Shown here piece by piece: positions 1 to 64,000 of a stretch of 64,000 nt of DNA. This DNA is from Nonlabens tegetincola (GTDB lineage: Bacteria; Bacteroidota; Bacteroidia; Flavobacteriales; Flavobacteriaceae). The position numbers were made by a program, and so were the translations under genes. Positions within the stretch are counted from its first letter, which is position 1, and every line of letters starts with the position of its first letter. The DNA lies in the NCBI RefSeq assembly GCF_002954355.1, contig NZ_MQVV01000010.1:124001-188000 (forward strand), read 5' to 3'. The notes under the pieces were generated by a model that was given only the letters and a program-made list of their open reading frames with translations, had not been told where the DNA came from and searched no databases.

Positions 1-1
1 C

Positions 2-355
2 ATTCATGCTGAAGGATATCCTGCGGCAGAGATGAAACATGGTCCTATTGCCTTAATCGATGAGCAAATGCCAGTGGTAGTTATTGCTACAAAAAAAGGA
101 CATTATGAGAAGGTTGTAAGTAATATTCAGGAGATTAAATCCCGTAGCGGTAAAATTATTGGTATAGTGACCGAAGGTGATAAGGATGTAAAAAACATGG
201 CCGATCATGTAATTGAAGTTCCTGAAACCATCGAGTTTATGACTCCTCTATTAACTACGATACCTCTACAGCTTTTATCTTATCACATCGCTGTTTTATT
301 AGATAAAAACGTAGATCAACCTCGTAATCTTGCTAAGTCAGTGACTGTAGAATAA
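2..355 (+). CDS. glmS: Glutamine-fructose-6-phosphate aminotransferase, C-terminal part (partial)
   Basis: This is the last 117 codons of a gene that begins before the window; the frame is open from base 2. The enzyme makes glucosamine-6-phosphate from fructose-6-phosphate and glutamine, the first step towards peptidoglycan and LPS amino sugars. The visible part is the end of the second SIS (sugar isomerase) domain. It contains the strongly conserved EGYPAAEMKHGPIALID stretch and the typical GlmS ending DQPRNLAKSVTVE, in which the lysine of LAKSVTVE belongs to the isomerase site. A rho-independent terminator follows 28 bases after the stop. The identity is certain from these motifs; nothing can be said about the N-terminal glutaminase domain. 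Confidence 0.95.
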   Translation: MHAEGYPAAEMKHGPIALIDEQMPVVVIATKKGHYEKVVSNIQEIKSRSGKIIGIVTEGDKDVKNMADHVIEVPETIEFMTPLLTTIPLQLLSYHIAVLLDKNVDQPRNLAKSVTVE

Positions 356-382
356 TCTTAAGGTTCATTCACTTACAATATA

Positions 383-413
383 AAAGGCCACTATTATTAT
401 AATAGTGGCCTTT
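383..413. terminator. Bidirectional terminator between glmS and the LEA-type lipoprotein gene
   Basis: A perfect 13-bp stem (AAAGGCCACTATT, five-base loop, AATAGTGGCCTTT) lies between two convergent genes. A short T or A run on each side lets it serve both strands. Confidence 0.8.
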
Positions 414-436
414 GTACTTAAAAAGAGGTTACTACC

Positions 437-913
437 TTAAAACTTGAATTTCACAGGGACTTCTAAGCTGTCAATAACCGGAACTGTAATAGAAAAAACA
501 CCTTTTTCTATATCTACTGAGCCATCATACTTCACAGCTACCTTTTTATTGCCCAATACCTGAAGGGCGATATCAATCATTTGATTACCTCTTTTTCCGA
601 TTAAATCTTTAGGCGATAACTGAGCCTTAATGGGGAATTCAAATTCTGAATTTCCTGGCATTATTGCATCTGATGTTTGATGAATAGTAGCAGACTTATA
701 ATTATTAATGTATACATCAAAATCAGCTTGTTTTAATTGTAGACCAATATCGTTAGGGTTATACATTACACAAACTGCTTGTAGCTCAACTGAATCTCGT
801 GTAATATTTAATAACTCTGCTTGCTCAATTCGCAAGAACACTACATCCTCATATGGATTGGAACAAGAAAAGGAAACCAATGCAACGACAAAAAGTATAA
901 AAATCTTTTTCAT
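437..913 (-). CDS. LEA type 2 (WHy-like) family lipoprotein
   Basis: A 158-residue protein with a lipoprotein signal peptide: MKKIFILFVVALVSFSC, with a lipobox ending at Cys17. The mature part is rich in beta strands and resembles the LEA14/WHy family: a conserved hydrophobic core with the pattern V.LQAVCVMYNPN near residues 42-54, where an asparagine-rich turn follows a strand. Bacterial members are small envelope proteins of unknown function that are often linked to desiccation or stress. Its start codon overlaps the stop codon of the upstream ABC ATPase (TAATG), so the two are translationally coupled. I cannot assign a substrate or partner. Confidence 0.7.
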   Translation of the reverse strand: MKKIFILFVVALVSFSCSNPYEDVVFLRIEQAELLNITRDSVELQAVCVMYNPNDIGLQLKQADFDVYINNYKSATIHQTSDAIMPGNSEFEFPIKAQLSPKDLIGKRGNQMIDIALQVLGNKKVAVKYDGSVDIEKGVFSITVPVIDSLEVPVKFKF

Positions 914-1869
914 TATTTAATTATTCTTATAGAAACAAAAATATCAATACTAATATCACTGTCATGATAAAAGTACACGTAAATATCTTTTAATAAAGCT
1001 TTTACTAGATAGGTGCTTCCCTCAAAAAAGGTTTGCACAACTTGTACTTTGACTCCTTCATTATCAACAATCTCAATGCCATGAGGATAGACTAGCAACT
1101 CTTTATTATTATTAAGATATCCTGGTGGTATCACATTCACCTCTTCAAATAAAGATGCTGTATAGAAGGTGCCGGGAAAATTATAAATATTATGAGTATC
1201 ACCTTGAATTTCTATATGACCATCTTTCATCACAACAGTACGGTTTGTAAACGATAGAACATCATTCTTATCATGAGTAGCAATCATACACGCTATCCGA
1301 TTGCTTTTTAAATAGGCAAATAACCTACGCCTTAATTCGTTTTTCCTAAAATTATCAATGTGTGAAAATGGCTCATCTAGCAATAAAAGCTGTGGCTCTT
1401 GCGCAAGTGCTTTAGCTAGGGCTACTCTTTGTTTTTGTCCACCAGAAAGGTTTTTAACAATTGTATTTTTAAATGACGTAAGATCAACTGTATCTAAAAG
1501 TTCATCAATACGGTTTACTCTGTCATCATTTTGAATTGATAAATGTTCACCTATATTTTCGGCAACGGTGGTAAATGGCATCAAATCAAATTCTTGTGGC
1601 ACGTATTTCATCATTGAATGCCCGGGAACCAAATGATAATCGGGACCTAGTAATTCTTCATCATACCAATAAACTTTACCGCTTTCTTGTTGTAATAATC
1701 CATATGTCAAATTCAACAACGTACTTTTGCCACATCCACTTTCACCAATAATTGCCGCAATCTCACCTGTTTTGATTGCCAGGTTAATATTTTTTAGATT
1801 GTACGATGATTCATGGTTTTGATTATCCGCTTTCGCGAAAGCGAAATTTATATCTACTAATCGTAACAT
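913..1869 (-). CDS. ABC transporter ATP-binding protein with C-terminal TOBE-like extension
   Basis: A 318-residue stand-alone ABC ATPase. Walker A is GESGCGKST at residues 42-50, the Q-loop is PQEFD at 91-95, the signature LSGGQ is at 141-145, Walker B LLLLDEP at 161-167, and the H-loop histidine is H199 in ATHD. About 95 further residues form a beta-rich tail like the TOBE domains of spermidine, sulfate or iron importers. No permease or binding-protein gene is adjacent, only the coupled LEA-type lipoprotein downstream, so the substrate is unknown. The dispersed 16-bp palindrome lies within the first 15 codons and encodes AFAKA at residues 10-14, just before the ordered nucleotide-binding core. 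Family is certain, role is open. Confidence 0.85.
   Translation of the reverse strand: MLRLVDINFAFAKADNQNHESSYNLKNINLAIKTGEIAAIIGESGCGKSTLLNLTYGLLQQESGKVYWYDEELLGPDYHLVPGHSMMKYVPQEFDLMPFTTVAENIGEHLSIQNDDRVNRIDELLDTVDLTSFKNTIVKNLSGGQKQRVALAKALAQEPQLLLLDEPFSHIDNFRKNELRRRLFAYLKSNRIACMIATHDKNDVLSFTNRTVVMKDGHIEIQGDTHNIYNFPGTFYTASLFEEVNVIPPGYLNNNKELLVYPHGIEIVDNEGVKVQVVQTFFEGSTYLVKALLKDIYVYFYHDSDISIDIFVSIRIIK
1828..1843. repeat. Dispersed palindrome CGCTTTCGCGAAAGCG, copy 1 (in the ABC ATPase gene)
   Basis: A perfect 16-bp palindrome, read as AFAKA at residues 10-14 of the ABC ATPase. Confidence 0.95.
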
Positions 1870-1892
1870 AAATACAAAGATAAGAGACAGAA

Positions 1893-1916
1893 AACCCTAG
1901 CCATTTGACTAGGGTT
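1893..1916 (-). terminator. Terminator of the prolyl oligopeptidase gene
   Basis: An 8-bp stem AACCCTAG / CTAGGGTT with an eight-base loop. On the minus strand it follows the oligopeptidase stop by 26 bases and is followed by TTTT. Confidence 0.6.
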
Positions 1917-1942
1917 ATTTCTAATTTAATGCGTGTAATTGA

Positions 1943-4108
1943 TTACATTTTTACTTGTTGCTGATCATTAGGTAATTCAGTGAATCCCATATTGTATAAA
2001 GCAAAACTGTATATATCTGTTTGCTCATTAATGGTTTGTTCTGTGGATTTACCTGCGCCATGACCTGCGTCAACATCGATACGAATCAATGTAGGCGCAT
2101 CACCTGCTTGTTTAGATTGAAGCTCAGCTGCAAATTTAAATGAATGCGCTGGTACTACACGGTCGTCATGATCTGCAGTGGTAACCATTGTTGCTGGATA
2201 TTCTACACCTTCCTTAACGTTGTGTAAAGGAGAATAGCCTTTTAGGTATTCAAACATCTCTGGGCTGTCCTCTGCCGTTCCATAATCATATGCCCAACCT
2301 GCGCCAGCTGTAAATTTATTATAACGCAACATATCTAAAACTCCTACAGCAGGAAAGGCAACTGCTGCTAGGTCTGGACGTTGAGTCATAGTTGCTCCTA
2401 CTAATAAACCTCCATTTGATCCTCCTTGAATAGCGAGGTACTCTGTAGAAGTGTAGTTATTTGCTTTGAGCCACTCACCTGCTGCTATGAAATCATCAAA
2501 TACGTTTTGCTTTTGCATTTTAGTACCTGCATCGTGCCATTTTTTACCGTATTCTCCACCACCTCTTAAATTTGCTACTGCGTAAACTCCGCCCATTTCC
2601 ATCCATGCTGCTCTAGAAGTTGAAAATGATGGATTTAAGCTTATATTGAATCCACCATATCCATAAAGTATAGTTGGGTTTTTACCGTCCAGTTTAAGAC
2701 CCTTTTTATGGGAAATGATCATGGGTACTTTTGTACCATCTTTTGAGGTGTAAAATACCTGGGTACTTGTATAGTCATCACTATTAAAATTCACCTTCGA
2801 CTTGCGATACATGGTTGAGGTACCATCTTCAATATTCAATTCGTAAATACTTGATGGTATAACATAGTTTGTAAATGAATAATACAATGTTTTCTCATCT
2901 TCCTCTGCACTAAAACCGCTTGCATTACCAATCCCTGGAAGTTCTATCTCTCTAACTTCAGTACCATCATAATTATACTGTACAACTTTTGAAACTGCAT
3001 CTACCGTGTATTCAACAAAGAAATAGCCACCTGCTTTTGAAGGACTCATTACTTGTTCGGCTTCTGGAATTATATCAATCCATTTATTTGGGTCTAGGTT
3101 ACCCAACTTTGTTTTCACAATTCTTTGATTCGGTGCGTTGTAGTCAGTCACTAACCAAAACATGTCACCTTCATTGTGAATTGGATAAGTATTAGTATCA
3201 AAATTGTCGATAATTGCGACCGGTGGAGTATTTTTCACTAAATCCTTTACAAATAGCTTATTCCCATTTGTAGAAGTGCTTGCTGTTATAATAAGGTATC
3301 GCTCATCCTTGGTAACATTTCCTCCTACATAACGATATTTCTCTTGTGGAACACCTCCAAAAACTACCTTATCTTTATCTTGGGAAGTACCTAAAACGTG
3401 ATAATACAGTTTATGCTGGTCCGTTTTGGCACTGAGCTCACTACCATCTGGTTTGTCATAGCTAGAGTAGAAAAAACCATCATTACCTCTCCAAGATATA
3501 CCAGAGAATTTCACGTCTTTAAGGGTATCGCCAACCATTTCTTTAGTCTGAGTATCCAGTACTATAATTTTACGCCAATCACTACCACCTTCAGATATTG
3601 CATAGGCAAAAAGAGAACCATCCTGAGTAAAACTACTGCCTGCTAGAGAAGTTGTTCCATCTTTGCTAAACGTATTTGGGTCAAGGAATAATTCGGCATT
3701 TTCTGGTTTATCTCCTATTTTATATCTGTAAAGAACACTCTGATTCTGTAAACCATCATTTTTAGAAAAATATTCCCAATCACCTTCCTTTGATGGAGCG
3801 CTCACTCTCTCATAATTAAAAAGCTCAGTTAATCGATTTTTTATTTTATCTCTATAGCTTATTTGGTCAAGAAATGAGAAGGTTGTTTTGTTTTGTTGAG
3901 CTACCCATTGTGCAGTTTCATTGCTCTTATCATCTTCTAACCATCTATAAGGATCTTTTACTTCTTTTCCGTGATAAACATCTACTGTGTCTACTTTTTT
4001 AGTTTCTGGATAAGTCATCGCCATTGTTGCGTCATCATTCTTTTTGTTTTCATTTTCACAAGAAATGAACACAGCTACTGCGGCCATTCCTAAAAGAATT
4101 TTTTTCAT
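1943..4108 (-). CDS. Prolyl oligopeptidase family serine peptidase (S9A), lipoprotein
   Basis: A 721-residue S9A peptidase that cleaves short peptides, normally after proline, here anchored to the envelope. The signal peptide ends in a lipobox (VFISC, Cys17). An N-terminal beta-propeller spans about residues 30-430 and a C-terminal alpha/beta-hydrolase domain about 450-710. The nucleophile Ser near residue 563 is in GGSNGG, the acid Asp near 648 is in DHDDRVVP, and the base His near 683 is in DAGHGAG. The length matches the usual 680-730 residues. It appears to be a single-gene unit with its own terminator. In marine flavobacteria such enzymes finish degradation of exported or imported peptides. 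Confidence in the family is very high. Confidence 0.93.
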   Translation of the reverse strand: MKKILLGMAAVAVFISCENENKKNDDATMAMTYPETKKVDTVDVYHGKEVKDPYRWLEDDKSNETAQWVAQQNKTTFSFLDQISYRDKIKNRLTELFNYERVSAPSKEGDWEYFSKNDGLQNQSVLYRYKIGDKPENAELFLDPNTFSKDGTTSLAGSSFTQDGSLFAYAISEGGSDWRKIIVLDTQTKEMVGDTLKDVKFSGISWRGNDGFFYSSYDKPDGSELSAKTDQHKLYYHVLGTSQDKDKVVFGGVPQEKYRYVGGNVTKDERYLIITASTSTNGNKLFVKDLVKNTPPVAIIDNFDTNTYPIHNEGDMFWLVTDYNAPNQRIVKTKLGNLDPNKWIDIIPEAEQVMSPSKAGGYFFVEYTVDAVSKVVQYNYDGTEVREIELPGIGNASGFSAEEDEKTLYYSFTNYVIPSSIYELNIEDGTSTMYRKSKVNFNSDDYTSTQVFYTSKDGTKVPMIISHKKGLKLDGKNPTILYGYGGFNISLNPSFSTSRAAWMEMGGVYAVANLRGGGEYGKKWHDAGTKMQKQNVFDDFIAAGEWLKANNYTSTEYLAIQGGSNGGLLVGATMTQRPDLAAVAFPAVGVLDMLRYNKFTAGAGWAYDYGTAEDSPEMFEYLKGYSPLHNVKEGVEYPATMVTTADHDDRVVPAHSFKFAAELQSKQAGDAPTLIRIDVDAGHGAGKSTEQTINEQTDIYSFALYNMGFTELPNDQQQVKM

Positions 4109-4128
4109 AGTATTTCAGTTTTGGTTTT

Positions 4129-5463
4129 TTATATTTTAACTAGCTTAAAGGTCTTATAACTAGTTGAGTTGACCGTTTTTCCACTATTTAAAGCCTCCTT
4201 ACTTTCTATCGTTAATAGATAAGTTCCTGTCTTAAGGTCACTTATTGATATTTCTTCTACATTAAATTCCTGCTTAACTACTCGTCCATTTAGGTCGTAT
4301 ATCATAATCGCGTCAAATGAAGTTGCTATTGTGAACCTAACGATATCGGTAGCTGGATTAGGAAACATTGTGAGTGATGCGTGCTCTTCTTCTGCCAAGT
4401 TAAGAACGTTGCTGTCATAAACAAACATACCGTCAACAGTTGAGGATATATTAAAACCACCGCTATATCCCGTATCTTCATTAAAAAACGCCACATCTAA
4501 ATGCTGGTTTGTATCAATATTAATCCAGGTTACTCCATCATCTAGACTGTATGAACTTCCTGAATAAGTAGTTCTTTGCCCACAACTCACAATTCTATTG
4601 GAATCGGGCACATATGCTATAAAATCACCATATGGAAATCCGGTTCCTGAAATATTAATTCCTTGCCAGGTAGCTCCTGAATCATTGGTTCTATATAAGT
4701 TACCATTGTTATCCTGAATGATCCCTTTGTTTGAATCAGCAAATGAAATATCTCCAAAAACAGTTGTCCCACCAAAATCTGATAACGGTGACTGATATGC
4801 TGTCCAATTCACACCACGATCTGAGCTGTGAATGATTCGTCCTTTACTAGTAGTAAACCAGATATTATTACCATAGTAAGTATACTGTCCAAAATATCCG
4901 AATTCACCTGGTAAAACAGCTGGTATATTTGCACTAGGAACTCTTGTATAAGTAGAACCTCCATTGCTAGAAACATATATTTCCCAAAACCCATTAACAG
5001 GGTCACCTGCCGTCACACCTGCGTTGTCAAAAAAATGCACAAAATTGGGAAAACTACTTGAATCTTGATATAGCGCTCCTGACTGTCGTGTCCAAGTTAA
5101 TCCAGCATCGGTAGTTTTCCACACACCACCTTGATCTCCTGCATTTAATGGATGAGCTGCTACATAAGCTGTAGTTCCTCCTGCATCACAAACATTTGAT
5201 ATACCAAGATTGACATTTCCTAAATCAAAACTTCCTGGTATCCATGATTGGCCAGCATCATTTGTTCTAACAAATTCCTGAATATTGTTACTAGGAGTTA
5301 TTCCATCATAAGCAACACCCCATGCAGTTGTAGCAGTTCCTATGTGGATTTTATTGACACCTCTAGAGGTATTAGAAAATCCCGAAGCTTCTACACGCCA
5401 AAATTGAGCTTGAACCGTTGATGTTGTAAATACTACTGCTATTAGTGCAAGTACTAGTTTCAT
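4129..5463 (-). CDS. Secreted BNR/YCF48-like beta-propeller protein with type IX secretion sorting domain
   Basis: A 444-residue exported protein. A signal peptide (MKLVLALIAVVFTTSTVQA) precedes Q-F-W. The body has repeated strands of the form TxDxGxTW (TNDAGQSW, TTDAGLTW, SSDRGVNW, TNDSGATW), the Asp-box repeats of sialidase/YCF48-type propellers. The last ~75 residues carry the type A T9SS signal: LTMFPNPATD, then a short beta domain with IYDLNGRVV and LKTGTYLLTI, ending FKLVKI. It is therefore exported through the outer membrane and probably anchored or released by the sortase-like system. Enzymatic activity is unlikely because no sialidase catalytic residues are recognisable. The minus-strand promoter candidate TATCTTTA is at 5491-5498. 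Confidence 0.85.
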   Translation of the reverse strand: MKLVLALIAVVFTTSTVQAQFWRVEASGFSNTSRGVNKIHIGTATTAWGVAYDGITPSNNIQEFVRTNDAGQSWIPGSFDLGNVNLGISNVCDAGGTTAYVAAHPLNAGDQGGVWKTTDAGLTWTRQSGALYQDSSSFPNFVHFFDNAGVTAGDPVNGFWEIYVSSNGGSTYTRVPSANIPAVLPGEFGYFGQYTYYGNNIWFTTSKGRIIHSSDRGVNWTAYQSPLSDFGGTTVFGDISFADSNKGIIQDNNGNLYRTNDSGATWQGINISGTGFPYGDFIAYVPDSNRIVSCGQRTTYSGSSYSLDDGVTWINIDTNQHLDVAFFNEDTGYSGGFNISSTVDGMFVYDSNVLNLAEEEHASLTMFPNPATDIVRFTIATSFDAIMIYDLNGRVVKQEFNVEEISISDLKTGTYLLTIESKEALNSGKTVNSTSYKTFKLVKI

Positions 5464-5524
5464 ACTTAGTAAAATCTTTACATTAAGAAGTAAAGATACT
5501 ACCTGATAAAACTAATCACAACCA

Positions 5525-6514
5525 CTATACTAACTTGTTTTCAATTAAATACTGAGCGATTTGAACAGCGTTTGTCGCAGCTCCTTTTCTCAGATTATCT
5601 GCCACAATCCACATATTAAGTGAATTCTCTTGCGAGTGATCTCTACGTATACGACCCACAAAAACATCATCCTTACCATGTGCCATAAGTGGCATAGGAT
5701 AATTATTCACATCAACATTATCTTGCACTGTAACACCATCAGTTTGTGAGAGTAATCGACGCACGTCTTTTACATCAAAATCAGACCTGAATTCAACATT
5801 TACAGATTCTGAGTGGCCACCTACAACCGGTATACGAACAGCTGTGGCTGTAACAGCAACTGTATTATCATCAAGAATTTTTTGAGTTTCCCTTACTAAC
5901 TTCATCTCCTCTTTGGTATACAAATTATCCTCAAAAACATCACAATGCGGTAAGGCATTACGGTGAATTTGATATGGATAAGCCATCTCTCCTTTTTTAC
6001 CATCATATTCATTCTCTAACTGTTGAACAGCTTTTACACCAGTCCCAGTTATAGATTGATAGGTAGAAACTACAAGCCTTTTTATACGATACTCCTTATG
6101 TAAAGGAGACAAAGCAAGCACCATTTGAATAGTTGAACAATTGGGATTTGCAATAATTTTATCGTCTTTAGTTAAGGTATGCGCGTTAATTTCAGGAACT
6201 ATTAATCGCTTATCTGCATCCATTCTAAAAGCACTAGAGTTGTCAACAACTGTGGTTCCTACTGCAGCAAATTCAGGAGCATATTTTAAACTAACGTTCC
6301 CGCCGGCAGAAAATAAGGCAATTGCAGGTTTCATTTCAATAGCCTGTTTCATACCTATTACCTTATACTGTTTACCCTTAAAAGTAATCTCGCTACCTAC
6401 TGATTTTTCTGAGGCAACAGGTATCAAGTTTGAAATTGGGATGTTTCGCTCTTCCAGCACTTGTAACATCACTTGGCCTACCATTCCGGTAACACCTACT
6501 ACTGCTATATTCAT
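5525..6514 (-). CDS. asd: Aspartate-semialdehyde dehydrogenase
   Basis: A 329-residue NADP-dependent enzyme that reduces aspartyl-4-phosphate to aspartate semialdehyde, the branch point to lysine/diaminopimelate, threonine and methionine. The N-terminal nucleotide-binding loop is GVTGMVGQ (residues 7-14). The catalytic cysteine is C126 in NPNCSTIQ, and the substrate and base region is GGHSESVNVEF near residues 232-242. Length and motifs are standard for the Gram-positive/Bacteroidota subtype. A TAnnTTTG element lies 21 bases upstream of the start on this strand, so it is probably a monocistronic unit. Confidence 0.97.
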   Translation of the reverse strand: MNIAVVGVTGMVGQVMLQVLEERNIPISNLIPVASEKSVGSEITFKGKQYKVIGMKQAIEMKPAIALFSAGGNVSLKYAPEFAAVGTTVVDNSSAFRMDADKRLIVPEINAHTLTKDDKIIANPNCSTIQMVLALSPLHKEYRIKRLVVSTYQSITGTGVKAVQQLENEYDGKKGEMAYPYQIHRNALPHCDVFEDNLYTKEEMKLVRETQKILDDNTVAVTATAVRIPVVGGHSESVNVEFRSDFDVKDVRRLLSQTDGVTVQDNVDVNNYPMPLMAHGKDDVFVGRIRRDHSQENSLNMWIVADNLRKGAATNAVQIAQYLIENKLV

Positions 6515-6535
6515 GAAATAAAAATTTAAGCCTAC

Positions 6536-6543
6536 AAAAATAT
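6536..6543 (-). promoter_or_regulatory. Promoter -7 element of asd
   Basis: TATTTTTG on the minus strand, matching the Bacteroidota -7 consensus TAnnTTTG. It leaves a leader of about 17 bases before the asd start. Confidence 0.55.
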
Positions 6544-6630
6544 ATCATAAACAGTGACGGTAAGGCCTTTAAGAAATAATTAATAATGAGAAACTCAAGA
6601 TTGCTATTACCGTTTTGTAAGATGGTTTTC

Positions 6631-6644
6631 GCTTTCGCGAAAGC
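6631..6644. repeat. Dispersed palindrome core GCTTTCGCGAAAGC, copy 2 (intergenic asd/atpD)
   Basis: A perfect 14-bp core. The outermost pair of the 16-bp form is broken here (C before, A after), which defines the minimal conserved unit as 14 bp. Confidence 0.95.
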
Positions 6645-6748
6645 AAAATACAAAAACACAACAGTCTTAATACAAGCTATTTAGACCACACATCAGAATA
6701 GGCTAAAAAAATCCAAATCAATAGATACAATTTAAACATTTTAAGCAG

Positions 6749-6756
6749 TATCTTTG
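6749..6756 (+). promoter_or_regulatory. Promoter -7 element of atpD
   Basis: TATCTTTG matches TAnnTTTG exactly and predicts a leader of about 55 bases. No good TTTG is visible at -33. Confidence 0.55.
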
Positions 6757-6815
6757 CACGACGAAAAAACAGCTCTAATGAGCTGCAATTATTTAAGTAC
6801 TAAAACATTATATAA

Positions 6816-8327
<1,512 letters not shown>

Positions 8328-8344
8328 TTCTGAAAAACACTATT

Positions 8345-8620
8345 ATGAAATTAGAAATTGTAACTCCAGAATTAACTGTTTTTAGTGGTGAAGTGGAATC
8401 TGTAGCTGTACCTGGTGTCAATGGTGAATTCCAGATGCTTGACAATCACGCGCCTGTAGTTTCTCTTCTAGTAGAAGGCGATGTTCGTATTTATGGATCA
8501 GTTACTTTAAATGAAGATCAACAAAAGTTGTTTGTTTCTAATGATGGCACAACTAATTATAAAATTTCTGGTGGTGTGATTGAAATGAAAGATAACAAAG
8601 CAGTTGTACTGGCAGACTAA
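8345..8620 (+). CDS. atpC: F0F1 ATP synthase subunit epsilon (short form)
   Basis: A 91-residue protein containing only the N-terminal beta-sandwich domain (MKLEIVTPELTVFSGEVESVAVPGVNGEF and MLDNHAPVVS are the typical motifs). The C-terminal two-helix domain, which inhibits ATP hydrolysis in E. coli-type epsilon (about 135 residues), is missing. Short epsilon subunits are normal in this phylum. It follows atpD by 17 bases in the same operon and is closed by a strong terminator. It links the rotor stalk to the F1 head. Confidence 0.95.
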   Translation: MKLEIVTPELTVFSGEVESVAVPGVNGEFQMLDNHAPVVSLLVEGDVRIYGSVTLNEDQQKLFVSNDGTTNYKISGGVIEMKDNKAVVLAD

Positions 8621-8640
8621 TACAACTTACTTATAAAAAA

Positions 8641-8661
8641 AACCAGCTCAATGAGCTGGTT
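8641..8661. terminator. Bidirectional terminator between atpC and the heme oxygenase gene
   Basis: AACCAGCTCA / TGAGCTGGTT is flanked by long A and T runs, so it ends the atp pair (+) and the phytochrome operon (-). The stem starts 21 bases after the atpC stop. Confidence 0.9.
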
Positions 8662-8664
8662 TTT

Positions 8665-9195
8665 TTATGTCATAATATTTATAAAGTGATTAAATGTTTT
8701 TATCGCTCCCATCACGATTTCATCCATTTCAGACGTTGAATAATCCTCTTTAAGTAATTTTAAAGTAGCTTTCCATCTAGCCCGTCTTTCTTCATTAGAA
8801 GAAGTATAAAACTGCATGGAATTGATATTATAATCTAAGTTTTTATTCTCTGATAGCTTTTTACCTATTACTGCACCGCCCAATAAAGATCCTTCTACTA
8901 CGTATAACGCACCTATCATTTCTAAAGGTGTGAAAGAAATGGATTCTATATTTGGCAAGTGAATATCTCGTTGTGTAAGTTCAAAATAATCATGCTCAAT
9001 CCACCTAGATATGGGTTGCCTTTCCATACTTAATGATTTTTCAATTGGTAGATAAGCTTTATAATTAAGCATTAATATTTCTAAAAAATATTCTCTTGAA
9101 ATATTCTGATTAAAAATGGCAATAGAATGAGGAGCCTTATCCAATTTCTCATGTAACTCCTTGGTTCTCGATCTTAGGTTATTAATTAGTGTCAT
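8665..9195 (-). CDS. Biliverdin-producing heme oxygenase (BphO type)
   Basis: A 176-residue all-alpha protein of the bacterial heme oxygenase family. The proximal heme ligand candidate is H15 in RTKELHEKLD, and the distal helix region is GALYVVEGSLLGGAVIGKKL near residues 95-114, very like BphO proteins. It would open heme to biliverdin, iron and CO. It is the last gene of an operon with a bacteriophytochrome, whose chromophore is biliverdin, and its start overlaps the preceding receiver gene by four bases (ATGA). The context therefore says that its job is chromophore supply rather than iron acquisition. The sequence is diverged enough that activity should be regarded as inferred. Confidence 0.85.
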   Translation of the reverse strand: MTLINNLRSRTKELHEKLDKAPHSIAIFNQNISREYFLEILMLNYKAYLPIEKSLSMERQPISRWIEHDYFELTQRDIHLPNIESISFTPLEMIGALYVVEGSLLGGAVIGKKLSENKNLDYNINSMQFYTSSNEERRARWKATLKLLKEDYSTSEMDEIVMGAIKTFNHFINIMT

Positions 9196-9758
9196 ACCCT
9201 AAAAAAAGAAGAAATATTCTCATCAAGATCCTGTATTACTTTATCATAATACTCTTTCAATTTAAGATCTTTTTCATCTGTTCTTGCAGCAGATTTTAAA
9301 ATTTCATGAATACGTCGTAACTCCTCTCTCCTTAATTTTAGTTCGTTTAATTTATCCAATGTTTTTTGCTTTTTTACAATGATATCCTGGACTAATGGTT
9401 CTAACCGTTTATGAAGATTACTGATATCGTTCTTTAATAAATAACCAGATGCTCCACTCAAAATAACATTAGCTGCTAATTCTTCATTATTCAATGTACC
9501 TGTTATTACAATTATAGGAGTACTAGGCTCGATCTCTTTTACGGCATTAATTACATCAATTGCTGTAAACCCAACCAAATCATAGTCTGTACAAACCAAA
9601 TCAGGTATAAAATCTTTAAGAGCATAACGCACATTACTGAGCTTATCAGAAATTCTAATTTCAGGTTCTGAAACAAACTTTTCAAACTGTCGTTGCAGTA
9701 GAATGGTATCGCTTACTAGATCTTCAACGATAAGGATTCGTAGATTTTGGTTGATCAT
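9192..9758 (-). CDS. Response regulator receiver protein with C-terminal coiled coil
   Basis: A 188-residue protein. Residues 5-125 form a receiver domain: acidic pair ED at 12-13, phospho-acceptor D58 in CTDYDL, Thr86 in ITG, and Lys109 in LLKND. The remaining ~60 residues are charged and helical (KLNELKLRREELRRIHEILK) and look like a coiled coil. There is no DNA-binding or enzymatic output domain. It sits third in the phytochrome operon, 1 base after the Rcp1-like receiver gene and overlapping the heme oxygenase gene by four bases. It is probably a phosphorelay or protein-interaction partner of the phytochrome kinase. The exact output is unknown. Confidence 0.85.
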   Translation of the reverse strand: MINQNLRILIVEDLVSDTILLQRQFEKFVSEPEIRISDKLSNVRYALKDFIPDLVCTDYDLVGFTAIDVINAVKEIEPSTPIIVITGTLNNEELAANVILSGASGYLLKNDISNLHKRLEPLVQDIIVKKQKTLDKLNELKLRREELRRIHEILKSAARTDEKDLKLKEYYDKVIQDLDENISSFFRV

Positions 9759-9759
9759 T

Positions 9760-10179
9760 TTAACTTAGATTAATTTCAACCCAATACTTTACAGCGTTTA
9801 CAACGGTATATTTCAACGACTGAAAAGATTTAGGTTTTTCCACATAAGAGTTAGCACCTAGATTATAAGCGTGTTCGATATCACTATTTATAGTACTTGA
9901 ACTAAACATTATTTTTGGAATTCTACGGAATTCTTGTTTATTTAAATCTCCCAAAAGCTCCAATCCAGAAACTTTTGGCATTTTCAAATCAATAAAAATT
10001 AAATCTGGTCTAATTTTTTCAAATTCATTGTTCTCAATTAAATGCCGTACTTTTTCTGAATCATCGAAAGATATAAAATTTGAGTCAGAAAATTCTTTCT
10101 TAATGATTCTTTTAAACAATTGTATATCTTCTAACCTATCTTCTATATAGACAATATTTTTTCTTTGAATTGAATCCAT
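9760..10179 (-). CDS. Single-domain response regulator, Rcp1-like
   Basis: A 139-residue stand-alone receiver. Acidic residues ED at 13-14, phospho-acceptor D64 in FIDLKMP, Ser93-95 after the fourth strand, and Lys115 in YVEKP are all in place. This is the same architecture as Rcp1, the response regulator encoded next to cyanobacterial and other bacterial phytochromes. The start lies 1 base after the stop of the phytochrome gene, so they are co-translated. It should receive phosphate from H517 of that kinase and act by protein contact, since it has no output domain. Confidence 0.9.
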   Translation of the reverse strand: MDSIQRKNIVYIEDRLEDIQLFKRIIKKEFSDSNFISFDDSEKVRHLIENNEFEKIRPDLIFIDLKMPKVSGLELLGDLNKQEFRRIPKIMFSSSTINSDIEHAYNLGANSYVEKPKSFQSLKYTVVNAVKYWVEINLS

Positions 10180-10180
10180 T

Positions 10181-12367
10181 CTACCTAATTGATTTAAAAT
10201 AAAATTTTATCGTCGTTCCTTTGTTTAGTTCACTTTCTGCCCAGATATCGCCACCGTGTCTAAACACCACCCTTTGCGCAATAGCCAGTCCTACACCTGT
10301 ACCTTCGTACTCTTCTTTAACAAGACGTGTAAATACACCAAAAATCTTTTTACCATATTTAGGATCAAATCCTACACCGTTATCAGTTACAACATAAACA
10401 TCCTTTTCACCGTCGTTGTATTGCGATACGGTTACTTGTGGAGCTTCCTTTTTGGAACTGTATTTAAAAGCGTTTGATAGTAAATTAAAAAACAACTGGT
10501 ACAACATTGCTCTATCTCCATATATTGAAGGTATTCCTTTTTGAATATTAAATTGAGTCTTTGGATAGCGCCTTTTCATATTACTATCTTTTAAGATATC
10601 ATTACAAAGTTTCTCAACATCGATATCATCATCAATTTTCCTGAGCTTACTAAGACCACTATAACTCAAAATAGAGTCCATTAAATCGTTCATTCTAGCG
10701 GCACTATTAATGATTATTTGAAGACTCTGCTTACCATCCTCATCTAATTGATCCATGTAATCCTCCATAAGTATTTGAGCAAAACCATCTATACCACGCA
10801 ATGGACCTCTCAAATCATGCGATACACTGTAACTAAAACTTTCTAATTCTTGATTTAAAGACAAAAGCTGTCTATTTAGTTTAGATACTTCAGAAAATTT
10901 AGTTACGATTATATTTTTAACATCCTCAACAAAGGCTTTAATAGCTGCTATTTCGTGTGTTTGCCATGGTATGGAATGCTCTCTTACTTGTTCTGTGAAT
11001 TTTTCAAATGATTTACGAGGAGTTAGATTTCCTTGGATTTGTTTTTTGTCTGGATTACCACCCCAATTAATTTCAGCAATCTGTTCTTTTCTTAGCCATA
11101 CTATACAGTCACCTTTCTTCTTGCTTATTTTATATAAGACCACACCAGCGAATTGTAACTTTTCTAAACTAGGAATGGAAGTTTCTTTGCTAAAGGAATT
11201 AGAACTATAAAAACCGTTTTCATCACATAGAACTTCAAATTTCTTGATTATATTTTTAATATCTGTGACTTCCAATGACAGACCTATTGAGCTTAATTGA
11301 GTGTCATACTTAATGATAAAAGCATCTGATTTAACCAAATCTAGTGCGGTAACCTCATTGTTTGTAAGTCCGTGCACGAGATCCCATTTTTCACTCATAT
11401 AGTGAACAAGTTTAGAACGTACATGACTGTTTTGATTCAAACGTGATATAAAGTCATTTGACGTTTTTATCGTAATTTGATTGCTTATTATGTCAGAAAG
11501 TAAAAAACAGGTTTGACGTTTTTGAAAGTCGATAAACTTTGGACTATAATGATGACAAGCAATTAATCCCCATAATTTATCCTCGATCACTATTGCACAA
11601 CTTAAAGTTGCACAAACTCCCATATTCCCTAAATATTCTTTATGAATATCACTAGAACCTCTAAGAATAGAGTTACTTAAATTAGTTAAAAAACCTGACT
11701 GTGGATTTACCATAGGAAATAAAGGGTAATCTGGTTCTTTTAGATTTGATATAATTCTTACACCTTGTTCCTTAAAAAGGTCACGTGCGTTTTTTGGTAT
11801 ATCACCGGCAGGATAATGTAGACCTAACCAGGAGTGCAAATCATTATTAGCCGCTTCTGCTATTACTTCTCCGTTCCAATCTGCATCAAACTTGTAAACC
11901 ATAACCCTATCATAATTAAGGAAATGTTTTATTTCATTTACTGCAGTATTTAAAACCTCCTGAACACTATTACACGAAGACATTTTATTGAGAGCGCTTA
12001 TAATTAGTTGTTGCTCTTCTAGAAGATTTAATTTTGAATCATACTTTTCAATATCCAACAACAATCCCTCATTACTCAAAGAAAGTTTATAAGAAAATTC
12101 ACCGTCTACTACTGTCTTGAAATCGTTATTTATAAGCTGTATTTTCAATTTATAAATTACCTCTTCCTGCAGTAACGTAGATAAGTTACTGTTTAAAAGA
12201 TCAATCTGAACATTCAAAAAATCGGTTGCATTCTTAGAATATTGTAGGATGTTAAAATCATTATCTATGACTAATAGTACACCATGTGATTGAGTTCTAT
12301 GTATAAAACGTATAGGCTCGTCTTCACATGTAGAAATTTCAATTTTTTTAGGGTAAGATTTTAACAT
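10181..12367 (-). CDS. Bacteriophytochrome sensor histidine kinase
   Basis: A 728-residue red/far-red light sensor kinase. Domain order: PAS (about 10-110), GAF (about 130-300), PHY (about 310-490), HisKA and HATPase (about 500-725). The biliverdin-attaching cysteine is C14 in TCEDEPIRFIHRTQSHG. The GAF chromophore pocket has the DIP motif (D189) in YPAGDIPKNAR, the LR and IH residues before EYLGNMGV, and the histidine of LWGLIACHH. The H-box is SVSHDLRGPLRG with H517, followed by a complete N, G1 and G2 ATP site (DNGVGF, GTGVGLA). A candidate -7 element TATCTTTA lies at 12387-12394. Downstream co-transcribed genes supply two receivers and biliverdin. All key residues for light sensing and kinase activity are visible. 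Confidence 0.95.
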   Translation of the reverse strand: MLKSYPKKIEISTCEDEPIRFIHRTQSHGVLLVIDNDFNILQYSKNATDFLNVQIDLLNSNLSTLLQEEVIYKLKIQLINNDFKTVVDGEFSYKLSLSNEGLLLDIEKYDSKLNLLEEQQLIISALNKMSSCNSVQEVLNTAVNEIKHFLNYDRVMVYKFDADWNGEVIAEAANNDLHSWLGLHYPAGDIPKNARDLFKEQGVRIISNLKEPDYPLFPMVNPQSGFLTNLSNSILRGSSDIHKEYLGNMGVCATLSCAIVIEDKLWGLIACHHYSPKFIDFQKRQTCFLLSDIISNQITIKTSNDFISRLNQNSHVRSKLVHYMSEKWDLVHGLTNNEVTALDLVKSDAFIIKYDTQLSSIGLSLEVTDIKNIIKKFEVLCDENGFYSSNSFSKETSIPSLEKLQFAGVVLYKISKKKGDCIVWLRKEQIAEINWGGNPDKKQIQGNLTPRKSFEKFTEQVREHSIPWQTHEIAAIKAFVEDVKNIIVTKFSEVSKLNRQLLSLNQELESFSYSVSHDLRGPLRGIDGFAQILMEDYMDQLDEDGKQSLQIIINSAARMNDLMDSILSYSGLSKLRKIDDDIDVEKLCNDILKDSNMKRRYPKTQFNIQKGIPSIYGDRAMLYQLFFNLLSNAFKYSSKKEAPQVTVSQYNDGEKDVYVVTDNGVGFDPKYGKKIFGVFTRLVKEEYEGTGVGLAIAQRVVFRHGGDIWAESELNKGTTIKFYFKSIR

Positions 12368-12463
12368 CGTTAATTTTTTAACTTAGTAAAGATACTTGTT
12401 TAGTTTTATTTGATAAAATTTAAACAATAATTGAGTTCAGTTTTTTAGAATCATTCAAAAAAA

Positions 12464-12488
12464 AAACCCTGACAAAACTGTCAGGGTT
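12464..12488 (-). terminator. Terminator of the ankyrin-repeat gene
   Basis: An 11-bp stem AAACCCTGACA / TGTCAGGGTTT with a four-base loop; on the minus strand it is followed by a run of about eight T. Confidence 0.85.
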
Positions 12489-12515
12489 TCCGTTGGTTAT
12501 AGTTAAGAGTATATA

Positions 12516-12947
12516 TTACTTTCTTAGTGCAGCTATAGTTGCAATATTTTTAGTTTCTTCAGCATAATCTAGTGCTGTTTTACCATCTATCTTTATTGAT
12601 GCATCTGCACCAGCTTCTAACAATGTAGATATTAAAGAGCTATTCCCTGCTTTAGCGGCCATCATTAATGGAGTCATGTTGTTACAAGTGCCATTAACAT
12701 CTGCTTTAGCCTGTTGTATTAAATAAACAGCTATATCATTACTTTTCATCATAGCACTGTATTGAAGAAGGTTGTATTCCTGACTTCCAGATACTAGACA
12801 TGCATCCTTGTTAGAATCATTAACTAATGAAGAAATAGCTCTAACATCATCATTTTTGAGAGCTATAGTCATTTCCTTAGATAAATCTTGTGCAAAAACT
12901 CCCGAAGTTCCTGCAATAAATGCTATTAACAAAAGTGCTTTTTTCAT
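12516..12947 (-). CDS. Exported ankyrin-repeat protein
   Basis: A 143-residue protein with a signal peptide (MKKALLLIAFIAGTSGVFAQ) followed by about three ankyrin repeats. The clearest repeat motifs are NNMTPLMMAAKAGNSSLISTLLEAGAD and the following KIDGKTALDYAEE. Ankyrin repeats bind other proteins; in the periplasm of flavobacteria the partner is usually unknown. It is a single-gene unit with its own terminator. No enzyme domain is present. Confidence 0.85.
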   Translation of the reverse strand: MKKALLLIAFIAGTSGVFAQDLSKEMTIALKNDDVRAISSLVNDSNKDACLVSGSQEYNLLQYSAMMKSNDIAVYLIQQAKADVNGTCNNMTPLMMAAKAGNSSLISTLLEAGADASIKIDGKTALDYAEETKNIATIAALRK

Positions 12948-13044
12948 TCTTTCTTTAATTTAAAAGATAAATATACTGATATCTTAAGAATATCTTTAAA
13001 ATAATTAAACAAAATCGTTTTATACTACCTAATCAACCTTTACA

Positions 13045-13248
13045 TTATGAATGAAATTTAATTATATCACCTGGCTTACAATCCAATACTTTGCAGATAG
13101 CCTCTAAAGTAGAAAATCTAACTGCCTTGGCTTTACCCGTTTTTAGAATAGAAAGGTTTGCCGTGGTAATTCCTATTGCTTGAGCAAGTTCATTACTTCT
13201 CATACCTCGCTCTGCGAGAATTTTATCTAATTCGATTACAATAGGCAT
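13045..13248 (-). CDS. Small XRE/Cro-type helix-turn-helix regulator (YozG-like)
   Basis: A 67-residue protein that is little more than one HTH_3 domain. The recognition segment is ELAQAIGITTANLSILKTGKAKAVRFSTLEAICKVLDCKPGDI in outline. It resembles the YozG-type regulators that pair with DUF2975 membrane proteins, and indeed the DUF2975 gene lies 3 bases upstream in the same operon. It probably represses this operon through the two inverted repeats found just in front of the DUF2975 start (13776-13824). Confidence 0.9.
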   Translation of the reverse strand: MPIVIELDKILAERGMRSNELAQAIGITTANLSILKTGKAKAVRFSTLEAICKVLDCKPGDIIKFHS

Positions 13249-13251
13249 AGG

Positions 13252-13773
13252 CTAAATAGTTAAGTCATTTTCTTGTTTCAATTTCACTCCTTCAGAAGCT
13301 AATTTGCTCAAGATGATTAAGAATAGACCAAAAGAAATAATAACTAAAGTAGCTCCAAAGCCAGACCCTACCCTAATTACTGAATGATCAAAAAATTTGA
13401 TTTTCAAAGTAAGCGAGTAAATATGGTATGCCCATACTGGAATATTCGTTAATAAAACGCCTGTTATACAAAACCACCCAGCCTTTTTAAGCGACTCTCC
13501 TGTTTGAAGATTAAATAAATGTTTAGGTGTAATTGTAAACGCAGCAATTTTCAAATGATACAGCATTATTACGAAGAATACAAGACCAACATAGAAAAGT
13601 AGTAAAACTGGATAGAATGACCAATGGTGATTACTTATTAAGAATCCTGATAGTTCATATATTTCTATATTATTTACAGTAAGTAAAAACTCAATTGGAA
13701 GAAATACTATTTTCAATATGGCAAAAAAATAAAGCAATCTTAAAATAGCTCTTAGAACTTGAATAGCTTTCAT
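13252..13773 (-). CDS. DUF2975 family membrane protein
   Basis: A 173-residue integral membrane protein with four hydrophobic segments, at about residues 10-35, 50-75, 95-120 and 135-160. It matches the DUF2975 family, whose members are nearly always followed by a small YozG-like regulator, as here. The function of the family is unknown. The start codon is immediately preceded by the first of two operator-like inverted repeats, so its expression is probably controlled by the downstream HTH protein. Confidence 0.8.
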   Translation of the reverse strand: MKAIQVLRAILRLLYFFAILKIVFLPIEFLLTVNNIEIYELSGFLISNHHWSFYPVLLLFYVGLVFFVIMLYHLKIAAFTITPKHLFNLQTGESLKKAGWFCITGVLLTNIPVWAYHIYSLTLKIKFFDHSVIRVGSGFGATLVIISFGLFLIILSKLASEGVKLKQENDLTI

Positions 13774-13775
13774 AA

Positions 13776-13824
13776 TTATCGTTTTTCGATAACAAATATA
13801 TAATTAATTATCGAAAAACAATAA
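13776..13824. promoter_or_regulatory. Pair of operator-like inverted repeats before the DUF2975-HTH operon
   Basis: Site 1 (13776-13792) is TTATCG-TTTTT-CGATAA, a perfect inverted repeat. Site 2 (13808-13824) is TTATCG-AAAAA-CAATAA, the reverse complement of site 1 with one mismatch. Their centres are 32 bp apart, about three helical turns, and site 1 covers the ribosome-binding position. This fits autoregulation by the HTH protein; it is inferred, not shown. Confidence 0.55.
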
Positions 13825-13840
13825 TTTTTTAATTTTTAAG

Positions 13841-14533
13841 CTAATCTAATTGTTCTTCAAACTCTTTAACAGTCATAGCATTTTTTACTCGATAATCACC
13901 TATTGCAGTTCTACGCAAGGCACTTAAATGAGCTCCGTTATTTAATGCGATGCCTAAATCATGAGCTAGAGATCTTATGTAAGTTCCTTTACTACAACTC
14001 ACTTTAAAATCCACTTCTGGCAAATCAATTCTAGTGATTGCAAAATCATGAATGGTCACCTCTCGACTTTTTATTTCGGTAGTTTCACCAGCTCTAGCTA
14101 GCTCATACAAACGTTTTCCACCTTTTTTAATAGCCGAAAATATCGGCGGCTTTTGAGCAATGGTGCCCACAAAACTGTTTGCCGCTTTTCTAATGTCGTC
14201 TTCAGTTAAATGATCGTAATCAAACCTTTTATCAATCTCAGTTTCTAAGTCGTAGCTAGGTGTAGTAGCTCCTAAAGTAATGGTACCGGTATATTCTTTA
14301 CGTTGCGCTTGATAGGTAGTAATATTTTTAGTCTCTTTACCAGTACACAATATAAGTAATCCGCTTGCTAGTGGATCTAGAGTACCTGCATGACCTACTT
14401 TGATCTTTTTAAGCTTAAACTTTCTTTTAATCAGCCAGCGCACTTTATTCACTACTTGAAATGAAGTCCATTCTAGCGGCTTATCAATTAATATCACTTT
14501 ACCTTGTGAAAAAGGATTGTCAGCTTGTGTCAT
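13841..14533 (-). CDS. truB: tRNA pseudouridine(55) synthase
   Basis: A 230-residue enzyme that converts U55 in the T-loop of tRNAs to pseudouridine. The catalytic aspartate is in HAGTLDPLASGLL near residue 51, and the tRNA-binding motifs are AQKPPIFSAIKKGGKRLYELAR and SKGTYIRSLAHDLG. A TTG three codons upstream keeps the frame open, but the ATG at 14533 is preferred because a TTCCTTTG promoter-like element (14540-14547) ends only six bases before it. The short length without a PUA domain is normal for this phylum. Confidence 0.95.
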   Translation of the reverse strand: MTQADNPFSQGKVILIDKPLEWTSFQVVNKVRWLIKRKFKLKKIKVGHAGTLDPLASGLLILCTGKETKNITTYQAQRKEYTGTITLGATTPSYDLETEIDKRFDYDHLTEDDIRKAANSFVGTIAQKPPIFSAIKKGGKRLYELARAGETTEIKSREVTIHDFAITRIDLPEVDFKVSCSKGTYIRSLAHDLGIALNNGAHLSALRRTAIGDYRVKNAMTVKEFEEQLD

Positions 14534-14572
14534 AGCTTGCAAAGGAAAGAAAATAAACTAATTTTAATGTAT

Positions 14573-14878
14573 TTAAATTTTAAATTCATATTCGTGTTCT
14601 ACCTTACAAATGCGAACCTTATAATAGGAATACCATAGGGTTTTACCCAATTTTTGCGCTTTCAAATGCTGCAAATTATGTTTCCATTTTTTAATGGAGC
14701 TCAAATCCTTCCAGTATGATATAGTAATCCCTAAATCATCACGGGCACTTTCAAGTTGTATAAATCCGTCATTGTTAGTAACAGCCTGTTCCATTAAACT
14801 GGCCATTGAATGATATTCAGGATCATCTTTTTTAAGAATTGAAGTGAAGATTACTGCATAATAAGGAGTTGTTATCAT
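14573..14878 (-). CDS. Antibiotic biosynthesis monooxygenase (ABM) domain protein
   Basis: A 101-residue dimeric alpha+beta barrel protein of the ABM type (YqjZ-like). Typical features are the first strand YYAVIFTS, the helix PEYHSMASLMEQAV, the phrase GFIQLESARDDLGITISYWKD and the WKHN helix ahead of YKVRIC. Small ABM proteins oxidise quinone-like molecules or bind heme, but most are uncharacterised and the substrate here is unknown. It follows the alpha-2-macroglobulin gene after three bases and is probably co-transcribed. Confidence 0.8.
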   Translation of the reverse strand: MITTPYYAVIFTSILKKDDPEYHSMASLMEQAVTNNDGFIQLESARDDLGITISYWKDLSSIKKWKHNLQHLKAQKLGKTLWYSYYKVRICKVEHEYEFKI

Positions 14879-14881
14879 TTA

Positions 14882-17800
14882 TCACCGCTTTACTGTAATC
14901 CATTTTCCCTGACTGCGCACAACATAATCACCATCGTACATAGCCTCAGCTTGTGAACCTGGCAAGTAGTAGTCTCCCAAATAACTTGCGTTAATAACCG
15001 TTTTTAAACTAATGGATTTTTTAGGCTGTAAGTCAAAATAGTAATGCACTCTATCATCTCTTATATCCTTATATTCTACCTGATTGTTTTCTTCGTCACC
15101 GTATTCAGTAAATCGAGTGTTTACCATTTCCCAACCAGACGGCACAATTTGTGAAAAAGCAACATCTCTAATAGTGACACCTGTTGTATTTGTTATGGTA
15201 GCTATTGCGGTAACCTCGGTTCCTTGAGAAAGATTACTAACGTCTATTGGATTTCCATTTTTGTCTGTATAAGCAACAACCATTGACAATTTACTTTGGA
15301 TTACTTTATCTTTACCTACGGGTAATTTCCCAGTTAAAGCTGTATTTAGAAACACGTCTACATTCCCTGTATTGGTCACTTGAATAGTTGTTGGATTATA
15401 AGCCACTTGTAAATCTCGCATCACTATACTTTTCTTGGACTCAATAACTTCCTTATTACCCTTATCAAGCAACTCGATACTAAATCCTGTACCGCCTAAA
15501 CTCTCTACATATTTATTAATTGATACCAGACTGTAACTTATTGCCTGCGTATTCATATATCGATTGTCAGCTAGTTGTTTGGCAATATTCTCAAGTAATT
15601 CTCTTGCTTTTTCTTTTTTACCCATGATGACATAAGTTTCCAATGCCATAGCACGATTTCTTTCTGGCGACCCATATGACCTGTAATCCCATTGATAGGG
15701 TGTAAAATCTATATTTGAATTGCTTAAAAGTTCATTTGCTACCTTTTGCTGTCCCACCATAGCATAGGCTGCTGCTAGTCGTAACTTAGAATTGTTTGAT
15801 AAATTACCGCTTTCGCGAAAGCGATTCATAGCACTTAAATCTGCAACACCAGCCAGCGCTAGTGTGTACAATCGATACGCTTGATTAAAGTCATTGTGAT
15901 CATTGTAACGCCATCTACTAGCGGCTTGTTTTTGATAAGCTATCCAATTTGATTTGAAAGTAACTGGGATGGCGTATCCTGCACGTTCTGCCTCTAACAT
16001 AAAATGACCAGCATAACTTGTTCCCCAATCATTTGGACTTCCTGCGCCTGGCCAGTATGACAATCCACCATCAGGGCGTTGAAAACTCGTCAACCTATTG
16101 ATGGCCATCTTTACATTGTTTGAGAGTGTCGATTGCTCTTGAGAATTCAAGTTTGCAACAGTAGACAATCCTAATTGTGGAAACGCTGCACTAGTGGTTT
16201 GTTCCACACAACCATGTGGATACCTTATTAAATAATTCAATCGTTTACCAATATTCATTTCTGGCAAGGTTGAGGCTGTGATTTTTCCCGAATTTGTTCC
16301 TTTACTTCCAAAAGGCTCTATAGGAATTGTTTTACTTTCTCCTGCCTTGAGTAATACCTGCTGACTGCTTGTGGTAAAAGGGTTGGGATTGACAATATCA
16401 ATTTCAGTTTTATAACTTGCCTTTTCACCAGATGAACTCGCAGAAAATTCTAATTGAGCAATTCCTACCTGATCTTTTACTTTAACATCAAAATAAGCTA
16501 ATTGATCTCCTACTTCTTCAAATTTTAACTGTTGTTGCTTAGGCCCTACTATTTCAAAATGATTTGATGGTTTAAAGCTGACTGTTACATTTTTAATATT
16601 GTCTTCCATCGCAAACACTGTTACTGGTAATTTGACAGTTTCTCCTGGAGTAAGCTTTCGCGGAAGCGAAGCCAGCATCATCAATGGTTTTTTTACAGGT
16701 GTTGTTTTTTGAGCGTTTCCATAAGACTCGTCTTTAACATTTGAAGCAACAACCATAGTGCGCACTGATCCCACATAATTGGGAATATCAATGGTGTGTG
16801 TACGACTTTTACCAGCTGCTACCTCAAAAGGACCAATATGACGCACCATAGGTTCAAATCGATTGGCCTTTTTTGCTTTGGCCGCTTGTGCTGTACCATC
16901 ACCACCTATTGCAAATGCCGCATCTATTCTACCACCATAAGCTCCAATTACATCATCATAAATATCCCAGGTTTTTACACCTAGGGCTTCTCTTGCAAAG
17001 AACTTATCCCAAGGATTTGGTGTTTTAAAATTTGTTAAGTCTAGTAGCCCTTCATCCACAACAGCCAGTGTATAGGTCATAGGCTTGTTATTCTTTTCAC
17101 TTACGGTTATAGAAACCTTACTTTCTGGTTGTAACGTTTCAGGCATTTTAATAACTGGTTGTAAATGCGTGTTTTTATTTTCTACCATTAAAGGTATTAC
17201 TCCATACATTCTTAATGGTAAATCGTTTGCTGTTGATGCATGAGGCTGTAAGTATGTTATATGTACATATACATTAGGAACATACCTGCTATCTATTGTT
17301 AATGTGGTGGTCGTTTTATCCTTGTTGGTTTGAACCCATTTTGCGTCTAAAATCTCTGTTCCATTTTCAATGGTAATCAAAGCTCTTCCACCGGAACTGC
17401 TAGGAAATGTTATTTGCGCTTGTTCATTTACATTATAGGATTCTTTATCTGCATTAAAAACCAGCATACTTGCCGTTTCTGGATCAGCTTTTCGTGATTT
17501 CCCTGCCCAACCTGGCCAATCCACGTAAACTATTTTACCTGTACTGTGACCACTTTCTGGATCATAAACTTTAACAAAATACCTACCCCATTCTGGGTAC
17601 TTGATTTGCATTTTAAAACTACCTTTTCCAGAGCCGTTTGTGGATATTTTTTGAGAATTTACTAATTGCCTGGATTCCATTGACTCATATCTCGATAATG
17701 AGTTTGACGTGCTTTGCCACCACCATCTCCACGATACTTTGTATACATTCACTTCAAGGTTTTGTCTAGCAGCTGCCTCTCCTTTCTCATTAACTGTGAC

Positions 17801-20395
17801 CACGTCAAAGGTGTGGTCTTTATCGGTTACTAACATCCCACGTCTTTTATCTCCTGGTGGTACTTTTAACCCGACATAATGTGTATATGGTGAGTAGGAC
17901 GATGAAGTAACATTGGTGCTGAAATCACCACCGTTTTCATAAACCTTAGTGAGAAAGTTAGCTTTTAGCATTCCAGGTGCTTGACTATTCAGCTCAGGAT
18001 TAATAGAAAAACTTGCCTTTCCATCATTATTTAATTTGCCATCAAAAACCTCGTTTTCTATCATTTCAAAATATCGAGATGGATCATCAAAATTATAGTT
18101 GTCATATTTAGGAAAGTTTGTCGATGTACTATAGTATTTTACAGTAGTATTTGCTTTTAGGTTTTTAGCCTTGGCACCATGTAACCACATAGCAGATAAA
18201 TCAATATCAACCTTTTTACCGCTGGTGATTAGATCATCTTCAAAATCTAACTGCACTTTAAGCCTATTAGGTTTTATCGTTTCAATCTTTAAAGTTTTAT
18301 AAAAGCTTATTCCTCCTACTTGAACTTGTACATTCCAATTTCCAGTAGGTGCTGTTTCGTCTGTTTGTAAATCAAATTGATACACTTTATTCAAGCCATT
18401 TTTTTGAACCTCTTGATGTATCATTTTACCATTAGGATCTCTTAACTCTAGTTTGATAGGGTGATTAGCAGGCAGTTTATTATCACTATCATTTAAAACA
18501 AATGATAAATAAATATGATCTCCTGGTCTCCATACTCCACGTTCTGTGTAGATATATCCTTTAATTCCCTTTTGCAATTGTTCTCCAGACGTGTCGAACT
18601 TACTTACCGGTAATACTTGCCCGTTATCTAATCTTACGTAAGCATATTGATCCTTATATTTAACTTTAACAAAATAAGCGACTTGATCTAGTTTAATTTG
18701 CGAGAGTCCACTGGCACTCGTCCTAGTAGTTGCAATTTCTTGTTGCTGGTAGTTATAAAAGGTCACTAATGATCCAGCAAGAGGACTTGTTGAAAGTAAA
18801 TTAGTCACAGCTACTAAAAAGCTATTATCCTGTCCTTTTTTAACGGTGACTCCTATATCACTAGCTAATATGTTTGTGCTTACTGTTTTATTCCTATAAA
18901 AACTATGTGTACAAGGATCTTCCCTATCTCGCCAGTTATAGGAATAATCGTATTCATCGTAATAATAGTTTTGGTAACTATCCCAATTTGTTGTTTCAAA
19001 GGAATCGTTATAATCTATTTCTTCGATTTCAGGTTGGTTTTCGGCAGTATAGTTGCAAGAGTAGGCGCTGTAAGCTAGTTTGTAATCCAATTCTACTCGA
19101 TATATTGCGCCAGGTTCTGGTGTAATAAGTTCATTTAAATCAACTGAAAATACATTCCATGTACTGATATTTTTAACGGAAGATTTCAAATCAAGTACCT
19201 TACGTGCAATAGGCCTACCAACCCTTCTCATATTCCCAGTAGATGCTATATTGTTAGATTGAAGAAATTGCAAAACATTATTTTCATATATACGATAAAC
19301 CATTACATCAACAGCGTTTAAGTTTACCGCTTTGAAACGAACGCTAGTATTTTGTGAACTAGGTAAAATTGCACCAGACTTAATCAATTTGACTTCTGGC
19401 TCTACTTGCTCAAAAGCGATATAGCTAGAAAATGGTTTTTTCAATTTGTATCCATCAGTACTTTCAACACCATTGAAAACCTCGACCATTTTGGAACCTG
19501 TGATAGCATTTAGTGTGTAGACTTTAACAGTATTAGATTCAATTTCTAGTTTGAGATCTTTTTGTCCTTCTATAGAAATTAAGCCATCTAAATTTTGTGT
19601 TTTTTTCAAAGGATCAGAAAAATGCACAGCAACATAAGATGATTCTGAATTGACAAGTTGAATATCAGTGACTAAAAAATTATCCTTTCCTGGTAAGGTA
19701 ATGGATACTTCATCTTTATCGTTTACTCCAATTGCAGTACCATTCCAAAAAACTTTAAGCTCCTGATCGTCGACGGTGCGTTTAATATTGTCAATTATAA
19801 AGCTAAAAGAACTGGCTTTTTCAATATCAGATTGAAAGCTAATATCTTGTTCTTTACTGTTAATCCTGGCTGTAACGATTTTTCTTGCATCTTCAAGTGT
19901 AAGAATATCGCTTGCACGTATAAAGCCTATAACACGTTGTGTGTTTTTGTCAACGCTTATAACAGGCTCAATGTTTACTATAAAATCTTGCTTAATCGTC
20001 TTGAAAGAAAAATTAAACTCTTTTAAATCGTCTTCTACCTGTAATAATTTACCAACCTGAAGTTTGACCTGATAATTAGTGTTGTTTTCTAAAGGTTCGT
20101 CCGGAACAAATGAAATTGTTTGATTATCAATAAAAATGGGTTTTCCCTTAACCTCTGGAGATATTTTAAACACATCTTCTGGTACTATTTGTCCAGAATT
20201 CCAATTAGTTTGTGGATTTGTAAATCTTACAGTTATATTTTCATGAGCACTTACAACATTATCGGTTACTTGATCTATTATAGTTCGGAATTTAAAAAAC
20301 TCGGCAGCTTGTTCTTCTTGAAGTTCTTTAGGGTTTTTCTCAGAACATGAAAAAAGTAATAATAAACAAGACGACAATAAAAGAAGTTTTTTCAT
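14882..20395 (-). CDS. Alpha-2-macroglobulin family lipoprotein with thioester motif
   Basis: A giant 1837-residue envelope protein. I start it at the ATG at 20395 because this gives a clean lipoprotein signal (MKKLLLLSSCLLLLFSC); the open frame begins 24 codons earlier without a signal-like sequence. Macroglobulin-type beta domains fill residues 30-1250, including an MG2-like segment around GYIYTERGVWRPGDHIYLS. The bait/A2M domain has the phrase AVVDEGLLDLT. The thioester is in PHGCVEQTTSAAFPQ near residue 1395, followed by the alpha-helical toroid (RPDGGLSYWPGAG). Bacterial A2Ms trap attacking proteases and are often encoded beside penicillin-binding protein 1C; here no pbpC is adjacent. 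Two palindrome copies, one perfect (15808) and one degenerate (16654), lie inside it. Confidence 0.93.
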   Translation of the reverse strand: MKKLLLLSSCLLLLFSCSEKNPKELQEEQAAEFFKFRTIIDQVTDNVVSAHENITVRFTNPQTNWNSGQIVPEDVFKISPEVKGKPIFIDNQTISFVPDEPLENNTNYQVKLQVGKLLQVEDDLKEFNFSFKTIKQDFIVNIEPVISVDKNTQRVIGFIRASDILTLEDARKIVTARINSKEQDISFQSDIEKASSFSFIIDNIKRTVDDQELKVFWNGTAIGVNDKDEVSITLPGKDNFLVTDIQLVNSESSYVAVHFSDPLKKTQNLDGLISIEGQKDLKLEIESNTVKVYTLNAITGSKMVEVFNGVESTDGYKLKKPFSSYIAFEQVEPEVKLIKSGAILPSSQNTSVRFKAVNLNAVDVMVYRIYENNVLQFLQSNNIASTGNMRRVGRPIARKVLDLKSSVKNISTWNVFSVDLNELITPEPGAIYRVELDYKLAYSAYSCNYTAENQPEIEEIDYNDSFETTNWDSYQNYYYDEYDYSYNWRDREDPCTHSFYRNKTVSTNILASDIGVTVKKGQDNSFLVAVTNLLSTSPLAGSLVTFYNYQQQEIATTRTSASGLSQIKLDQVAYFVKVKYKDQYAYVRLDNGQVLPVSKFDTSGEQLQKGIKGYIYTERGVWRPGDHIYLSFVLNDSDNKLPANHPIKLELRDPNGKMIHQEVQKNGLNKVYQFDLQTDETAPTGNWNVQVQVGGISFYKTLKIETIKPNRLKVQLDFEDDLITSGKKVDIDLSAMWLHGAKAKNLKANTTVKYYSTSTNFPKYDNYNFDDPSRYFEMIENEVFDGKLNNDGKASFSINPELNSQAPGMLKANFLTKVYENGGDFSTNVTSSSYSPYTHYVGLKVPPGDKRRGMLVTDKDHTFDVVTVNEKGEAAARQNLEVNVYKVSWRWWWQSTSNSLSRYESMESRQLVNSQKISTNGSGKGSFKMQIKYPEWGRYFVKVYDPESGHSTGKIVYVDWPGWAGKSRKADPETASMLVFNADKESYNVNEQAQITFPSSSGGRALITIENGTEILDAKWVQTNKDKTTTTLTIDSRYVPNVYVHITYLQPHASTANDLPLRMYGVIPLMVENKNTHLQPVIKMPETLQPESKVSITVSEKNNKPMTYTLAVVDEGLLDLTNFKTPNPWDKFFAREALGVKTWDIYDDVIGAYGGRIDAAFAIGGDGTAQAAKAKKANRFEPMVRHIGPFEVAAGKSRTHTIDIPNYVGSVRTMVVASNVKDESYGNAQKTTPVKKPLMMLASLPRKLTPGETVKLPVTVFAMEDNIKNVTVSFKPSNHFEIVGPKQQQLKFEEVGDQLAYFDVKVKDQVGIAQLEFSASSSGEKASYKTEIDIVNPNPFTTSSQQVLLKAGESKTIPIEPFGSKGTNSGKITASTLPEMNIGKRLNYLIRYPHGCVEQTTSAAFPQLGLSTVANLNSQEQSTLSNNVKMAINRLTSFQRPDGGLSYWPGAGSPNDWGTSYAGHFMLEAERAGYAIPVTFKSNWIAYQKQAASRWRYNDHNDFNQAYRLYTLALAGVADLSAMNRFRESGNLSNNSKLRLAAAYAMVGQQKVANELLSNSNIDFTPYQWDYRSYGSPERNRAMALETYVIMGKKEKARELLENIAKQLADNRYMNTQAISYSLVSINKYVESLGGTGFSIELLDKGNKEVIESKKSIVMRDLQVAYNPTTIQVTNTGNVDVFLNTALTGKLPVGKDKVIQSKLSMVVAYTDKNGNPIDVSNLSQGTEVTAIATITNTTGVTIRDVAFSQIVPSGWEMVNTRFTEYGDEENNQVEYKDIRDDRVHYYFDLQPKKSISLKTVINASYLGDYYLPGSQAEAMYDGDYVVRSQGKWITVKR
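15808..15823. repeat. Dispersed palindrome CGCTTTCGCGAAAGCG, copy 3 (in the A2M gene)
   Basis: Perfect 16 bp, read as RFRES in the helical thioester domain near residue 1526. Confidence 0.95.
16654..16667. repeat. Degenerate palindrome copy (GCTTTCGCGGAAGC) in the A2M gene
   Basis: One mismatch to the 14-bp core (A to G at position 10). It is read as LPRKL, i.e. in a different frame from the perfect copy in the same gene. Confidence 0.6.
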
Positions 20396-20511
20396 AATGG
20401 TATGGTTAGTAATCGGATAATGTCTTAAAGTTAATACAGTTATCACTGATTTATAGTAGAACGGCAATTATTTTACAATTATTTTATTTTACCATGCCTG
20501 TAAAGAGTGTT

Positions 20512-21417
20512 TTACAAAATGAATATCGTTCTCACTACTAAAATCGTAATAGGGATTAATACCAGAATGATTTTTAAAACTCTATTTGATGAAGAAGTAA
20601 AAATGTAGCTTAGAAAAAGAACAGTTGGTAAAAACAGTAATAGTTGACTGGCTGTCTGATTTTTATCTAACCATAAAAAAATTATTGCAGAAACTAGACT
20701 ATAAAAGAATAACACTGAATACTTTGCTCTAGTCTTATGAATGACACTTATTATTGATCCTACATATAAAATTATTCCTGCTACAATAAGTGATAGCAAT
20801 AGGATAGAAACCCAGTTAAGTTGTAAAACATGTGATTCCGCAAACTCATAGGAAGAACTCAAAATTAATCTAGGTAATAAGTCAATATTAAAATATAATT
20901 GAATTACCCAGCTAATTATTAACACGGTTGTAATCCCTAAAAATGGAATAACCCAGAATCTATAATTATTGCGAGCCCACAAAAAGACTCCAACAAAAAC
21001 TGGAAGAAAAAAAAGGCAAAATTTTGGTTCAATTAAGGAAGCTATAGTTATCCAGAAACTAGCATCAAAAATTTTGGCCAATATGGAATGCCTAGTACGC
21101 ATACTAAGCAATCGCCTTAAAGACATAAATATTAAAAGATTAGCTAACCACAACCAATCCAAAAAAACATCAGGAAACAACAAACACAATAACACAGACA
21201 TGCTCATAAAAGCATAACTAGAGTTTTGAGTAAGTTCATTTTTTATTAGAATGAACTGAGTCAACAGCAATAAAAAGACTAATCCCAAAACGGTTATAAC
21301 CGTCTGGAACGAGAGTTGCTCAAACCAAAATACAGATGTAAATCCAGCAACAATTACGAGCCCACTATAAAGTGCGTAATGAATAGGTTGAGTAGTTTCA
21401 AAAAATCTATGTAGCAT
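20512..21417 (-). CDS. DUF6427 family multi-spanning membrane protein
   Basis: A 301-residue hydrophobic protein with about eight to nine transmembrane segments and very few charged residues. It matches the flavobacterial DUF6427 family, which in this group is typically encoded beside DUF6341 and purine genes, exactly as here. Conserved features visible are the opening MLHRFFETTQPIHYALY and a loop SLRRLLSMRTRHS between helices. The function is unknown; a role in polymer or lipid handling has been guessed for similar proteins but nothing here proves it. It is divergent from the DUF6341 gene with only 45 bases between the two starts. Confidence 0.75.
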   Translation of the reverse strand: MLHRFFETTQPIHYALYSGLVIVAGFTSVFWFEQLSFQTVITVLGLVFLLLLTQFILIKNELTQNSSYAFMSMSVLLCLLFPDVFLDWLWLANLLIFMSLRRLLSMRTRHSILAKIFDASFWITIASLIEPKFCLFFLPVFVGVFLWARNNYRFWVIPFLGITTVLIISWVIQLYFNIDLLPRLILSSSYEFAESHVLQLNWVSILLLSLIVAGIILYVGSIISVIHKTRAKYSVLFFYSLVSAIIFLWLDKNQTASQLLLFLPTVLFLSYIFTSSSNRVLKIILVLIPITILVVRTIFIL

Positions 21418-21430
21418 CAGCTTTTTATAT

Positions 21431-21438
21431 TACTTTTG
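21431..21438 (+). promoter_or_regulatory. Promoter -7 element of the DUF6341 gene
   Basis: TACTTTTG matches TAnnTTTG and ends 24 bases before the ATG at 21463. It overlaps the upstream in-frame TTG at 21436, which argues against that codon as start. Confidence 0.6.
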
Positions 21439-21462
21439 CAGGATAACAAGCAATTTACTGCA

Positions 21463-21693
21463 ATGAAAGAATTATTAGAAGGAATCGAATACTTATTTGT
21501 AGATCTTTTATTTGCTCCTTTAGATTTTTTAAGAGAGCTAGAAAATGAAAATTGGTGGGCTGCAAACTCTATTACTTGGATCGCCATCATTATACTTATC
21601 GTAGCATTAGGTTACTGGATGAAGCAATTGCGCATCTTTGACCAAAATGGTGAAGAAGATAAAACACAAACGTCTCACTCGTTTTTGAAGTAA
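21463..21693 (+). CDS. DUF6341 family small membrane protein
   Basis: A 76-residue protein with an amphipathic N-terminal region (MKELLEGIEYLFVDLLFAPLDFLRELE), one clear transmembrane helix at about residues 32-55 (WWAANSITWIAIIILIVALGYW) and a polar cytoplasmic tail. It belongs to the flavobacterial DUF6341 family of unknown function, conserved next to DUF6427. The ATG at 21463 is chosen over an upstream TTG because the promoter element covers the latter. Confidence 0.75.
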   Translation: MKELLEGIEYLFVDLLFAPLDFLRELENENWWAANSITWIAIIILIVALGYWMKQLRIFDQNGEEDKTQTSHSFLK

Positions 21694-21701
21694 GACGTTT
21701 G
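21667..21701. terminator. Possible hairpin between convergent DUF6341 and purD genes
   Basis: CAAACGTCTCAC and GTAAGACGTTTG form a 12-bp stem with one weak pair and an 11-base loop. It overlaps the end of the DUF6341 gene and lacks a clear T run on the plus strand, so the call is tentative. Confidence 0.4.
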
Positions 21702-21712
21702 AATCATAAGTT

Positions 21713-22981
21713 TTATAGGTCAAATCCTATATCACTTCTATAATACATCTTATCAAATTGTAACTGTTTTACATTTTGATAAGATTTTTTTAGTGCCTGT
21801 TTGAAATCTTCACCATAACTGGTTACAGCAATAACTCTACCTCCATTAGTGACAACAGCACCATCTTTAACAGTTGTACCTGCGTGAAACACAATGCTGT
21901 CTTCAACTTCATTAATCCCTGTAATCACTTTCCCTTTTTCATAGGCTTCTGGATATCCACCAGACACACACATTACTGTAGTAGCACTACGACTGTCTAT
22001 TTCAAGTTGCTCCTTGTTTAATTCCGCTTTCGCGAAAGCGGACAAATGTCTTAATAAATCGGACTTAATTCTAGGTAGAACAACCTCTGTTTCAGGATCA
22101 CCCATGCGCACGTTGTATTCTATTACATAGGGTTCTTGATTTACTATCATTAGGCCAATAAATACAAAACCTTTATAAGTAATCGATTCCTTTTTAAATC
22201 CAGAAATGGTAGGCTGTATAATACGTTGCTCAACCTTTTCCATCAAGATATGATCTGCAAATGGTACTGGAGACACGGCGCCCATTCCACCCGTGTTTAA
22301 ACCAGTATCGCCTTCACCTATTCGTTTATAGTCCTTAGCATTAGGTAATATTTTATAATTCTCTCCATCGGTCATTACAAATACACTCATTTCAATACCG
22401 TCAAGGAATTCTTCAATCACGACTTTATTGGACGCTTCACCAAATTTTCCTCCTACAAGCATTTCTTCTAGGTTATCTTGAGCTTCTTTAAGATCCTTAA
22501 TTATAAGTACACCTTTTCCTCCTGCTAGACCATCGGCTTTAAGCACATAAGGAGCTTTTAGAGTTTCTAAAAATCTCTTTCCATCCTCTACAGTTTGGGC
22601 CGTAAAACTAGAATAGGCAGCCGTTGGAACACCGTTGCGCTGCATGAATTCCTTGGCAAACTCTTTAGAACCTTCCAAAACAGCACCTTTCTTTGAAGGA
22701 CCTATAACATTAATATGTGATGTTTCTTCTTGTTGGAAATAATCATAAATCCCGGCAACTAGTGGTGCCTCTGGACCTACAACAATCATATTAATATCGT
22801 TTTTTAACGAGAACTCTTTGATAGCATCAAAATCAGTGACACCTAGATCAACATTTGTTGCTATTGCTGCCGTACCTGCGTTACCAGGTGCAACATATAA
22901 TTGGGTTAGTAATTCGCTTTTTTCAATAGCGTGGGCAAATGCGTGCTCACGACCACCGCTACCTAAAATAAGTACGTTCAT
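21713..22981 (-). CDS. purD: Phosphoribosylamine-glycine ligase (GARS)
   Basis: A 422-residue ATP-grasp enzyme, the second step of purine synthesis, joining glycine to 5-phosphoribosylamine. The N-terminal motif MNVLILGSGGREHA, the phrase VAPGNAGTA, the ATP-grasp lid LKADGLAGGKGV and the metal/ATP region EYNVRMGDPETEVVLPR are all standard, as is the length. A TACTTTTG promoter element lies 19 bases upstream. A perfect copy of the dispersed palindrome falls at residues 314-319 (SAFAKAE), in a surface region where E. coli PurD also varies. Confidence 0.98.
   Translation of the reverse strand: MNVLILGSGGREHAFAHAIEKSELLTQLYVAPGNAGTAAIATNVDLGVTDFDAIKEFSLKNDINMIVVGPEAPLVAGIYDYFQQEETSHINVIGPSKKGAVLEGSKEFAKEFMQRNGVPTAAYSSFTAQTVEDGKRFLETLKAPYVLKADGLAGGKGVLIIKDLKEAQDNLEEMLVGGKFGEASNKVVIEEFLDGIEMSVFVMTDGENYKILPNAKDYKRIGEGDTGLNTGGMGAVSPVPFADHILMEKVEQRIIQPTISGFKKESITYKGFVFIGLMIVNQEPYVIEYNVRMGDPETEVVLPRIKSDLLRHLSAFAKAELNKEQLEIDSRSATTVMCVSGGYPEAYEKGKVITGINEVEDSIVFHAGTTVKDGAVVTNGGRVIAVTSYGEDFKQALKKSYQNVKQLQFDKMYYRSDIGFDL
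22025..22040. repeat. Dispersed palindrome CGCTTTCGCGAAAGCG, copy 4 (in purD)
   Basis: Perfect 16 bp, extended to 18 bp by one flanking C/G pair; read as AFAKA. Confidence 0.95.
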
Positions 22982-23000
22982 GTGAAAAGTGATTTGCCTG

Positions 23001-23008
23001 CAAAAGTA
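23001..23008 (-). promoter_or_regulatory. Promoter -7 element of purD
   Basis: TACTTTTG on the minus strand, 19 bases before the purD ATG. Confidence 0.55.
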
Positions 23009-23059
23009 ATTTATCTCAAAGGAAAATTCACCAGGATAAGTATCTTAAAGGAAAGAGAT

Positions 23060-23770
23060 TTAATTCATGCCGCGTTCTTTCCTGATACTCTCATAAGCCT
23101 CTTGTACCTTACGGAACTTTTCTTCGGCGCCTTTACGGTACGCCTCGTCCATGTGGACAAGTTTATCTGGGTGATACTTTTTGGCCATTGATCTGTAGGC
23201 CTTTTTCACCTCATTATCTGTTGCCGATTTTTCTATCTCAAGGATTTTATAAGCATTATCACGATCCTTTACAAACATGGCCTTAATAGATATAAAATCT
23301 CTACTGCTTAATCTACAGTAACTAGCTATGTTTTGCAGGACTCGCAATTCTGAGTCACTAACGTGACCATCGGCTTGTGCTATACCAAATAGAAAATGAA
23401 GAATTTGCAATCGTGTCTCGTAGGTGGTACGAGTATTAAGCATTTGACAAATGCGTTGTGCGTTTACTTGTCGCTTTTTTACCACATCGTTAAATACCCT
23501 AAAAACAGCATTGGCTCTTTCCTTACCATAAGAACTTACAAAGTAATTTCTCACATAATCCAGTTCTCGTTGACTTACACTACCATCTGCCTTAATGACT
23601 ATACTAGTAAGCGAAAGTAAATTGAGTTCAAAATCTTGTGGACTTACTGTATTATTAGAATGGCTGCGATATCTAGGTTGGGTAGAGCTTTGTTGGGTAT
23701 AACCACCCATAAAGCTCACATATAACCATCTTAAGATTAAGAAAACAGCAATATACCCTATAAAAGACAT
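23060..23770 (-). CDS. TerB-like / DnaJ-domain membrane protein (DjlA-like)
   Basis: A 236-residue protein. An N-terminal membrane helix (residues 1-20) is followed by a glutamine/serine-rich linker, a TerB-like helical domain (about 48-160, with acidic motifs KADGSVSQRELDYVR and AQADGHVSDSEL) and a C-terminal J domain (about 170-234) with the essential HPD in KKYHPDKL. This is the layout of DjlA, a membrane-anchored co-chaperone that stimulates DnaK ATPase. It follows DUF2480 by two bases at the end of the second suf transcription unit. Confidence 0.88.
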   Translation of the reverse strand: MSFIGYIAVFLILRWLYVSFMGGYTQQSSTQPRYRSHSNNTVSPQDFELNLLSLTSIVIKADGSVSQRELDYVRNYFVSSYGKERANAVFRVFNDVVKKRQVNAQRICQMLNTRTTYETRLQILHFLFGIAQADGHVSDSELRVLQNIASYCRLSSRDFISIKAMFVKDRDNAYKILEIEKSATDNEVKKAYRSMAKKYHPDKLVHMDEAYRKGAEEKFRKVQEAYESIRKERGMN

Positions 23771-23772
23771 TG

Positions 23773-24282
23773 TTATTTTTTAGGCTTTTTAAAAATAGGA
23801 ACGGCGCTACATGCCTCACCGTACATTATAGATCGGGCGATAGGTTGTAATTTTTCAGTAAGCATTAAGTAGGCGTTTACCGGTACTGGTTTGTTTGAAC
23901 ATCCTTTAATGATTACTGGTAGGTCTTGATATTCTGATAAATCAAGGTTATTAAGAACTTCTGTATACAACACGCTTTCAAGGTGTTGAAGATCTCCATA
24001 AACCACCTTTTTTGCTATTCCAGTAAGGTGACTTTGTAACAACATCCATATCCACTGTGGCACGATTGCATCGGTACTGCAATGAATGGCTACATAGTGG
24101 TCTTTATAAATAGAGAAATCAGTGTTTTTTACGCTTTCGCGAAAGCGAGATTCTACCACTACCAGACCTTCAAGTAACCATTGTGATATATCAATAACAC
24201 TGCGTGTTCCTGGCAAATAAAAATCTTCAAGGTCAATGGTGCGCAGCTTGCTTTGCGCTACTCGATTCACGATTTCCTCCAT
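23773..24282 (-). CDS. DUF2480 family protein
   Basis: A 169-residue cytoplasmic protein matching DUF2480, a Bacteroidota family of unknown function that is typically found beside SUF genes. The recognisable parts are the opening EEIVNRVAQSKLRTIDLEDFY, the segment VAIHCSTDAIVPQWIWMLL and the closing VIIKGCSNKPVPVNAYLMLTEKLQPIARSIMYGEACSAVPI. Two conserved cysteines in GCSNKP and GEACSAVP could bind metal or a cluster, which would fit the neighbourhood, but this is inference. A palindrome copy encodes RFRES at residues 46-50. It lies one base after the SufT-like gene. Confidence 0.8.
   Translation of the reverse strand: MEEIVNRVAQSKLRTIDLEDFYLPGTRSVIDISQWLLEGLVVVESRFRESVKNTDFSIYKDHYVAIHCSTDAIVPQWIWMLLQSHLTGIAKKVVYGDLQHLESVLYTEVLNNLDLSEYQDLPVIIKGCSNKPVPVNAYLMLTEKLQPIARSIMYGEACSAVPIFKKPKK
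24132..24147. repeat. Dispersed palindrome CGCTTTCGCGAAAGCG, copy 5 (in the DUF2480 gene)
   Basis: Perfect 16 bp, read as RFRES at residues 46-50. Confidence 0.95.
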
Positions 24283-24283
24283 A

Positions 24284-24604
24284 CTACAACATGCCTAATT
24301 CTAGTTTTGCCTCTTCACTCATGAGATCTTTACTCCATGGTGGATCAAAGGTGATTTCTACCTCGGCATCGTTAACCTCTTTGAGAGTTTTTACTTTCTC
24401 TTCTACCTCAACTGGTAGAGTTTCTGCCACCGGACAATTAGGTGATGTTAAGGTCATGAGGATTTTCACATCGGCATCAGTGCTTACCATCACATCATAT
24501 ATAAGTCCTAGCTCGTATATATCTACTGGGATTTCTGGATCGTAGATAGTTTTAAGAACTCGTACTACTTTTTCTCCTATTTCCTGACCGTTTATTTCTT
24601 CCAT
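24284..24604 (-). CDS. SUF system iron-sulfur assembly protein, MIP18/DUF59 family (SufT-like)
   Basis: A 106-residue protein of the DUF59/MIP18 fold, implicated in maturation of iron-sulfur proteins. The hallmark YDPEIPVDIYELGLIYD (residues 21-37) and the conserved cysteine C57 in TLTSPNCPVAE are present, as is the ending region FDPPWSKDLMSEEAKLELG. It is located three bases after sufE, in the same operon as sufS and sufE, which supports a role in cluster transfer. Confidence 0.9.
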   Translation of the reverse strand: MEEINGQEIGEKVVRVLKTIYDPEIPVDIYELGLIYDVMVSTDADVKILMTLTSPNCPVAETLPVEVEEKVKTLKEVNDAEVEITFDPPWSKDLMSEEAKLELGML

Positions 24605-24607
24605 GGT

Positions 24608-25033
24608 TTAATTTAATTGTGATTGGTATGCTACAGCATACATTTTAAGCTGTTTAATCATTGATACAAGACCATTTGCTCTGGTAGGAGATAAATGCTC
24701 CTTGAGACCTATTTGATCTATAAAATCTGTATTTGCGGCAATAATATCTTGTGGTTTTTGACCTGACCAAGCTCTTATAAGTATAGCTATAATTCCTTTG
24801 GTAATAATAGCATCGCTATCTGCCGTAAAATGTACTTTTTCGTTATCTAATTGCGCGTCAACCCAAACTTTGGATTGACAACCTTTAATAAGTTTGTCCT
24901 CGGTTTTTTGAGTTTCGTCAATCAATGGTAAGTTCTTACCTAGATCAATCATGTACTCGTACCTCTGCATCCAGTCATCAAACATTGCAAACTCATCAAC
25001 TATCTCCTCTTGTATATCTTGTATAGTAGCCAT
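24608..25033 (-). CDS. sufE: SufE family sulfur-acceptor protein
   Basis: A 141-residue sulfur transfer protein. The persulfide-carrying cysteine is C52 in KGCQSKVW, and the WSGQKPQDI and LSPTRANGL motifs are typical of SufE. It accepts sulfur from SufS and stimulates that enzyme. It overlaps the stop of the upstream META-domain gene by one base (TAATG). Neighbouring sufS confirms the role. Confidence 0.95.
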   Translation of the reverse strand: MATIQDIQEEIVDEFAMFDDWMQRYEYMIDLGKNLPLIDETQKTEDKLIKGCQSKVWVDAQLDNEKVHFTADSDAIITKGIIAILIRAWSGQKPQDIIAANTDFIDQIGLKEHLSPTRANGLVSMIKQLKMYAVAYQSQLN

Positions 25034-25431
25034 TATTTAATCTTGATTGCTTTTATAGTAAGTGTACCTGATTCATCAAATAATTCTAGACCATCTTCAG
25101 TAGGTTTTACTTGCACTGATTTTGCCAAGTGTGCGGTATAATCTCTTTCGATTTTGTCCAATTCCCTACAATACATTTTTGTGCCCATAAGTGGTCCAAT
25201 CTCAATAGACGTTCCCTGGTATTTAAATTCACCCGAATACTGGTTACAAGCAGATTTTCCAGAGATTCTATTCACTGTTCCATCGGTTTCAATATTTAAA
25301 GTGATATCATACTCACCATAATTATTACCACCTACAGTAGTTACTTTATAATTACCATTCATGTCTTCTATCGTTTTACAACTTAAGGTTGTAAAAATGA
25401 TCATTACAAAAATTGCTGCTTTTTTCATCAT
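25033..25431 (-). CDS. META domain (HslJ-like) lipoprotein
   Basis: A 132-residue lipoprotein: the signal peptide ends in LSC at Cys18. The rest is one META/HslJ-type beta domain with the typical phrases NGNYKVTTVGG, GKSACNQYSGEFKYQGTSIEIGPLMGTKMYC. Such domains occur in heat-shock and envelope proteins of unknown function. It is inserted between sufS and sufE, with its stop codon overlapping the sufE start, which is unusual for a surface protein and suggests simple co-transcription. Either of two adjacent ATG codons could be the start. Confidence 0.85.
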   Translation of the reverse strand: MMKKAAIFVMIIFTTLSCKTIEDMNGNYKVTTVGGNNYGEYDITLNIETDGTVNRISGKSACNQYSGEFKYQGTSIEIGPLMGTKMYCRELDKIERDYTAHLAKSVQVKPTEDGLELFDESGTLTIKAIKIK

Positions 25432-25454
25432 AACTTCACTTATTTAAGCTTACA

Positions 25455-26669
25455 CTAAGCTAACATATTAACAGCTCGTTGCAAAGCTTGTACCATTATG
25501 TCTATTTCTTCTTTAGTATTATAAAAAGCAAAGCTTGCTCTTATAGTTCCTGGAATTTGAAATCTATCCATAACTGGCTGTGCACAGTGATGACCCGTGC
25601 GTACTGCAACGCCTAATTTGTCTACAATGGTTCCTATATCGTATGGATGCAGCTTATCTACAACAAAACTAATTACCGCCGCTTTGTCAGTTACTTCGCC
25701 TAAAATTGTAACACCTGGAATTGTTTTGAGCTGTGCTGTACCGTATTCTAATAACTCATTCTCGTATGTTGCAATATTGTCCATACCTATTTCATTTAGG
25801 TAATCGATAGCCGCTCCTAAGGCAATACCACCAGCAATATTTGGAGTTCCTGCTTCAAATTTATGAGGTAAACCTGCGTAGGTAGTGTGCTCAAAAGTTA
25901 CTTGATCAATCATCTCGCCACCACCTTGATAAGGTGGTAATTGGTTTAACAAGTTTTCTTTACCGTATAAAACTCCTATACCAGTAGGACCGCACATTTT
26001 ATGACCGGCCATTGTGTAAAAATCTGCATCAAGAGCCTGCACGTCGACAGTCATGTGTCCACAAGATTGAGCACCATCAACTAAAACTAAAGCATTAAAC
26101 TCATGCGCTTGTTTAATTATTTCCTTAACAGGATTAGTAACACCTAGTGCATTTGAAATATGGTTTACAACTACAAATGCAGTCTTATTACTTAGTAGAT
26201 TAGAATAGGTTTTCATGTCTAATGTACCGTCGTCTAAAACTGGAATCACTTTAAGTACAGCTCCTACTTTTTCACAAAGCATTTGCCAAGGAACTATGTT
26301 TGAATGGTGTTCAACTGCACTTACAATCACCTCATCACCTTTTGAGACAAAAACATGTGCTCCACTGGCAACTGCATTTATCGAATGTGTATTACCCGAT
26401 GTGAAGATTACTTGTTTAGCCTGTGGTATATTAAAAAATGCTCTTGTCTTTTCACGGGCTTGCTCAAATAAATCTGTCGCCTCCTGACTTAAAGCATGAA
26501 CACCACGATGAATATTTGCATTGTAATGACTGTAATATTTTACGATGGCATCAATTACTGCTTGGGGCTTTTGTGAGGTTGCAGCATTGTCAAAATATAT
26601 TAAAGGCTTTCCATTGACTTCTCTTTGAAGTATTGGAAACTGTTGTCTTATTTTTTGTACATCAAACAT
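25455..26669 (-). CDS. sufS: Cysteine desulfurase SufS
   Basis: A 404-residue PLP enzyme that removes sulfur from cysteine for cluster assembly. The start at 26669 gives MFDVQKIRQQFPILQ, the usual SufS beginning; ten extra in-frame codons upstream overlap the promoter element. The PLP lysine is in MAGHKMCGPTG, the PLP phosphate site in TSGNTHSIN, and the catalytic cysteine in RTGHHCAQP near residue 362. The exact GHHCAQP form marks the group II (SufS) type that needs SufE, which is encoded two genes downstream. A TACCTTTG element ends four bases before the start codon, so the mRNA may be leaderless. Confidence 0.96.
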   Translation of the reverse strand: MFDVQKIRQQFPILQREVNGKPLIYFDNAATSQKPQAVIDAIVKYYSHYNANIHRGVHALSQEATDLFEQAREKTRAFFNIPQAKQVIFTSGNTHSINAVASGAHVFVSKGDEVIVSAVEHHSNIVPWQMLCEKVGAVLKVIPVLDDGTLDMKTYSNLLSNKTAFVVVNHISNALGVTNPVKEIIKQAHEFNALVLVDGAQSCGHMTVDVQALDADFYTMAGHKMCGPTGIGVLYGKENLLNQLPPYQGGGEMIDQVTFEHTTYAGLPHKFEAGTPNIAGGIALGAAIDYLNEIGMDNIATYENELLEYGTAQLKTIPGVTILGEVTDKAAVISFVVDKLHPYDIGTIVDKLGVAVRTGHHCAQPVMDRFQIPGTIRASFAFYNTKEEIDIMVQALQRAVNMLA

Positions 26670-26673
26670 ATTA

Positions 26674-26681
26674 CAAAGGTA
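26674..26681 (-). promoter_or_regulatory. Promoter -7 element directly before sufS (leaderless type)
   Basis: TACCTTTG on the minus strand, then TAAT, then ATG. With the usual spacing the first transcribed base is the A of ATG. It lies just after the sufD terminator, so it would start a second suf transcript. Confidence 0.6.
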
Positions 26682-26742
26682 CGTTCTGTAAGTGAACACT
26701 ACGATAAGAATAGTGTTTTCCTTAAGTTTAATTTTTTAAAAC

Positions 26743-26769
26743 AAAAACCAGTCTCAAGGACTGGTTTTT
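26743..26769 (-). terminator. Terminator of the iscA-sufB-sufC-sufD unit
   Basis: An 11-bp stem AAAAACCAGTC / GACTGGTTTTT with a five-base loop; it follows sufD by 22 bases on the minus strand and is followed by TTTTTGTTTT on that strand. Confidence 0.8.
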
Positions 26770-26791
26770 AAAGTATTACTTCTAATAATCT

Positions 26792-28105
26792 TTATAATTC
26801 CAATCCTATTTCTACTCCTAATTTAAGAGCTATGATCTTGGTTATTCTAGACTTTACTTCTGGTATTTTAACACTTTCTAATACACTGTTTGCAAAGGCA
26901 AACATGAGTAAAGCTCTAGCTTCCTTTTTACCAATACCACGAGACTGCATGTAAAACATAGCATCCTCATCTAATTGGCCAATAGTACAACCATGTGAAC
27001 ATCTTACATCGTCAGCAAAAATTTCTAATTGTGGTTTTGCATTTATAGTTGCTTTATCACTAATTAAAATATTATTGTTTTGCTGGAAGGCGTTAATTTT
27101 TTGGGCAATTTTATCTACATAAACTTTACCATTAAATACACCTACAGATCTATCATCAAAGATTTGCTTGTATTCCTGATAGCTTTCACAATTAGGTTGT
27201 GTGTGATGAACAAGTGTACTATGATCTACATGTTGTTTACCTTCTAATATAGTCACACCATTAAGTAAAGAATTACAGTGCTCTCCTTTTTGATAGAAAT
27301 ATAAATTGTTACGTGTTATAGAACCGCCAAATGAAAAAGTATGCAATCTTACCTCACTATTTGACTGTTGCTCAACGCTTGTGTGATCTATTAAAGAAGC
27401 TTCAACATTGTCGTTCTGTATTTTGTAATAATCCACCATAGCGCGTTGATCTGCATAAATCTCTGTAACAACATTTGTCAACACAGAGTTTGAACTCAGG
27501 CTTTGATGGCGTTCTATAATTTGAACTTGAGAATTCTCACCTACTACAACTAGGTTTCTAGGTTGCATCATTGCAGCATTTTCATTTCCTGTTGAGAAAT
27601 AAACTATCTCAATAGGTTTGCGTACTGCTACATTTTTACCAACATGTATGTAAGCACCTTCACGAGCAAATGCTGTATTGAGAGAAGTTAAGCTATCATT
27701 ACCAGCAATTTTATTGTAGTGGTTCTCAATTACAGGAGCATATTTATCCTTGCTTAACGCACTTGACATCAAACAAATATCATACTTGTCGTGTGTAGTT
27801 TGTGATAATTGGGAATTGTAAACACCATCTACAAAAATCACCTTGTAAGTATCAATCTCGTGCATCAAATACTTTTTGATGTCACGATATTCGATATGAG
27901 AATCTGTTTTTGGGAATAAAGAATAGTCTTTATTAAAAAGAGATTTTAAACTCGTGTATTTATAAGCTTCATCCTTGCGTTGCGGTATTCCTACTGTTTC
28001 AAATTGCTTTAAAGCATCGCTGCGCAATCCATGTACATAAGAATCTGTATCTACCTGAGATTCTAACGCTATAAAGGAGGAAATAATATTGTCTTTAAAA
28101 CTCAT
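26792..28105 (-). CDS. sufD: Fe-S cluster assembly protein SufD
   Basis: A 437-residue beta-helix scaffold component of the SufBCD complex. The SufB/SufD family C-terminus is clear: NAKPQLEIFADDVRCSHGCTIGQLDEDAMFYMQSRGI in outline, with the conserved SHG histidine. It follows sufC and is closed by a terminator. It cooperates with SufB and the SufC ATPase in building clusters. Confidence 0.96.
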   Translation of the reverse strand: MSFKDNIISSFIALESQVDTDSYVHGLRSDALKQFETVGIPQRKDEAYKYTSLKSLFNKDYSLFPKTDSHIEYRDIKKYLMHEIDTYKVIFVDGVYNSQLSQTTHDKYDICLMSSALSKDKYAPVIENHYNKIAGNDSLTSLNTAFAREGAYIHVGKNVAVRKPIEIVYFSTGNENAAMMQPRNLVVVGENSQVQIIERHQSLSSNSVLTNVVTEIYADQRAMVDYYKIQNDNVEASLIDHTSVEQQSNSEVRLHTFSFGGSITRNNLYFYQKGEHCNSLLNGVTILEGKQHVDHSTLVHHTQPNCESYQEYKQIFDDRSVGVFNGKVYVDKIAQKINAFQQNNNILISDKATINAKPQLEIFADDVRCSHGCTIGQLDEDAMFYMQSRGIGKKEARALLMFAFANSVLESVKIPEVKSRITKIIALKLGVEIGLEL

Positions 28106-28176
28106 AATTCTTTTTATTATGTTTTTACAGTATTATCGTAAATGTTTGATCAACTGCAAAAATCATTATTAGACTA

Positions 28177-28929
28177 CTAGGCGTCAACCTCTTCTTTAAT
28201 CCAGTCGTAACCTCTTTCTTCTAACTCATGAGCTAGTTCCTTACCACCAGACTTTACAATTCTACCTTTATATAGTACATGTACATAATCTGGAACTATA
28301 TAATCAAGTAACCTTTGATAGTGAGTAATCACTACGGTTGCATTATCCTTGCTTTTAAGCTTATTCACACCATTTGCAACAATGCGCAATGCATCAATAT
28401 CTAATCCTGAATCTGTTTCATCAAGAATAGATAGTTTAGGCTCTAGCATCGCCATTTGAAAAATTTCATTACGCTTTTTCTCACCACCAGAAAAACCTTC
28501 ATTTAGCGATCGAGACAAAAATTTACGATCAATTTCAAGTAGCTCTGATTTTTCACGAATCAATTTAAGCATGTCCTTTGCAGGCATTTCATCTTTACCT
28601 TGTGCCTTGCGAGTCTCGTTGATCGCAGTTTTCATGAAATTTGTTACTGATACACCTGGAATTTCTACTGGGTATTGAAACGAAAGAAAAACGCCGCGGT
28701 GTGCTCTTTCCTCTGGATCAAGTTCAGAAATTTCCTCACCATCTAATTCGATAGAACCATCTGTCATTTCATATTCCTCGCGACCTGCAATAACATTGGC
28801 AAATGTAGATTTACCAGAACCATTAGGTCCCATTATAGCATGCACTTCTCCAGGCTTAATTTCTAGATTTATTCCTTTTAAGATTTCTTTGTCCTCAATT
28901 GAGGCTTTAAGGTTTTTTATCTTTAACAT
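28177..28929 (-). CDS. sufC: Fe-S cluster assembly ATPase SufC
   Basis: A 250-residue ABC-type ATPase. Walker A is GPNGSGKST (residues 34-42), the Q-loop in SFQYPVEIPGVS, signature FSGGEKKR, Walker B LSILDETDSGLD (with the Asp-Glu-Thr typical of SufC rather than DEP), and the switch histidine in VITHYQR. It powers structural change in the SufBCD scaffold. It is encoded six bases after an unusual lipoprotein gene and before sufD. Confidence 0.97.
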   Translation of the reverse strand: MLKIKNLKASIEDKEILKGINLEIKPGEVHAIMGPNGSGKSTFANVIAGREEYEMTDGSIELDGEEISELDPEERAHRGVFLSFQYPVEIPGVSVTNFMKTAINETRKAQGKDEMPAKDMLKLIREKSELLEIDRKFLSRSLNEGFSGGEKKRNEIFQMAMLEPKLSILDETDSGLDIDALRIVANGVNKLKSKDNATVVITHYQRLLDYIVPDYVHVLYKGRIVKSGGKELAHELEERGYDWIKEEVDA

Positions 28930-28935
28930 ATCGAT

Positions 28936-29379
28936 CTACTTGATGTCTTTTAATTCTACTTTGGATCCTGTTGTGATCACGTTGCTCTCAAGAGCTGGGT
29001 TAATTTCTATTATTTTATGAATGGTAAAAACTTCTGGCCATCCTTCTTCACCTCGTTCTAGCTTTGGGTTTGGTTTAAGTTTACCTTGAAGAGTAACTAT
29101 AGGCGCGTCGTACTCATTCTTTTTAAGTGGATTTGTTCTATCAACTAGTTGTAACGCCACATCATTTCTTTCTACTTCATGAATTTTACTAGTTGTATTG
29201 AGAACGATAATATCCTCGTATACAATAAATTCTCCTCGCAATTCAACTTGACCTTCAGGAATACTACTTGTATTGTCCATTTCAACCACAGAAGCGTCCG
29301 TGTTTTCTTCATCCTTGGATTGTTGCTTACAAGCTAGTGAGATGATTGTTAAAAGTGTAATCGCTAGTATTTTTCTCAT
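28936..29379 (-). CDS. Small lipoprotein encoded between sufB and sufC
   Basis: A 147-residue protein that I do not recognise beyond its type. The signal peptide MRKILAITLLTIISLAC ends in a lipobox at Cys17; a 30-residue acidic/polar linker follows, then a beta-rich domain of about 95 residues (VELRGEFIVYEDIIVLNT, APIVTLQGKLKPNP, EVFTIHKIIEINP). It is in the same direction as sufB and sufC and only six bases before sufC. A surface-exposed or periplasmic protein within a cytosolic cluster-assembly operon is odd. A palindrome copy lies between it and sufB. Confidence 0.75.
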   Translation of the reverse strand: MRKILAITLLTIISLACKQQSKDEENTDASVVEMDNTSSIPEGQVELRGEFIVYEDIIVLNTTSKIHEVERNDVALQLVDRTNPLKKNEYDAPIVTLQGKLKPNPKLERGEEGWPEVFTIHKIIEINPALESNVITTGSKVELKDIK

Positions 29380-29413
29380 AGTGAATAAAATGATGATTGG
29401 TTTTTTTTAAGTA

Positions 29414-29429
29414 CGCTTTCGCGAAAGCG
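29414..29429. repeat. Dispersed palindrome CGCTTTCGCGAAAGCG, copy 6 (between sufB and the lipoprotein gene)
   Basis: Perfect 16 bp in the 81-base gap inside the suf operon. As RNA it could form a small hairpin, but no T run follows on the minus strand. Confidence 0.95.
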
Positions 29430-29460
29430 ATATCCTAAACAACTACTTTTTATTATTAAT

Positions 29461-30909
29461 TTATCCTACAGATCCTTCTAAACTTATTTCAAGAAGTTTT
29501 TGAGCCTCTACAGCAAATTCCATAGGAAGCTTATTAAGTACTTCTTTTGAAAAACCATTTACAATAAGGGCGATTGCCTTCTCAGTATCTATTCCTCGTT
29601 GATTACAATAGAATATTTGATCTTCACCTATTTTACTAGTTGTAGCCTCGTGCTCTATGCGAGAGCTACTGTTCTTGTTCTCTATGTATGGGAAAGTGTG
29701 CGCTCCACATTCATTCCCCATAAGTAAACTATCACATTGAGAGAAATTACGAGCATTTGCAGCACGTGGACTTACGTGAACTAATCCTCTATATGAATTT
29801 TGAGATTTTCCAGCACTTATTCCTTTTGAAATAATCGTGGACTTAGTATTCTTTCCTAGGTGAACCATTTTGGTCCCTGTATCTGCCTGCTGAAAGTTGT
29901 TAGTAACTGCAATGGAGTAAAACTCACCTATTGAATTGTCACCTTTTAATACGCAGCTAGGGTATTTCCATGTAACAGCACTACCGGTTTCAACTTGTGT
30001 CCATGAGATTTTTGCATTTTTCTCACACAAACCTCTTTTTGTTACAAAATTAAATACTCCACCTTTACCTTCTTTGTCACCTGGAAACCAGTTTTGAACG
30101 GTACTGTATTTAATCTCTGCATCATCAAGTGCAATGAGCTCTACCACTGCTGCATGTAATTGGTTTTCATCACGACTAGGAGCTGTACACCCTTCAAGGT
30201 AAGAAACATAACTACCTTCATCGGCAATTACAAGGGTGCGTTCAAATTGACCAGTTCCTGCTTGATTTATTCTAAAATAAGTAGACAACTCCATAGGACA
30301 TCTCACACCTTTTGGGATGTAACAGAAAGATCCATCTGAGAACACAGCACTATTTAACGCTGCATAGTAGTTATCCTTTTGTGGTACAACAGTTCCTATA
30401 TATTTTTTAACTAACTCTGGATGTTCTTGAATAGCCTCTGAAATTGAACAGAATATGATTCCTTTTTCGGCTAGGGTTTCTTTAAAGGTCGTTGCCACAG
30501 AAACTGAATCCATTACAATATCCACAGCTACTCCTGCTAATTTCTTTTGCTCATCAAGGGAAATTCCTAATTTATTAAAGGTCTCCAACAATTCTGGATC
30601 CACTTCATCTAGAGATTCGTACTTAGGCTTTTTATTAGGAGCACTGTAGTATGATATAGCTTGTAAATCTGGTTTTTTGTAATGTACGTTTGCCCATTCT
30701 GGCTCGACCATATCTTTAAAAGCCTTGTACGCTTCTAATCGCCAATCTGTCATCCATTGTGGCTCGTTCTTTTTTTGAGAAATTAGTTTTATCACATCCT
30801 CATTAAGACCTACGGGAATCGTATCAGATTCAATATCGGTATAAAAGCCGTACTCGTACTCTTTAGTCTCGAGTTCCTTTTTTAATTCTTCTTCTGTGTA
30901 CTTAGACAT
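29461..30909 (-). CDS. sufB: Fe-S cluster assembly protein SufB
   Basis: A 482-residue scaffold protein. Family hallmarks: [19 protein letters not shown], the [20 protein letters not shown] segment, and the C-terminal [29 protein letters not shown] stretch in outline. The cysteine in the latter and the acidic/His residues build the nascent cluster with SufD. Length is normal. It follows the A-type carrier gene by 18 bases. Confidence 0.98.
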
Positions 30910-30927
30910 CTTAAATGTGTTTAAAAA

Positions 30928-31257
30928 TTAAAGCGAAAAGCTCTCACCACAACCGCATGTGCGTTGTGCATTTGGGTTATTGAACACAAACCCTTTTCCA
31001 TTAAGTCCACCACTATATTCTAGAGTTGTTCCTACTAGGTAAAGAAAGCTTTTTTTATCGACCACTATACGCACGTCGTTTGCTTCAAAAATTTTATCTG
31101 TATCAGTTGTTGAGTCGTCAAAATTTAACTCGTATGACAAACCACTACAACCACCACTTTTTACTCCTACACGCACATAGTCCTTATCTATGGTAAATCC
31201 ATCCTCGCTCATAAGTTGAGCTAGCTTAACCTTAGCTGTTTCTGAAACGTTTATCAT
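30928..31257 (-). CDS. A-type iron-sulfur carrier (SufA/IscA family)
   Basis: A 109-residue HesB/IscA-fold protein. The three ligand cysteines are C37 in GGCSGLSYEL and C101/C103 in TCGCGESFSL. As the first gene of the suf locus it should receive clusters from SufBCD and pass them to target proteins. A full promoter (CAAA at 31310 and CAAATATA at 31286 on the plus strand) lies immediately upstream. Whether to call it SufA or IscA cannot be decided from sequence alone. Confidence 0.95.
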   Translation of the reverse strand: MINVSETAKVKLAQLMSEDGFTIDKDYVRVGVKSGGCSGLSYELNFDDSTTDTDKIFEANDVRIVVDKKSFLYLVGTTLEYSGGLNGKGFVFNNPNAQRTCGCGESFSL

Positions 31258-31285
31258 AATATTATTTGATTAATCAAAATGTGTG

Positions 31286-31313
31286 CAAATATACGACAGC
31301 AAGGGCATACAAA
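31286..31313 (-). promoter_or_regulatory. Promoter of the suf locus
   Basis: On the minus strand TTTG (31310-31313), 16 bp spacer, TATATTTG (31286-31293). Both boxes fit the Bacteroidota consensus; spacing is at the short end. Leader about 25 bases. Confidence 0.6.
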
Positions 31314-31385
31314 GGGTTAATACACTTATAAATACTACCTATAACAAGATAGAGATTGTACACGGGTAAAACCGTTAGTAAATTG

Positions 31386-31393
31386 TAATTTTG
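31386..31393 (+). promoter_or_regulatory. Promoter -7 element directly before thiL (leaderless type)
   Basis: TAATTTTG, then CATC, then ATG at 31398. The predicted transcription start coincides with the start codon. No convincing -33 box is seen. Confidence 0.55.
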
Positions 31394-31397
31394 CATC

Positions 31398-32441
31398 ATG
31401 CTAGAGAATAAAAATCAAAGCCGTACAGGTATAGAGAATTTAGGTGAATTTGGTCTTATAGAGACTCTTACTAAACAAGTGGAAATTAATAATGACAGTA
31501 CATTACTGGGAATAGGTGATGATGCTGCAATTATTCATACCAAACAACCTAATGTCATAACTACTGATATGCTGGTAGAAGGTATACACTTTGACCTTTC
31601 TTATGTTCCATTAAAACATCTAGGGTATAAGGCTATTATGGTTAATTTATCTGATGTTTATGCTATGAATGCCCAGGCTTCTCAAGTAACTGTTTCTATA
31701 GCTGTATCTAACCGTTTTCCCCTTGAGGCCCTTGAAGAACTCTATCAAGGAATTCACCTTGCTTGTAAAACTTACGGTGTTGATTTAATAGGTGGTGACA
31801 CCACATCATCCACCAGCGGTCTAATAATTTCTGTAACTGCGATAGGTCATCAAGAGGAAAGTAAAATTGTAAAACGCAGCGGCGCACATGATGGTGATTT
31901 ACTCGTACTCACTGGAGATATAGGTGCGGCTTATATGGGATTACAGATTCTTGAAAGAGAAAAAGCCGTTTTTAAGGCAAATCCAAATAATCAACCCGAT
32001 ATGGAGCCTTACAGTTATCTTCTGGAAAGGCAATTAAAACCTGAAGCCCGAAAAGATATTCCACTACTATTAGAACAGTTAGACGTAGTTCCTACCTCAA
32101 TGATTGATTTGAGTGATGGTTTAAGTTCAGAAATTTTACACCTTAGTAAAAATAGCGATGTTGGTATCAAACTTTATGAAGAAAAAATACCGTTAGATCC
32201 AACTGTAATTAATGTTTGTGAAGAGTTTAACGTAGACAGTACTACTATCGCCTTAAGTGGCGGCGAAGACTATGAATTGCTATTCACTATTAGTCAAGAA
32301 GATTATCCAAAGATCAAGGCAAACCCTAATCTAACGGTGATTGGACATGTAGTGGATAAAAGCTTTGGCAACCATCTAGTCACAAGAGGTGGAGAACAAA
32401 TTGAGATCAAGGCAATGGGCTGGAACAGCTTTCAAGAATAG
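31398..32441 (+). CDS. thiL: Thiamine-phosphate kinase
   Basis: A 347-residue enzyme that phosphorylates thiamine monophosphate to the active diphosphate. The AIR-synthase/ThiL fold is shown by GIGDDAAII (residues 36-44), TTDMLVEGIHFDLSY with the metal-binding Asp, VNLSDVYAMNAQ, IGGDTTSS and LSGGEDYELLFT near residue 284. A few extra N-terminal residues (NKNQSRTGIENLGEFGLIETLTK) are usual in this phylum. The start ATG is placed four bases after a TAATTTTG element. The 3' end overlaps the convergent small zinc-ribbon gene by ten bases. Confidence 0.96.
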   Translation: MLENKNQSRTGIENLGEFGLIETLTKQVEINNDSTLLGIGDDAAIIHTKQPNVITTDMLVEGIHFDLSYVPLKHLGYKAIMVNLSDVYAMNAQASQVTVSIAVSNRFPLEALEELYQGIHLACKTYGVDLIGGDTTSSTSGLIISVTAIGHQEESKIVKRSGAHDGDLLVLTGDIGAAYMGLQILEREKAVFKANPNNQPDMEPYSYLLERQLKPEARKDIPLLLEQLDVVPTSMIDLSDGLSSEILHLSKNSDVGIKLYEEKIPLDPTVINVCEEFNVDSTTIALSGGEDYELLFTISQEDYPKIKANPNLTVIGHVVDKSFGNHLVTRGGEQIEIKAMGWNSFQE

Positions 32442-32674
32442 CTTTCTTTTAATACTTTGGCTTGTTGTAATGAGCTAAGCGCTCTATTCAATCTAGAGTA
32501 CTGATCATTAAGAGGTAGTAGTTGACCATAAATGGTCGATGTCATTTTCTTGTTGCACTTACAACATGTATACTCCTTCACGTGCTCGGTTATTTCTTTA
32601 CTCACTCGGTATTTATGTCCAGTGATGGAACAAAGCAAGGATTTAGAGGAAAACTTCTTACTCATAATTGACAA
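32432..32674 (-). CDS. Small Cys-rich (zinc-ribbon-like) hypothetical protein
   Basis: An 80-residue basic protein. The centre has a cysteine cluster (LLCSITGHKYRVSKEI then YTCCKCNKKMTS), giving a probable zinc site from C14-15 region, H20 and the CCKC group. The opening LLCSITGHKY resembles small DUF1660-like proteins. The tail (LNDQYSRLNRALSSLQQAK) is helical. It overlaps the end of thiL on the other strand by ten bases, so convergent transcription is likely. I do not know its function; the cysteine pattern makes it a real gene rather than a chance frame. The start may also be the fourth codon. Confidence 0.6.
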   Translation of the reverse strand: MSIMSKKFSSKSLLCSITGHKYRVSKEITEHVKEYTCCKCNKKMTSTIYGQLLPLNDQYSRLNRALSSLQQAKVLKESYS

Positions 32675-32736
32675 ATGATTAATTACGAGGATGAATTTAT
32701 GCTTTATTTAAGGAAAAAACCTATTAAATGATATTT

Positions 32737-33483
32737 TTATTCGATGAAATGCATGTTTCTTGCAATTTCTTCAGGATGAGTTACCAGGCTCATATGTCCA
32801 CACGCTATTACAACAAGATCTCCTCGAGTTAATTTAATCTCTTCTTTAATCCTATTTAAAGGAACAACTTCATCCTCTTCACCTGCTATATAGATTAAAT
32901 TTTTCACCTTACTTAGCTCATTTGAATAAGAAGGTCTATCACGCATTGCTACTATAGCATGACGTACGCTAGTAATATCCATTTCTTTTGCTTTATTGAT
33001 CATATCACGGATAATTCCCTTATGAACCGACTTCTCTTGGACAGTGAATAAATTTCCAATAGCCATTTTCATATAGGTCTCTTGGTATTTATCAATAAAG
33101 TTTAATGAATGATTACGTACTTCTTTACGCTGATCGGTATCACGAGTACCCAAACTGTTAATTAATGTAAGCGACAATAGTTTGTTAGATTGCGCTTTCG
33201 CGAAAGCGGACCACACATATCCACCCATACTATGACCTACCGCATGAAATTTAGATACTCCAATTGATTCAATAAGCGTGTTTATTTCATTTGCCAGATC
33301 TTCAATTGAATAGGGCTCATCTTGACTAGCACTGTTTCCATGACCAGGTAATTCTATAAAAATTAGATTAAACCCCTTTAGAAAGGGCAATAATCCATTC
33401 CACTGTTGTTTGTATCCTAAAAAACCGTGTAACAAAACGATGCTTTCTTTATTACCTGGCACTAATTCGTAACTTAATTTCAT
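32737..33483 (-). CDS. Alpha/beta-fold hydrolase
   Basis: A 248-residue serine hydrolase. The oxyanion loop is LLHGFLGYKQQW (residues 17-28), nucleophile Ser in VGHSMGGYVW near residue 87, acid in GEEDEVVP and base His in CGHMSLVTHPE. It resembles esterases or MenH/BioH-like enzymes in size, but the substrate is unknown. A perfect palindrome copy encodes SAFAKA at about residues 92-97, directly after the nucleophile helix. It is divergent from the TetR gene; the TetR operator lies between them, so the regulator may control this hydrolase. Confidence 0.88.
   Translation of the reverse strand: MKLSYELVPGNKESIVLLHGFLGYKQQWNGLLPFLKGFNLIFIELPGHGNSASQDEPYSIEDLANEINTLIESIGVSKFHAVGHSMGGYVWSAFAKAQSNKLLSLTLINSLGTRDTDQRKEVRNHSLNFIDKYQETYMKMAIGNLFTVQEKSVHKGIIRDMINKAKEMDITSVRHAIVAMRDRPSYSNELSKVKNLIYIAGEEDEVVPLNRIKEEIKLTRGDLVVIACGHMSLVTHPEEIARNMHFIE
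33193..33208. repeat. Dispersed palindrome CGCTTTCGCGAAAGCG, copy 7 (in a hydrolase gene)
   Basis: Perfect 16 bp, read as AFAKA. Confidence 0.95.
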
Positions 33484-33497
33484 ACTTGTATGTTATG

Positions 33498-33511
33498 ATA
33501 CCATTTGGTAT
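33498..33511. promoter_or_regulatory. Candidate TetR operator between the hydrolase and TetR genes
   Basis: ATACCATTTGGTAT: six-base arms ATACCA / TGGTAT around TT. It overlaps the TATTTTTG promoter element of the tetR gene (33509-33516) by three bases, the right place for autorepression. A second, related site occurs at 34126-34139. Confidence 0.6.
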
Positions 33512-33516
33512 TTTTG
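33509..33516 (+). promoter_or_regulatory. Promoter -7 element directly before the TetR gene (leaderless type)
   Basis: TATTTTTG, then AGT, then ATG at 33520. Predicted transcription start falls at or next to the start codon. Confidence 0.5.
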
Positions 33517-33519
33517 AGT

Positions 33520-34110
33520 ATGCGCAATCCAGAAAAAACAAAATCACATATTCTCAATACAAGTGCAAATTTATTCAATAAGCATGGATATAAAGCCACT
33601 TCACTAAGTGATATTACTAACGCTACAGGCTTTACTAAAGGAGCCATTTACAAACATTTTAAGAATAAAGAAGACCTAGAACAACAGGCGTTACGCAGCT
33701 TAAATAAAAGAATGTTCTCCACTTTAACTACAAACATCAAACAAGCCACAGATTTTATATCTAGAATGAATGTAGTATTTGATTTTTTTGAGAATTATCT
33801 AGTAGATCCACCATTTGAAGGAGGATGCCCGTTGCTTAATAGCGCCATTGAAAGTGATGACGCAAATCTTGTTCTCAGACAGCAATCTTTTGGAATGCTT
33901 GTAAACTTAAAAAGCTCCATAAAACGAATTATTGAACAAGGAATAAAACATAAACAAATTAAAGCTGATATAAATACGGAGCAGTTAATAAACGTTTATA
34001 TCGCAACATTGGAAGGCGCCGTAATGATGAGTAAATTAGAGAGAGATACGGTGGCAATTACCAATTGTATTGACTTTTTAAAAAAATACAATCTATCCAT
34101 TTCCATTTAA
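33520..34110 (+). CDS. TetR/AcrR family transcriptional regulator
   Basis: A 196-residue regulator. The N-terminal TetR helix-turn-helix is textbook (SHILNTSANLFNKHGYKATSLSDITNATGFTKGAIYKHFKNKEDL in outline, residues about 8-52). The C-terminal ligand domain has the phrase GGCPLLNSAIESDD, typical of YxaF/LmrA-type regulators of drug or small-molecule response. The ATG at 33520 is preferred; an upstream in-frame TTG lies within the operator. Operator-like sites in its own promoter and in front of the next gene (34126) suggest that it controls the divergent hydrolase, itself and the downstream phosphodiesterase-like gene. Confidence 0.92.
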   Translation: MRNPEKTKSHILNTSANLFNKHGYKATSLSDITNATGFTKGAIYKHFKNKEDLEQQALRSLNKRMFSTLTTNIKQATDFISRMNVVFDFFENYLVDPPFEGGCPLLNSAIESDDANLVLRQQSFGMLVNLKSSIKRIIEQGIKHKQIKADINTEQLINVYIATLEGAVMMSKLERDTVAITNCIDFLKKYNLSISI

Positions 34111-34125
34111 ATTAAATTTTGTTGG

Positions 34126-34139
34126 ATACTGTTTGGTAT
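34126..34139. promoter_or_regulatory. Second candidate TetR operator, before the endonuclease/phosphatase gene
   Basis: ATACTGTTTGGTAT matches 12 of 14 positions of the site at 33498, with the right half identical (TTTGGTAT). It lies 60 bases before the next start codon. Confidence 0.5.
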
Positions 34140-34199
34140 TTTAAACCACTACTTTGTAAAAACAAGGATCTTACTTTTAAAAATTAAATCAACAACACT

Positions 34200-35195
34200 A
34201 TGTCAGCAGCGATACCTAGTCATGCTTTTGAACAATACACCATCGCGTTTTATAACCTCGAGAACTTTTTTGATGTAATAAACGACCCTAATATTTTAGA
34301 TGATGATTTTACTGAGTTTGGAAGAAATGAATGGACTCCACATAGGTATCAAAAAAAACTGAATAGAATAAGTGATTGCATAAGTAAAATTGGTTTTGAA
34401 GAAACAGGAAAATTGCCAGTAATAATAGGTATAGCTGAAATTGAGAATAAAAAAGTTATTAAAGAGTTACTTAGTCAACCCAAACTGTCTCATCAAAACT
34501 ATAACTTTATTCATTACAACAGTCCCGATGAACGAGGAATCGATGTTGCCCTTATTTACAACGAGGATCTATTTACCGTACATCATAGTGCTCCTATAAG
34601 CATAGAACTTATAGAAGAGAACGGAACTAAGGATTATACCAGAGATATTTTATATGTCAAAGGAAAGCTAGCTGGCATGCCTTTAGATATTTATGTAAAT
34701 CACTGGCCGTCGAGAAGAGATGGCGCCGAAGAGACCAATCATAAAAGAGTCGAAGTTGCTAAAAAATTAATAGCTCATATCAACAACAATGACCCTGAAA
34801 AAAAGAGATATAGCAACACTCACGATACACATGACAGTCATAACATAATTATTCTAGGTGATTTTAATGACGATCCTGAGAATGATAGTATTAAAAATGT
34901 GATTATACCACAAGGCTTTAAAAATGTAACAGCTCCACTTAAAACTTTTTATAGAGGTACCCTAAACCATCAATTTAAGTGGAATTTATTTGATCAAATC
35001 ATTATAAGTCAAAGTCTTGAAAATGATATCCCTAAGTCATTATACTTTTCAAAAGCCAATATTTTTGACGACATCATGTTAAGACAATGGAAAGGTAAAT
35101 ATAGAGGTCAACCTTCAAGAACTTTTGTAGGAAGAAGATACAAAGGTGGATATAGTGATCATTTTCCCGTTTATAGTGTTTTTAGACGAAACTAA
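34200..35195 (+). CDS. Endonuclease/exonuclease/phosphatase family protein
   Basis: A 331-residue metal-dependent phosphoesterase of the EEP fold. Motifs: YNLENFFD (Asn of the active site), IIGIAEIENK (metal-binding Glu), YVNHWPSRRDG (catalytic His), LGDFNDDPEN (Asp/Asn) and the final GYSDHFPVYSVF (Asp-His pair). Flavobacterial proteins of this kind are usually secreted nucleases or phosphodiesterases, but I see no signal peptide with this start. A possible TetR site lies upstream. Confidence 0.9.
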   Translation: MSAAIPSHAFEQYTIAFYNLENFFDVINDPNILDDDFTEFGRNEWTPHRYQKKLNRISDCISKIGFEETGKLPVIIGIAEIENKKVIKELLSQPKLSHQNYNFIHYNSPDERGIDVALIYNEDLFTVHHSAPISIELIEENGTKDYTRDILYVKGKLAGMPLDIYVNHWPSRRDGAEETNHKRVEVAKKLIAHINNNDPEKKRYSNTHDTHDSHNIIILGDFNDDPENDSIKNVIIPQGFKNVTAPLKTFYRGTLNHQFKWNLFDQIIISQSLENDIPKSLYFSKANIFDDIMLRQWKGKYRGQPSRTFVGRRYKGGYSDHFPVYSVFRRN

Positions 35196-35291
35196 CATCC
35201 ATTAGTCCTCAAAACGATGCTCTTAATCTATTAAGGAAATCTTATAGGCTTCCAGAAAATCAATTTTCATATATTCGAACATTATGGAGTG

Positions 35292-35319
35292 TTGTATTAA
35301 AACAATTATACTACATTTG
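35292..35319 (+). promoter_or_regulatory. Promoter of the PorP-OmpA pair
   Basis: TTG at 35292-35294, 17 bp spacer, TACATTTG at 35312-35319. Confidence 0.5.
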
Positions 35320-35371
35320 ATAATTAAACAAACGGAAAACTTAATTTACATAATTAAACCAACTTGTAAGA

Positions 35372-36286
35372 ATGAGAAAATTACTTGCAATGGGGATACT
35401 CTTAACACTAGCCTGTACCAGCGTAGTGCAAGCGCAACAAGATCCTCAGTACACCCAGTACATGTACAACCAAAACATTATTAATCCAGCATATGCTGGT
35501 ACTAAAGAAGGCTTATCAGTTACTTCACTTTACAGACAGCAATGGTCCGGTGTAGTAGGAGCCCCAGAAACCATCACCTTTTCAGGTAGTGCACCCGTAG
35601 GTGATCGTGTAGGACTAGGATTATCCTTTATTAATGATGTTATTGGTCCAGTAAATGAAAAAAACATTTATGCTGATTTTAGTTATAAATTACAAGTAGG
35701 ACAAAAAACTACTTTGGCACTAGGTCTTAAAGCTGGTGTTACCTTTCATAACGTAGACCTAGCAACGGTAGGCACCACACAACCAGGCGACCCTTTATTT
35801 AGTGAAAGATTAAATGAACTTTATCCAAATATTGGAGCTGGAGCTTTTCTATATGGGGAAAATTGGTATACTGGTTTCTCAGTACCTAATATGTTAAGTG
35901 CTACTCACCTTGATGAAAATGGCCTTGAATTTGGAAGTGAAACACAACACTTTTTCTTAACTGCAGGTTATGTATTTGATCTAAGCGACACAGTAAAGTT
36001 TAAACCTCATACCTTAATTAAAGGTGCCTTTGATGCTCCTATAAGTTTTGATGTGAATACTAATTTCTTATTTAATAATCGCTTTGAATTAGGTGTAGGT
36101 TACCGTTATGAGGATTCTTTTACAGGTCTTTTTGGTGTTAATCTTACAGACACTTTAAAAGTGGGTTATGCTTATGACCGAGTTGTCTCTGACATCTCTG
36201 TTGCTTCTGATAGTTCTCATGAAGTTTTTGTGACTTTCGACCTATCATTCCCACGTAGAGTAATGCAATCACCTCGTTTCTTCTAA
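35372..36286 (+). CDS. PorP/SprF family type IX secretion membrane protein
   Basis: A 304-residue outer-membrane beta-barrel protein. After a signal peptide (ending VVQAQ) comes the PorP/SprF signature DPQYTQYMYNQNIINPAYAGTKEG. The rest alternates polar and hydrophobic residues as in a barrel and ends in a phenylalanine (RFF). PorP/SprF proteins take part in T9SS secretion, gliding or anchoring of surface adhesins. It is followed after 18 bases by an OmpA-like protein, the usual pair in this phylum. Several paralogues exist per genome, so the specific partner is unknown. Confidence 0.93.
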   Translation: MRKLLAMGILLTLACTSVVQAQQDPQYTQYMYNQNIINPAYAGTKEGLSVTSLYRQQWSGVVGAPETITFSGSAPVGDRVGLGLSFINDVIGPVNEKNIYADFSYKLQVGQKTTLALGLKAGVTFHNVDLATVGTTQPGDPLFSERLNELYPNIGAGAFLYGENWYTGFSVPNMLSATHLDENGLEFGSETQHFFLTAGYVFDLSDTVKFKPHTLIKGAFDAPISFDVNTNFLFNNRFELGVGYRYEDSFTGLFGVNLTDTLKVGYAYDRVVSDISVASDSSHEVFVTFDLSFPRRVMQSPRFF

Positions 36287-36304
36287 AATAATCACCAAAG
36301 AATC

Positions 36305-38170
36305 ATGAAAAAATTTACCTTCATATTTATTGTATTGTTTGCTGGAGTTTATGCTTTCGCGCAAAGCGATGCTACTAAAAAAGCAGACAAACTATATGAC
36401 CAATTACGTTATGTGGATGCTGCCAAGGCTTATGAAAAAGTCCTTAAAAATGGTGAGCGTTCTGAGTATGTATACACTCAATTAGCTAATGCGTACTACT
36501 TTAACTCTGACTTTACTAATGCGGAGCGCAATTATGCTCGTGCGGTTAAAAAAGGAGGAGACGCAGAAACTCTTTATCGATACGCACAAACCTTAAAAGC
36601 AAATGGTAAGACTGATATGTCTAACACTATAATGAAACAATTTGCTAGTGCTGCTCCAAACGACGATAGAGCAAAAATGTTTAAAGCAAATCCTAATTAC
36701 CTTAATGATATCATGGCAATGGAGCCTGGATTTACCAGTGAAGCTTTTAAAGCTAACGGTGAGTCTAGTGACTTTGCGGCCGTTCAGGTAGGTAATAAAG
36801 TTTATTTCTCAAGTTCACGTAATGAAAAAAGAGGTAATTACTCTTGGAATAAAGAACCTTACCTTGATATATACGAAGCAACTGTTGATGAAGCTGGTGT
36901 GGTAGGTGAAGCAAATCTTTTAAAAGGAGACGTTAACACTAAATATCACGAAGGCACACTAGCGGTTACTCCTGATGGAAAGTACATGTTCTTTACAAGA
37001 GTAGATTACTACAATGGTGATTATGAAAAAGCTGAAGATGGTGAAAGTAAACTTAACATTTATCGAGCTACAAATGTAGGCGGTGAGTGGAAAGATGTTC
37101 AAACTACTTCTTTAGAAGCAAGAGCCTATGGTGTAGGTCATCCTAGCATCACTGCAGATGGTAAAACTATTTATTTTGCAAGTGAAGCTCCAGGTGGACA
37201 AGGTGGATCTGATATTTACAAAGCCGATCTTAATAATGGTAAAATCTCTAACCCAGTAAACCTAGGTTCTAAGGTTAATACAGCTGGTGACGATTCGTTC
37301 CCGTACATTGCAGAGGATGGTACATTATATTTTTCAAGTAATGGACATCTAGGACTAGGTGCTCTTGATATCTTCAAATATAAAGATGGAGAAGTTTCTA
37401 ACATGGGTGCTCCTATCAACTCATCATTAGACGATTTTGCTTTTTCATATTCTGAAAATACTGGAAAAGGATTCTACTCATCTAACCGCAAAGGCGGTAA
37501 AGGTGGTGATGATATTTATAGTGCTACAAGAATTGAAATTTGCGAAGTTGCTGTAACTGTTAAAGCAATTGATGAACAAACGAATCAACCTATTCCAGGT
37601 GCTATCGTTTCCTTACAAGATGCTGATGGTATGACTATGCCAGGCCAAACTACTGATAGTAATGGAGAAGCCGTGTTTATGGTTGAATGTAATAAAGAGC
37701 TTACTGCTCGTGGCGCAAAAGACAAGTATGAAAGTGGTGAAGCATCATTAACTATTGTAGAAGAGGAAACCGCAATGGTTGAAGTTACTATGATGCCAGA
37801 ACCAGAAATAGTTGAAGAAAAGATTATTCTTAATAAAATATACTTTGATTTAGATAAGTCTAATATTAGACCTGATGCTGCGCTTGAACTTGATCGCTTA
37901 GTTAACTTAATGAAGAAATATCCAACTCTAGAAGTACTAGCTGAAACTTATGCAGATATCAGAGGTTCTGACTCATACAACCTAGCTCTTACACAACGAC
38001 GCGCTCAATCTATTGTTGATTATGTGGTATCACAAGGTATTGACTCATCAAGATTAGAAGCTAAAGGTCGTGGTGAAGAAAACCCTATCGTTGATTGTAC
38101 AGCTAAAAAATGTACCAAAGATGAATACGAATTATCTCGTAGATCAGAATTCACGATCACGAAGAGATAA
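36305..38170 (+). CDS. OmpA family protein with TPR and PD40 propeller (PorE-like)
   Basis: A 621-residue exported protein: signal peptide (ending YAFAQ), TPR-like helices (about 20-130), WD40-like PD40 propeller repeats (about 150-415, e.g. VTPDGKYMFFTR, ITADGKTIYFASEAPGGQGGSDIY), a carboxypeptidase-type regulatory beta domain (about 418-500), and a C-terminal OmpA peptidoglycan-binding domain (about 508-620; FDLDKSNIRPDA, then NLALTQRRAQSIVDYV and the GRGEENP turn). This is the layout of PorE-type partners of PorP/SprF proteins, tethering the outer-membrane complex to the cell wall. A strong terminator follows. Confidence 0.93.
   Translation: MKKFTFIFIVLFAGVYAFAQSDATKKADKLYDQLRYVDAAKAYEKVLKNGERSEYVYTQLANAYYFNSDFTNAERNYARAVKKGGDAETLYRYAQTLKANGKTDMSNTIMKQFASAAPNDDRAKMFKANPNYLNDIMAMEPGFTSEAFKANGESSDFAAVQVGNKVYFSSSRNEKRGNYSWNKEPYLDIYEATVDEAGVVGEANLLKGDVNTKYHEGTLAVTPDGKYMFFTRVDYYNGDYEKAEDGESKLNIYRATNVGGEWKDVQTTSLEARAYGVGHPSITADGKTIYFASEAPGGQGGSDIYKADLNNGKISNPVNLGSKVNTAGDDSFPYIAEDGTLYFSSNGHLGLGALDIFKYKDGEVSNMGAPINSSLDDFAFSYSENTGKGFYSSNRKGGKGGDDIYSATRIEICEVAVTVKAIDEQTNQPIPGAIVSLQDADGMTMPGQTTDSNGEAVFMVECNKELTARGAKDKYESGEASLTIVEEETAMVEVTMMPEPEIVEEKIILNKIYFDLDKSNIRPDAALELDRLVNLMKKYPTLEVLAETYADIRGSDSYNLALTQRRAQSIVDYVVSQGIDSSRLEAKGRGEENPIVDCTAKKCTKDEYELSRRSEFTITKR
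36353..36368. repeat. Imperfect palindrome-like sequence in a signal peptide region
   Basis: GCTTTCGCGCAAAGCG differs from the dispersed palindrome by one inserted base. It encodes the AFAQ of the signal peptide cleavage site, which is needed there anyway, so it may be coincidence. Confidence 0.25.
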
Positions 38171-38191
38171 ACTTTTAACAATCAAAAAACG

Positions 38192-38225
38192 AAAAGCCCA
38201 TTCTTGAAAAAGAGTGGGTTTTTTA
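38192..38225 (+). terminator. Terminator of the PorP-OmpA operon
   Basis: Stem CCCATTCTT / AAGAGTGGG (one G-U pair) with GAAA loop, followed by six T. Confidence 0.85.
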
Positions 38226-38261
38226 ATTGATAAACATTTCACTTCTTAGTACTTTTCACTT

Positions 38262-40982
38262 ATGCAAACTTTCCTTGAACACATAATTGACGACCTTACA
38301 AGAAAAGGTGAAAACCTCCTAGAACTTACTTATATAGTACCATCAAGAAGAGTTGGAGTTTTCCTTACAAGGTATATAGCTAGCCGTTATGATCAACCTA
38401 TTATTCAACCTGAAATTTTAAGTATTGAGGAATTCGTTTCTAGAGAATCAGGGCTTGAAATAAAGCCTGATCTTGAAATCATTCCTCATTTTTATAAAGC
38501 ATATAAATCTGTAGAAGGTGTTCAGGCAGAAAGCTTTGAAAGCTTTTTATCTTGGGCAATGACGGTATTACAAGATTTCAATGAAATAGATCGCTATATC
38601 CTACCAACTGACAGATTCTTTACCTACTTAGGCAACATTAAAGAGTTGAGCGATCCACACTGGAGCTTAGAGGCAAATCCAACTAAAATGGTCTCCGATT
38701 ATTTAAAATTTTGGAAGCGCTTACATTTATATTATCAAGCCCTAGTAGATGAGTGTAAAAAAGTTGGTGTATCCTATCAGGGATTAGCTTATCGTCAAGC
38801 TCACGAGCTTATAATGAACAATGCTTCCAATCTAAAAGATAATTATGTATTTCTAGGTCTTAATGCTCTTAACACAGCAGAAGAAAATATTATAAAGGAA
38901 TTATTAGATACTGGAAAGGCAAAAATTTATTGGGATACAGACCAATATTTTTTGTCTAGACCGTACCATGAAGCTGGTAACTTTTTAAATAAACACTTTA
39001 ATACTTGGAAGTATTTTGAAAGGAACAGTCCACAGTTTATTGGTGACAATTACTCAAAAAACAAACAAATCCATATTACCGGCGCTACTGGAAATCTTAC
39101 TCAAGTTCAAATAGCTATAAAAAAATTACTTGAGCTACCAAACAATGAACTCAGTGAGACTGCCATCATTTTAGCCGATGAAAAATTACTTATACCCTTA
39201 ATTAATGCTCTCCCTAGTGAAATAGAACACTATAATATTACCATGGGCTTACCTCTAGAAACGGTAGGATACAGTTCTTTTTTTAAACAGCTTGTGACTT
39301 TGTATACCAGCATGACAAACAATGGGTTTTATTATAAAGATGTTCAAGCCTTGTGCAATACACTGTTATTTAAAACAGTCCTTTCAAAATCTTCAAATAC
39401 CCTACAAAATAAAATCCATAAAGAAAATTTAGTCGTTCTAAATAAACAAATCATTGCTGACGTCATAGACGAACCATGGTCAATATTATTTGAACCCTTA
39501 AATAAACCTTCTGATTTAGTAAAGTATGCCTTAGAGTTTATTACTCATGCAAAAAACGTTTTGATTGATCAAAAAAACAAACGTTTTGAGCTTGAACAAT
39601 TGGTTGGTATTTATGAAGTAATCACACAAATACAGAATCTTTTAAGCGACTACCCAGAAATAAGTGACTATCGTACAGTTGAATTTCTTTATGATAAATT
39701 AATAAGTTCAAAGACGCTTGATTTTATAGGCGAACCAGTACAAGGCCTACAGATCATGGGGCTTTTAGAAACGAGAGGTTTGGATTATAAGAATGTAATT
39801 ATGTTATCGGTTAATGAAGGTACGTTACCAGCAGGAAAATCAACTAACTCCTACATTCCCTTTGATGTAAAAAAAGAATTTGAACTACCTACCTATTCTG
39901 ATAAAGACAGTGTATACGCATACCACTTTTATAGACTATTACATAGAGTACAAAAAGCGAGTTTTATATTTAATTCAGACACTAAGTCTAGTATAGGTCA
40001 AAAAGAACAAAGTCGATTTCTGGTTCAACTGATAAACGATCAAGAAAATGAGCATCAACTTGTGATTGAAAGCTATGAGGTGCCTAATGAAATTCACTCT
40101 AGGGAACTTATTTCTATTGATAAAAATGATCATTTGATCAACCGATTAAAAGAGATTGCTCAAAGCGGCTTTAGCCCTAGTGCATTAACTAGTTTTGTGC
40201 GCAATCCTTTAGACTTTTACCGTCAAAAAGTTTTGCGTGTAGATCAATTAGAAGAAGTAGAAGAGAATATTGAAGCAAATACGATGGGTACCATTATCCA
40301 TTCTGCTCTAGAAGAATTATACAAACCCTATATCAATCAAGCACTCAAAAAAGAACACTTTAAATTATTATTTAAGCAGGTCGATGAACAACTACAAATA
40401 GCCTATTATAAAACCTATAATACCAACCAAATTCCTACAGGCAAAAACAAAATAATTTTTGAGGTGTGCCGTAAATATATTAATAAACTATTGCAACTAG
40501 ATTTAGAAACTATTGAAGCAGGTAGTGAGCTCATCATTAAATCTTTAGAAAAGGATATAAGAGCACATATTGACCATCCTGAATTAGGAATTATACACTT
40601 ACGTGGAAATGTAGATCGTATTGATTTGTACAATAATCAAATACGCATTATTGATTATAAAACAGGACAAGTTAAGTCCAATCAACTCAAAATTAAGGAT
40701 GCTAATTATCAAGATATCATACTAGATTATGAGTATAGTAAGGCCTTTCAAGTACTCATGTATGCATATTTATATGAAAAAGAATATGGCGTGCTTCCAG
40801 ATCAAGCTGGTATCATTAGCTTTAAAAATTTTAAAGAGAAGTTCATTAAATTCTCTGATGAGCAAGTGGATAACAAACATCAAATCACTATAGAAATTTT
40901 AGACCAATTTGAAAAACAACTTTTCCTACTGTTAAGTGACATCATGGATCCTAACCAACCTATAATTGAAAAAACAGTTTAG
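38262..40982 (+). CDS. PD-(D/E)XK nuclease family protein (AddB-like)
   Basis: A 906-residue protein. The N-terminal two thirds resemble an inactivated UvrD-type helicase domain as in AddB (VPSRRVGVFLTRY at the beginning instead of a Walker A; MGLLETRGLDYKNVIMLSVNEGTLP in the middle). The C-terminal third is a RecB-like nuclease: GFSPSALTSFVRNPLDFYRQKVL, GTIIHSALEELY, and the catalytic region HLRGNVDRIDLYNNQIRIIDYKTGQ with the D-(X)n-D-Y-K pattern. It should work with an AddA/UvrD helicase in double-strand break repair; that partner is not in the window. A degenerate -7 element (TACTTTTC) ends four bases before the ATG. Confidence 0.9.
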   Translation: MQTFLEHIIDDLTRKGENLLELTYIVPSRRVGVFLTRYIASRYDQPIIQPEILSIEEFVSRESGLEIKPDLEIIPHFYKAYKSVEGVQAESFESFLSWAMTVLQDFNEIDRYILPTDRFFTYLGNIKELSDPHWSLEANPTKMVSDYLKFWKRLHLYYQALVDECKKVGVSYQGLAYRQAHELIMNNASNLKDNYVFLGLNALNTAEENIIKELLDTGKAKIYWDTDQYFLSRPYHEAGNFLNKHFNTWKYFERNSPQFIGDNYSKNKQIHITGATGNLTQVQIAIKKLLELPNNELSETAIILADEKLLIPLINALPSEIEHYNITMGLPLETVGYSSFFKQLVTLYTSMTNNGFYYKDVQALCNTLLFKTVLSKSSNTLQNKIHKENLVVLNKQIIADVIDEPWSILFEPLNKPSDLVKYALEFITHAKNVLIDQKNKRFELEQLVGIYEVITQIQNLLSDYPEISDYRTVEFLYDKLISSKTLDFIGEPVQGLQIMGLLETRGLDYKNVIMLSVNEGTLPAGKSTNSYIPFDVKKEFELPTYSDKDSVYAYHFYRLLHRVQKASFIFNSDTKSSIGQKEQSRFLVQLINDQENEHQLVIESYEVPNEIHSRELISIDKNDHLINRLKEIAQSGFSPSALTSFVRNPLDFYRQKVLRVDQLEEVEENIEANTMGTIIHSALEELYKPYINQALKKEHFKLLFKQVDEQLQIAYYKTYNTNQIPTGKNKIIFEVCRKYINKLLQLDLETIEAGSELIIKSLEKDIRAHIDHPELGIIHLRGNVDRIDLYNNQIRIIDYKTGQVKSNQLKIKDANYQDIILDYEYSKAFQVLMYAYLYEKEYGVLPDQAGIISFKNFKEKFIKFSDEQVDNKHQITIEILDQFEKQLFLLLSDIMDPNQPIIEKTV

Positions 40983-40983
40983 C

Positions 40984-41817
40984 ATGAAAGTCACAAGAAA
41001 TCTTTCCGTTTTAGGGGAAAATGATCGTCCTCTAGTATATGACGTTTTTGATCCACAAGTATCTGATAAACATCCGGTCATCTTGTTTTGTCATGGATTT
41101 AAAGGTTTTAAAGATTGGGGTGCGTGGGATTTGATGTGTTCCGCTTTCGCGAAAGCGGGATATCTCACAATCAAGTTCAATTATTCCCACAATGGCGGTA
41201 CTTTAAAACAACCTATAGATTTTCCAGATTTAGAGGCCTTTGGCAATAACAATTACAATATTGAACTACGTGATACAACCAGAATGCTAGATTTAATAAC
41301 CTCTAGTAATTTACCTATTGATCATGATCATATAACAATTATGGGACATTCTAGGGCTGGTGGAATCACCACAATAACCGCTGCTAAAGATAAAAGAATA
41401 AAAAAGCTAATCACACTTGCTGGTGTCGCAGACTATAAATCAAGGTTTCCTAGTGGAACAGAATTAAAAGATTGGGAGAATAAGGGCGTTATGCACATTA
41501 AAAATGGCCGCACCCAACAGGAAATGCCACTTTATTATCAATTCTATCAAGACTTTATCGCTCATGAAAACGAGCTTACAATTTTAGACCAAGCCACACG
41601 GTTAAATTGTCCGCATCTTATTATTCATGGAACATTAGACCCAACAGTTTCTATCAACGAAGCATATAGATTAAAACAAGCTAATTCTCTCGCAGAAATG
41701 GCTTTTATAAATGGCGCAAATCATGTTTTTGGTGCCATGCATCCCTGGAATAGAAGTAATTTGCCTAATGACCTACAACGTGTGGTACAATGTAGTTTAA
41801 ACTTCTTAAATAAGTAA
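40984..41817 (+). CDS. Alpha/beta hydrolase (dienelactone-hydrolase-like)
   Basis: A 277-residue serine hydrolase. The oxyanion motif is LFCHGFKGFKDWG, the nucleophile Ser in IMGHSRAGG, acid in HGTLDPTVS and base His in GANHVFG, all in the right order. It begins with the ATG one base after the nuclease stop codon; the TTG six codons upstream in frame lies inside the nuclease gene and is not needed. A perfect palindrome encodes SAFAKAG at about residues 53-58. Substrate unknown. Confidence 0.88.
   Translation: MKVTRNLSVLGENDRPLVYDVFDPQVSDKHPVILFCHGFKGFKDWGAWDLMCSAFAKAGYLTIKFNYSHNGGTLKQPIDFPDLEAFGNNNYNIELRDTTRMLDLITSSNLPIDHDHITIMGHSRAGGITTITAAKDKRIKKLITLAGVADYKSRFPSGTELKDWENKGVMHIKNGRTQQEMPLYYQFYQDFIAHENELTILDQATRLNCPHLIIHGTLDPTVSINEAYRLKQANSLAEMAFINGANHVFGAMHPWNRSNLPNDLQRVVQCSLNFLNK
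41142..41157. repeat. Dispersed palindrome CGCTTTCGCGAAAGCG, copy 8 (in a hydrolase gene)
   Basis: Perfect 16 bp, extended to 18 bp by a flanking C/G pair; read as AFAKA. Confidence 0.95.
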
Positions 41818-41819
41818 AG

Positions 41820-41893
41820 TGGAGAATACCGGGCTCGAACCGGTGACCTTTTGACTGCCAGTCAAACGCTCTAGCCAACTGAGCTAATTCCCC
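41820..41893 (-). tRNA. tRNA-Ala (anticodon GGC)
   Basis: A 74-nt cloverleaf on the minus strand. The acceptor stem GGGGAAT pairs with ATTCTCC and includes the G3:U70 pair that identifies alanine tRNAs. The D-loop is AGCTCAGTTGGCTAGAGC, the anticodon loop CTGGCAG (GGC, reading GCC), and the T-arm CCGGTTCGAGCCCGG. CCA is not encoded. It lies tail to tail with the hydrolase gene, two bases after that stop. Confidence 0.93.
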
Positions 41894-41909
41894 TTTTATT
41901 TTGAAATAT

Positions 41910-41917
41910 TAAGTTTG
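41910..41917 (+). promoter_or_regulatory. Promoter -7 element directly before the MATE gene (leaderless type)
   Basis: TAAGTTTG, then CAGT, then GTG at 41922. Confidence 0.5.
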
Positions 41918-41921
41918 CAGT

Positions 41922-43253
41922 GTGCAAAATAAACCAAACATTACAACCTCTCAAATTTTGTCACTCGCTATTCCTGCAATTTTTGCAGGAATAGCAGAGC
42001 CGCTTATTAGCTTAACTGATCTCGCAATCATTGGACAAATACCAGAAAACTCTGCTACTGCGCTAGCTGCTGTGGGAACTGTAGGATCCTTTTTAAGTGC
42101 CATCATCTGGACAATCGCACAAACAAAAACAAGTATCTCTAGTATTGTATCAAGAGCGCTAGGTGCTGGTGAATTAACTAAAGCATCCGTTTTAATACCA
42201 CAAGCTATATGGTTGAATATAAGTTTGGGATTACTTATTTATGTGATTACTTATTTCCTTGCGCCAACTATTTTTCACTTTTATACCAATGAGAAACCGG
42301 TTTTGGACATTGCCGTTTCATATTATAAAATAAGAGCTTTTGGGTTTCCATTTACTCTATGTGCATTTGCAATTTTTGGAATCTTTAGAGGAATTCAAAA
42401 TACGAGTTGGGCTATGATAGCTAGCTTAACAGGTGCAGCGGTAAACATTATTCTTACCTATATTTTAGTACTAGGAAGTCCTTTTTCCGAATCCTATGGG
42501 ATAGAAGGAGCTGCAATTGCTAGTGTAATTGCACAAGCCACGTTGCTCCTAGTAGCTCTGTTTTTTCTTTATAAAAAAACTAGTTATAGGATCACCCTAC
42601 CAGATTTTAAAAATCTATACTTACTTAAAAAGCACGTTCAACTTACTGCAAATTTCTTTTTACGCACTCTTGCCATCAATGTGGCAATTTACTTATCCTA
42701 TCGATATGCAAACAATTACGGTATAGAACAAGCGGCCACACACGCCATTCTCATGAATATCTGGTTGTTTTTCTCCTTTTTAATTGATGGATTTGCTAAT
42801 GCTGGAAACGCACTAGGTGGAAAACTTCTGGGCTCCAAAGATCCAGATTCATTACTGTACCTATCAAAAAAGACTAACGGTTATGGAATTGCGATTGCAT
42901 TGATTTTGGCTATATTATGCGGTGTAGCCTATCCCTTTCTAGGACATTTGTTCACAGATAATAGTGAGGTTTTAAAGCTTTTATCCATTACATTTTGGCT
43001 TGTGCTTGTTATGCAACCTATCAACGCGGTAGCTTTTGTCTATGACGGCATTTTTAAAGGTTGGGGCGAGGCTAGTTACCTGCGTAATTTATTATGGATT
43101 CTTACTGGGTTTGTTTTCATACCTGTTTTACTAATTTTAGACTACTTTAATCTTGAGTTATTTGCTATCTGGCTCGCTTTTTTTGCATGGATGCTAGGAC
43201 GATCGATTTTACTTCATGTGAAGTTTAAACAAAAAATAAAAGAACTTCTATAA
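41922..43253 (+). CDS. MATE family efflux transporter
   Basis: A 443-residue membrane protein with twelve hydrophobic segments in two similar halves, as in NorM/DinF-type multidrug/sodium antiporters. The first helix region ILSLAIPAIFAGIAEPLISLTDLAIIGQI is typical, as is the connecting loop after helix 6. It starts with GTG, four bases after TAAGTTTG, and no ATG is available before the first helix. Substrate unknown; possibly DinF subtype. Confidence 0.92.
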   Translation: MQNKPNITTSQILSLAIPAIFAGIAEPLISLTDLAIIGQIPENSATALAAVGTVGSFLSAIIWTIAQTKTSISSIVSRALGAGELTKASVLIPQAIWLNISLGLLIYVITYFLAPTIFHFYTNEKPVLDIAVSYYKIRAFGFPFTLCAFAIFGIFRGIQNTSWAMIASLTGAAVNIILTYILVLGSPFSESYGIEGAAIASVIAQATLLLVALFFLYKKTSYRITLPDFKNLYLLKKHVQLTANFFLRTLAINVAIYLSYRYANNYGIEQAATHAILMNIWLFFSFLIDGFANAGNALGGKLLGSKDPDSLLYLSKKTNGYGIAIALILAILCGVAYPFLGHLFTDNSEVLKLLSITFWLVLVMQPINAVAFVYDGIFKGWGEASYLRNLLWILTGFVFIPVLLILDYFNLELFAIWLAFFAWMLGRSILLHVKFKQKIKELL

Positions 43254-43288
43254 ACACAAAGGATAGGTAGACAACCCAAGTAAAAACT

Positions 43289-43296
43289 TATCTTTG
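43289..43296 (+). promoter_or_regulatory. Promoter -7 element of the small membrane protein-queD unit
   Basis: TATCTTTG, 19 bases before the ATG at 43316. Confidence 0.5.
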
Positions 43297-43315
43297 CGAC
43301 AAAATTATACGAATC

Positions 43316-43429
43316 ATGACGTGGTCAGATGCTTTAGGCTTTCTAGGTGGTAATGGACTTTTCCTAATTTTAGGAATCGTTCTTATTGTAGTGGTGTTAT
43401 ATAATAAATGGAAAAGAAAACGTCGATGA
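43316..43429 (+). CDS. 37-residue single-pass membrane protein upstream of queD
   Basis: A small gene (ATG at 43316, TGA at 43427-43429). It encodes a polar N-terminus (MTWSDALGFLGGNG), one hydrophobic helix (LFLILGIVLIVVVLY) and a strongly basic tail (NKWKRKRR), i.e. a positive-inside single-span protein. It has its own promoter element, and its stop codon overlaps the queD start as ATGA, the classic form of translational coupling. I do not recognise a family. The coupling, topology and absence of another start for the transcript support it as a real gene. Confidence 0.65.
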   Translation: MTWSDALGFLGGNGLFLILGIVLIVVVLYNKWKRKRR

Positions 43430-43875
43430 AAAAGGTACGTATTACTAAAGAATTTACATTTGAAACTGGTCATGCCTTATACGGTTATGACGGTAAATGT
43501 CGTAATGTACATGGACACAGTTATAAACTTGCGGTAACCGTAATTGGTACACCAAAAGATGAGCTAGGACATGTAAAGCATGGTATGGTAATCGACTTTG
43601 GAGACTTAAAGAAAATTGTTAAAGAGGAAATTGTAGACCCATTTGATCATGCAACTGTATTTAACAAAAACACACCTCACGTAGAATTGGCAAAAGAACT
43701 ATCAGATCGTGGTCACGAGGTTATACTTGTAGATTACCAGCCTACCAGCGAGATGATGATCCTAGATTTTGCTGATAAAATTAAGGCACGATTACCACAG
43801 GAAATACAGCTACATTCTCTTAGATTAAGAGAAACTGAAACCAGTTATGCAGAGTGGCACGCTGCCGATCAATAG
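43426..43875 (+). CDS. queD: 6-carboxytetrahydropterin synthase (QueD/PTPS family)
   Basis: A 149-residue T-fold enzyme. The start is placed at the ATG of the ATGA overlap with the upstream small gene. The first zinc histidine is in ETGHALY (H16) and the other two are in CRNVHGHSYKL (H29, H31). The catalytic region DFGDLKKIVKEEIVDPFDHATVF and the final RETETSYAEW are typical. It converts dihydroneopterin triphosphate to 6-carboxytetrahydropterin in queuosine synthesis, or acts as a PTPS in pterin metabolism; the precursor genes are not in the window. Confidence 0.92.
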   Translation: MKKVRITKEFTFETGHALYGYDGKCRNVHGHSYKLAVTVIGTPKDELGHVKHGMVIDFGDLKKIVKEEIVDPFDHATVFNKNTPHVELAKELSDRGHEVILVDYQPTSEMMILDFADKIKARLPQEIQLHSLRLRETETSYAEWHAADQ

Positions 43876-43911
43876 TAAAAAAATATCACGTTTAATCCTT
43901 ACATTTATAAC

Positions 43912-45027
43912 GTGTTACCAGATAAACTTTATCGTAAAATTGGACTCAGGCATTTTTCAGGAAGTCTAAGGAAATTAAGCGAGGTTCATGAGAAAATTGA
44001 TTTTGCCTCAAATGACTATCTAGGCTTTTCCAACTCTCTTAAAATAGAACATAAACATTTTCCATCAGGATCGACAGGCTCTAGATTGATAACGGGTCAC
44101 AGTCAATTCCACACACAAGTAGAACAACAAATTGCAGCCTTTCATGATGTTGAGGCAGCATTGCTTTTCAACTCAGGTTATGATGCAAATCTAGGAGTAA
44201 TTTCATCACTTACAGATCGTATGGATCTTATTCTGTATGATGAAAAAGTTCATGCTAGTATAAGAGATGGAATACAGCTTTCTAAAGCCAAGGCACTTAA
44301 GTTCAAACATAACGATCTAGATCATCTTAAAATTTTACTTGAGAAGTTTCATGATGGACTAGATCGAGAGGTTTACATCCTTACCGAATCCGTGTTTTCT
44401 ATGGATGGTAATTCACCCGATCTTGCTAGGTTAATAGAAATTACTGCCTCATTTAAAAATGCTCACCTCATCCTAGATGAGGCTCATAGTCTAGGAGTTC
44501 ATGGAAATCAAGGAGAAGGACTTGCGCAGTCTTTAAACTTGCATAACGCTATTTTTGCACGCATCATCACCTATGGAAAAGCTATGGGCGCACACGGCGC
44601 AGCAGTTCTAGGTAGTGAGGATCTCAAAGAATATTTAATAAACTATTCTCGACCTTTCATTTATACTACGGCTATTCCACCGCACGCAATTGCTTATATA
44701 CAATCGGCTTATAAAAAATTACAAGACCAACCTGAAATCGTTATACAACTGCAAGAAAACATTGCGTTTTTCAATAAATGTATAGTTAGAATGGGATTGA
44801 GATTACGCTTTCGCGAAAGCGTAACACCTATACAAATATGTATTATACCAGATAACCATAAAGTAAAACAACTCTCTAGTGTATTACAAGCAAAAGGTTT
44901 TGATGTAAGAGCCATACTATCACCTACAGTTCCTAAAGGAGAAGAGAGGTTGCGTATTTGCCTGCACTCCTTTAACACTAAAAACGAAATGCAAGATTTG
45001 TTACAACTACTTGCCAAAAACATTTGA
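43912..45027 (+). CDS. bioF: 8-amino-7-oxononanoate synthase (KAPA synthase)
   Basis: A 371-residue PLP enzyme that condenses pimeloyl-ACP/CoA and alanine, the first committed biotin step. Family motifs: DFASNDYLGFS, GSTGSRLITGHS, DEAHSLGVHG and the PLP lysine in TYGKAMGAHGA. The GTG at 43912 is the natural start; a -7-like TACATTTA ends four bases before it. It leads the cluster bioF, DUF2007, bioD, bioA, ketoacyl synthase, bioB. A perfect palindrome encodes RFRES at residues 299-303. Confidence 0.93.
   Translation: MLPDKLYRKIGLRHFSGSLRKLSEVHEKIDFASNDYLGFSNSLKIEHKHFPSGSTGSRLITGHSQFHTQVEQQIAAFHDVEAALLFNSGYDANLGVISSLTDRMDLILYDEKVHASIRDGIQLSKAKALKFKHNDLDHLKILLEKFHDGLDREVYILTESVFSMDGNSPDLARLIEITASFKNAHLILDEAHSLGVHGNQGEGLAQSLNLHNAIFARIITYGKAMGAHGAAVLGSEDLKEYLINYSRPFIYTTAIPPHAIAYIQSAYKKLQDQPEIVIQLQENIAFFNKCIVRMGLRLRFRESVTPIQICIIPDNHKVKQLSSVLQAKGFDVRAILSPTVPKGEERLRICLHSFNTKNEMQDLLQLLAKNI
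44806..44821. repeat. Dispersed palindrome CGCTTTCGCGAAAGCG, copy 9 (in bioF)
   Basis: Perfect 16 bp, read as RFRES. Confidence 0.95.
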
Positions 45028-45031
45028 GTAG

Positions 45032-45445
45032 ATGAGTAAATTTAAAACAGTTGCTATCTTCTCATATCCAGCCGATGCCGCTGTGATCAAAAGCAAGCTG
45101 GAGAGTGAAGGCGTTACTGTAATTCTAAGAGATGAATTTACCATCGCCACCGATCCATTTGCTACAAATGCTATAGGAGGAATTAAAATGGATGTTTACC
45201 GCGAGGAATATCTTAAAGCCATTAATATAATTGAAACAGTAAATCCTGAAATTTTATCTACTGTAACGCAACTAATAAAATGCCCAAACTGTAAAAAAAG
45301 ACAAGTTAGGGAACAGCATGATGTGCACACCGCAACTAATTTTAAGGAAACAATAACAGCAATATACCTGAGCATTTTTCCCTTTACGAGCAGCGAGCAC
45401 TATGTTTGCAGAAATTGCAATCATAAATTTGATATAAATGGGTAG
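45032..45445 (+). CDS. DUF2007 domain protein with C-terminal zinc ribbon
   Basis: A 137-residue cytoplasmic protein. Residues 3-72 form a DUF2007 (putative signal-transducing, GlnB-like fold) domain: KTVAIFSYPADAAVIKSKLESEGV and the following DEFT... FATNAIGGIKMDV. The C-terminal part has two cysteine pairs (CPNCKK near 89-92 and CRNCNH near 128-131) that would form a zinc ribbon. It sits inside the biotin operon, five bases after bioF, and overlaps the bioD start by eight bases. Its role there is unknown; regulation or a scaffold are guesses. Confidence 0.8.
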   Translation: MSKFKTVAIFSYPADAAVIKSKLESEGVTVILRDEFTIATDPFATNAIGGIKMDVYREEYLKAINIIETVNPEILSTVTQLIKCPNCKKRQVREQHDVHTATNFKETITAIYLSIFPFTSSEHYVCRNCNHKFDING

Positions 45446-46055
45446 CTATTTTATTACCGGAATAGGAACAGATGTAGGAAAGACAGTAGTTGCAGCTATA
45501 GTTACACAAGCCTTAAAAGCCGATTATTGGAAACCAGTACAAAGCGGTCTAGACACAACAGATAAAGGAACCGTTGCCTCGCTTGTAGACAACGACCAAA
45601 GTTATTTTCATGAAGAATCATACCGTTTAAATACACCTATGAGTCCTCATAAATCTGCCGAAATTGATAGTGTACTTATAGATTTACAACAAATCAAACG
45701 ACCACACACTAACAATCATTTAGTCATTGAAGGTGCTGGTGGGTTACTAGTTCCTCTTAATCAAGATCAAACCATCGCCGACTTAATTTTGCCAGATGAC
45801 AAAATCATAGTAGTGAGCTCAGGATATTTAGGAAGTATCAATCACACCTTGCTTACTGTTGAAAGTTTAAAATCACGAGGATTAACATGTTCTGGAATCA
45901 TATATAACCACGTGGATTTGGATGGTACCATCGAGGTTATTGAAAAAATGACTGGTGTGCCTACTTTGGGCCATTTGAAAAAAGAAAATGAGATTAATAA
46001 GCAAATTATTAATCAATACGCACAAGAATTTAAAGAGACGTTACACTCTTTATGA
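45438..46055 (+). CDS. bioD: Dethiobiotin synthetase
   Basis: A 205-residue P-loop enzyme that closes the ureido ring of dethiobiotin using CO2 and ATP. The P-loop is GIGTDVGKTVVAA (residues 8-20), then YWKPVQSGLD with the conserved lysine, and EGAGGLLVPLN. Slightly short but complete. It overlaps both neighbours (eight bases with DUF2007, ATGA with bioA). Confidence 0.95.
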   Translation: MGSYFITGIGTDVGKTVVAAIVTQALKADYWKPVQSGLDTTDKGTVASLVDNDQSYFHEESYRLNTPMSPHKSAEIDSVLIDLQQIKRPHTNNHLVIEGAGGLLVPLNQDQTIADLILPDDKIIVVSSGYLGSINHTLLTVESLKSRGLTCSGIIYNHVDLDGTIEVIEKMTGVPTLGHLKKENEINKQIINQYAQEFKETLHSL

Positions 46056-47326
46056 GAGAAGAACAAATAAAAGCCCTCGATCAGGCACACGTTTGGCATC
46101 CACTTACACAGCACAAGACAGCAGGTAATCCACTTCCTATTGAACGGGCGCAAGGAAATTATTTGTATGATTTTGAGAACAAGGCTTATTTTGATGCTAT
46201 TTCAAGTTGGTATACCTGTAGTTATGGACATGTGAATCCAGCATTAACAACGGCATTAAAAGACCAAGTTGATAAACTACACCATGTGGTCTTTGCAGGT
46301 ATGACACATGAACCGGTTGCTAGATTAAGCAAAAGCTTAATAAATATCTTACCTGATAATCAAGAGAAACTTTTTTTCTCAGAAAACGGATCGACCAGCG
46401 TTGAAATAGCTCTAAAAATGGCTTTTCAATTTCACTACAATCAAGGAGAAAAACGCAATGTAGTCATCGCGCTAGAGAATGGTTTTCATGGAGACACCTT
46501 TGGTGCTATGAGCGCCTCGGGATTATCGGTATACAACGGACCATTTGAAGATTTCTTTATTGAGGTAATTCGCATTCCTGCTCCCACGGAAAACAATGTT
46601 GAACAAATTCTCAATTCATTAAAAGACCTTATAGAGAATAACCGAATTTCAAGTTTCATTTATGAACCACTTGTCCAAGGTGCGGCTGCAATGCAACTTA
46701 ACGATGCAGCTGCTTTGTCTCAGGTAATAGAATTGTGCAAGCAACAAGGAATCATTACCATAGCCGATGAAGTAATGACAGGTTTTGGTAAAACAGGAAC
46801 TTATTTTGCAAGCGATCAAATAGATCAAAAGCCTGATATCATGTGTCTATCAAAAGCTTTAACTGGTGGAGTTATGCCTATGGCAATAACAACATGCACG
46901 CAGCAAGTGTTTGACGCTTTTTATGATGATGTAATGGCTCGTGGTCTTTTTCACGGCCACACTTACAGTGGTAATCCATTAGGCTGTGCAGTTGCTGCGG
47001 CAGCAATCGATCAATTGACCAGTAATTCCATTCAACAGAATATAGATTATATTACAAATAAAAACCTAGAATTTAAACATGTTTTATCCAGCCATTCACG
47101 AGTGAGTAATGCGCGCAGTAAAGGAGTAATACTAGCAATGGACCTTGCAATTAAAATGGAGCGTTACGGAAATCAAAGGGATAAAATGTTTAAATGGTTT
47201 TGGGATCGCGGTGTGTTTTTGAGACCACTAGGCAATACTATTTATATTGTTCCGCCTTTTACGACATCGCCCGAGCAGTTAAAATCCTTACATGAAACTA
47301 TGCTGCAATTCCTAAACGAATTCTAG
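46052..47326 (+). CDS. bioA: Adenosylmethionine-8-amino-7-oxononanoate aminotransferase
   Basis: A 424-residue class III aminotransferase (DAPA synthase), using SAM as amino donor. Motifs: HVWHPLTQHK at the start, FSENGSTSVEIALKM, GFHGDTFGAMS, IADEVMTGFGKTG and the PLP lysine in LSKALTGGVMP. It overlaps bioD by four bases (ATGA). Confidence 0.96.
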   Translation: MREEQIKALDQAHVWHPLTQHKTAGNPLPIERAQGNYLYDFENKAYFDAISSWYTCSYGHVNPALTTALKDQVDKLHHVVFAGMTHEPVARLSKSLINILPDNQEKLFFSENGSTSVEIALKMAFQFHYNQGEKRNVVIALENGFHGDTFGAMSASGLSVYNGPFEDFFIEVIRIPAPTENNVEQILNSLKDLIENNRISSFIYEPLVQGAAAMQLNDAAALSQVIELCKQQGIITIADEVMTGFGKTGTYFASDQIDQKPDIMCLSKALTGGVMPMAITTCTQQVFDAFYDDVMARGLFHGHTYSGNPLGCAVAAAAIDQLTSNSIQQNIDYITNKNLEFKHVLSSHSRVSNARSKGVILAMDLAIKMERYGNQRDKMFKWFWDRGVFLRPLGNTIYIVPPFTTSPEQLKSLHETMLQFLNEF

Positions 47327-47384
47327 AATTCAACAGCAATGTCGGGTTTATTACCGATTTTTGCCCTTAAACAAATTTACATTG

Positions 47385-48497
47385 TTGAAATCACCCATTT
47401 TCATACAGAAATCTGCATTTATTGCTGCAGTTGATAGTTTTACTATACAACCGCAACACGCTCAATTTACTGTAGAGAATAACGCATTGGTAAGCCGTAT
47501 TAATCCTAAAGATGAGGAGCGGTTACAAAGCTTTCTAGAAACTCATTCTTCCTACAAGAATTTAGATCGTAGTGTTCAATTAGCTTTACTCTGCGCGCAG
47601 GATTTAGGAGTTAATAATACACAAACTGCTGTGAATATAGGCAGTAGTCGTGGCGCTACAGGACTATGGGAAAATTTTTATTCTCGCTTTCGCGAAAGCG
47701 GAACTGTTCCTACTCCTACCTCACCACTCACTACATTGGGTAATATTTCTAGCTGGGTGGCACAGGATTTAGATCTTAAGGGAATGGCAATGTCACACAG
47801 TATTACCTGCGCTACCGCATCGCATGCTATTGTCAATGGTATCGCGTGGTTAGAAAGCGGAATGGCACAACAAGTTATTGCTGGTGGTAGCGAGGCCCCA
47901 TTAACAGAATTCACCATAGCACAAATGAAAGCGTTGCGCATCTATAGTGAAGCTATTGATGATGAATATCCATGTAAAGCACTGGACGTTGATAAAAAAG
48001 AAAATAGTATGATTTTAGGTGAAGCTGCTGCCCTATTACTACTTTCAAAAAAGCAAGAGAATACTAACATTGCAATCACTGGATATGGTACTGCTATAGA
48101 GCCCTTAACCAGCGCTACATCCGTATCAGACACAGGTACATGTTTGCAAGAATCAATGAAGCAGGCTATAGGAAAAACTCCATTAAATGATATCGACGCA
48201 GTGATCACACATGCTCCTGGTACGATAAAAGGTGACCGTGCAGAACTTAATGCTATTAAAAAACTCTTTGGTAGCACGACTCCGATACTGTGTAACAATA
48301 AATGGCAAGTTGGACATTCGCTAGGAGCAAGCGGTGCATTAAGCGTGTGTATGGCAATTGAAATGCTAGAAAAGCAATGTATTGTATCACCACCATACTT
48401 GAACAATCATAAGATTAATACTGCACAAAAAATTCTGGTAAATGCAACTGGTTTTGGTGGTAATGCAGTAAGTTTATTAATTGAAAAACTAAAGTAA
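47385..48497 (+). CDS. Beta-ketoacyl synthase (KAS I/II-like) in the biotin operon
   Basis: A 370-residue thiolase-fold enzyme. The catalytic cysteine is in ITCATASHA, the first histidine in THAPGTIKGD and the second in VGHSLGASG: the Cys-His-His triad of KAS I/II. It is shorter (370) than FabF (about 410) and lacks the usual FabF N-terminus. There is no ATG; I choose the TTG at 47385, because the earlier TTG at 47361 overlaps a GATTTTTG promoter-like element. Lying between bioA and bioB, it probably contributes to synthesis of the pimelate chain, but this is inferred from position. A palindrome copy encodes RFRES near residue 101. Confidence 0.85.
   Translation: MKSPIFIQKSAFIAAVDSFTIQPQHAQFTVENNALVSRINPKDEERLQSFLETHSSYKNLDRSVQLALLCAQDLGVNNTQTAVNIGSSRGATGLWENFYSRFRESGTVPTPTSPLTTLGNISSWVAQDLDLKGMAMSHSITCATASHAIVNGIAWLESGMAQQVIAGGSEAPLTEFTIAQMKALRIYSEAIDDEYPCKALDVDKKENSMILGEAAALLLLSKKQENTNIAITGYGTAIEPLTSATSVSDTGTCLQESMKQAIGKTPLNDIDAVITHAPGTIKGDRAELNAIKKLFGSTTPILCNNKWQVGHSLGASGALSVCMAIEMLEKQCIVSPPYLNNHKINTAQKILVNATGFGGNAVSLLIEKLK
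47685..47700. repeat. Dispersed palindrome CGCTTTCGCGAAAGCG, copy 10 (in the ketoacyl synthase gene)
   Basis: Perfect 16 bp, read as RFRES. Confidence 0.95.
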
Positions 48498-48549
48498 ACA
48501 TGCCTGTCAAGGCTGTTCAACTGATAAAGTGTATTTTTACCCTTGATAA

Positions 48550-49644
48550 ATGAAGACCATGAAACATAATTGGACTAAGGAAGAGATTCTAGAAATATAT
48601 AACAAACCTATGATGGAGTTGCTTTATGAAGCAGCAAGTGTTCATAGGCAACATCACAATCCTAATCAAGTACAAGTATCTACATTACTATCCATCAAAA
48701 CAGGTGGTTGCCCTGAAGATTGTGGATATTGTCCACAAGCAGCAAGATACCACACTGACATTGAAGGAAACGACCTCATGAGTGTGCAGCAAGTAAAGGC
48801 ACAAGCCTTACGTGCAAAGTCTGGAGGAAGTTCTCGAGTTTGTATGGGAGCTGCATGGCGTAATGTTAAGGATGGACCAGAATTTGATCAAGTTCTAGAG
48901 ATGGTGCGCACCATCAATAAACTAGATATGGAAGTATGTTGTACTCTAGGAATGATTACGGAGAATCAGGCAAAACGTCTGGCTGAGGCTGGATTGTATG
49001 CATATAATCACAATCTTGATAGTAGTGAAGAATATTATGAAGAGGTAATAAGTACAAGAGGCTACCAAGATCGACTGGACACTATTGACAACGTGCGTAA
49101 AACTAACGTAACTGTTTGTAGTGGTGGAATTATAGGAATGGGTGAATCCATAGAAGATCGAGCAGGAATGCTTGTAGCACTTGCAACGTTAAGTCCGCAA
49201 CCGGAAAGTGTACCTATCAATGCCCTTGTAGCTGTTGAAGGAACACCGCTTGAAGAGCAGGAACCTGTTTCTATCTGGGAAATGATTCGAATGGTTGCTA
49301 CTACTCGTATAGTTATGCCACAAACACAAGTAAGATTGAGTGCTGGTAGAACAAGTATGAGCCGTGAAGGACAAGCTATGTGTTTCTTTGCTGGTGCTAA
49401 TTCAATTTTTGCTGGTGATAAACTGTTAACCACACCTAACCCAGATGTGAATGAAGACATGAAGATGTTTGAAATGCTAGGATTACAACCTATGAAACCT
49501 TTTGTGAAAAAAGCACAACCTGAAACAGTTGAGGCTCAATATTCACGATATAAAGATCTAGGTGAAAAGCCTAAATGGTCTCGTCCTGGTCATAAAATCG
49601 ACCGAAATGAACAAGCAAAAGCAGCTGCCAAGATAGCCAAGTAA
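48550..49644 (+). CDS. bioB: Biotin synthase
   Basis: A 364-residue radical SAM enzyme that inserts sulfur into dethiobiotin. The SAM-cluster cysteines are C54, C58 and C61 in GGCPEDCGYCPQ, followed by RVCMGAAWRN and YNHNLDSS, and the second-cluster region with R in RLSAGR. It has a short C-terminal basic tail. A TACCCTTG element ends four bases before the ATG, so it may have its own transcript in addition to the operon. It is closed by a strong hairpin. Confidence 0.97.
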   Translation: MKTMKHNWTKEEILEIYNKPMMELLYEAASVHRQHHNPNQVQVSTLLSIKTGGCPEDCGYCPQAARYHTDIEGNDLMSVQQVKAQALRAKSGGSSRVCMGAAWRNVKDGPEFDQVLEMVRTINKLDMEVCCTLGMITENQAKRLAEAGLYAYNHNLDSSEEYYEEVISTRGYQDRLDTIDNVRKTNVTVCSGGIIGMGESIEDRAGMLVALATLSPQPESVPINALVAVEGTPLEEQEPVSIWEMIRMVATTRIVMPQTQVRLSAGRTSMSREGQAMCFFAGANSIFAGDKLLTTPNPDVNEDMKMFEMLGLQPMKPFVKKAQPETVEAQYSRYKDLGEKPKWSRPGHKIDRNEQAKAAAKIAK

Positions 49645-49661
49645 AACATAGATGTAATTTT

Positions 49662-49699
49662 AAAACCCCATGCTATTAAAAGTAATAGCATGGGGTTTT
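49662..49699 (+). terminator. Terminator of the biotin operon
   Basis: A perfect 17-bp stem (AAAACCCCATGCTATTA with four-base loop AAAG), ending in a T run. Confidence 0.9.
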
Positions 49700-49716
49700 T
49701 AATTACGTAAATAAAT

Positions 49717-49747
49717 AAAAGGCCTTACTGAAAAAGTAAGACCCTTT
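49717..49747 (-). terminator. Possible terminator of ssb
   Basis: AAAAGGCCTTACT / AGTAAGACCCTTT with an unpaired base in the stem, on the ssb side of the convergent gap. Confidence 0.45.
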
Positions 49748-49785
49748 GAAAATACCTCATTCCCTGACGGTACTCCATATAACGA

Positions 49786-50124
49786 CTAGTTCTTACTTCC
49801 TAAAAGCAATACCTCGTTACAAACAACCTCAGTTGTATATCGTTTAATACCGTCTTTGTCTTCCCAAGCACGAGTAGTCAGCTTACCTTCTATTCCTATT
49901 CGGTTTCCTTTTTTTACGTATTCATTAATAATTTTGGCAGTCCCGTTATAAGCGACAATGCGATGCCATTGTGTATCAGTTACTTTCTCGCCTATTTTGT
50001 TAGTGTAGCGATCTGTAGTTGCCAAAGAGAATTTTGCGATTTGCGAACCACTTTCTAAGTTAATGATTTCTGGATCTTGACCTAGGTTTCCGATAAGTTG
50101 TACTTTGTTTGATAAATTACTCAT
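49786..50124 (-). CDS. ssb: Single-stranded DNA-binding protein, short form
   Basis: A 112-residue OB-fold SSB. Hallmarks: NKVQLIGNLGQDPE, FSLATTDRYTN, DTQWHRIVAYNGTAKIINEYVKKGNRIGIEGKL and YTTEVVCNEVLLLG. It ends directly after the OB fold (LGSKN), so it lacks the glycine-rich linker and acidic DDDIPF-type tip that recruits repair enzymes. Bacteroidota often have several paralogues; this is the tail-less one and may be an accessory protein. Confidence 0.92.
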   Translation of the reverse strand: MSNLSNKVQLIGNLGQDPEIINLESGSQIAKFSLATTDRYTNKIGEKVTDTQWHRIVAYNGTAKIINEYVKKGNRIGIEGKLTTRAWEDKDGIKRYTTEVVCNEVLLLGSKN

Positions 50125-50254
50125 AATAAATTAGTTTGTATGGTTTAAAAAAAATCTTGTTGTCATTGCAGTAACCTTGTGAACTGTTGACGATGCAAAT
50201 ATGAGATGATAACGAAAGTCTATAAGTATTTTAAATGATTGCTTTCGTTTATTT

Positions 50255-50268
50255 ACGTTTGTAAACGT
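50255..50268. promoter_or_regulatory. Inverted repeat ACGTTT-GT-AAACGT between ssb and hemB
   Basis: Six-base perfect arms around GT in the 262-base divergent region of ssb and hemB. Possibly an operator; no linked regulator is visible. Confidence 0.35.
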
Positions 50269-50357
50269 TTAATCACTAGATTTCACCTTGCAGAATACAC
50301 AGACCATTCAATCTTTTAATGAATTATAAATGACTTTACCGCTGTAATTATCTAGCC

Positions 50358-50365
50358 TATCTTTG
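50358..50365 (+). promoter_or_regulatory. Promoter -7 element of hemB
   Basis: TATCTTTG, 21 bases before the ATG. Confidence 0.55.
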
Positions 50366-50386
50366 CAATGACATTAAACGTTTTGT

Positions 50387-51361
50387 ATGTACCCATTAAG
50401 AAGAAACAGGAGATTACGCTTTAATCATGCAGTACGATCCTTAGTTCGCGAGACTCTCATTTCACCAAACGATTTTATCGTTCCTCTTTTCGTTGTTGAA
50501 GGTAGTGGTGTTAAAGAGGAAATTGCATCAATGCCAGATTATTACCGTTATAGTCTTGATTTACTAGAAAATGAAGTAAAATCGTTGTGGGAAATGGGAT
50601 TAAAATCGGTGCTTCTTTTTGTAAAAGTACCCGACAATCTCAAAGACAATAAAGGTACCGAGGCCATAAATAAAGATGGATTAATGCAGCGAGCTATCAA
50701 AACCGTTAAAAACGCTGTTCCTGATATGTACGTAATGACAGATGTAGCTCTTGATCCTTATTCTAGTTACGGGCATGATGGTATTGTAAAGGATCAGTAC
50801 GTGATAAATGATGAGACCTGTGATGTTCTTGCCCAAATGGCTGTTTCACATGCCGCAGCTGGTGCCGATATGGTTGCTCCTAGCGACATGATGGATGGTC
50901 GTATTCTCTATTTGCGTGAAGCACTGGAAGAAGAAGGTTATAAAAACACAGGTATAATGAGTTATTCTGCAAAATATGCTAGTGCGTTTTATGGTCCTTT
51001 TAGAGATGCTCTTGATAGTGCTCCTGGTTTTGGTGATAAAAAAACCTATCAAATGGATCCAGCTAACAGAACCGAAGCGATTAGAGAAACACTAATGGAT
51101 ATTGATGAAGGAGCAGATATCGTTATGGTTAAACCAGGTTTGTGCTATTTAGATATCGTGCGTGACCTGAAAAATGAAATCGAAGTACCTATAAGTGTCT
51201 ATCAAGTGAGTGGTGAATATTCAATGCTCAAAGCTGCTGTAGCACAAGGCTGGTTAGATCATGATGCTGTTATGATGGAACAAGTTACCGCAATTAAAAG
51301 AGCAGGTGCAGATTTAATCGCAAGTTACTTTGCAAAAGATGTAGTGCGTTTATTATCCTAA
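50387..51361 (+). CDS. hemB: Delta-aminolevulinic acid dehydratase (porphobilinogen synthase)
   Basis: A 324-residue TIM-barrel enzyme condensing two 5-aminolevulinate to porphobilinogen in heme synthesis. The Schiff-base lysines are in SYSAKYASAFYGPFRDA and MVKPGLCYLDIV. The metal loop reads DVALDPYSSYGHDG, with aspartates in place of the three zinc cysteines of the E. coli type, so it belongs to the magnesium-dependent class. Single gene with promoter and terminator. Confidence 0.97.
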   Translation: MYPLRRNRRLRFNHAVRSLVRETLISPNDFIVPLFVVEGSGVKEEIASMPDYYRYSLDLLENEVKSLWEMGLKSVLLFVKVPDNLKDNKGTEAINKDGLMQRAIKTVKNAVPDMYVMTDVALDPYSSYGHDGIVKDQYVINDETCDVLAQMAVSHAAAGADMVAPSDMMDGRILYLREALEEEGYKNTGIMSYSAKYASAFYGPFRDALDSAPGFGDKKTYQMDPANRTEAIRETLMDIDEGADIVMVKPGLCYLDIVRDLKNEIEVPISVYQVSGEYSMLKAAVAQGWLDHDAVMMEQVTAIKRAGADLIASYFAKDVVRLLS

Positions 51362-51385
51362 TATTTAGAGTAAAACCAAATAAAA

Positions 51386-51415
51386 AAAGCCGCTATCTGT
51401 TTAGATAGCGGCTTT
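51386..51415. terminator. Bidirectional terminator between hemB and mscL
   Basis: A 13-bp stem AAAGCCGCTATCT / AGATAGCGGCTTT with a four-base loop and a T run. Confidence 0.88.
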
Positions 51416-51436
51416 CCTATTTTACGATTAAAGAAT

Positions 51437-51850
51437 CTAGTTCTTTGACTTTAATACATCACGTATTTCAGCAAGTAATTCTTCTTGCGTAGGACCTGCT
51501 GGAGCAGCTGGAGCCTCTTCTTTCGGCTTTTTAGTTTTGTTATAAGCTTTTACGATTAGGAAAAGAACAAAACCTACAGTAATCAAATTAATGATAGCGT
51601 TGATCCACTTTCCATAAAGGATAGCGTTTTCTGGTTTTTCAACAGTTCCATCGGCTGCTACAACAGCATCTGCAAGAACTACTTTGAACTCTGAAAAATC
51701 TTGACCACCAGCAAAGTGACCTACAACTGGCATCATAATATCACTTACAAAACCATTGATTACTAGTCCCATTGCACCAGCTAAAATTACCGCTACTGCA
51801 AGATCTATGACATTACCTGTCATAATAAAATCTCTAAACTCTTTAAGCAT
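51437..51850 (-). CDS. mscL: Large-conductance mechanosensitive channel
   Basis: A 137-residue pentameric channel that opens at high membrane tension to release solutes. The opening MLKEFRDFIMTGNVIDLAVAVILAGAMG contains the first pore helix with the conserved small residues, the second helix is INAIINLITVGFVLFLIVKAYNK, and the C-terminal helix ends EELLAEIRDVLKSKN. Normal length. The -7 element TAATTTTG is at 51879. Confidence 0.97.
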   Translation of the reverse strand: MLKEFRDFIMTGNVIDLAVAVILAGAMGLVINGFVSDIMMPVVGHFAGGQDFSEFKVVLADAVVAADGTVEKPENAILYGKWINAIINLITVGFVLFLIVKAYNKTKKPKEEAPAAPAGPTQEELLAEIRDVLKSKN

Positions 51851-51878
51851 TGTTTTATATTTTTAAGGTTAACTACCG

Positions 51879-51886
51879 CAAAATTA
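51879..51886 (-). promoter_or_regulatory. Promoter -7 element of mscL
   Basis: TAATTTTG on the minus strand, 28 bases before the ATG. Confidence 0.5.
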
Positions 51887-51969
51887 GCATTAGTCTTAGA
51901 ATTAAGGTTTTTTTAAGAAAAAAAAGTAACCGATGTTACATTTTATCGATAAAATACAATATATACCGC

Positions 51970-53082
51970 TTAAACACCTTCCTCAATGTAGACTCTTGGA
52001 ACACGTGCCTGAATACCTGTTATTAATTCATAAGAAATAATCCCTACTTCTTCGGCCATTTCTTGGGCATTATGTTCGTTATCATAGATAATAACCTCAT
52101 CACCTCGTTTACAAGGAATATCCGTTACATCTACCATGAACATGTCCATACAAATTATACCTAGAGTGCGTGCTGGCTTTCCATTTATGTAGACAAAAGC
52201 GCCACCATAGCCGTAAACTCTTTTCATACCATCACCGTGACCTAGAGGTATTACGGCGTATGTCATGTCCTTTGAAGCATGGTGGGATCTATTATAACTT
52301 ATACTCTCGCCTTTTTTAATAGACCTCACCTGTGAGACCACCGATTTAAGGGTTCCTACAGGTTTAAAATTGTCTTGATACTTCTTATCGTTACCGTAAC
52401 CATACAAACCTATTCCAGATCGCACCATGTCAAAATGGGCATTTGGAAAATTTAATATGCCACTAGTATTACATTGATGTTTTACACAATCATACCCCAA
52501 TACCGATTCAGCCTTTTTAGCTAATTCAGTAAATGTATCTATTTGCTTTTGAGTGAAGGTAATTTCCTCTAAATCTTCACTAGCTGCTAGATGAGACATC
52601 AATCCTTTAACTTTTAAGTGATCCTGCTTATTAAGCATTCCTAGAATAGCATCAAGTTCCTCAGCATCAATTCCTATACGATTTAGACCCGTATTAAATT
52701 CAAGGTGAACAGGATAGTTGGTCTGGTGTTTCGCTTTCGCGAAAGCGTAAAAATCCTCCAACATTTCCTTGCTGTAAATCACAGGTTCTATGCACCTATC
52801 TATACAATCTGGTAGGTTGTGTTGCTGCGCGTGTAATACTAAAATAGGTGTTGTGATTCCGTTGTTGCGCAATTCAACTGCCTCGTCAACATAGGCAACA
52901 GCAAAATAGTTCACACCACATTCTTGTAATTTTTGAGCCACTGGGACTAGACCGTGACCATAGGCCTGTGCTTTCACTACAGCCATAAACAAGGTGCTGT
53001 CACTTGTTTTACTACGTAAGTACTTGTAGTTGTGCTCAAGTGCAGCAAGGTTTACAACAAGTCTTGTTCCTCTATGAATCAT
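51970..53082 (-). CDS. alr: Alanine racemase
   Basis: A 370-residue PLP enzyme that makes D-alanine for peptidoglycan. The PLP lysine is K37 in [13 protein letters not shown] (the usual VVKANAYGHG), the catalytic tyrosine in [14 protein letters not shown] region, and the motifs [19 protein letters not shown] and [12 protein letters not shown] are standard. It overlaps the tdk gene by 11 bases, so they form an operon. The palindrome copy encodes YAFAKAKH at residues 112-117. Confidence 0.95.
52732..52747. repeat. Dispersed palindrome CGCTTTCGCGAAAGCG, copy 11 (in alr)
   Basis: Perfect 16 bp, read as AFAKA. Confidence 0.95.
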
Positions 53083-53716
53083 TGGTTGATTTTGAAGAGA
53101 TTGATTCTGGATCTTTGACTGGTATGCGTTTTACTTTATCCTCGAGCATTGCTTTGTAATAAGCCGCGCGACTTAAAGGCTCATATTCTTGATGTTCCCC
53201 TAAAAGGACTACGTCATCATCGGCAGTTTTACGATAGCTGTATTGAGCAAGATTACCCGTGCGAGTACAAACTGCGTGTACTTTAGTCACGTATTCGGCG
53301 GTTGCCATAAGAGCTGGCATGGGACCAAATGGATTGCCTTTGAAATCCATGTCTAATCCTGCAACAATAACTCTTATTCCACTATTAGCTAGATCATTGC
53401 ATACTTTTACAATCTCGTTATCAAAGAATTGCGCTTCATCGATCCCTACAACATCGCAATTCATAGCTAGTAAAGGAATATTTGCGGCAGCAGGAACCGG
53501 TGTGCTTTGAATTTCATTGGCATCATGTGAAACGACCATTTCTTCATCATAGCGTACATCAACTGCCGGTTTAAAGATTTCTACTTTCTGTTTAGCAAAT
53601 TGAGCCCTTTTAAGTCTTCTAATAAGCTCTTCTGTTTTTCCAGAAAACATTGAGCCACAAATGACTTCAATCCAGCCAAACTGTTCTTTATGATTTACCG
53701 TATTTTCTAGAAACAT
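53072..53716 (-). CDS. tdk: Thymidine kinase
   Basis: A 214-residue type II thymidine kinase (salvage of thymidine). The start ATG at 53716 gives [31 protein letters not shown] with the P-loop GSMFSGKT at residues 20-27; 93 further in-frame codons upstream are antisense to the next gene and are rejected. The DEAQFF motif and the zinc/lasso region ([16 protein letters not shown]) follow, though only some of the zinc cysteines are present. It is followed by alr with an 11-base overlap. Confidence 0.95.
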
Positions 53717-53804
53717 TTTGTAATTTACAGGCGTTAAAAAAGTGAGCTTGTCAAGATACTTGCTCATGCCCAAAAATACAAATAAACTACAGGCAGAAGA
53801 TAGC

Positions 53805-54683
53805 ATGGAAAAGAAAATAGTAGCACAACTTACAAGTATTGCGCACCGCATTTTACAAATGAAGAATAAAGAAGATGTGCTCCAGCTTAAAAGTGAAGCG
53901 AGAGAATTGTATGAAAAATTAAGTGTACTAGCATTTGTACAAGAGAATTTAGATGCTGGTTCTTTATCTGGTAATAATTCTTCTGAAAAAATCAAAGCTG
54001 CCTCACCTACAGATAGTGTTACTACGGATGAAGAAACTGTAAACCTATCTAGTAATAGTGAAAATTTTGTTGAAGAAAATACAGTCGCTGTTATTAATGA
54101 TCAGGATTCTACATCTAACCTACAAAATGAAGTTGAAGAGGATGCTGTTATTGATAACTATGCCGATGAGAATGAAGATCATGTATTTGCCAGTAATGAT
54201 TTGAGTGATTTATTTGTTCCTGTTGATGAAGACACCCGTGAAGAGATGGATTTACCTGGTATTAAAACTATCCATAAAATGGTAGAAGAAATGCCCGATG
54301 AAGTTCCTGAAGTAGAAATAGAGCTGCCAGACACTCAAAAATACATGAAGAATGATTTTGAAGAAATCACTGCAGACTTTAAAGAAATGCCAGTATTTGA
54401 GCGTAAGGTCAACGACACTAATGAAGATAAACCCAAGTCATTAAATGAGCGATTAAATGCTGGAATGAAAATAGGGATGAACGATAGGTTAGGATTTGTT
54501 AAACATTTATTTGGTGGAAGTGATCAAGATTTTAATCGTGTGGTCTCTCAATTGAATACGATTCCTAGTTATGATCAAGCCTTACAATTTATTAATACTA
54601 TGGTTAAACCAGATTATAACAATTGGTCAGGTAAGGAACCGTATGAACAGCGTTTTCTTGAAATAGTAGAACGCAGTTTCTAA
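53805..54683 (+). CDS. Conserved flavobacterial protein with acidic linker
   Basis: A 292-residue protein of unknown function. The N-terminal 50 residues ([44 protein letters not shown] in outline) and the C-terminal 75 residues ([38 protein letters not shown] and on) are helical and look conserved; in between is a long acidic, serine-rich, low-complexity stretch that is probably unstructured. I start at 53805 where the conserved part begins; 53766 is an alternative ATG. It is divergent from tdk. Similar genes in related species suggest a DNA- or ribosome-associated role, but this is a guess. Confidence 0.65.
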
Positions 54684-54694
54684 AAAATCATATT

Positions 54695-55987
54695 TTGCCG
54701 TTACCCTTATTCTCTAAAACCTTAAGCTTACAAGGATATGATATAGAACAAGCTAAGCTAGAGTATGCTCTATTATTAAAAAGTACAGTTCAAGAAATTG
54801 AGGATAGAAAAGCAGCAATAGTAGCGCACCATATTACACATAATCCATTTTATTCTTCTATAACTCAAAGTAATGAATGGGATTCATTACCTATTCTCAC
54901 TAAAAGAGATCTACAACAACCGCTTGAAAAAAGAATAACACCAGGATACAAAAAACTATTTAAAGGAAAAACTAGCGGTAGCAGTGGTCATCCTTTTTAT
55001 TTTGCCAAGGACAAATATGCCCATGCCATCACTTGGGCAGCTTTTTTTAATGCTTATAATGAACATGATATAAACCTAGATAAAGATTATCAAGCTAGGT
55101 TTTATGGGATACCTTTAAGTGGCAAGTCTAGGTATATTGAACTATTAAAAGACTATGTAAGCCAGCGCAAGCGATTTCCTATTTTCAATCTTAATGAAGA
55201 GGTCCTTGAGTATTTTATAGATAGATTCAAAAAATCTCCCTTTCAATACATCAATGGTTATACGAGTAGCATTTTATTACTTGCACAATATTGTATCAAT
55301 AACAATCAGGTATTAAAAAATATATGCCCTACTCTAAAAGCGTGTATTGTTACTAGTGAAATGTTGTTTCCTGATGATCGAATAACGCTAGAAAAGGGTT
55401 TAGGTATTCCTATTATTAATGAGTATGGCGCTAGTGAAGTTGGATTGATTGCTATGGAGAATTCAAACAACCTGTTTGTACTTAATAATAACAATCTATT
55501 TATTGAAGTAGTTGACGATAACAACAAATCAGTTCTACCAGGTCAAACTGGACGTATATTAATCACCGATTTATATAACAAGGCACATCCTATGATACGC
55601 TATGAAATAGGCGATATAGGTAGTATTGAAACCCATTCTAGTGGTAAGTTAATTTTAAAACAATTACAAGGTAGAACAAGCGATGTAGCTAGGTTACCAA
55701 GCGGCAAGGTTGTGCCAGGCCTTACCTTTTACTACGTTACAAAAAGTATTATTAATACAGATTCTGATATTCTAGAATTTATTGTAATTCAAACAACTCC
55801 TAGTGAATTTGAGATCCAATATGTGAGTAAAAACGAATTGTCTGATTCATTGAAAAGTAACATTCAGCGCTCTATGGATGAATATTTAGAACCTGGTTTA
55901 TCTGTAATTTTCACAAAAAAAGAATTTCTAGATCGTAGTACACGAGGAAAATTAAAACAATTTATAAGCAACGTTCACAGTATTTAG
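54695..55987 (+). CDS. Phenylacetate-CoA ligase/CapK-like adenylate-forming enzyme
   Basis: A 430-residue protein of the PaaK/CapK branch of adenylate-forming enzymes. The phosphate-binding loop is KGKTSGSSGHPFYF (residues about 88-101), the substrate/AMP motif INEYGASEVGLIA is near 244, and MIRYEIGDIG follows. The frame opens with TTG at 54695, 11 bases after the previous stop; no ATG is near. CapK-like proteins are found in polysaccharide and surface-molecule clusters, and such activity is possible, but the substrate is unknown. Confidence 0.85.
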   Translation: MPLPLFSKTLSLQGYDIEQAKLEYALLLKSTVQEIEDRKAAIVAHHITHNPFYSSITQSNEWDSLPILTKRDLQQPLEKRITPGYKKLFKGKTSGSSGHPFYFAKDKYAHAITWAAFFNAYNEHDINLDKDYQARFYGIPLSGKSRYIELLKDYVSQRKRFPIFNLNEEVLEYFIDRFKKSPFQYINGYTSSILLLAQYCINNNQVLKNICPTLKACIVTSEMLFPDDRITLEKGLGIPIINEYGASEVGLIAMENSNNLFVLNNNNLFIEVVDDNNKSVLPGQTGRILITDLYNKAHPMIRYEIGDIGSIETHSSGKLILKQLQGRTSDVARLPSGKVVPGLTFYYVTKSIINTDSDILEFIVIQTTPSEFEIQYVSKNELSDSLKSNIQRSMDEYLEPGLSVIFTKKEFLDRSTRGKLKQFISNVHSI

Positions 55988-56015
55988 CCTGTCCTTTTTA
56001 TTCAATGTTATTTCT

Positions 56016-56023
56016 TACTTTTG
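56016..56023 (+). promoter_or_regulatory. Promoter -7 element of the cupin gene
   Basis: TACTTTTG, nine bases before the ATG at 56033; predicted leader only about five bases. Confidence 0.5.
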
Positions 56024-56032
56024 TCCGTTGCT

Positions 56033-56905
56033 ATGGGACTTAATCTAGAACAAATACCGAGAGTAAAAACACTTAGTAAAGCAGATTTTATAAAGTATTA
56101 TTTAAAACCTCAAAAACCAGTTGTAATTGAACAACTTACAGAGGACTGGCCTGCATATGAAAAGTGGAATCTAGAATACATACGTAAAATGGCTGGCGAT
56201 CAGACTGTGCCACTTTACGATGACAGACCTGTACGACATGATGAAGGTTTTAATCAAGCTCATGCAGAAATGAAAATGACAGATTATATAGATCTGTTAC
56301 TTGAAAAACCTACCAATTTCAGAATATTTCTTTATAACATTCTTAAAGAAGTACCTGCCTTACAAAAAGACTTTAAATTTCCAGACATTGGCTTAAAGTT
56401 GATTAAAGGTCTACCCATGATGTTCTTTGGTGGGACCGATTCAAAAGTGTTTATGCATTTTGATATAGACTTTACAAACATTTTACACTTTCATTTTCAC
56501 GGTAAAAAACGTTGTATAATTCTACCACCTGATCAATCAAAGTATTTATATAGAGTTCCTCATTCTTTAATTTCTAGAGAAGATATCGATTTTACAAATC
56601 CTGATTTTGATAAGTGGCCAGCGCTTAAGCAAGCACAAGGGTATGTATGTGAGCTCAATCATGGTGAAATGTTATATATGCCAGAAGGTTACTGGCATTA
56701 CATGCACTATTTAACACCAGGGTTTTCAATAAGCTTGCGCAGTTACCCTAGAAAAATTAAAAATCTAGGAAAAGCTCTTTATAATCTGCTTATCATGAGA
56801 CACTATGACAACTTCATGCGCAGGCGTAAAGGTCAAGAATGGATAGATTATAAAAACGAGCAAGCCATCGTACGTACTCATAAAAAATTAGGGATCAAGG
56901 TATAA
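56033..56905 (+). CDS. Cupin-like (JmjC-type) dioxygenase domain protein
   Basis: A 290-residue protein of the cupin_8/JmjC family, Fe(II)- and 2-oxoglutarate-dependent oxygenases related to FIH and tRNA wybutosine hydroxylases. The iron ligands are the H-x-D of MHFDIDF near residues 142-144 and a distal histidine in YWHYMHYLTPGFSISLR near residue 224-230. The N-terminus (GLNLEQIPRVKTLSKADFIKYYLKPQKPVVI) is typical of the family. ATG at 56033 is preferred over an upstream TTG. It overlaps convergent recX by 11 bases. Target (protein or small molecule) unknown. Confidence 0.88.
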   Translation: MGLNLEQIPRVKTLSKADFIKYYLKPQKPVVIEQLTEDWPAYEKWNLEYIRKMAGDQTVPLYDDRPVRHDEGFNQAHAEMKMTDYIDLLLEKPTNFRIFLYNILKEVPALQKDFKFPDIGLKLIKGLPMMFFGGTDSKVFMHFDIDFTNILHFHFHGKKRCIILPPDQSKYLYRVPHSLISREDIDFTNPDFDKWPALKQAQGYVCELNHGEMLYMPEGYWHYMHYLTPGFSISLRSYPRKIKNLGKALYNLLIMRHYDNFMRRRKGQEWIDYKNEQAIVRTHKKLGIKV

Positions 56906-57371
56906 GTTCTTGAATTTTCTCATATACCAAATTACTTTCCCATCCTCGGTAAAGTAGGTAATCAGCAAGTTTTTTACGTCTTTTATATTTATCCTTCTCT
57001 TTAAGTTGGTTATTACGCTTTCGCGAAAGCGTATCAAATACATGGTAATAATCCTCTGGTTCAATCTCTTGGAGTCCAACCTTTATGGTTCTATCATTAA
57101 GACCTCGCATTTTGAGCTCTCTGATAATTCGTTGTTTTCCCCAACTTTTAATTCTGAACTTGCCTCTGGCAAAAGCACTTGCAAACCTAGTTTCATTCAA
57201 AAAATCGTGTTCTATCAAATGACCAACCACCTCATCGATTGCGAGTTGAATCATGTTCATTTTTCTTAACTTTTCAACTACTTCCTTGTGACAACGTTCC
57301 TGATAAGCACAGTATCGTTCTAGAGTGCGTTTTGCCTCTTCAACAGTAAAAGAACCGTGTGTAGGGTTCAT
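56895..57371 (-). CDS. recX: Regulatory protein RecX
   Basis: A 158-residue all-helical regulator that binds RecA filaments. The three tandem RecX helical repeats are visible (RTLERYCAYQERCHKEVVEKL; FLNETRFASAFARGKFRIKSWGKQRI; KLADYLLYRGWESNLVYEKIQ). It starts four bases after the SDR gene. The palindrome is here in the third frame, encoding TLSRKR at residues 113-118, in the linker between helical repeats. Confidence 0.9.
   Translation of the reverse strand: MNPTHGSFTVEEAKRTLERYCAYQERCHKEVVEKLRKMNMIQLAIDEVVGHLIEHDFLNETRFASAFARGKFRIKSWGKQRIIRELKMRGLNDRTIKVGLQEIEPEDYYHVFDTLSRKRNNQLKEKDKYKRRKKLADYLLYRGWESNLVYEKIQELIP
57016..57031. repeat. Dispersed palindrome CGCTTTCGCGAAAGCG, copy 12 (in recX)
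   Basis: Perfect 16 bp, read as LSRK, the only perfect copy in this third frame. Confidence 0.95.
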
Positions 57372-57375
57372 AAAA

Positions 57376-58131
57376 CTATATTTCTTTTTTCACTATGGTA
57401 CTGCTGGCCTGCGCTGTGCACATCATGGTAAGATCGGCAATATTTACATGTGGTGGTCTTGTGATTGCAAACAAAATAGCATCTGCCACGTCTTCTGGTT
57501 GTAAAGGCATGTAACCTTTATAGACCTGATCGGCTCGATTAGTATCGCCTTTAAACCTCACCTTGCTAAAATTTGTTTCTACTAATCCTGGGTTCACAGC
57601 TCCTACTCTAATACCGTAAGGATTTAAATCCAATCTCATTCCTGTTGTAATTGCATCAACCGCATGTTTACTACCACAGTAAACATTCCCTTTTGGATAA
57701 ACCTCTTTACCAGCGGTAGATCCTATGTTTATTATATGACCACGGCCTGCGTCTCTCATTTGTGGTATAATAGCCTTGCTTACATAGAGCAATCCCTTTA
57801 CGTTAATATCCAGCATGGCGTCCCAATCTTCAGTTGAACCTTGATCAATCGCATCAAGACCATGAGCGTTACCAGCGTTATTGATTAAAATATCAATAAA
57901 ATCAAATGGCTCGTTTGTCAAACTAGCTATTGCCTTGTTGACAGCCACCTGATCTCGTACGTCAAAACTTAATGTTGTAACTGGAACGAGATCTCCTAAT
58001 TCCTTCTCTAGTTCATTTAACTTTTGGGTGTTACGTCCACATAGAACAAGTGAAAAACCATTTTCTGCTAGCGTAATGGCGGTTGCTAGTCCTATTCCAC
58101 TAGTGGCACCGGTAATTAAAGCTGTCTTCAT
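57376..58131 (-). CDS. SDR family NAD(P)-dependent oxidoreductase
   Basis: A 251-residue short-chain dehydrogenase. The nucleotide motif is TGATSGIG (residues 7-14), followed by NNAGNAHG, and the catalytic Tyr and Lys in YCGSKHAV near residues 153-157 with Ser in INIGSTAG near 140. NADP preference is suggested by the basic residue in CGRNTQKL. It belongs to the YdfG/serine-dehydrogenase-like group. It is followed by recX after four bases. Confidence 0.92.
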   Translation of the reverse strand: MKTALITGATSGIGLATAITLAENGFSLVLCGRNTQKLNELEKELGDLVPVTTLSFDVRDQVAVNKAIASLTNEPFDFIDILINNAGNAHGLDAIDQGSTEDWDAMLDINVKGLLYVSKAIIPQMRDAGRGHIINIGSTAGKEVYPKGNVYCGSKHAVDAITTGMRLDLNPYGIRVGAVNPGLVETNFSKVRFKGDTNRADQVYKGYMPLQPEDVADAILFAITRPPHVNIADLTMMCTAQASSTIVKKEI

Positions 58132-58379
58132 TTAATTTGTTTTAAACTTCCTTTTTCAAATTCTATATAATGGATAATTAAAGCTATTATCCTACTAAAT
58201 AAGGATATGGTAAAGATAAAGTTTTGCCATTCCCGATAAAAAGGTTTGGAAAAGATCTTCCCTTTCATCTAGTAAAATAGAAAATGACAGTTGAGGTATG
58301 TGATTTCACATTTCAGGTAACTCAATTCTTTGTGCACATAAGGTAATCACACTTTTGTATCAGAATAAAAACTGAAACC

Positions 58380-60521
58380 ATGAAAATCCTTAATTACCTC
58401 ATTTTCTTTATTAGTATATCATCAATATCCCAAACCAGCATTACAGGAACAGTTGTAGAACCAGATGGCACACCAGTTCTAGGTGCCAATGTTTATTTAG
58501 AAGGCACCTATGATGGAACGACTACAAACATGGATGGAGTATTTAACTTTACCACTACCCAAACAGGTGCTCATACCCTGGTAATTACTTTTATAGGATA
58601 TGATGAGTTTAGGCATAACGCAAGCGTAAGCCAAATGCAAGAAATCAAAGTACGCTTACGCGAAAGCATGAATTCACTTAACACGGTTGTGATTAGTGCA
58701 GGCAGCTTTAGTGCTGGAGATAATTCAAAAACCAACGCTTTAAAACCCTTAGACATTGTTACTACTGCAGGTGCGCTAGGAGATGTTATAGGCGCTTTTC
58801 AAACACTTCCTGGAACCAGCGCAAATCCAGATGACGGACGCTTATTCATAAGAGGTGGCCAGGCTGATGAAACACAAATTTTCATCGATGGTAGTAGAGT
58901 TTTTCAACCTTTCTTACCCGTTACAGGAAACATTGCTACTCGTGGTAGATTTTCCCCTTTCTTATTTGATGGTATTTCTTTTTCCACTGGTGGTTACAGT
59001 GCCGAATTTGGTAATGCACTGAGCGGAGTTTTACTTCTAAACTCAACCGATCTACCGCTCGAGGAACGCACAGATTTATCTGTCATGACCGTAGGAGCAT
59101 CAGCTAGTAGAACAGAAATTTGGAATAACGAAAGTATTACTGTAAACGCATCCTACTTTAATCTAGGCCCTTACAACGAGCTCATCCCTCAAAACAATCA
59201 GTTTGAAGACCCATATCAATCTCTCGCAGGTGAAGCTGTGTATCGTAAAAAAACTAACAAAGGCCTGTTCAAAGCCTATGGAGCCTATTCCTATTCCGAT
59301 TTTAGTCTCATTCAAGAAGACATTAATTTACCAGATGGAATTTTCTTTGGCCTTAATAATAACAATCTTTATGGTAATTTAAATTATGAAGTTGAATTAG
59401 GTAACGAGTGGTCATTAGAATCAGGAGCAAGTTTATCCCATGACCGCAACCAATTAAAGATATCAGAAACTAGAATTAGAACACAGCAAAATGCTACCCA
59501 TTTAAAAGTAAAAACAAATAAACGGTATAGCAATTACTTTAATATGAGTTATGGTATAGAACAGTTTTCTATTAACACCAATCAAGACGTTGCATTAACA
59601 AATGAAAGCTTTAAATCAGGGATCACTTTTTCCAATACTGCTGCCTATGCTGAATCTGAAATATTTGCCAATAAAAGCCTGGCCTTTAAGATAGGCGTAC
59701 GTGCCGATTATTATGACCACCTACAAAAAGTTAATGTCTCACCTAGATTGAGCGCAGCACTCAGTTTAACTGATCACAGTCAGGTCTCTCTCGCTTATGG
59801 TGATTTTTACCAACCGCAAACAGATCAAGCTTTGCAATATGAGCCAAGGCTAGATAACCAAAGAGCAACCCATTTTATAGCTAATTATTTATATAAGAAA
59901 AATGGCCGCATGCTACGTATTGAAGCTTATCGTAAAAACTATAACCAGTTATTACGATACGATACGAGCATGCCAGAGATCAATAGTTCATTTAATACAA
60001 CTGGTGATGGATATGCGCAAGGGTTAGACGTATTTTGGAGAGATGACAAAAGCTTGAAAAATCTTGAGTACTGGGTAAGTTATAGTTATTTAGACACTGA
60101 AAGACAATTTAGAAACTTTCCTGAACAGGCAACTCCCAATTTTGCTACCGATCATAATTTGAGTATCGTAACTAAATATTGGGTAGAAGATTGGAAGTCT
60201 CAATTAGGTCTTACTTACAATCTAGCAAGTGGTAGGCCTTATACCGATCCCAACAGTAGTGGATTTCAAAACAGCAAGGCAAAATCATTTCAATCTTTAG
60301 ATATGAGCTGGGCTTACCTCATCGATGATCAAAAAATCTTATATCTATCTGTAAGCAACGTTTTAGGTCGTGATAATGTATTTGGTTATCAATATAGTAA
60401 TACACAAAACTCAAATGCGCAATTTGACCGTAGAACCATAGGGCAAGCTGCGGATAGGTTTATTTTCCTTGGATTTTTCTGGACGATAGGTGGTAACGAT
60501 AATCAATTGGATAATTTATAA
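58380..60521 (+). CDS. TonB-dependent receptor with carboxypeptidase-like N-terminal domain
   Basis: A 713-residue outer-membrane receptor. A signal peptide is followed by a CarboxypepD_reg-like beta domain (about 21-100; GTVVEPDGTPVLGANVYLEGTYDGTTTNMDGVF), then the plug domain (about 110-215; GALGDVIGAFQTLPGTSANPDDGRLFIRGGQ) and a beta-barrel to the end. The barrel is short for the family and lacks a canonical C-terminal aromatic; the final residues are NQLDNL. No SusD partner is adjacent, so uptake of an iron complex, vitamin or small oligomer is possible. A degenerate palindrome is inside (58653). Confidence 0.9.
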   Translation: MKILNYLIFFISISSISQTSITGTVVEPDGTPVLGANVYLEGTYDGTTTNMDGVFNFTTTQTGAHTLVITFIGYDEFRHNASVSQMQEIKVRLRESMNSLNTVVISAGSFSAGDNSKTNALKPLDIVTTAGALGDVIGAFQTLPGTSANPDDGRLFIRGGQADETQIFIDGSRVFQPFLPVTGNIATRGRFSPFLFDGISFSTGGYSAEFGNALSGVLLLNSTDLPLEERTDLSVMTVGASASRTEIWNNESITVNASYFNLGPYNELIPQNNQFEDPYQSLAGEAVYRKKTNKGLFKAYGAYSYSDFSLIQEDINLPDGIFFGLNNNNLYGNLNYEVELGNEWSLESGASLSHDRNQLKISETRIRTQQNATHLKVKTNKRYSNYFNMSYGIEQFSINTNQDVALTNESFKSGITFSNTAAYAESEIFANKSLAFKIGVRADYYDHLQKVNVSPRLSAALSLTDHSQVSLAYGDFYQPQTDQALQYEPRLDNQRATHFIANYLYKKNGRMLRIEAYRKNYNQLLRYDTSMPEINSSFNTTGDGYAQGLDVFWRDDKSLKNLEYWVSYSYLDTERQFRNFPEQATPNFATDHNLSIVTKYWVEDWKSQLGLTYNLASGRPYTDPNSSGFQNSKAKSFQSLDMSWAYLIDDQKILYLSVSNVLGRDNVFGYQYSNTQNSNAQFDRRTIGQAADRFIFLGFFWTIGGNDNQLDNL
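58653..58667. repeat. Degenerate palindrome copy in the TonB receptor gene
   Basis: CGCTTACGCGAAAGC differs from the element by one base (T to A) and encodes RLRES, one substitution from RFRES. Confidence 0.6.
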
Positions 60522-60563
60522 GAGCAACAACTCAGTACTGTTAAATAACAGTTGGGTTTATTA

Positions 60564-60579
60564 CGCTTTCGCGAAAGCG
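60564..60579. repeat. Dispersed palindrome CGCTTTCGCGAAAGCG, copy 13 (intergenic)
   Basis: Perfect 16 bp in the 100-base gap after the TonB receptor gene; a small hairpin ACTGTT-AAAT-AACAGT lies just before it at 60537-60552. Confidence 0.95.
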
Positions 60580-60621
60580 AACTCACACATAAACTTGTAT
60601 CATATTTAAAAACAAAACATT

Positions 60622-61236
60622 ATGAAAACTCTTTATTTACTACTAGTAATATGTATCAGTCAACAAGTCATTGCTCAATCACCTTATGAAAAAGCCATGA
60701 ACAAAGCATTCACCTCGATGAAAACAGACTTGATTGAAGCCGCACCACAATTTGAACAAATCGCGAGAGTAGAAAAAGAAAATTGGTTACCAACATATTA
60801 TGCTGCATTTTGCTATTTAAATAGTTCTTGGGGACAAAACCCAAAAGATCAAACTGCACTGTACTTGAAAAAAGCGCAAGAACAAATTGATAATGCCTTA
60901 TTAATTTCTCCGGATAATGCAGAGGTTATGGTTTTACAAGCACTACTTTATACTGCTTATATAACCATGGATAGTAGCACTTATGGTATGAAGTTATCAC
61001 CTAAAGTAACAGCGATCTATGAGAAAGCTATGAAATTAACACCTAATAATCCACGAGTAGTGACTAGCAGGGCACAATGGTTAATAGGTAGTGCCAAGTT
61101 TTTTGGTAAAGACATAACACCTTACTGCAGTCAACTTGATACCGCACTTGAGTTATTTGAAAAAGAAACTCCAGATGGTTATGCACCTAGATGGGGAAAA
61201 GAAGGGACTATTGAACAGCTTAAAAATTGTCAATAA
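60622..61236 (+). CDS. Exported TPR-like protein
   Basis: A 204-residue protein with a signal peptide (ending VIAQ) and helical repeats of TPR type: WLPTYYAAFCYLNSSWGQNPKD, ALYLKKAQEQIDNALLISPDNAEVMVLQALLYTAYI, and IYEKAMKLTPNNPRVVTSRAQWLIG. It lies 100 bases after a TonB receptor and is probably an envelope scaffold for it, although this is inferred from position. Function unknown. Confidence 0.75.
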   Translation: MKTLYLLLVICISQQVIAQSPYEKAMNKAFTSMKTDLIEAAPQFEQIARVEKENWLPTYYAAFCYLNSSWGQNPKDQTALYLKKAQEQIDNALLISPDNAEVMVLQALLYTAYITMDSSTYGMKLSPKVTAIYEKAMKLTPNNPRVVTSRAQWLIGSAKFFGKDITPYCSQLDTALELFEKETPDGYAPRWGKEGTIEQLKNCQ

Positions 61237-61255
61237 TACTTATGTACTATTTTTG
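61227..61255 (+). promoter_or_regulatory. Promoter of the methylmalonyl-CoA epimerase gene
   Basis: TTG at 61227, 18 bp spacer, TATTTTTG at 61248-61255, 12 bases before the ATG. Confidence 0.6.
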
Positions 61256-61267
61256 AAAAAAACTTTT

Positions 61268-61675
61268 ATGCTAGGTAAAATTGAACATTTAGGTATAGCC
61301 GTGAAGGATCTCGATAAAGCAAACGAAACCTATACCAAGTTATTAGGGAGAAAACCTTATAAACAAGAAGAAGTAGCTAGTGAGCACGTTATGACTAGCT
61401 TTTTCATGAGCGGTGAGAATAAAATTGAGCTTTTGGCCGCTACGCATGAAGACAGCGCTATTTCAAAATACATTGCAAAACGAGGAGAAGGAATACATCA
61501 TGTGGCTTTTGCTGTTGAAAACATCTATGAAGAACTAGAAAGGCTTAAAAAAGAAGGGTTCACTATTTTAAATGCAGAACCTAAGAAAGGTGCTGATAAT
61601 AAGCTTATTGCGTTTTTGCATCCAAAAGACAGTAATGGTGTTCTAGTAGAATTATGTCAAGAAATAACAGAATAA
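61268..61675 (+). CDS. mce: Methylmalonyl-CoA epimerase
   Basis: A 135-residue vicinal oxygen chelate enzyme that interconverts the R and S forms of methylmalonyl-CoA (propionate and odd-chain metabolism). The metal ligands are H7 in IEHLGIAV, Glu in NKIELLAA, His in IHHVAFAV and Glu in VLVELCQE. The start is the ATG at 61268; a longer in-frame reading that overlaps the previous gene is rejected because the promoter lies inside it. Confidence 0.94.
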   Translation: MLGKIEHLGIAVKDLDKANETYTKLLGRKPYKQEEVASEHVMTSFFMSGENKIELLAATHEDSAISKYIAKRGEGIHHVAFAVENIYEELERLKKEGFTILNAEPKKGADNKLIAFLHPKDSNGVLVELCQEITE

Positions 61676-61706
61676 TTTGCTACAACCGACAAATAGATTA
61701 AATTTG
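61676..61706 (+). promoter_or_regulatory. Promoter of the CAU tRNA gene
   Basis: TTTG (61676-61679), 19 bp, TAAATTTG (61699-61706): an excellent match to the Bacteroidota consensus. Confidence 0.7.
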
Positions 61707-61747
61707 CAGTCCTTTTAAAGGAAGAAAGAAATAAAACAACTTCTTTC

Positions 61748-61821
61748 GGGCCTATAACTCAGTTGGTTAGAGTATCTGACTCATAATCAGAAAGTCCCTG
61801 GTTCGAGCCCAGGTGGGCCCA
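61748..61821 (+). tRNA. tRNA with CAU anticodon (elongator Met or Ile2)
   Basis: A 74-nt cloverleaf. The acceptor stem is GGGCCTA / TGGGCCC, the anticodon loop CTCATAA (anticodon CAT), the T-arm CCTGGTTCGAGCCCAGG. CCA is not encoded. A CAU tRNA is initiator Met, elongator Met or, after lysidine modification, Ile2. The first is excluded because the acceptor starts with a paired base; deciding between the others requires comparison with the remaining CAU tRNAs of this genome. Confidence 0.92.
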
Positions 61822-61830
61822 CAACTTGAA

Positions 61831-61856
61831 AAGCCATTCAGTTTACTGAGTGGCTT
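61831..61856 (+). terminator. Terminator of the tRNA gene
   Basis: AAGCCATTCAG / CTGAGTGGCTT with TTTA loop, followed by a T run. Confidence 0.85.
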
Positions 61857-61958
61857 TTTTGCTTTACAATACTTTATGTAATTAGTTTATACCTCGTTAC
61901 GTCTGTACTATTTAGTAAAAGACAAAAGGTGACTTAATGCATTACACAAAGAGAAAAA

Positions 61959-61997
61959 CCATTCGTCGACACTTAACTGCCATCCGTCGACACTTAA
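61959..61997. promoter_or_regulatory. Tandem direct repeats upstream of the H-NOX operon
   Basis: CCATTCGTCGACACTTAA (61959-61976) and CCATCCGTCGACACTTAA (61980-61997) differ by one base and are 21 bp apart, two helical turns. Such tandem sites are typical of LytTR-type regulators. They lie 71 bases before the next start. Confidence 0.55.
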
Positions 61998-62067
61998 AAG
62001 TGTAGTCATCGATAATAGAGCTGAGATTTTGAGCATACATGCTAATTTGCTGCACAATTTTACCGTT

Positions 62068-62484
62068 ATGAAAGGTCGTTCCCTTAAAATTTTACTTTTA
62101 GAAGATGATACTATTGAAGTGATGAAGGTCAATCGTGTTATTAACTCTCAAGAAATAAAACATCAACTCATAGAAGCCAGTAATGGTGAAGAAGCTTTAG
62201 ATATTCTAAATAAAAAAGATAGTTTACCAGATATTATTTTATTAGACCTAAATATGCCAAAAATTAATGGTATTGAGTTTTTAGAAAAGTTAAAGAACGA
62301 TGACAGATTGCGCTACATTCCTGTAATTGTTCTTACAACATCGGGTAATCATCGTGACCTATTGGAATGTTATAAAATAGGTGTGGCAGGATATGTTCTT
62401 AAACCTTTAAAATATGAAGATTACGTTTTTAAAATGGAAAAACTCTTATCTTACTGGAGTATAAATGAACTAATCACCTTATAA
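62068..62484 (+). CDS. Single-domain response regulator (Rcp1-like), H-NOX operon
   Basis: A 138-residue stand-alone receiver: acidic ED at 12-13, phospho-acceptor D60 in LLDLNMP, Thr90 in VLTTS and Lys112 in YVLKP. The ATG at 62068 is chosen; 13 extra in-frame codons upstream show no homology. It is followed by the H-NOX gene after two bases and by a histidine kinase, so it is the likely phosphate acceptor. It resembles the receiver of the phytochrome operon (FIDLKMP there). Confidence 0.9.
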   Translation: MKGRSLKILLLEDDTIEVMKVNRVINSQEIKHQLIEASNGEEALDILNKKDSLPDIILLDLNMPKINGIEFLEKLKNDDRLRYIPVIVLTTSGNHRDLLECYKIGVAGYVLKPLKYEDYVFKMEKLLSYWSINELITL

Positions 62485-62486
62485 GA

Positions 62487-63026
62487 ATGAAAGGAATCAT
62501 ATTCACAGAATTTTTAGAACTAGTAGAAGAAAAATTCGGACTCTCGATGGTTGATACCATTATCAATGAATCTGAATTGGAATCTCAAGGTATATATACC
62601 TCGGTTGGGACCTATGAGTTTTCAGAAATGTTACAACTCATTACCCATTTAAGTAAAAACACTAATATTTCTGTAGATGATTTGCTACTTGTTTATGCAG
62701 AACATTTGTTTGCTGCCTTAATCAATATGCATCCCAATATCGTAGAGCACTATAAAGACCCCATGGATCTCGTAGCCTCTATCGAAAATCACATTCATGT
62801 TGAAGTAAAAAAAATATATCCCGAAGCTCAACTACCTACTTTTGAAATACAAGAGAAAAATTCTGATTCAATGAAGATAATTTACAAATCAGATAAGGCT
62901 CTCTATATGCTTTGTAAAGGATTGATGACAGAAACATTCAAGCTGTTTAAAACTCCTGTAAATATTGAGTTCTATAAACTCAATGAATTAGGAACTGAAG
63001 TAAGATTTGATATAAGCTATGCTTAA
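62487..63026 (+). CDS. H-NOX (heme NO/O2 binding) domain protein
   Basis: A 179-residue stand-alone H-NOX. The heme-ligating histidine is H102 in ENHIHVEVKKIYPEAQLP, at the canonical position, and the heme-propionate motif Y-x-S-x-R appears as Y133-K-S135-D-K137, with lysine in place of arginine. The N-terminus MKGIIFTEFLELVEEKFG is typical. H-NOX proteins bind NO (sometimes O2) and regulate a kinase encoded next to them, as here. It starts two bases after the receiver gene. Confidence 0.93.
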   Translation: MKGIIFTEFLELVEEKFGLSMVDTIINESELESQGIYTSVGTYEFSEMLQLITHLSKNTNISVDDLLLVYAEHLFAALINMHPNIVEHYKDPMDLVASIENHIHVEVKKIYPEAQLPTFEIQEKNSDSMKIIYKSDKALYMLCKGLMTETFKLFKTPVNIEFYKLNELGTEVRFDISYA

Positions 63027-64000
63027 ATGTCACAAAACGAAATAGACATATTAAAAAGGGCTTTATCTAGAGAAAAAATGGCCCGTAAACAAGCTGAAAA
63101 AATTCTAGAAGAAAAGTCTGCAGATTTATATAAGTTAACTCAAGAACTTAAGAGTAGTAACCAACAGCTTGAAAAGCTTATTTATGAAAAAAACTCGCAG
63201 TTACAAGGCGTTTTTGAAAACATAGTAGATGCTTATGTTATTATGGACCTACAAGGTAAGGTCCTTAAAATGAACGATTCTGCGATAGAGTTATTGGAAC
63301 AGAATAATGAAGAAAAAGAATTTAGTTTATTAGAGTTAGTAAAAGACAATGATCTTGACCATGTTGCTAATGGCTTTAACAAATTAATCACCAAAGGTTC
63401 TATTACTAATTTTCAAATTCACGTCCACACTAAATCAGGAAAAACTAGGTTAGTCCATATCAATGCTAGTATTATCAAAAACGAAGAAGGTAAACCTGTT
63501 GCAGCACAAGGTATAGTGCGCGATATTACGTTAGATGCGGCCTATCAAAAGGCTGTTGAGGCTGAAAGAATAAAATATAGGTCTATCATTGATAATATGA
63601 ATATCGGTCTAGTTGAAGTAAACTCAAACGACGAAATTCAACTAGTAAATAGGAGATTCATTGAAATGACTGGCTATCAAGAAGAAGAGCTTATCGGAAG
63701 AAATGGAAAAGACTTTCTTTTAATTGATGCAGAAAAGAAAATTTTTAATCCCGATGAAACAGAACTTATTGATGACGGATCTTATACTTATGAACTAAAA
63801 ATTAAAAACAAGAATCAAGAAACTAAATATTGGTTATCCAGTGGTATTAAAAACGTTGATGTAAAAGGAAATCAATTAGGATCAATAAGAATTCATCTTG
63901 ATATTACAGATTTTAAGAACCTTCAATTACAAAAGGAAGATCTAGTTAAAAGTCTAGAAAAAAGTAATAATGAGTTAAAAGAATATGCTCACATAGTTTC
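63027..64000 (+). CDS. PAS-domain sensor histidine kinase (partial, runs off the window)
   Basis: The frame is open from ATG 63027 (overlapping no gene; its start follows the H-NOX stop directly) to the end, 324 codons. An N-terminal coiled coil (about 5-62, with ALSREKMARKQAEKILEEKS) leads to two PAS/PAC modules (about 63-180 and 190-300; QGIVRDITLDAAYQKAV, and MTGYQEEELIGRNGKDF). The last residues KEYAHIV belong to the H-box, with H322 as probable phospho-acceptor; the ATPase domain lies outside. Its operon partner H-NOX would modulate the kinase, as in HnoX/HnoK systems. Confidence 0.9.
   Translation, partial: MSQNEIDILKRALSREKMARKQAEKILEEKSADLYKLTQELKSSNQQLEKLIYEKNSQLQGVFENIVDAYVIMDLQGKVLKMNDSAIELLEQNNEEKEFSLLELVKDNDLDHVANGFNKLITKGSITNFQIHVHTKSGKTRLVHINASIIKNEEGKPVAAQGIVRDITLDAAYQKAVEAERIKYRSIIDNMNIGLVEVNSNDEIQLVNRRFIEMTGYQEEELIGRNGKDFLLIDAEKKIFNPDETELIDDGSYTYELKIKNKNQETKYWLSSGIKNVDVKGNQLGSIRIHLDITDFKNLQLQKEDLVKSLEKSNNELKEYAHIV

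Follow-up and report, generated by a model that had tools for sequence, protein, structure and literature searches.

The window, by which we mean the whole 64,000-nucleotide stretch of the Nonlabens tegetincola genome that was analyzed, carries 13 exact copies of the 14-bp palindrome GCTTTCGCGAAAGC in unrelated surroundings that include a purD-like and a ketoacyl-synthase-like ORF (Table 1). No copy arose in 100 dinucleotide shuffles of the window, in agreement with the enormous enrichment claimed in an earlier note on this DNA. The same note had given 12 copies with the full 16 bp and placed most copies inside genes, and both statements are borne out by our count of 12 of 13 (the exception, at 6631, lacks the final G) and by a simple longest-ORF gene call that puts 10 of 13 copies inside ORFs and 3 of 13 between genes. 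Its coordinates were correct to within one base; 12 of them give the first letter of the 16-mer, which precedes the 14-mer by one base. Two one-mismatch relatives lie in the window. A locus search that used the purD-like protein as query recovered no relative.

Table 1. Palindrome copies and one-mismatch relatives in the window.
Feature	Position	Context
Palindrome copy 1, 16 bp	1828..1843	in ORF 913..1869 (-)
Palindrome copy 2, 14-bp core with 5' C, 3' G missing	6631..6644	intergenic
Palindrome copy 3, 16 bp	15808..15823	in ORF 14882..20467 (-)
One-mismatch relative GCTTTCGCGGAAGC	16654..16667	
Palindrome copy 4, 16 bp	22025..22040	in purD-like ORF 21713..22981 (-)
Palindrome copy 5, 16 bp	24132..24147	in ORF 23773..24282 (-)
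Palindrome copy 6, 16 bp	29414..29429	intergenic
Palindrome copy 7, 16 bp	33193..33208	in ORF 32737..33483 (-)
Palindrome copy 8, 16 bp	41142..41157	in ORF 40966..41817 (+)
Palindrome copy 9, 16 bp	44806..44821	in ORF 43912..45027 (+)
Palindrome copy 10, 16 bp	47685..47700	in ketoacyl-synthase-like ORF 47361..48497 (+)
Palindrome copy 11, 16 bp	52732..52747	in ORF 51970..53082 (-)
Palindrome copy 12, 16 bp	57016..57031	in ORF 56895..57371 (-)
One-mismatch relative GCTTACGCGAAAGC	58654..58667	
Palindrome copy 13, 16 bp	60564..60579	intergenic

Abundance and lineage range

The enrichment extends to the whole genome and to genomes of the family, which establishes the palindrome as a genome-wide iterated motif. 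The 3.03-Mb source genome holds 577 copies of GCTTTCGCGAAAGC, where about 0 are expected and the reversed control sequence has none, and all 16 bp are present in 464 of the 577. The consensus is strict: there are 42 possible one-mismatch sequences, and together they account for 51 copies (577 of 628 exact); perfect copies outnumber one-mismatch copies in 25 of 25 genomes tested, by a ratio of at least 2.2. All 23 Nonlabens (Flavobacteriaceae) genomes carry 288-857 copies each, and two genera besides Nonlabens carry 408 and 857, while the remaining 391 of 397 sampled family genomes have 0-19. Dokdonia records, from a genus that includes proteorhodopsin model strains, also contain the palindrome, and the lineage with the weakest-looking motif is that of genome G190. 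In some motif-poor genomes the few copies cluster with efflux-type genes, and some copies in such genomes lie in apparently transferred islands. Stretches of 3.2 kb around rplB from 13 motif-rich genomes had no site; these stretches are homologous and protein conservation also forbids sites there, so this zero is by itself uninformative about highly expressed genes.

Other iterated palindromes (at least 10 bp, three copies) were sought in 40 stretches from 40 other genera of the family. After seven contigs below 3 kb were dropped, 33 stretches of 11.5-20 kb were used, and 32 of them had none; the exception, in genome G032, is a 273-bp tandem repeat. Among phages, two related Nonlabens phages have no site in 70 kb, and some other phage contigs carry sites, one of them with an integrase. 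At least 120 IMG/VR stretches contain the motif, but their median GC of 53% makes many of these matches likely chance. The 14-mer occurs in no paper of the literature searched, a body in which subscription journals and preprints are mostly uncovered; the string TTTCGCGAAA appears in 10 papers that are unrelated, judged by title, and no title or abstract opening describes the motif, partly as judged among the matches listed.

Site structure, placement and conservation

The palindrome is embedded in extended flanks. On either side, over about 17 bp, the sequence is strongly C-poor 5' and G-poor 3' with preferred T/A positions; the pattern is dyad-symmetric, and whichever strand is read, the flank 5' of the core is GT-rich. 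The 34 flank columns together hold 8.2 bits (random, 0.00 +/- 0.06). Although no fixed sequence is kept beyond the 16 bp, composition is, and the earlier view that the flanks are unconserved is wrong. A site carries about 40 bits in total, and sites could be located with about 12. Binding sites kept for recognition alone usually need fewer bits than this.

Sites favor non-coding DNA, with 23 of 90 lying outside ORFs in 6% of the sequence (67 of 90 in ORFs) and, in genome G242, 35 of 96 in 8.5%. They are also far more evenly spaced than random, with coefficients of variation (CV) of 0.476, 0.421 and 0.632 in three genomes versus 0.98; in 10-40 kb bins, the variance-to-mean ratio of counts is 0.16-0.30 in two Nonlabens genomes and 0.36-0.47 in G206. 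The sole complete chromosome sampled, G190, is from outside Nonlabens and has the weakest motif. Twenty 20-kb bins were placed evenly along its single contig; every bin has 1-5 sites, and together they have 49. This spread without gross bias speaks against the segregation role near origin or terminus raised earlier, and the absence of any origin-terminus restriction or grading in G190 led us to reject sites of the Noc, ParB and MatP kinds.

Site positions are conserved between species at 69% identity: 40 of 53 are kept, and 42 of 63 from the other side, compared with 2.2% of random 14-mers. The aligned but unshared sites number 34 (13 counted from one side and 21 from the other). Of these, 23 lie in ORFs (11 and 12), where the longest core gap is 4 bp, and 11 lie between genes, where one site in G242 is opposite a core-length gap in G000 and the others have gaps of 0-9 bp. 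Since there is neither fixed sequence beyond 16 bp nor an insertion gap at unshared ORF sites, the earlier conclusion that the palindrome is not part of a larger insertion stands. Species differences at the sites appear to be mostly substitutions, as read from blastn alignments that may favor aligning sites and that compare congeners only, with no outgroup.

Candidate functions

The palindrome is probably a "self" tag or an anchor for a putative DNA-binding protein. As the best explanation, albeit a tentative one, we favor a self-recognition sequence of the uptake type, maintained by drive. Here the palindrome would be the core of a dyad-symmetric recognition site of about 50 bp for one sequence-specific DNA-binding protein, and DNA of relatives that carries the site would be preferentially taken up or exchanged. 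Copies born by point mutation would spread and be held near-perfect by molecular drive rather than by per-site fitness; little would be gained by a new copy that lies near one already present, and this would produce the even spacing.

Several observations support the uptake reading. In passages of Redfield et al. (2006; PMC1626085), an excess of perfect over one-mismatch copies is said to be puzzling and to set uptake sequences apart from regulatory sites, and non-coding preference, origin by mutation and, for the Pasteurellaceae type, flanking motifs are described. The palindrome matches this picture in its excess of perfect copies, its non-coding preference, its flanks and its lack of large core gaps in ORFs, the 23 unshared ORF sites being as expected of the point-mutation origin of USS/DUS. 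We also counted in its favor the information content far above that needed, the even spacing, the low counts in motif-poor genomes and the two site-free Nonlabens phages. The USS/DUS of Pasteurellaceae and Neisseriaceae, as far as the accounts of them cover these points, likewise reach hundreds of copies or more, are lineage-specific and occur in both coding and non-coding DNA; even spacing is reported for them too, a likeness that is one of description.

Other features count against it. The core of USS/DUS is asymmetric, measures about 9-12 bp and recurs about once per kb, whereas the present motif, recurring about once per 4-5 kb, is an exact 14-16 bp palindrome with symmetric flanks in Bacteroidota, where we know of no earlier uptake or self-recognition system of this kind. 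Both its palindromic core and its lower density weigh against uptake, and according to Bakkali (2007; PMC1939737) known uptake sequences are not palindromes. Positional conservation between species fits per-site selection equally well, and uptake alone does not predict the sites on some phage contigs. The very even spacing was also entered on this side. ComEC, encoded by all 13 motif-rich genomes examined, is in line with uptake, but all 10 motif-poor genomes encode it as well and it does not discriminate between the two groups; no receptor gene was found, and no title or abstract opening among the matches listed reports competence in Dokdonia.

A close rival, which we regard as a realistic possibility, is a homodimeric or tetrameric nucleoid protein that would bind palindrome and flanks, with sites about every 4-5 kb serving looping, compaction or topological domains. 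A palindromic core with dyad-symmetric flanks of about 17 bp each way suits such a protein, as do the low count variance, the retention of positions between species and the sites on phage contigs, including the one with an integrase. Noc/ParB and MatP sites offer a partial parallel, being palindromic protein sites of 13-16 bp; however, a genome has at most tens of them, at positions biased toward or against the origin or terminus, whereas the motif here has hundreds of copies across the whole sampled chromosome (G190). Against chromosomal anchors stand a consensus far stricter than such proteins usually need, the other genera of the family that manage without the motif, and the fact that no binding protein was found.

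The remaining readings fit poorly. A HIP1-like motif is improbable; in that model a methyltransferase that targets the palindrome would, jointly with mismatch repair, create and maintain it. HIP1 is GCGATCGC, 8 bp long and more frequent than the palindrome, which differs from GCGATCGC in sequence, and we know of no wide symmetric flank rule for HIP1. HIP1 and the alternate HIPs of cyanobacteria are, like our motif, highly iterated palindromes of certain lineages, and the relevant passages of Elhai (2015; PMC4390886) tie HIP1 to orphan methyltransferases. By contrast, of 13 motif-rich genomes 6 lack PF00145 (C5 methylase), 5 lack PF01555 and two (G242 and G405) lack both, which rejects a methyltransferase link for these two families; the even spacing and 17-bp flanks are also unexplained by this model. 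The earlier note had likened the palindrome to HIP1 or uptake motifs: kinship with HIP1 is not supported, and the uptake comparison is the one best supported, by analogy.

We consider it quite unlikely that the palindrome is a hot spot of recombination, acting in both directions as a Chi-like signal in AddAB/RecBCD-type repair. The density is near that of Chi, which is over-represented at about one per 4-5 kb in E. coli, on either strand the 5' flank is GT-rich, and the window encodes a protein with a PDDEXK_1 domain, a domain also present in AddB. Yet known Chi sites are short and oriented, the 37 sites in the 150 kb of E. coli tested are spaced much as at random (CV 1.07), and no Chi known to us resembles a 14-16 bp palindrome with 17-bp flanks. 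We give very little credence to a structural element, for although a single strand can fold into a 6-bp stem with a 4-nt loop and one of 34 unshared sites faces a core-length gap, a hairpin or terminator is contradicted by the overall lack of covariation above chance between symmetric flank positions (P <0.05 at 2 of 21), and a REP-like repeat or small mobile palindrome by the predominance of ORF sites, flanks that keep composition with no longer fixed unit, and differences at ORF sites that amount to substitutions or to gaps no longer than 4 bp, the one possible insertion being intergenic.

Biological meaning

Iterated motifs such as uptake sequences, HIP1 and Chi reveal systems of DNA exchange, repair and chromosome layout, and the palindrome of these marine flavobacteria is longer than any of these, very strict and very evenly spaced. 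We hold with moderate confidence that it forms a chromosome-wide molecular ruler in Nonlabens and a few relatives, with several hundred near-perfect, evenly spaced dyad sites read by a putative dedicated protein, and that it represents either the first palindromic uptake or self-recognition system or a new kind of nucleoid with periodic anchors. Because regular spacing is retained across species that share about 69% identity, drive can be tested against per-site selection. The lineage of G190, with its weaker-looking motif, is a natural comparison. The palindrome is a ready bait for its putative protein and a marker by which genes transferred from these genera can be traced.

Abundance and range of the palindrome

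The 14-bp palindrome GCTTTCGCGAAAGC occurs in 13 exact copies in the window, 12 of them with the full 16 bp (the core flanked by C and G), in agreement with the earlier note, and in none of 100 dinucleotide shuffles. The claimed enrichment extends to the whole N. tegetincola genome (G000; 3,028,293 bases, 21 contigs), which holds 577 copies of the 14-mer and 464 of the 16-mer versus none of the reversed word. Sites carry ~40 bits, and ~12 bits are enough to locate 577 sites. Exact versus ≤1-mismatch counts over whole genomes were 577 vs 628 in G000, 762 vs 851 in another Nonlabens genome (G397), 857 vs 1017 and 408 vs 536 in motif-rich genomes of two other genera (G206 and G190), and 288 vs 421 in G408, a Nonlabens draft of 78% completeness; the reversed word gave a chance level of 0-5. 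The exact-to-one-mismatch ratio of this draft (288 vs 133) is the lowest in Nonlabens, which possibly marks a lineage losing the system.

Counts in related flavobacteria, which the earlier note had called for, show at least one copy in 80 of 397 Flavobacteriaceae genomes and hundreds in just six, namely four Nonlabens (577-664), G206 (857) and G190 (408), the remaining 391 having 0-19 each; every Nonlabens genome searched (23/23) has 288-857. At the order level, 17 of 395 genomes contain any copy of the 16-mer, with hundreds solely in G000, G010 and G206 and a next highest count of 12. A rarer 24-mer form, scarce enough even within Nonlabens that its search can miss carriers, matched 11 stretches among 84,980 species genomes: six from Nonlabens or BBFL7, four from Dokdonia (31.7 kb, with five additional 14-mers) and one from a Flavobacteriaceae MAG. 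In a tree of rplB (a single 3.2-kb marker, 23 genomes), Nonlabens forms one clade and G206 and G190 a second, with motif-poor G087 grouping with the former and motif-poor G078 and G101 with the latter, so this one marker points to repeated loss or more than one gain.

Site anatomy and spacing

The earlier note had described the flanks as unconserved; 372 half-sites, from 186 exact copies in G000 and its congener G242, contradict this. The 5' flank is poor in C and rich in G/T to ~18 bp out, with T favoured at -3, -4, -10, -12 and -13, and the 3' flank is its mirror image, giving 8.2 bits outside the 16-mer versus 0.00 +/- 0.06 for random columns. G206 follows the same composition rule, which is weaker in G190 (C at -1 in only 58%). 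Although a single strand can fold into a 6-bp stem, symmetric flank positions show no overall covariation (lowest P 0.012 and 0.039 among 21), a pattern of a putative dyad protein site and not of a hairpin. Among 25 one-mismatch copies in Nonlabens, 14 are altered at the fifth base of the core or the base symmetric to it; G206 variants tend instead to lose one end, a hint of a drifting consensus.

By approximate longest-ORF gene calls, 67 of 90 sites lie within ORFs in G000 (ORFs cover 94% of 448 kb) and 61 of 96 in G242 (91.5% of 400 kb). Spacing is strikingly even, with coefficients of variation of 0.476 in G000 (90 sites), 0.421 in G242 (96 sites) and 0.632 in G206 (68 sites) versus ~0.98 for random placement, and none of 5,000 placements per genome reached the observed evenness. 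Intervals below 1.5 kb number 1 (23 expected), 2 (29) and 10 (22), respectively. Along the single contig of G190, each of 20 evenly placed 20-kb bins contains 1-5 sites (49 in total). E. coli Chi, by contrast, has a coefficient of 1.07 (37 sites, 150 kb); bearing on a Chi-like role, the window encodes a protein of 906 aa that ends in a PDDEXK_1 nuclease domain and is possibly AddB-like.

Features located in the window and in other stretches
Sequence	Position	Feature
Window	10181-12367	Phytochrome-type histidine kinase (PAS_2, GAF, PHY, HisKA, HATPase)
Window	38262-40982	906-aa protein
G242, joined stretch	129397	Intergenic site opposite core-length gap
L022	6589 and 7522	Pair in 405-aa efflux-type gene
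L023	6432 and 7365	Pair in 405-aa efflux-type gene
L025	6728 and 7661	Pair in 405-aa efflux-type gene
L033	6267 and 7200	Pair in 405-aa efflux-type gene
G076:C3	32330-82910	Stretch dense in 16-mers
L243	5692 and 7609	Two copies of GTTCCACGTGGAAC, ~1.9 kb apart; possibly parS-like sites
L330 (G032)	1796-3175	Six palindrome copies at 273-bp period; rejected as a tandem repeat mimicking an iterated palindrome

Conservation between species

Mean identity in the alignment of G000 with G242 is 69.1%. Of 53 G000 sites whose alignment includes 20 bp on either side, 40 are kept without change (first count 41/54), versus 436 of 20,000 random and 108 of 5,000 equal-G+C 14-mers; reciprocally, 42 of 63 G242 sites are kept. 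Unshared sites fall within gene calls in 11 of 13 cases from the G000 side and 12 of 21 from the G242 side, and their counterparts show substitutions plus core gaps of ≤4 bp. Most counterparts of the intergenic ones (two from G000, nine from G242) have gaps of 0-9 bp; one G242 site faces a core-length gap in G000 and may reflect insertion or deletion. Blastn may favour site-to-site alignment, mainly in intergenic DNA.

Candidate functions

Our leading, though tentative, reading is that the palindrome may act as an uptake-type self-recognition sequence. Redfield et al. 2006 (PMC1626085) list as marks of such sequences an excess of perfect over one-mismatch copies, flanking motifs (a trait of Pasteurellaceae that Neisseria lacks), enrichment in non-coding DNA and mutational origin; the palindrome shares all four, the last with reservation over intergenic gaps. 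ComEC, found in 23 of 23 motif-rich and motif-poor genomes alike, is compatible with uptake and lends it no support. Two points count against uptake: according to Bakkali 2007 (PMC1939737), uptake sequences are not palindromes, and their spacing, although Karlin saw significant evenness, is still less even than compaction would require. The palindromes might instead be anchors of chromosome organisation, a close rival that we hold only slightly less likely than uptake. As to methylation, PF00145 methyltransferases were not found in 6 of 13 motif-rich genomes nor PF01555 in 5, and neither was found in G242 and G405.

Copies in phages and motif-poor genomes

Two phages of Nonlabens, P12024S and P12024L, whose genes are arranged in much the same way and whose displayed features include no integrase, have no copy in 70 kb of host-like G+C, where ~14 would be expected at the density of the Nonlabens genomes surveyed. 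Sixteen low-GC IMG/VR records (20 loci), picked for containing the motif, have 1-5 copies each. Of the two contigs with partly annotated proteins, L114 encodes an integrase and L113 a head maturation protease. One site sits at the same place in related contigs L096, L114, L138 and L100 (87-95% identity), and a second site of L096 is not present in L114.

In 11 motif-poor genomes, 20 stretches totalling 303 kb, likewise picked for containing the motif, yielded 42 exact and 10 one-mismatch copies. Six have 3-5 exact copies or a pair exactly 933 bp apart, and the others have one. Five proteins are annotated there: an RND transporter, an outer-membrane efflux protein, a heavy-metal P-type ATPase, a Fur-like regulator and a histidine kinase. 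Four genomes from other genera have the 933-bp pair within one gene of the outer-membrane efflux type (405 aa), apparently in a transferred metal-efflux island common to them. Separately, at least 10 of the 12 full 16-mers of G076 lie inside one 50-kb stretch, which suggests that a motif-rich donor supplied a large island. Copies in the 20 stretches look to have arrived by transfer from motif-rich donors.
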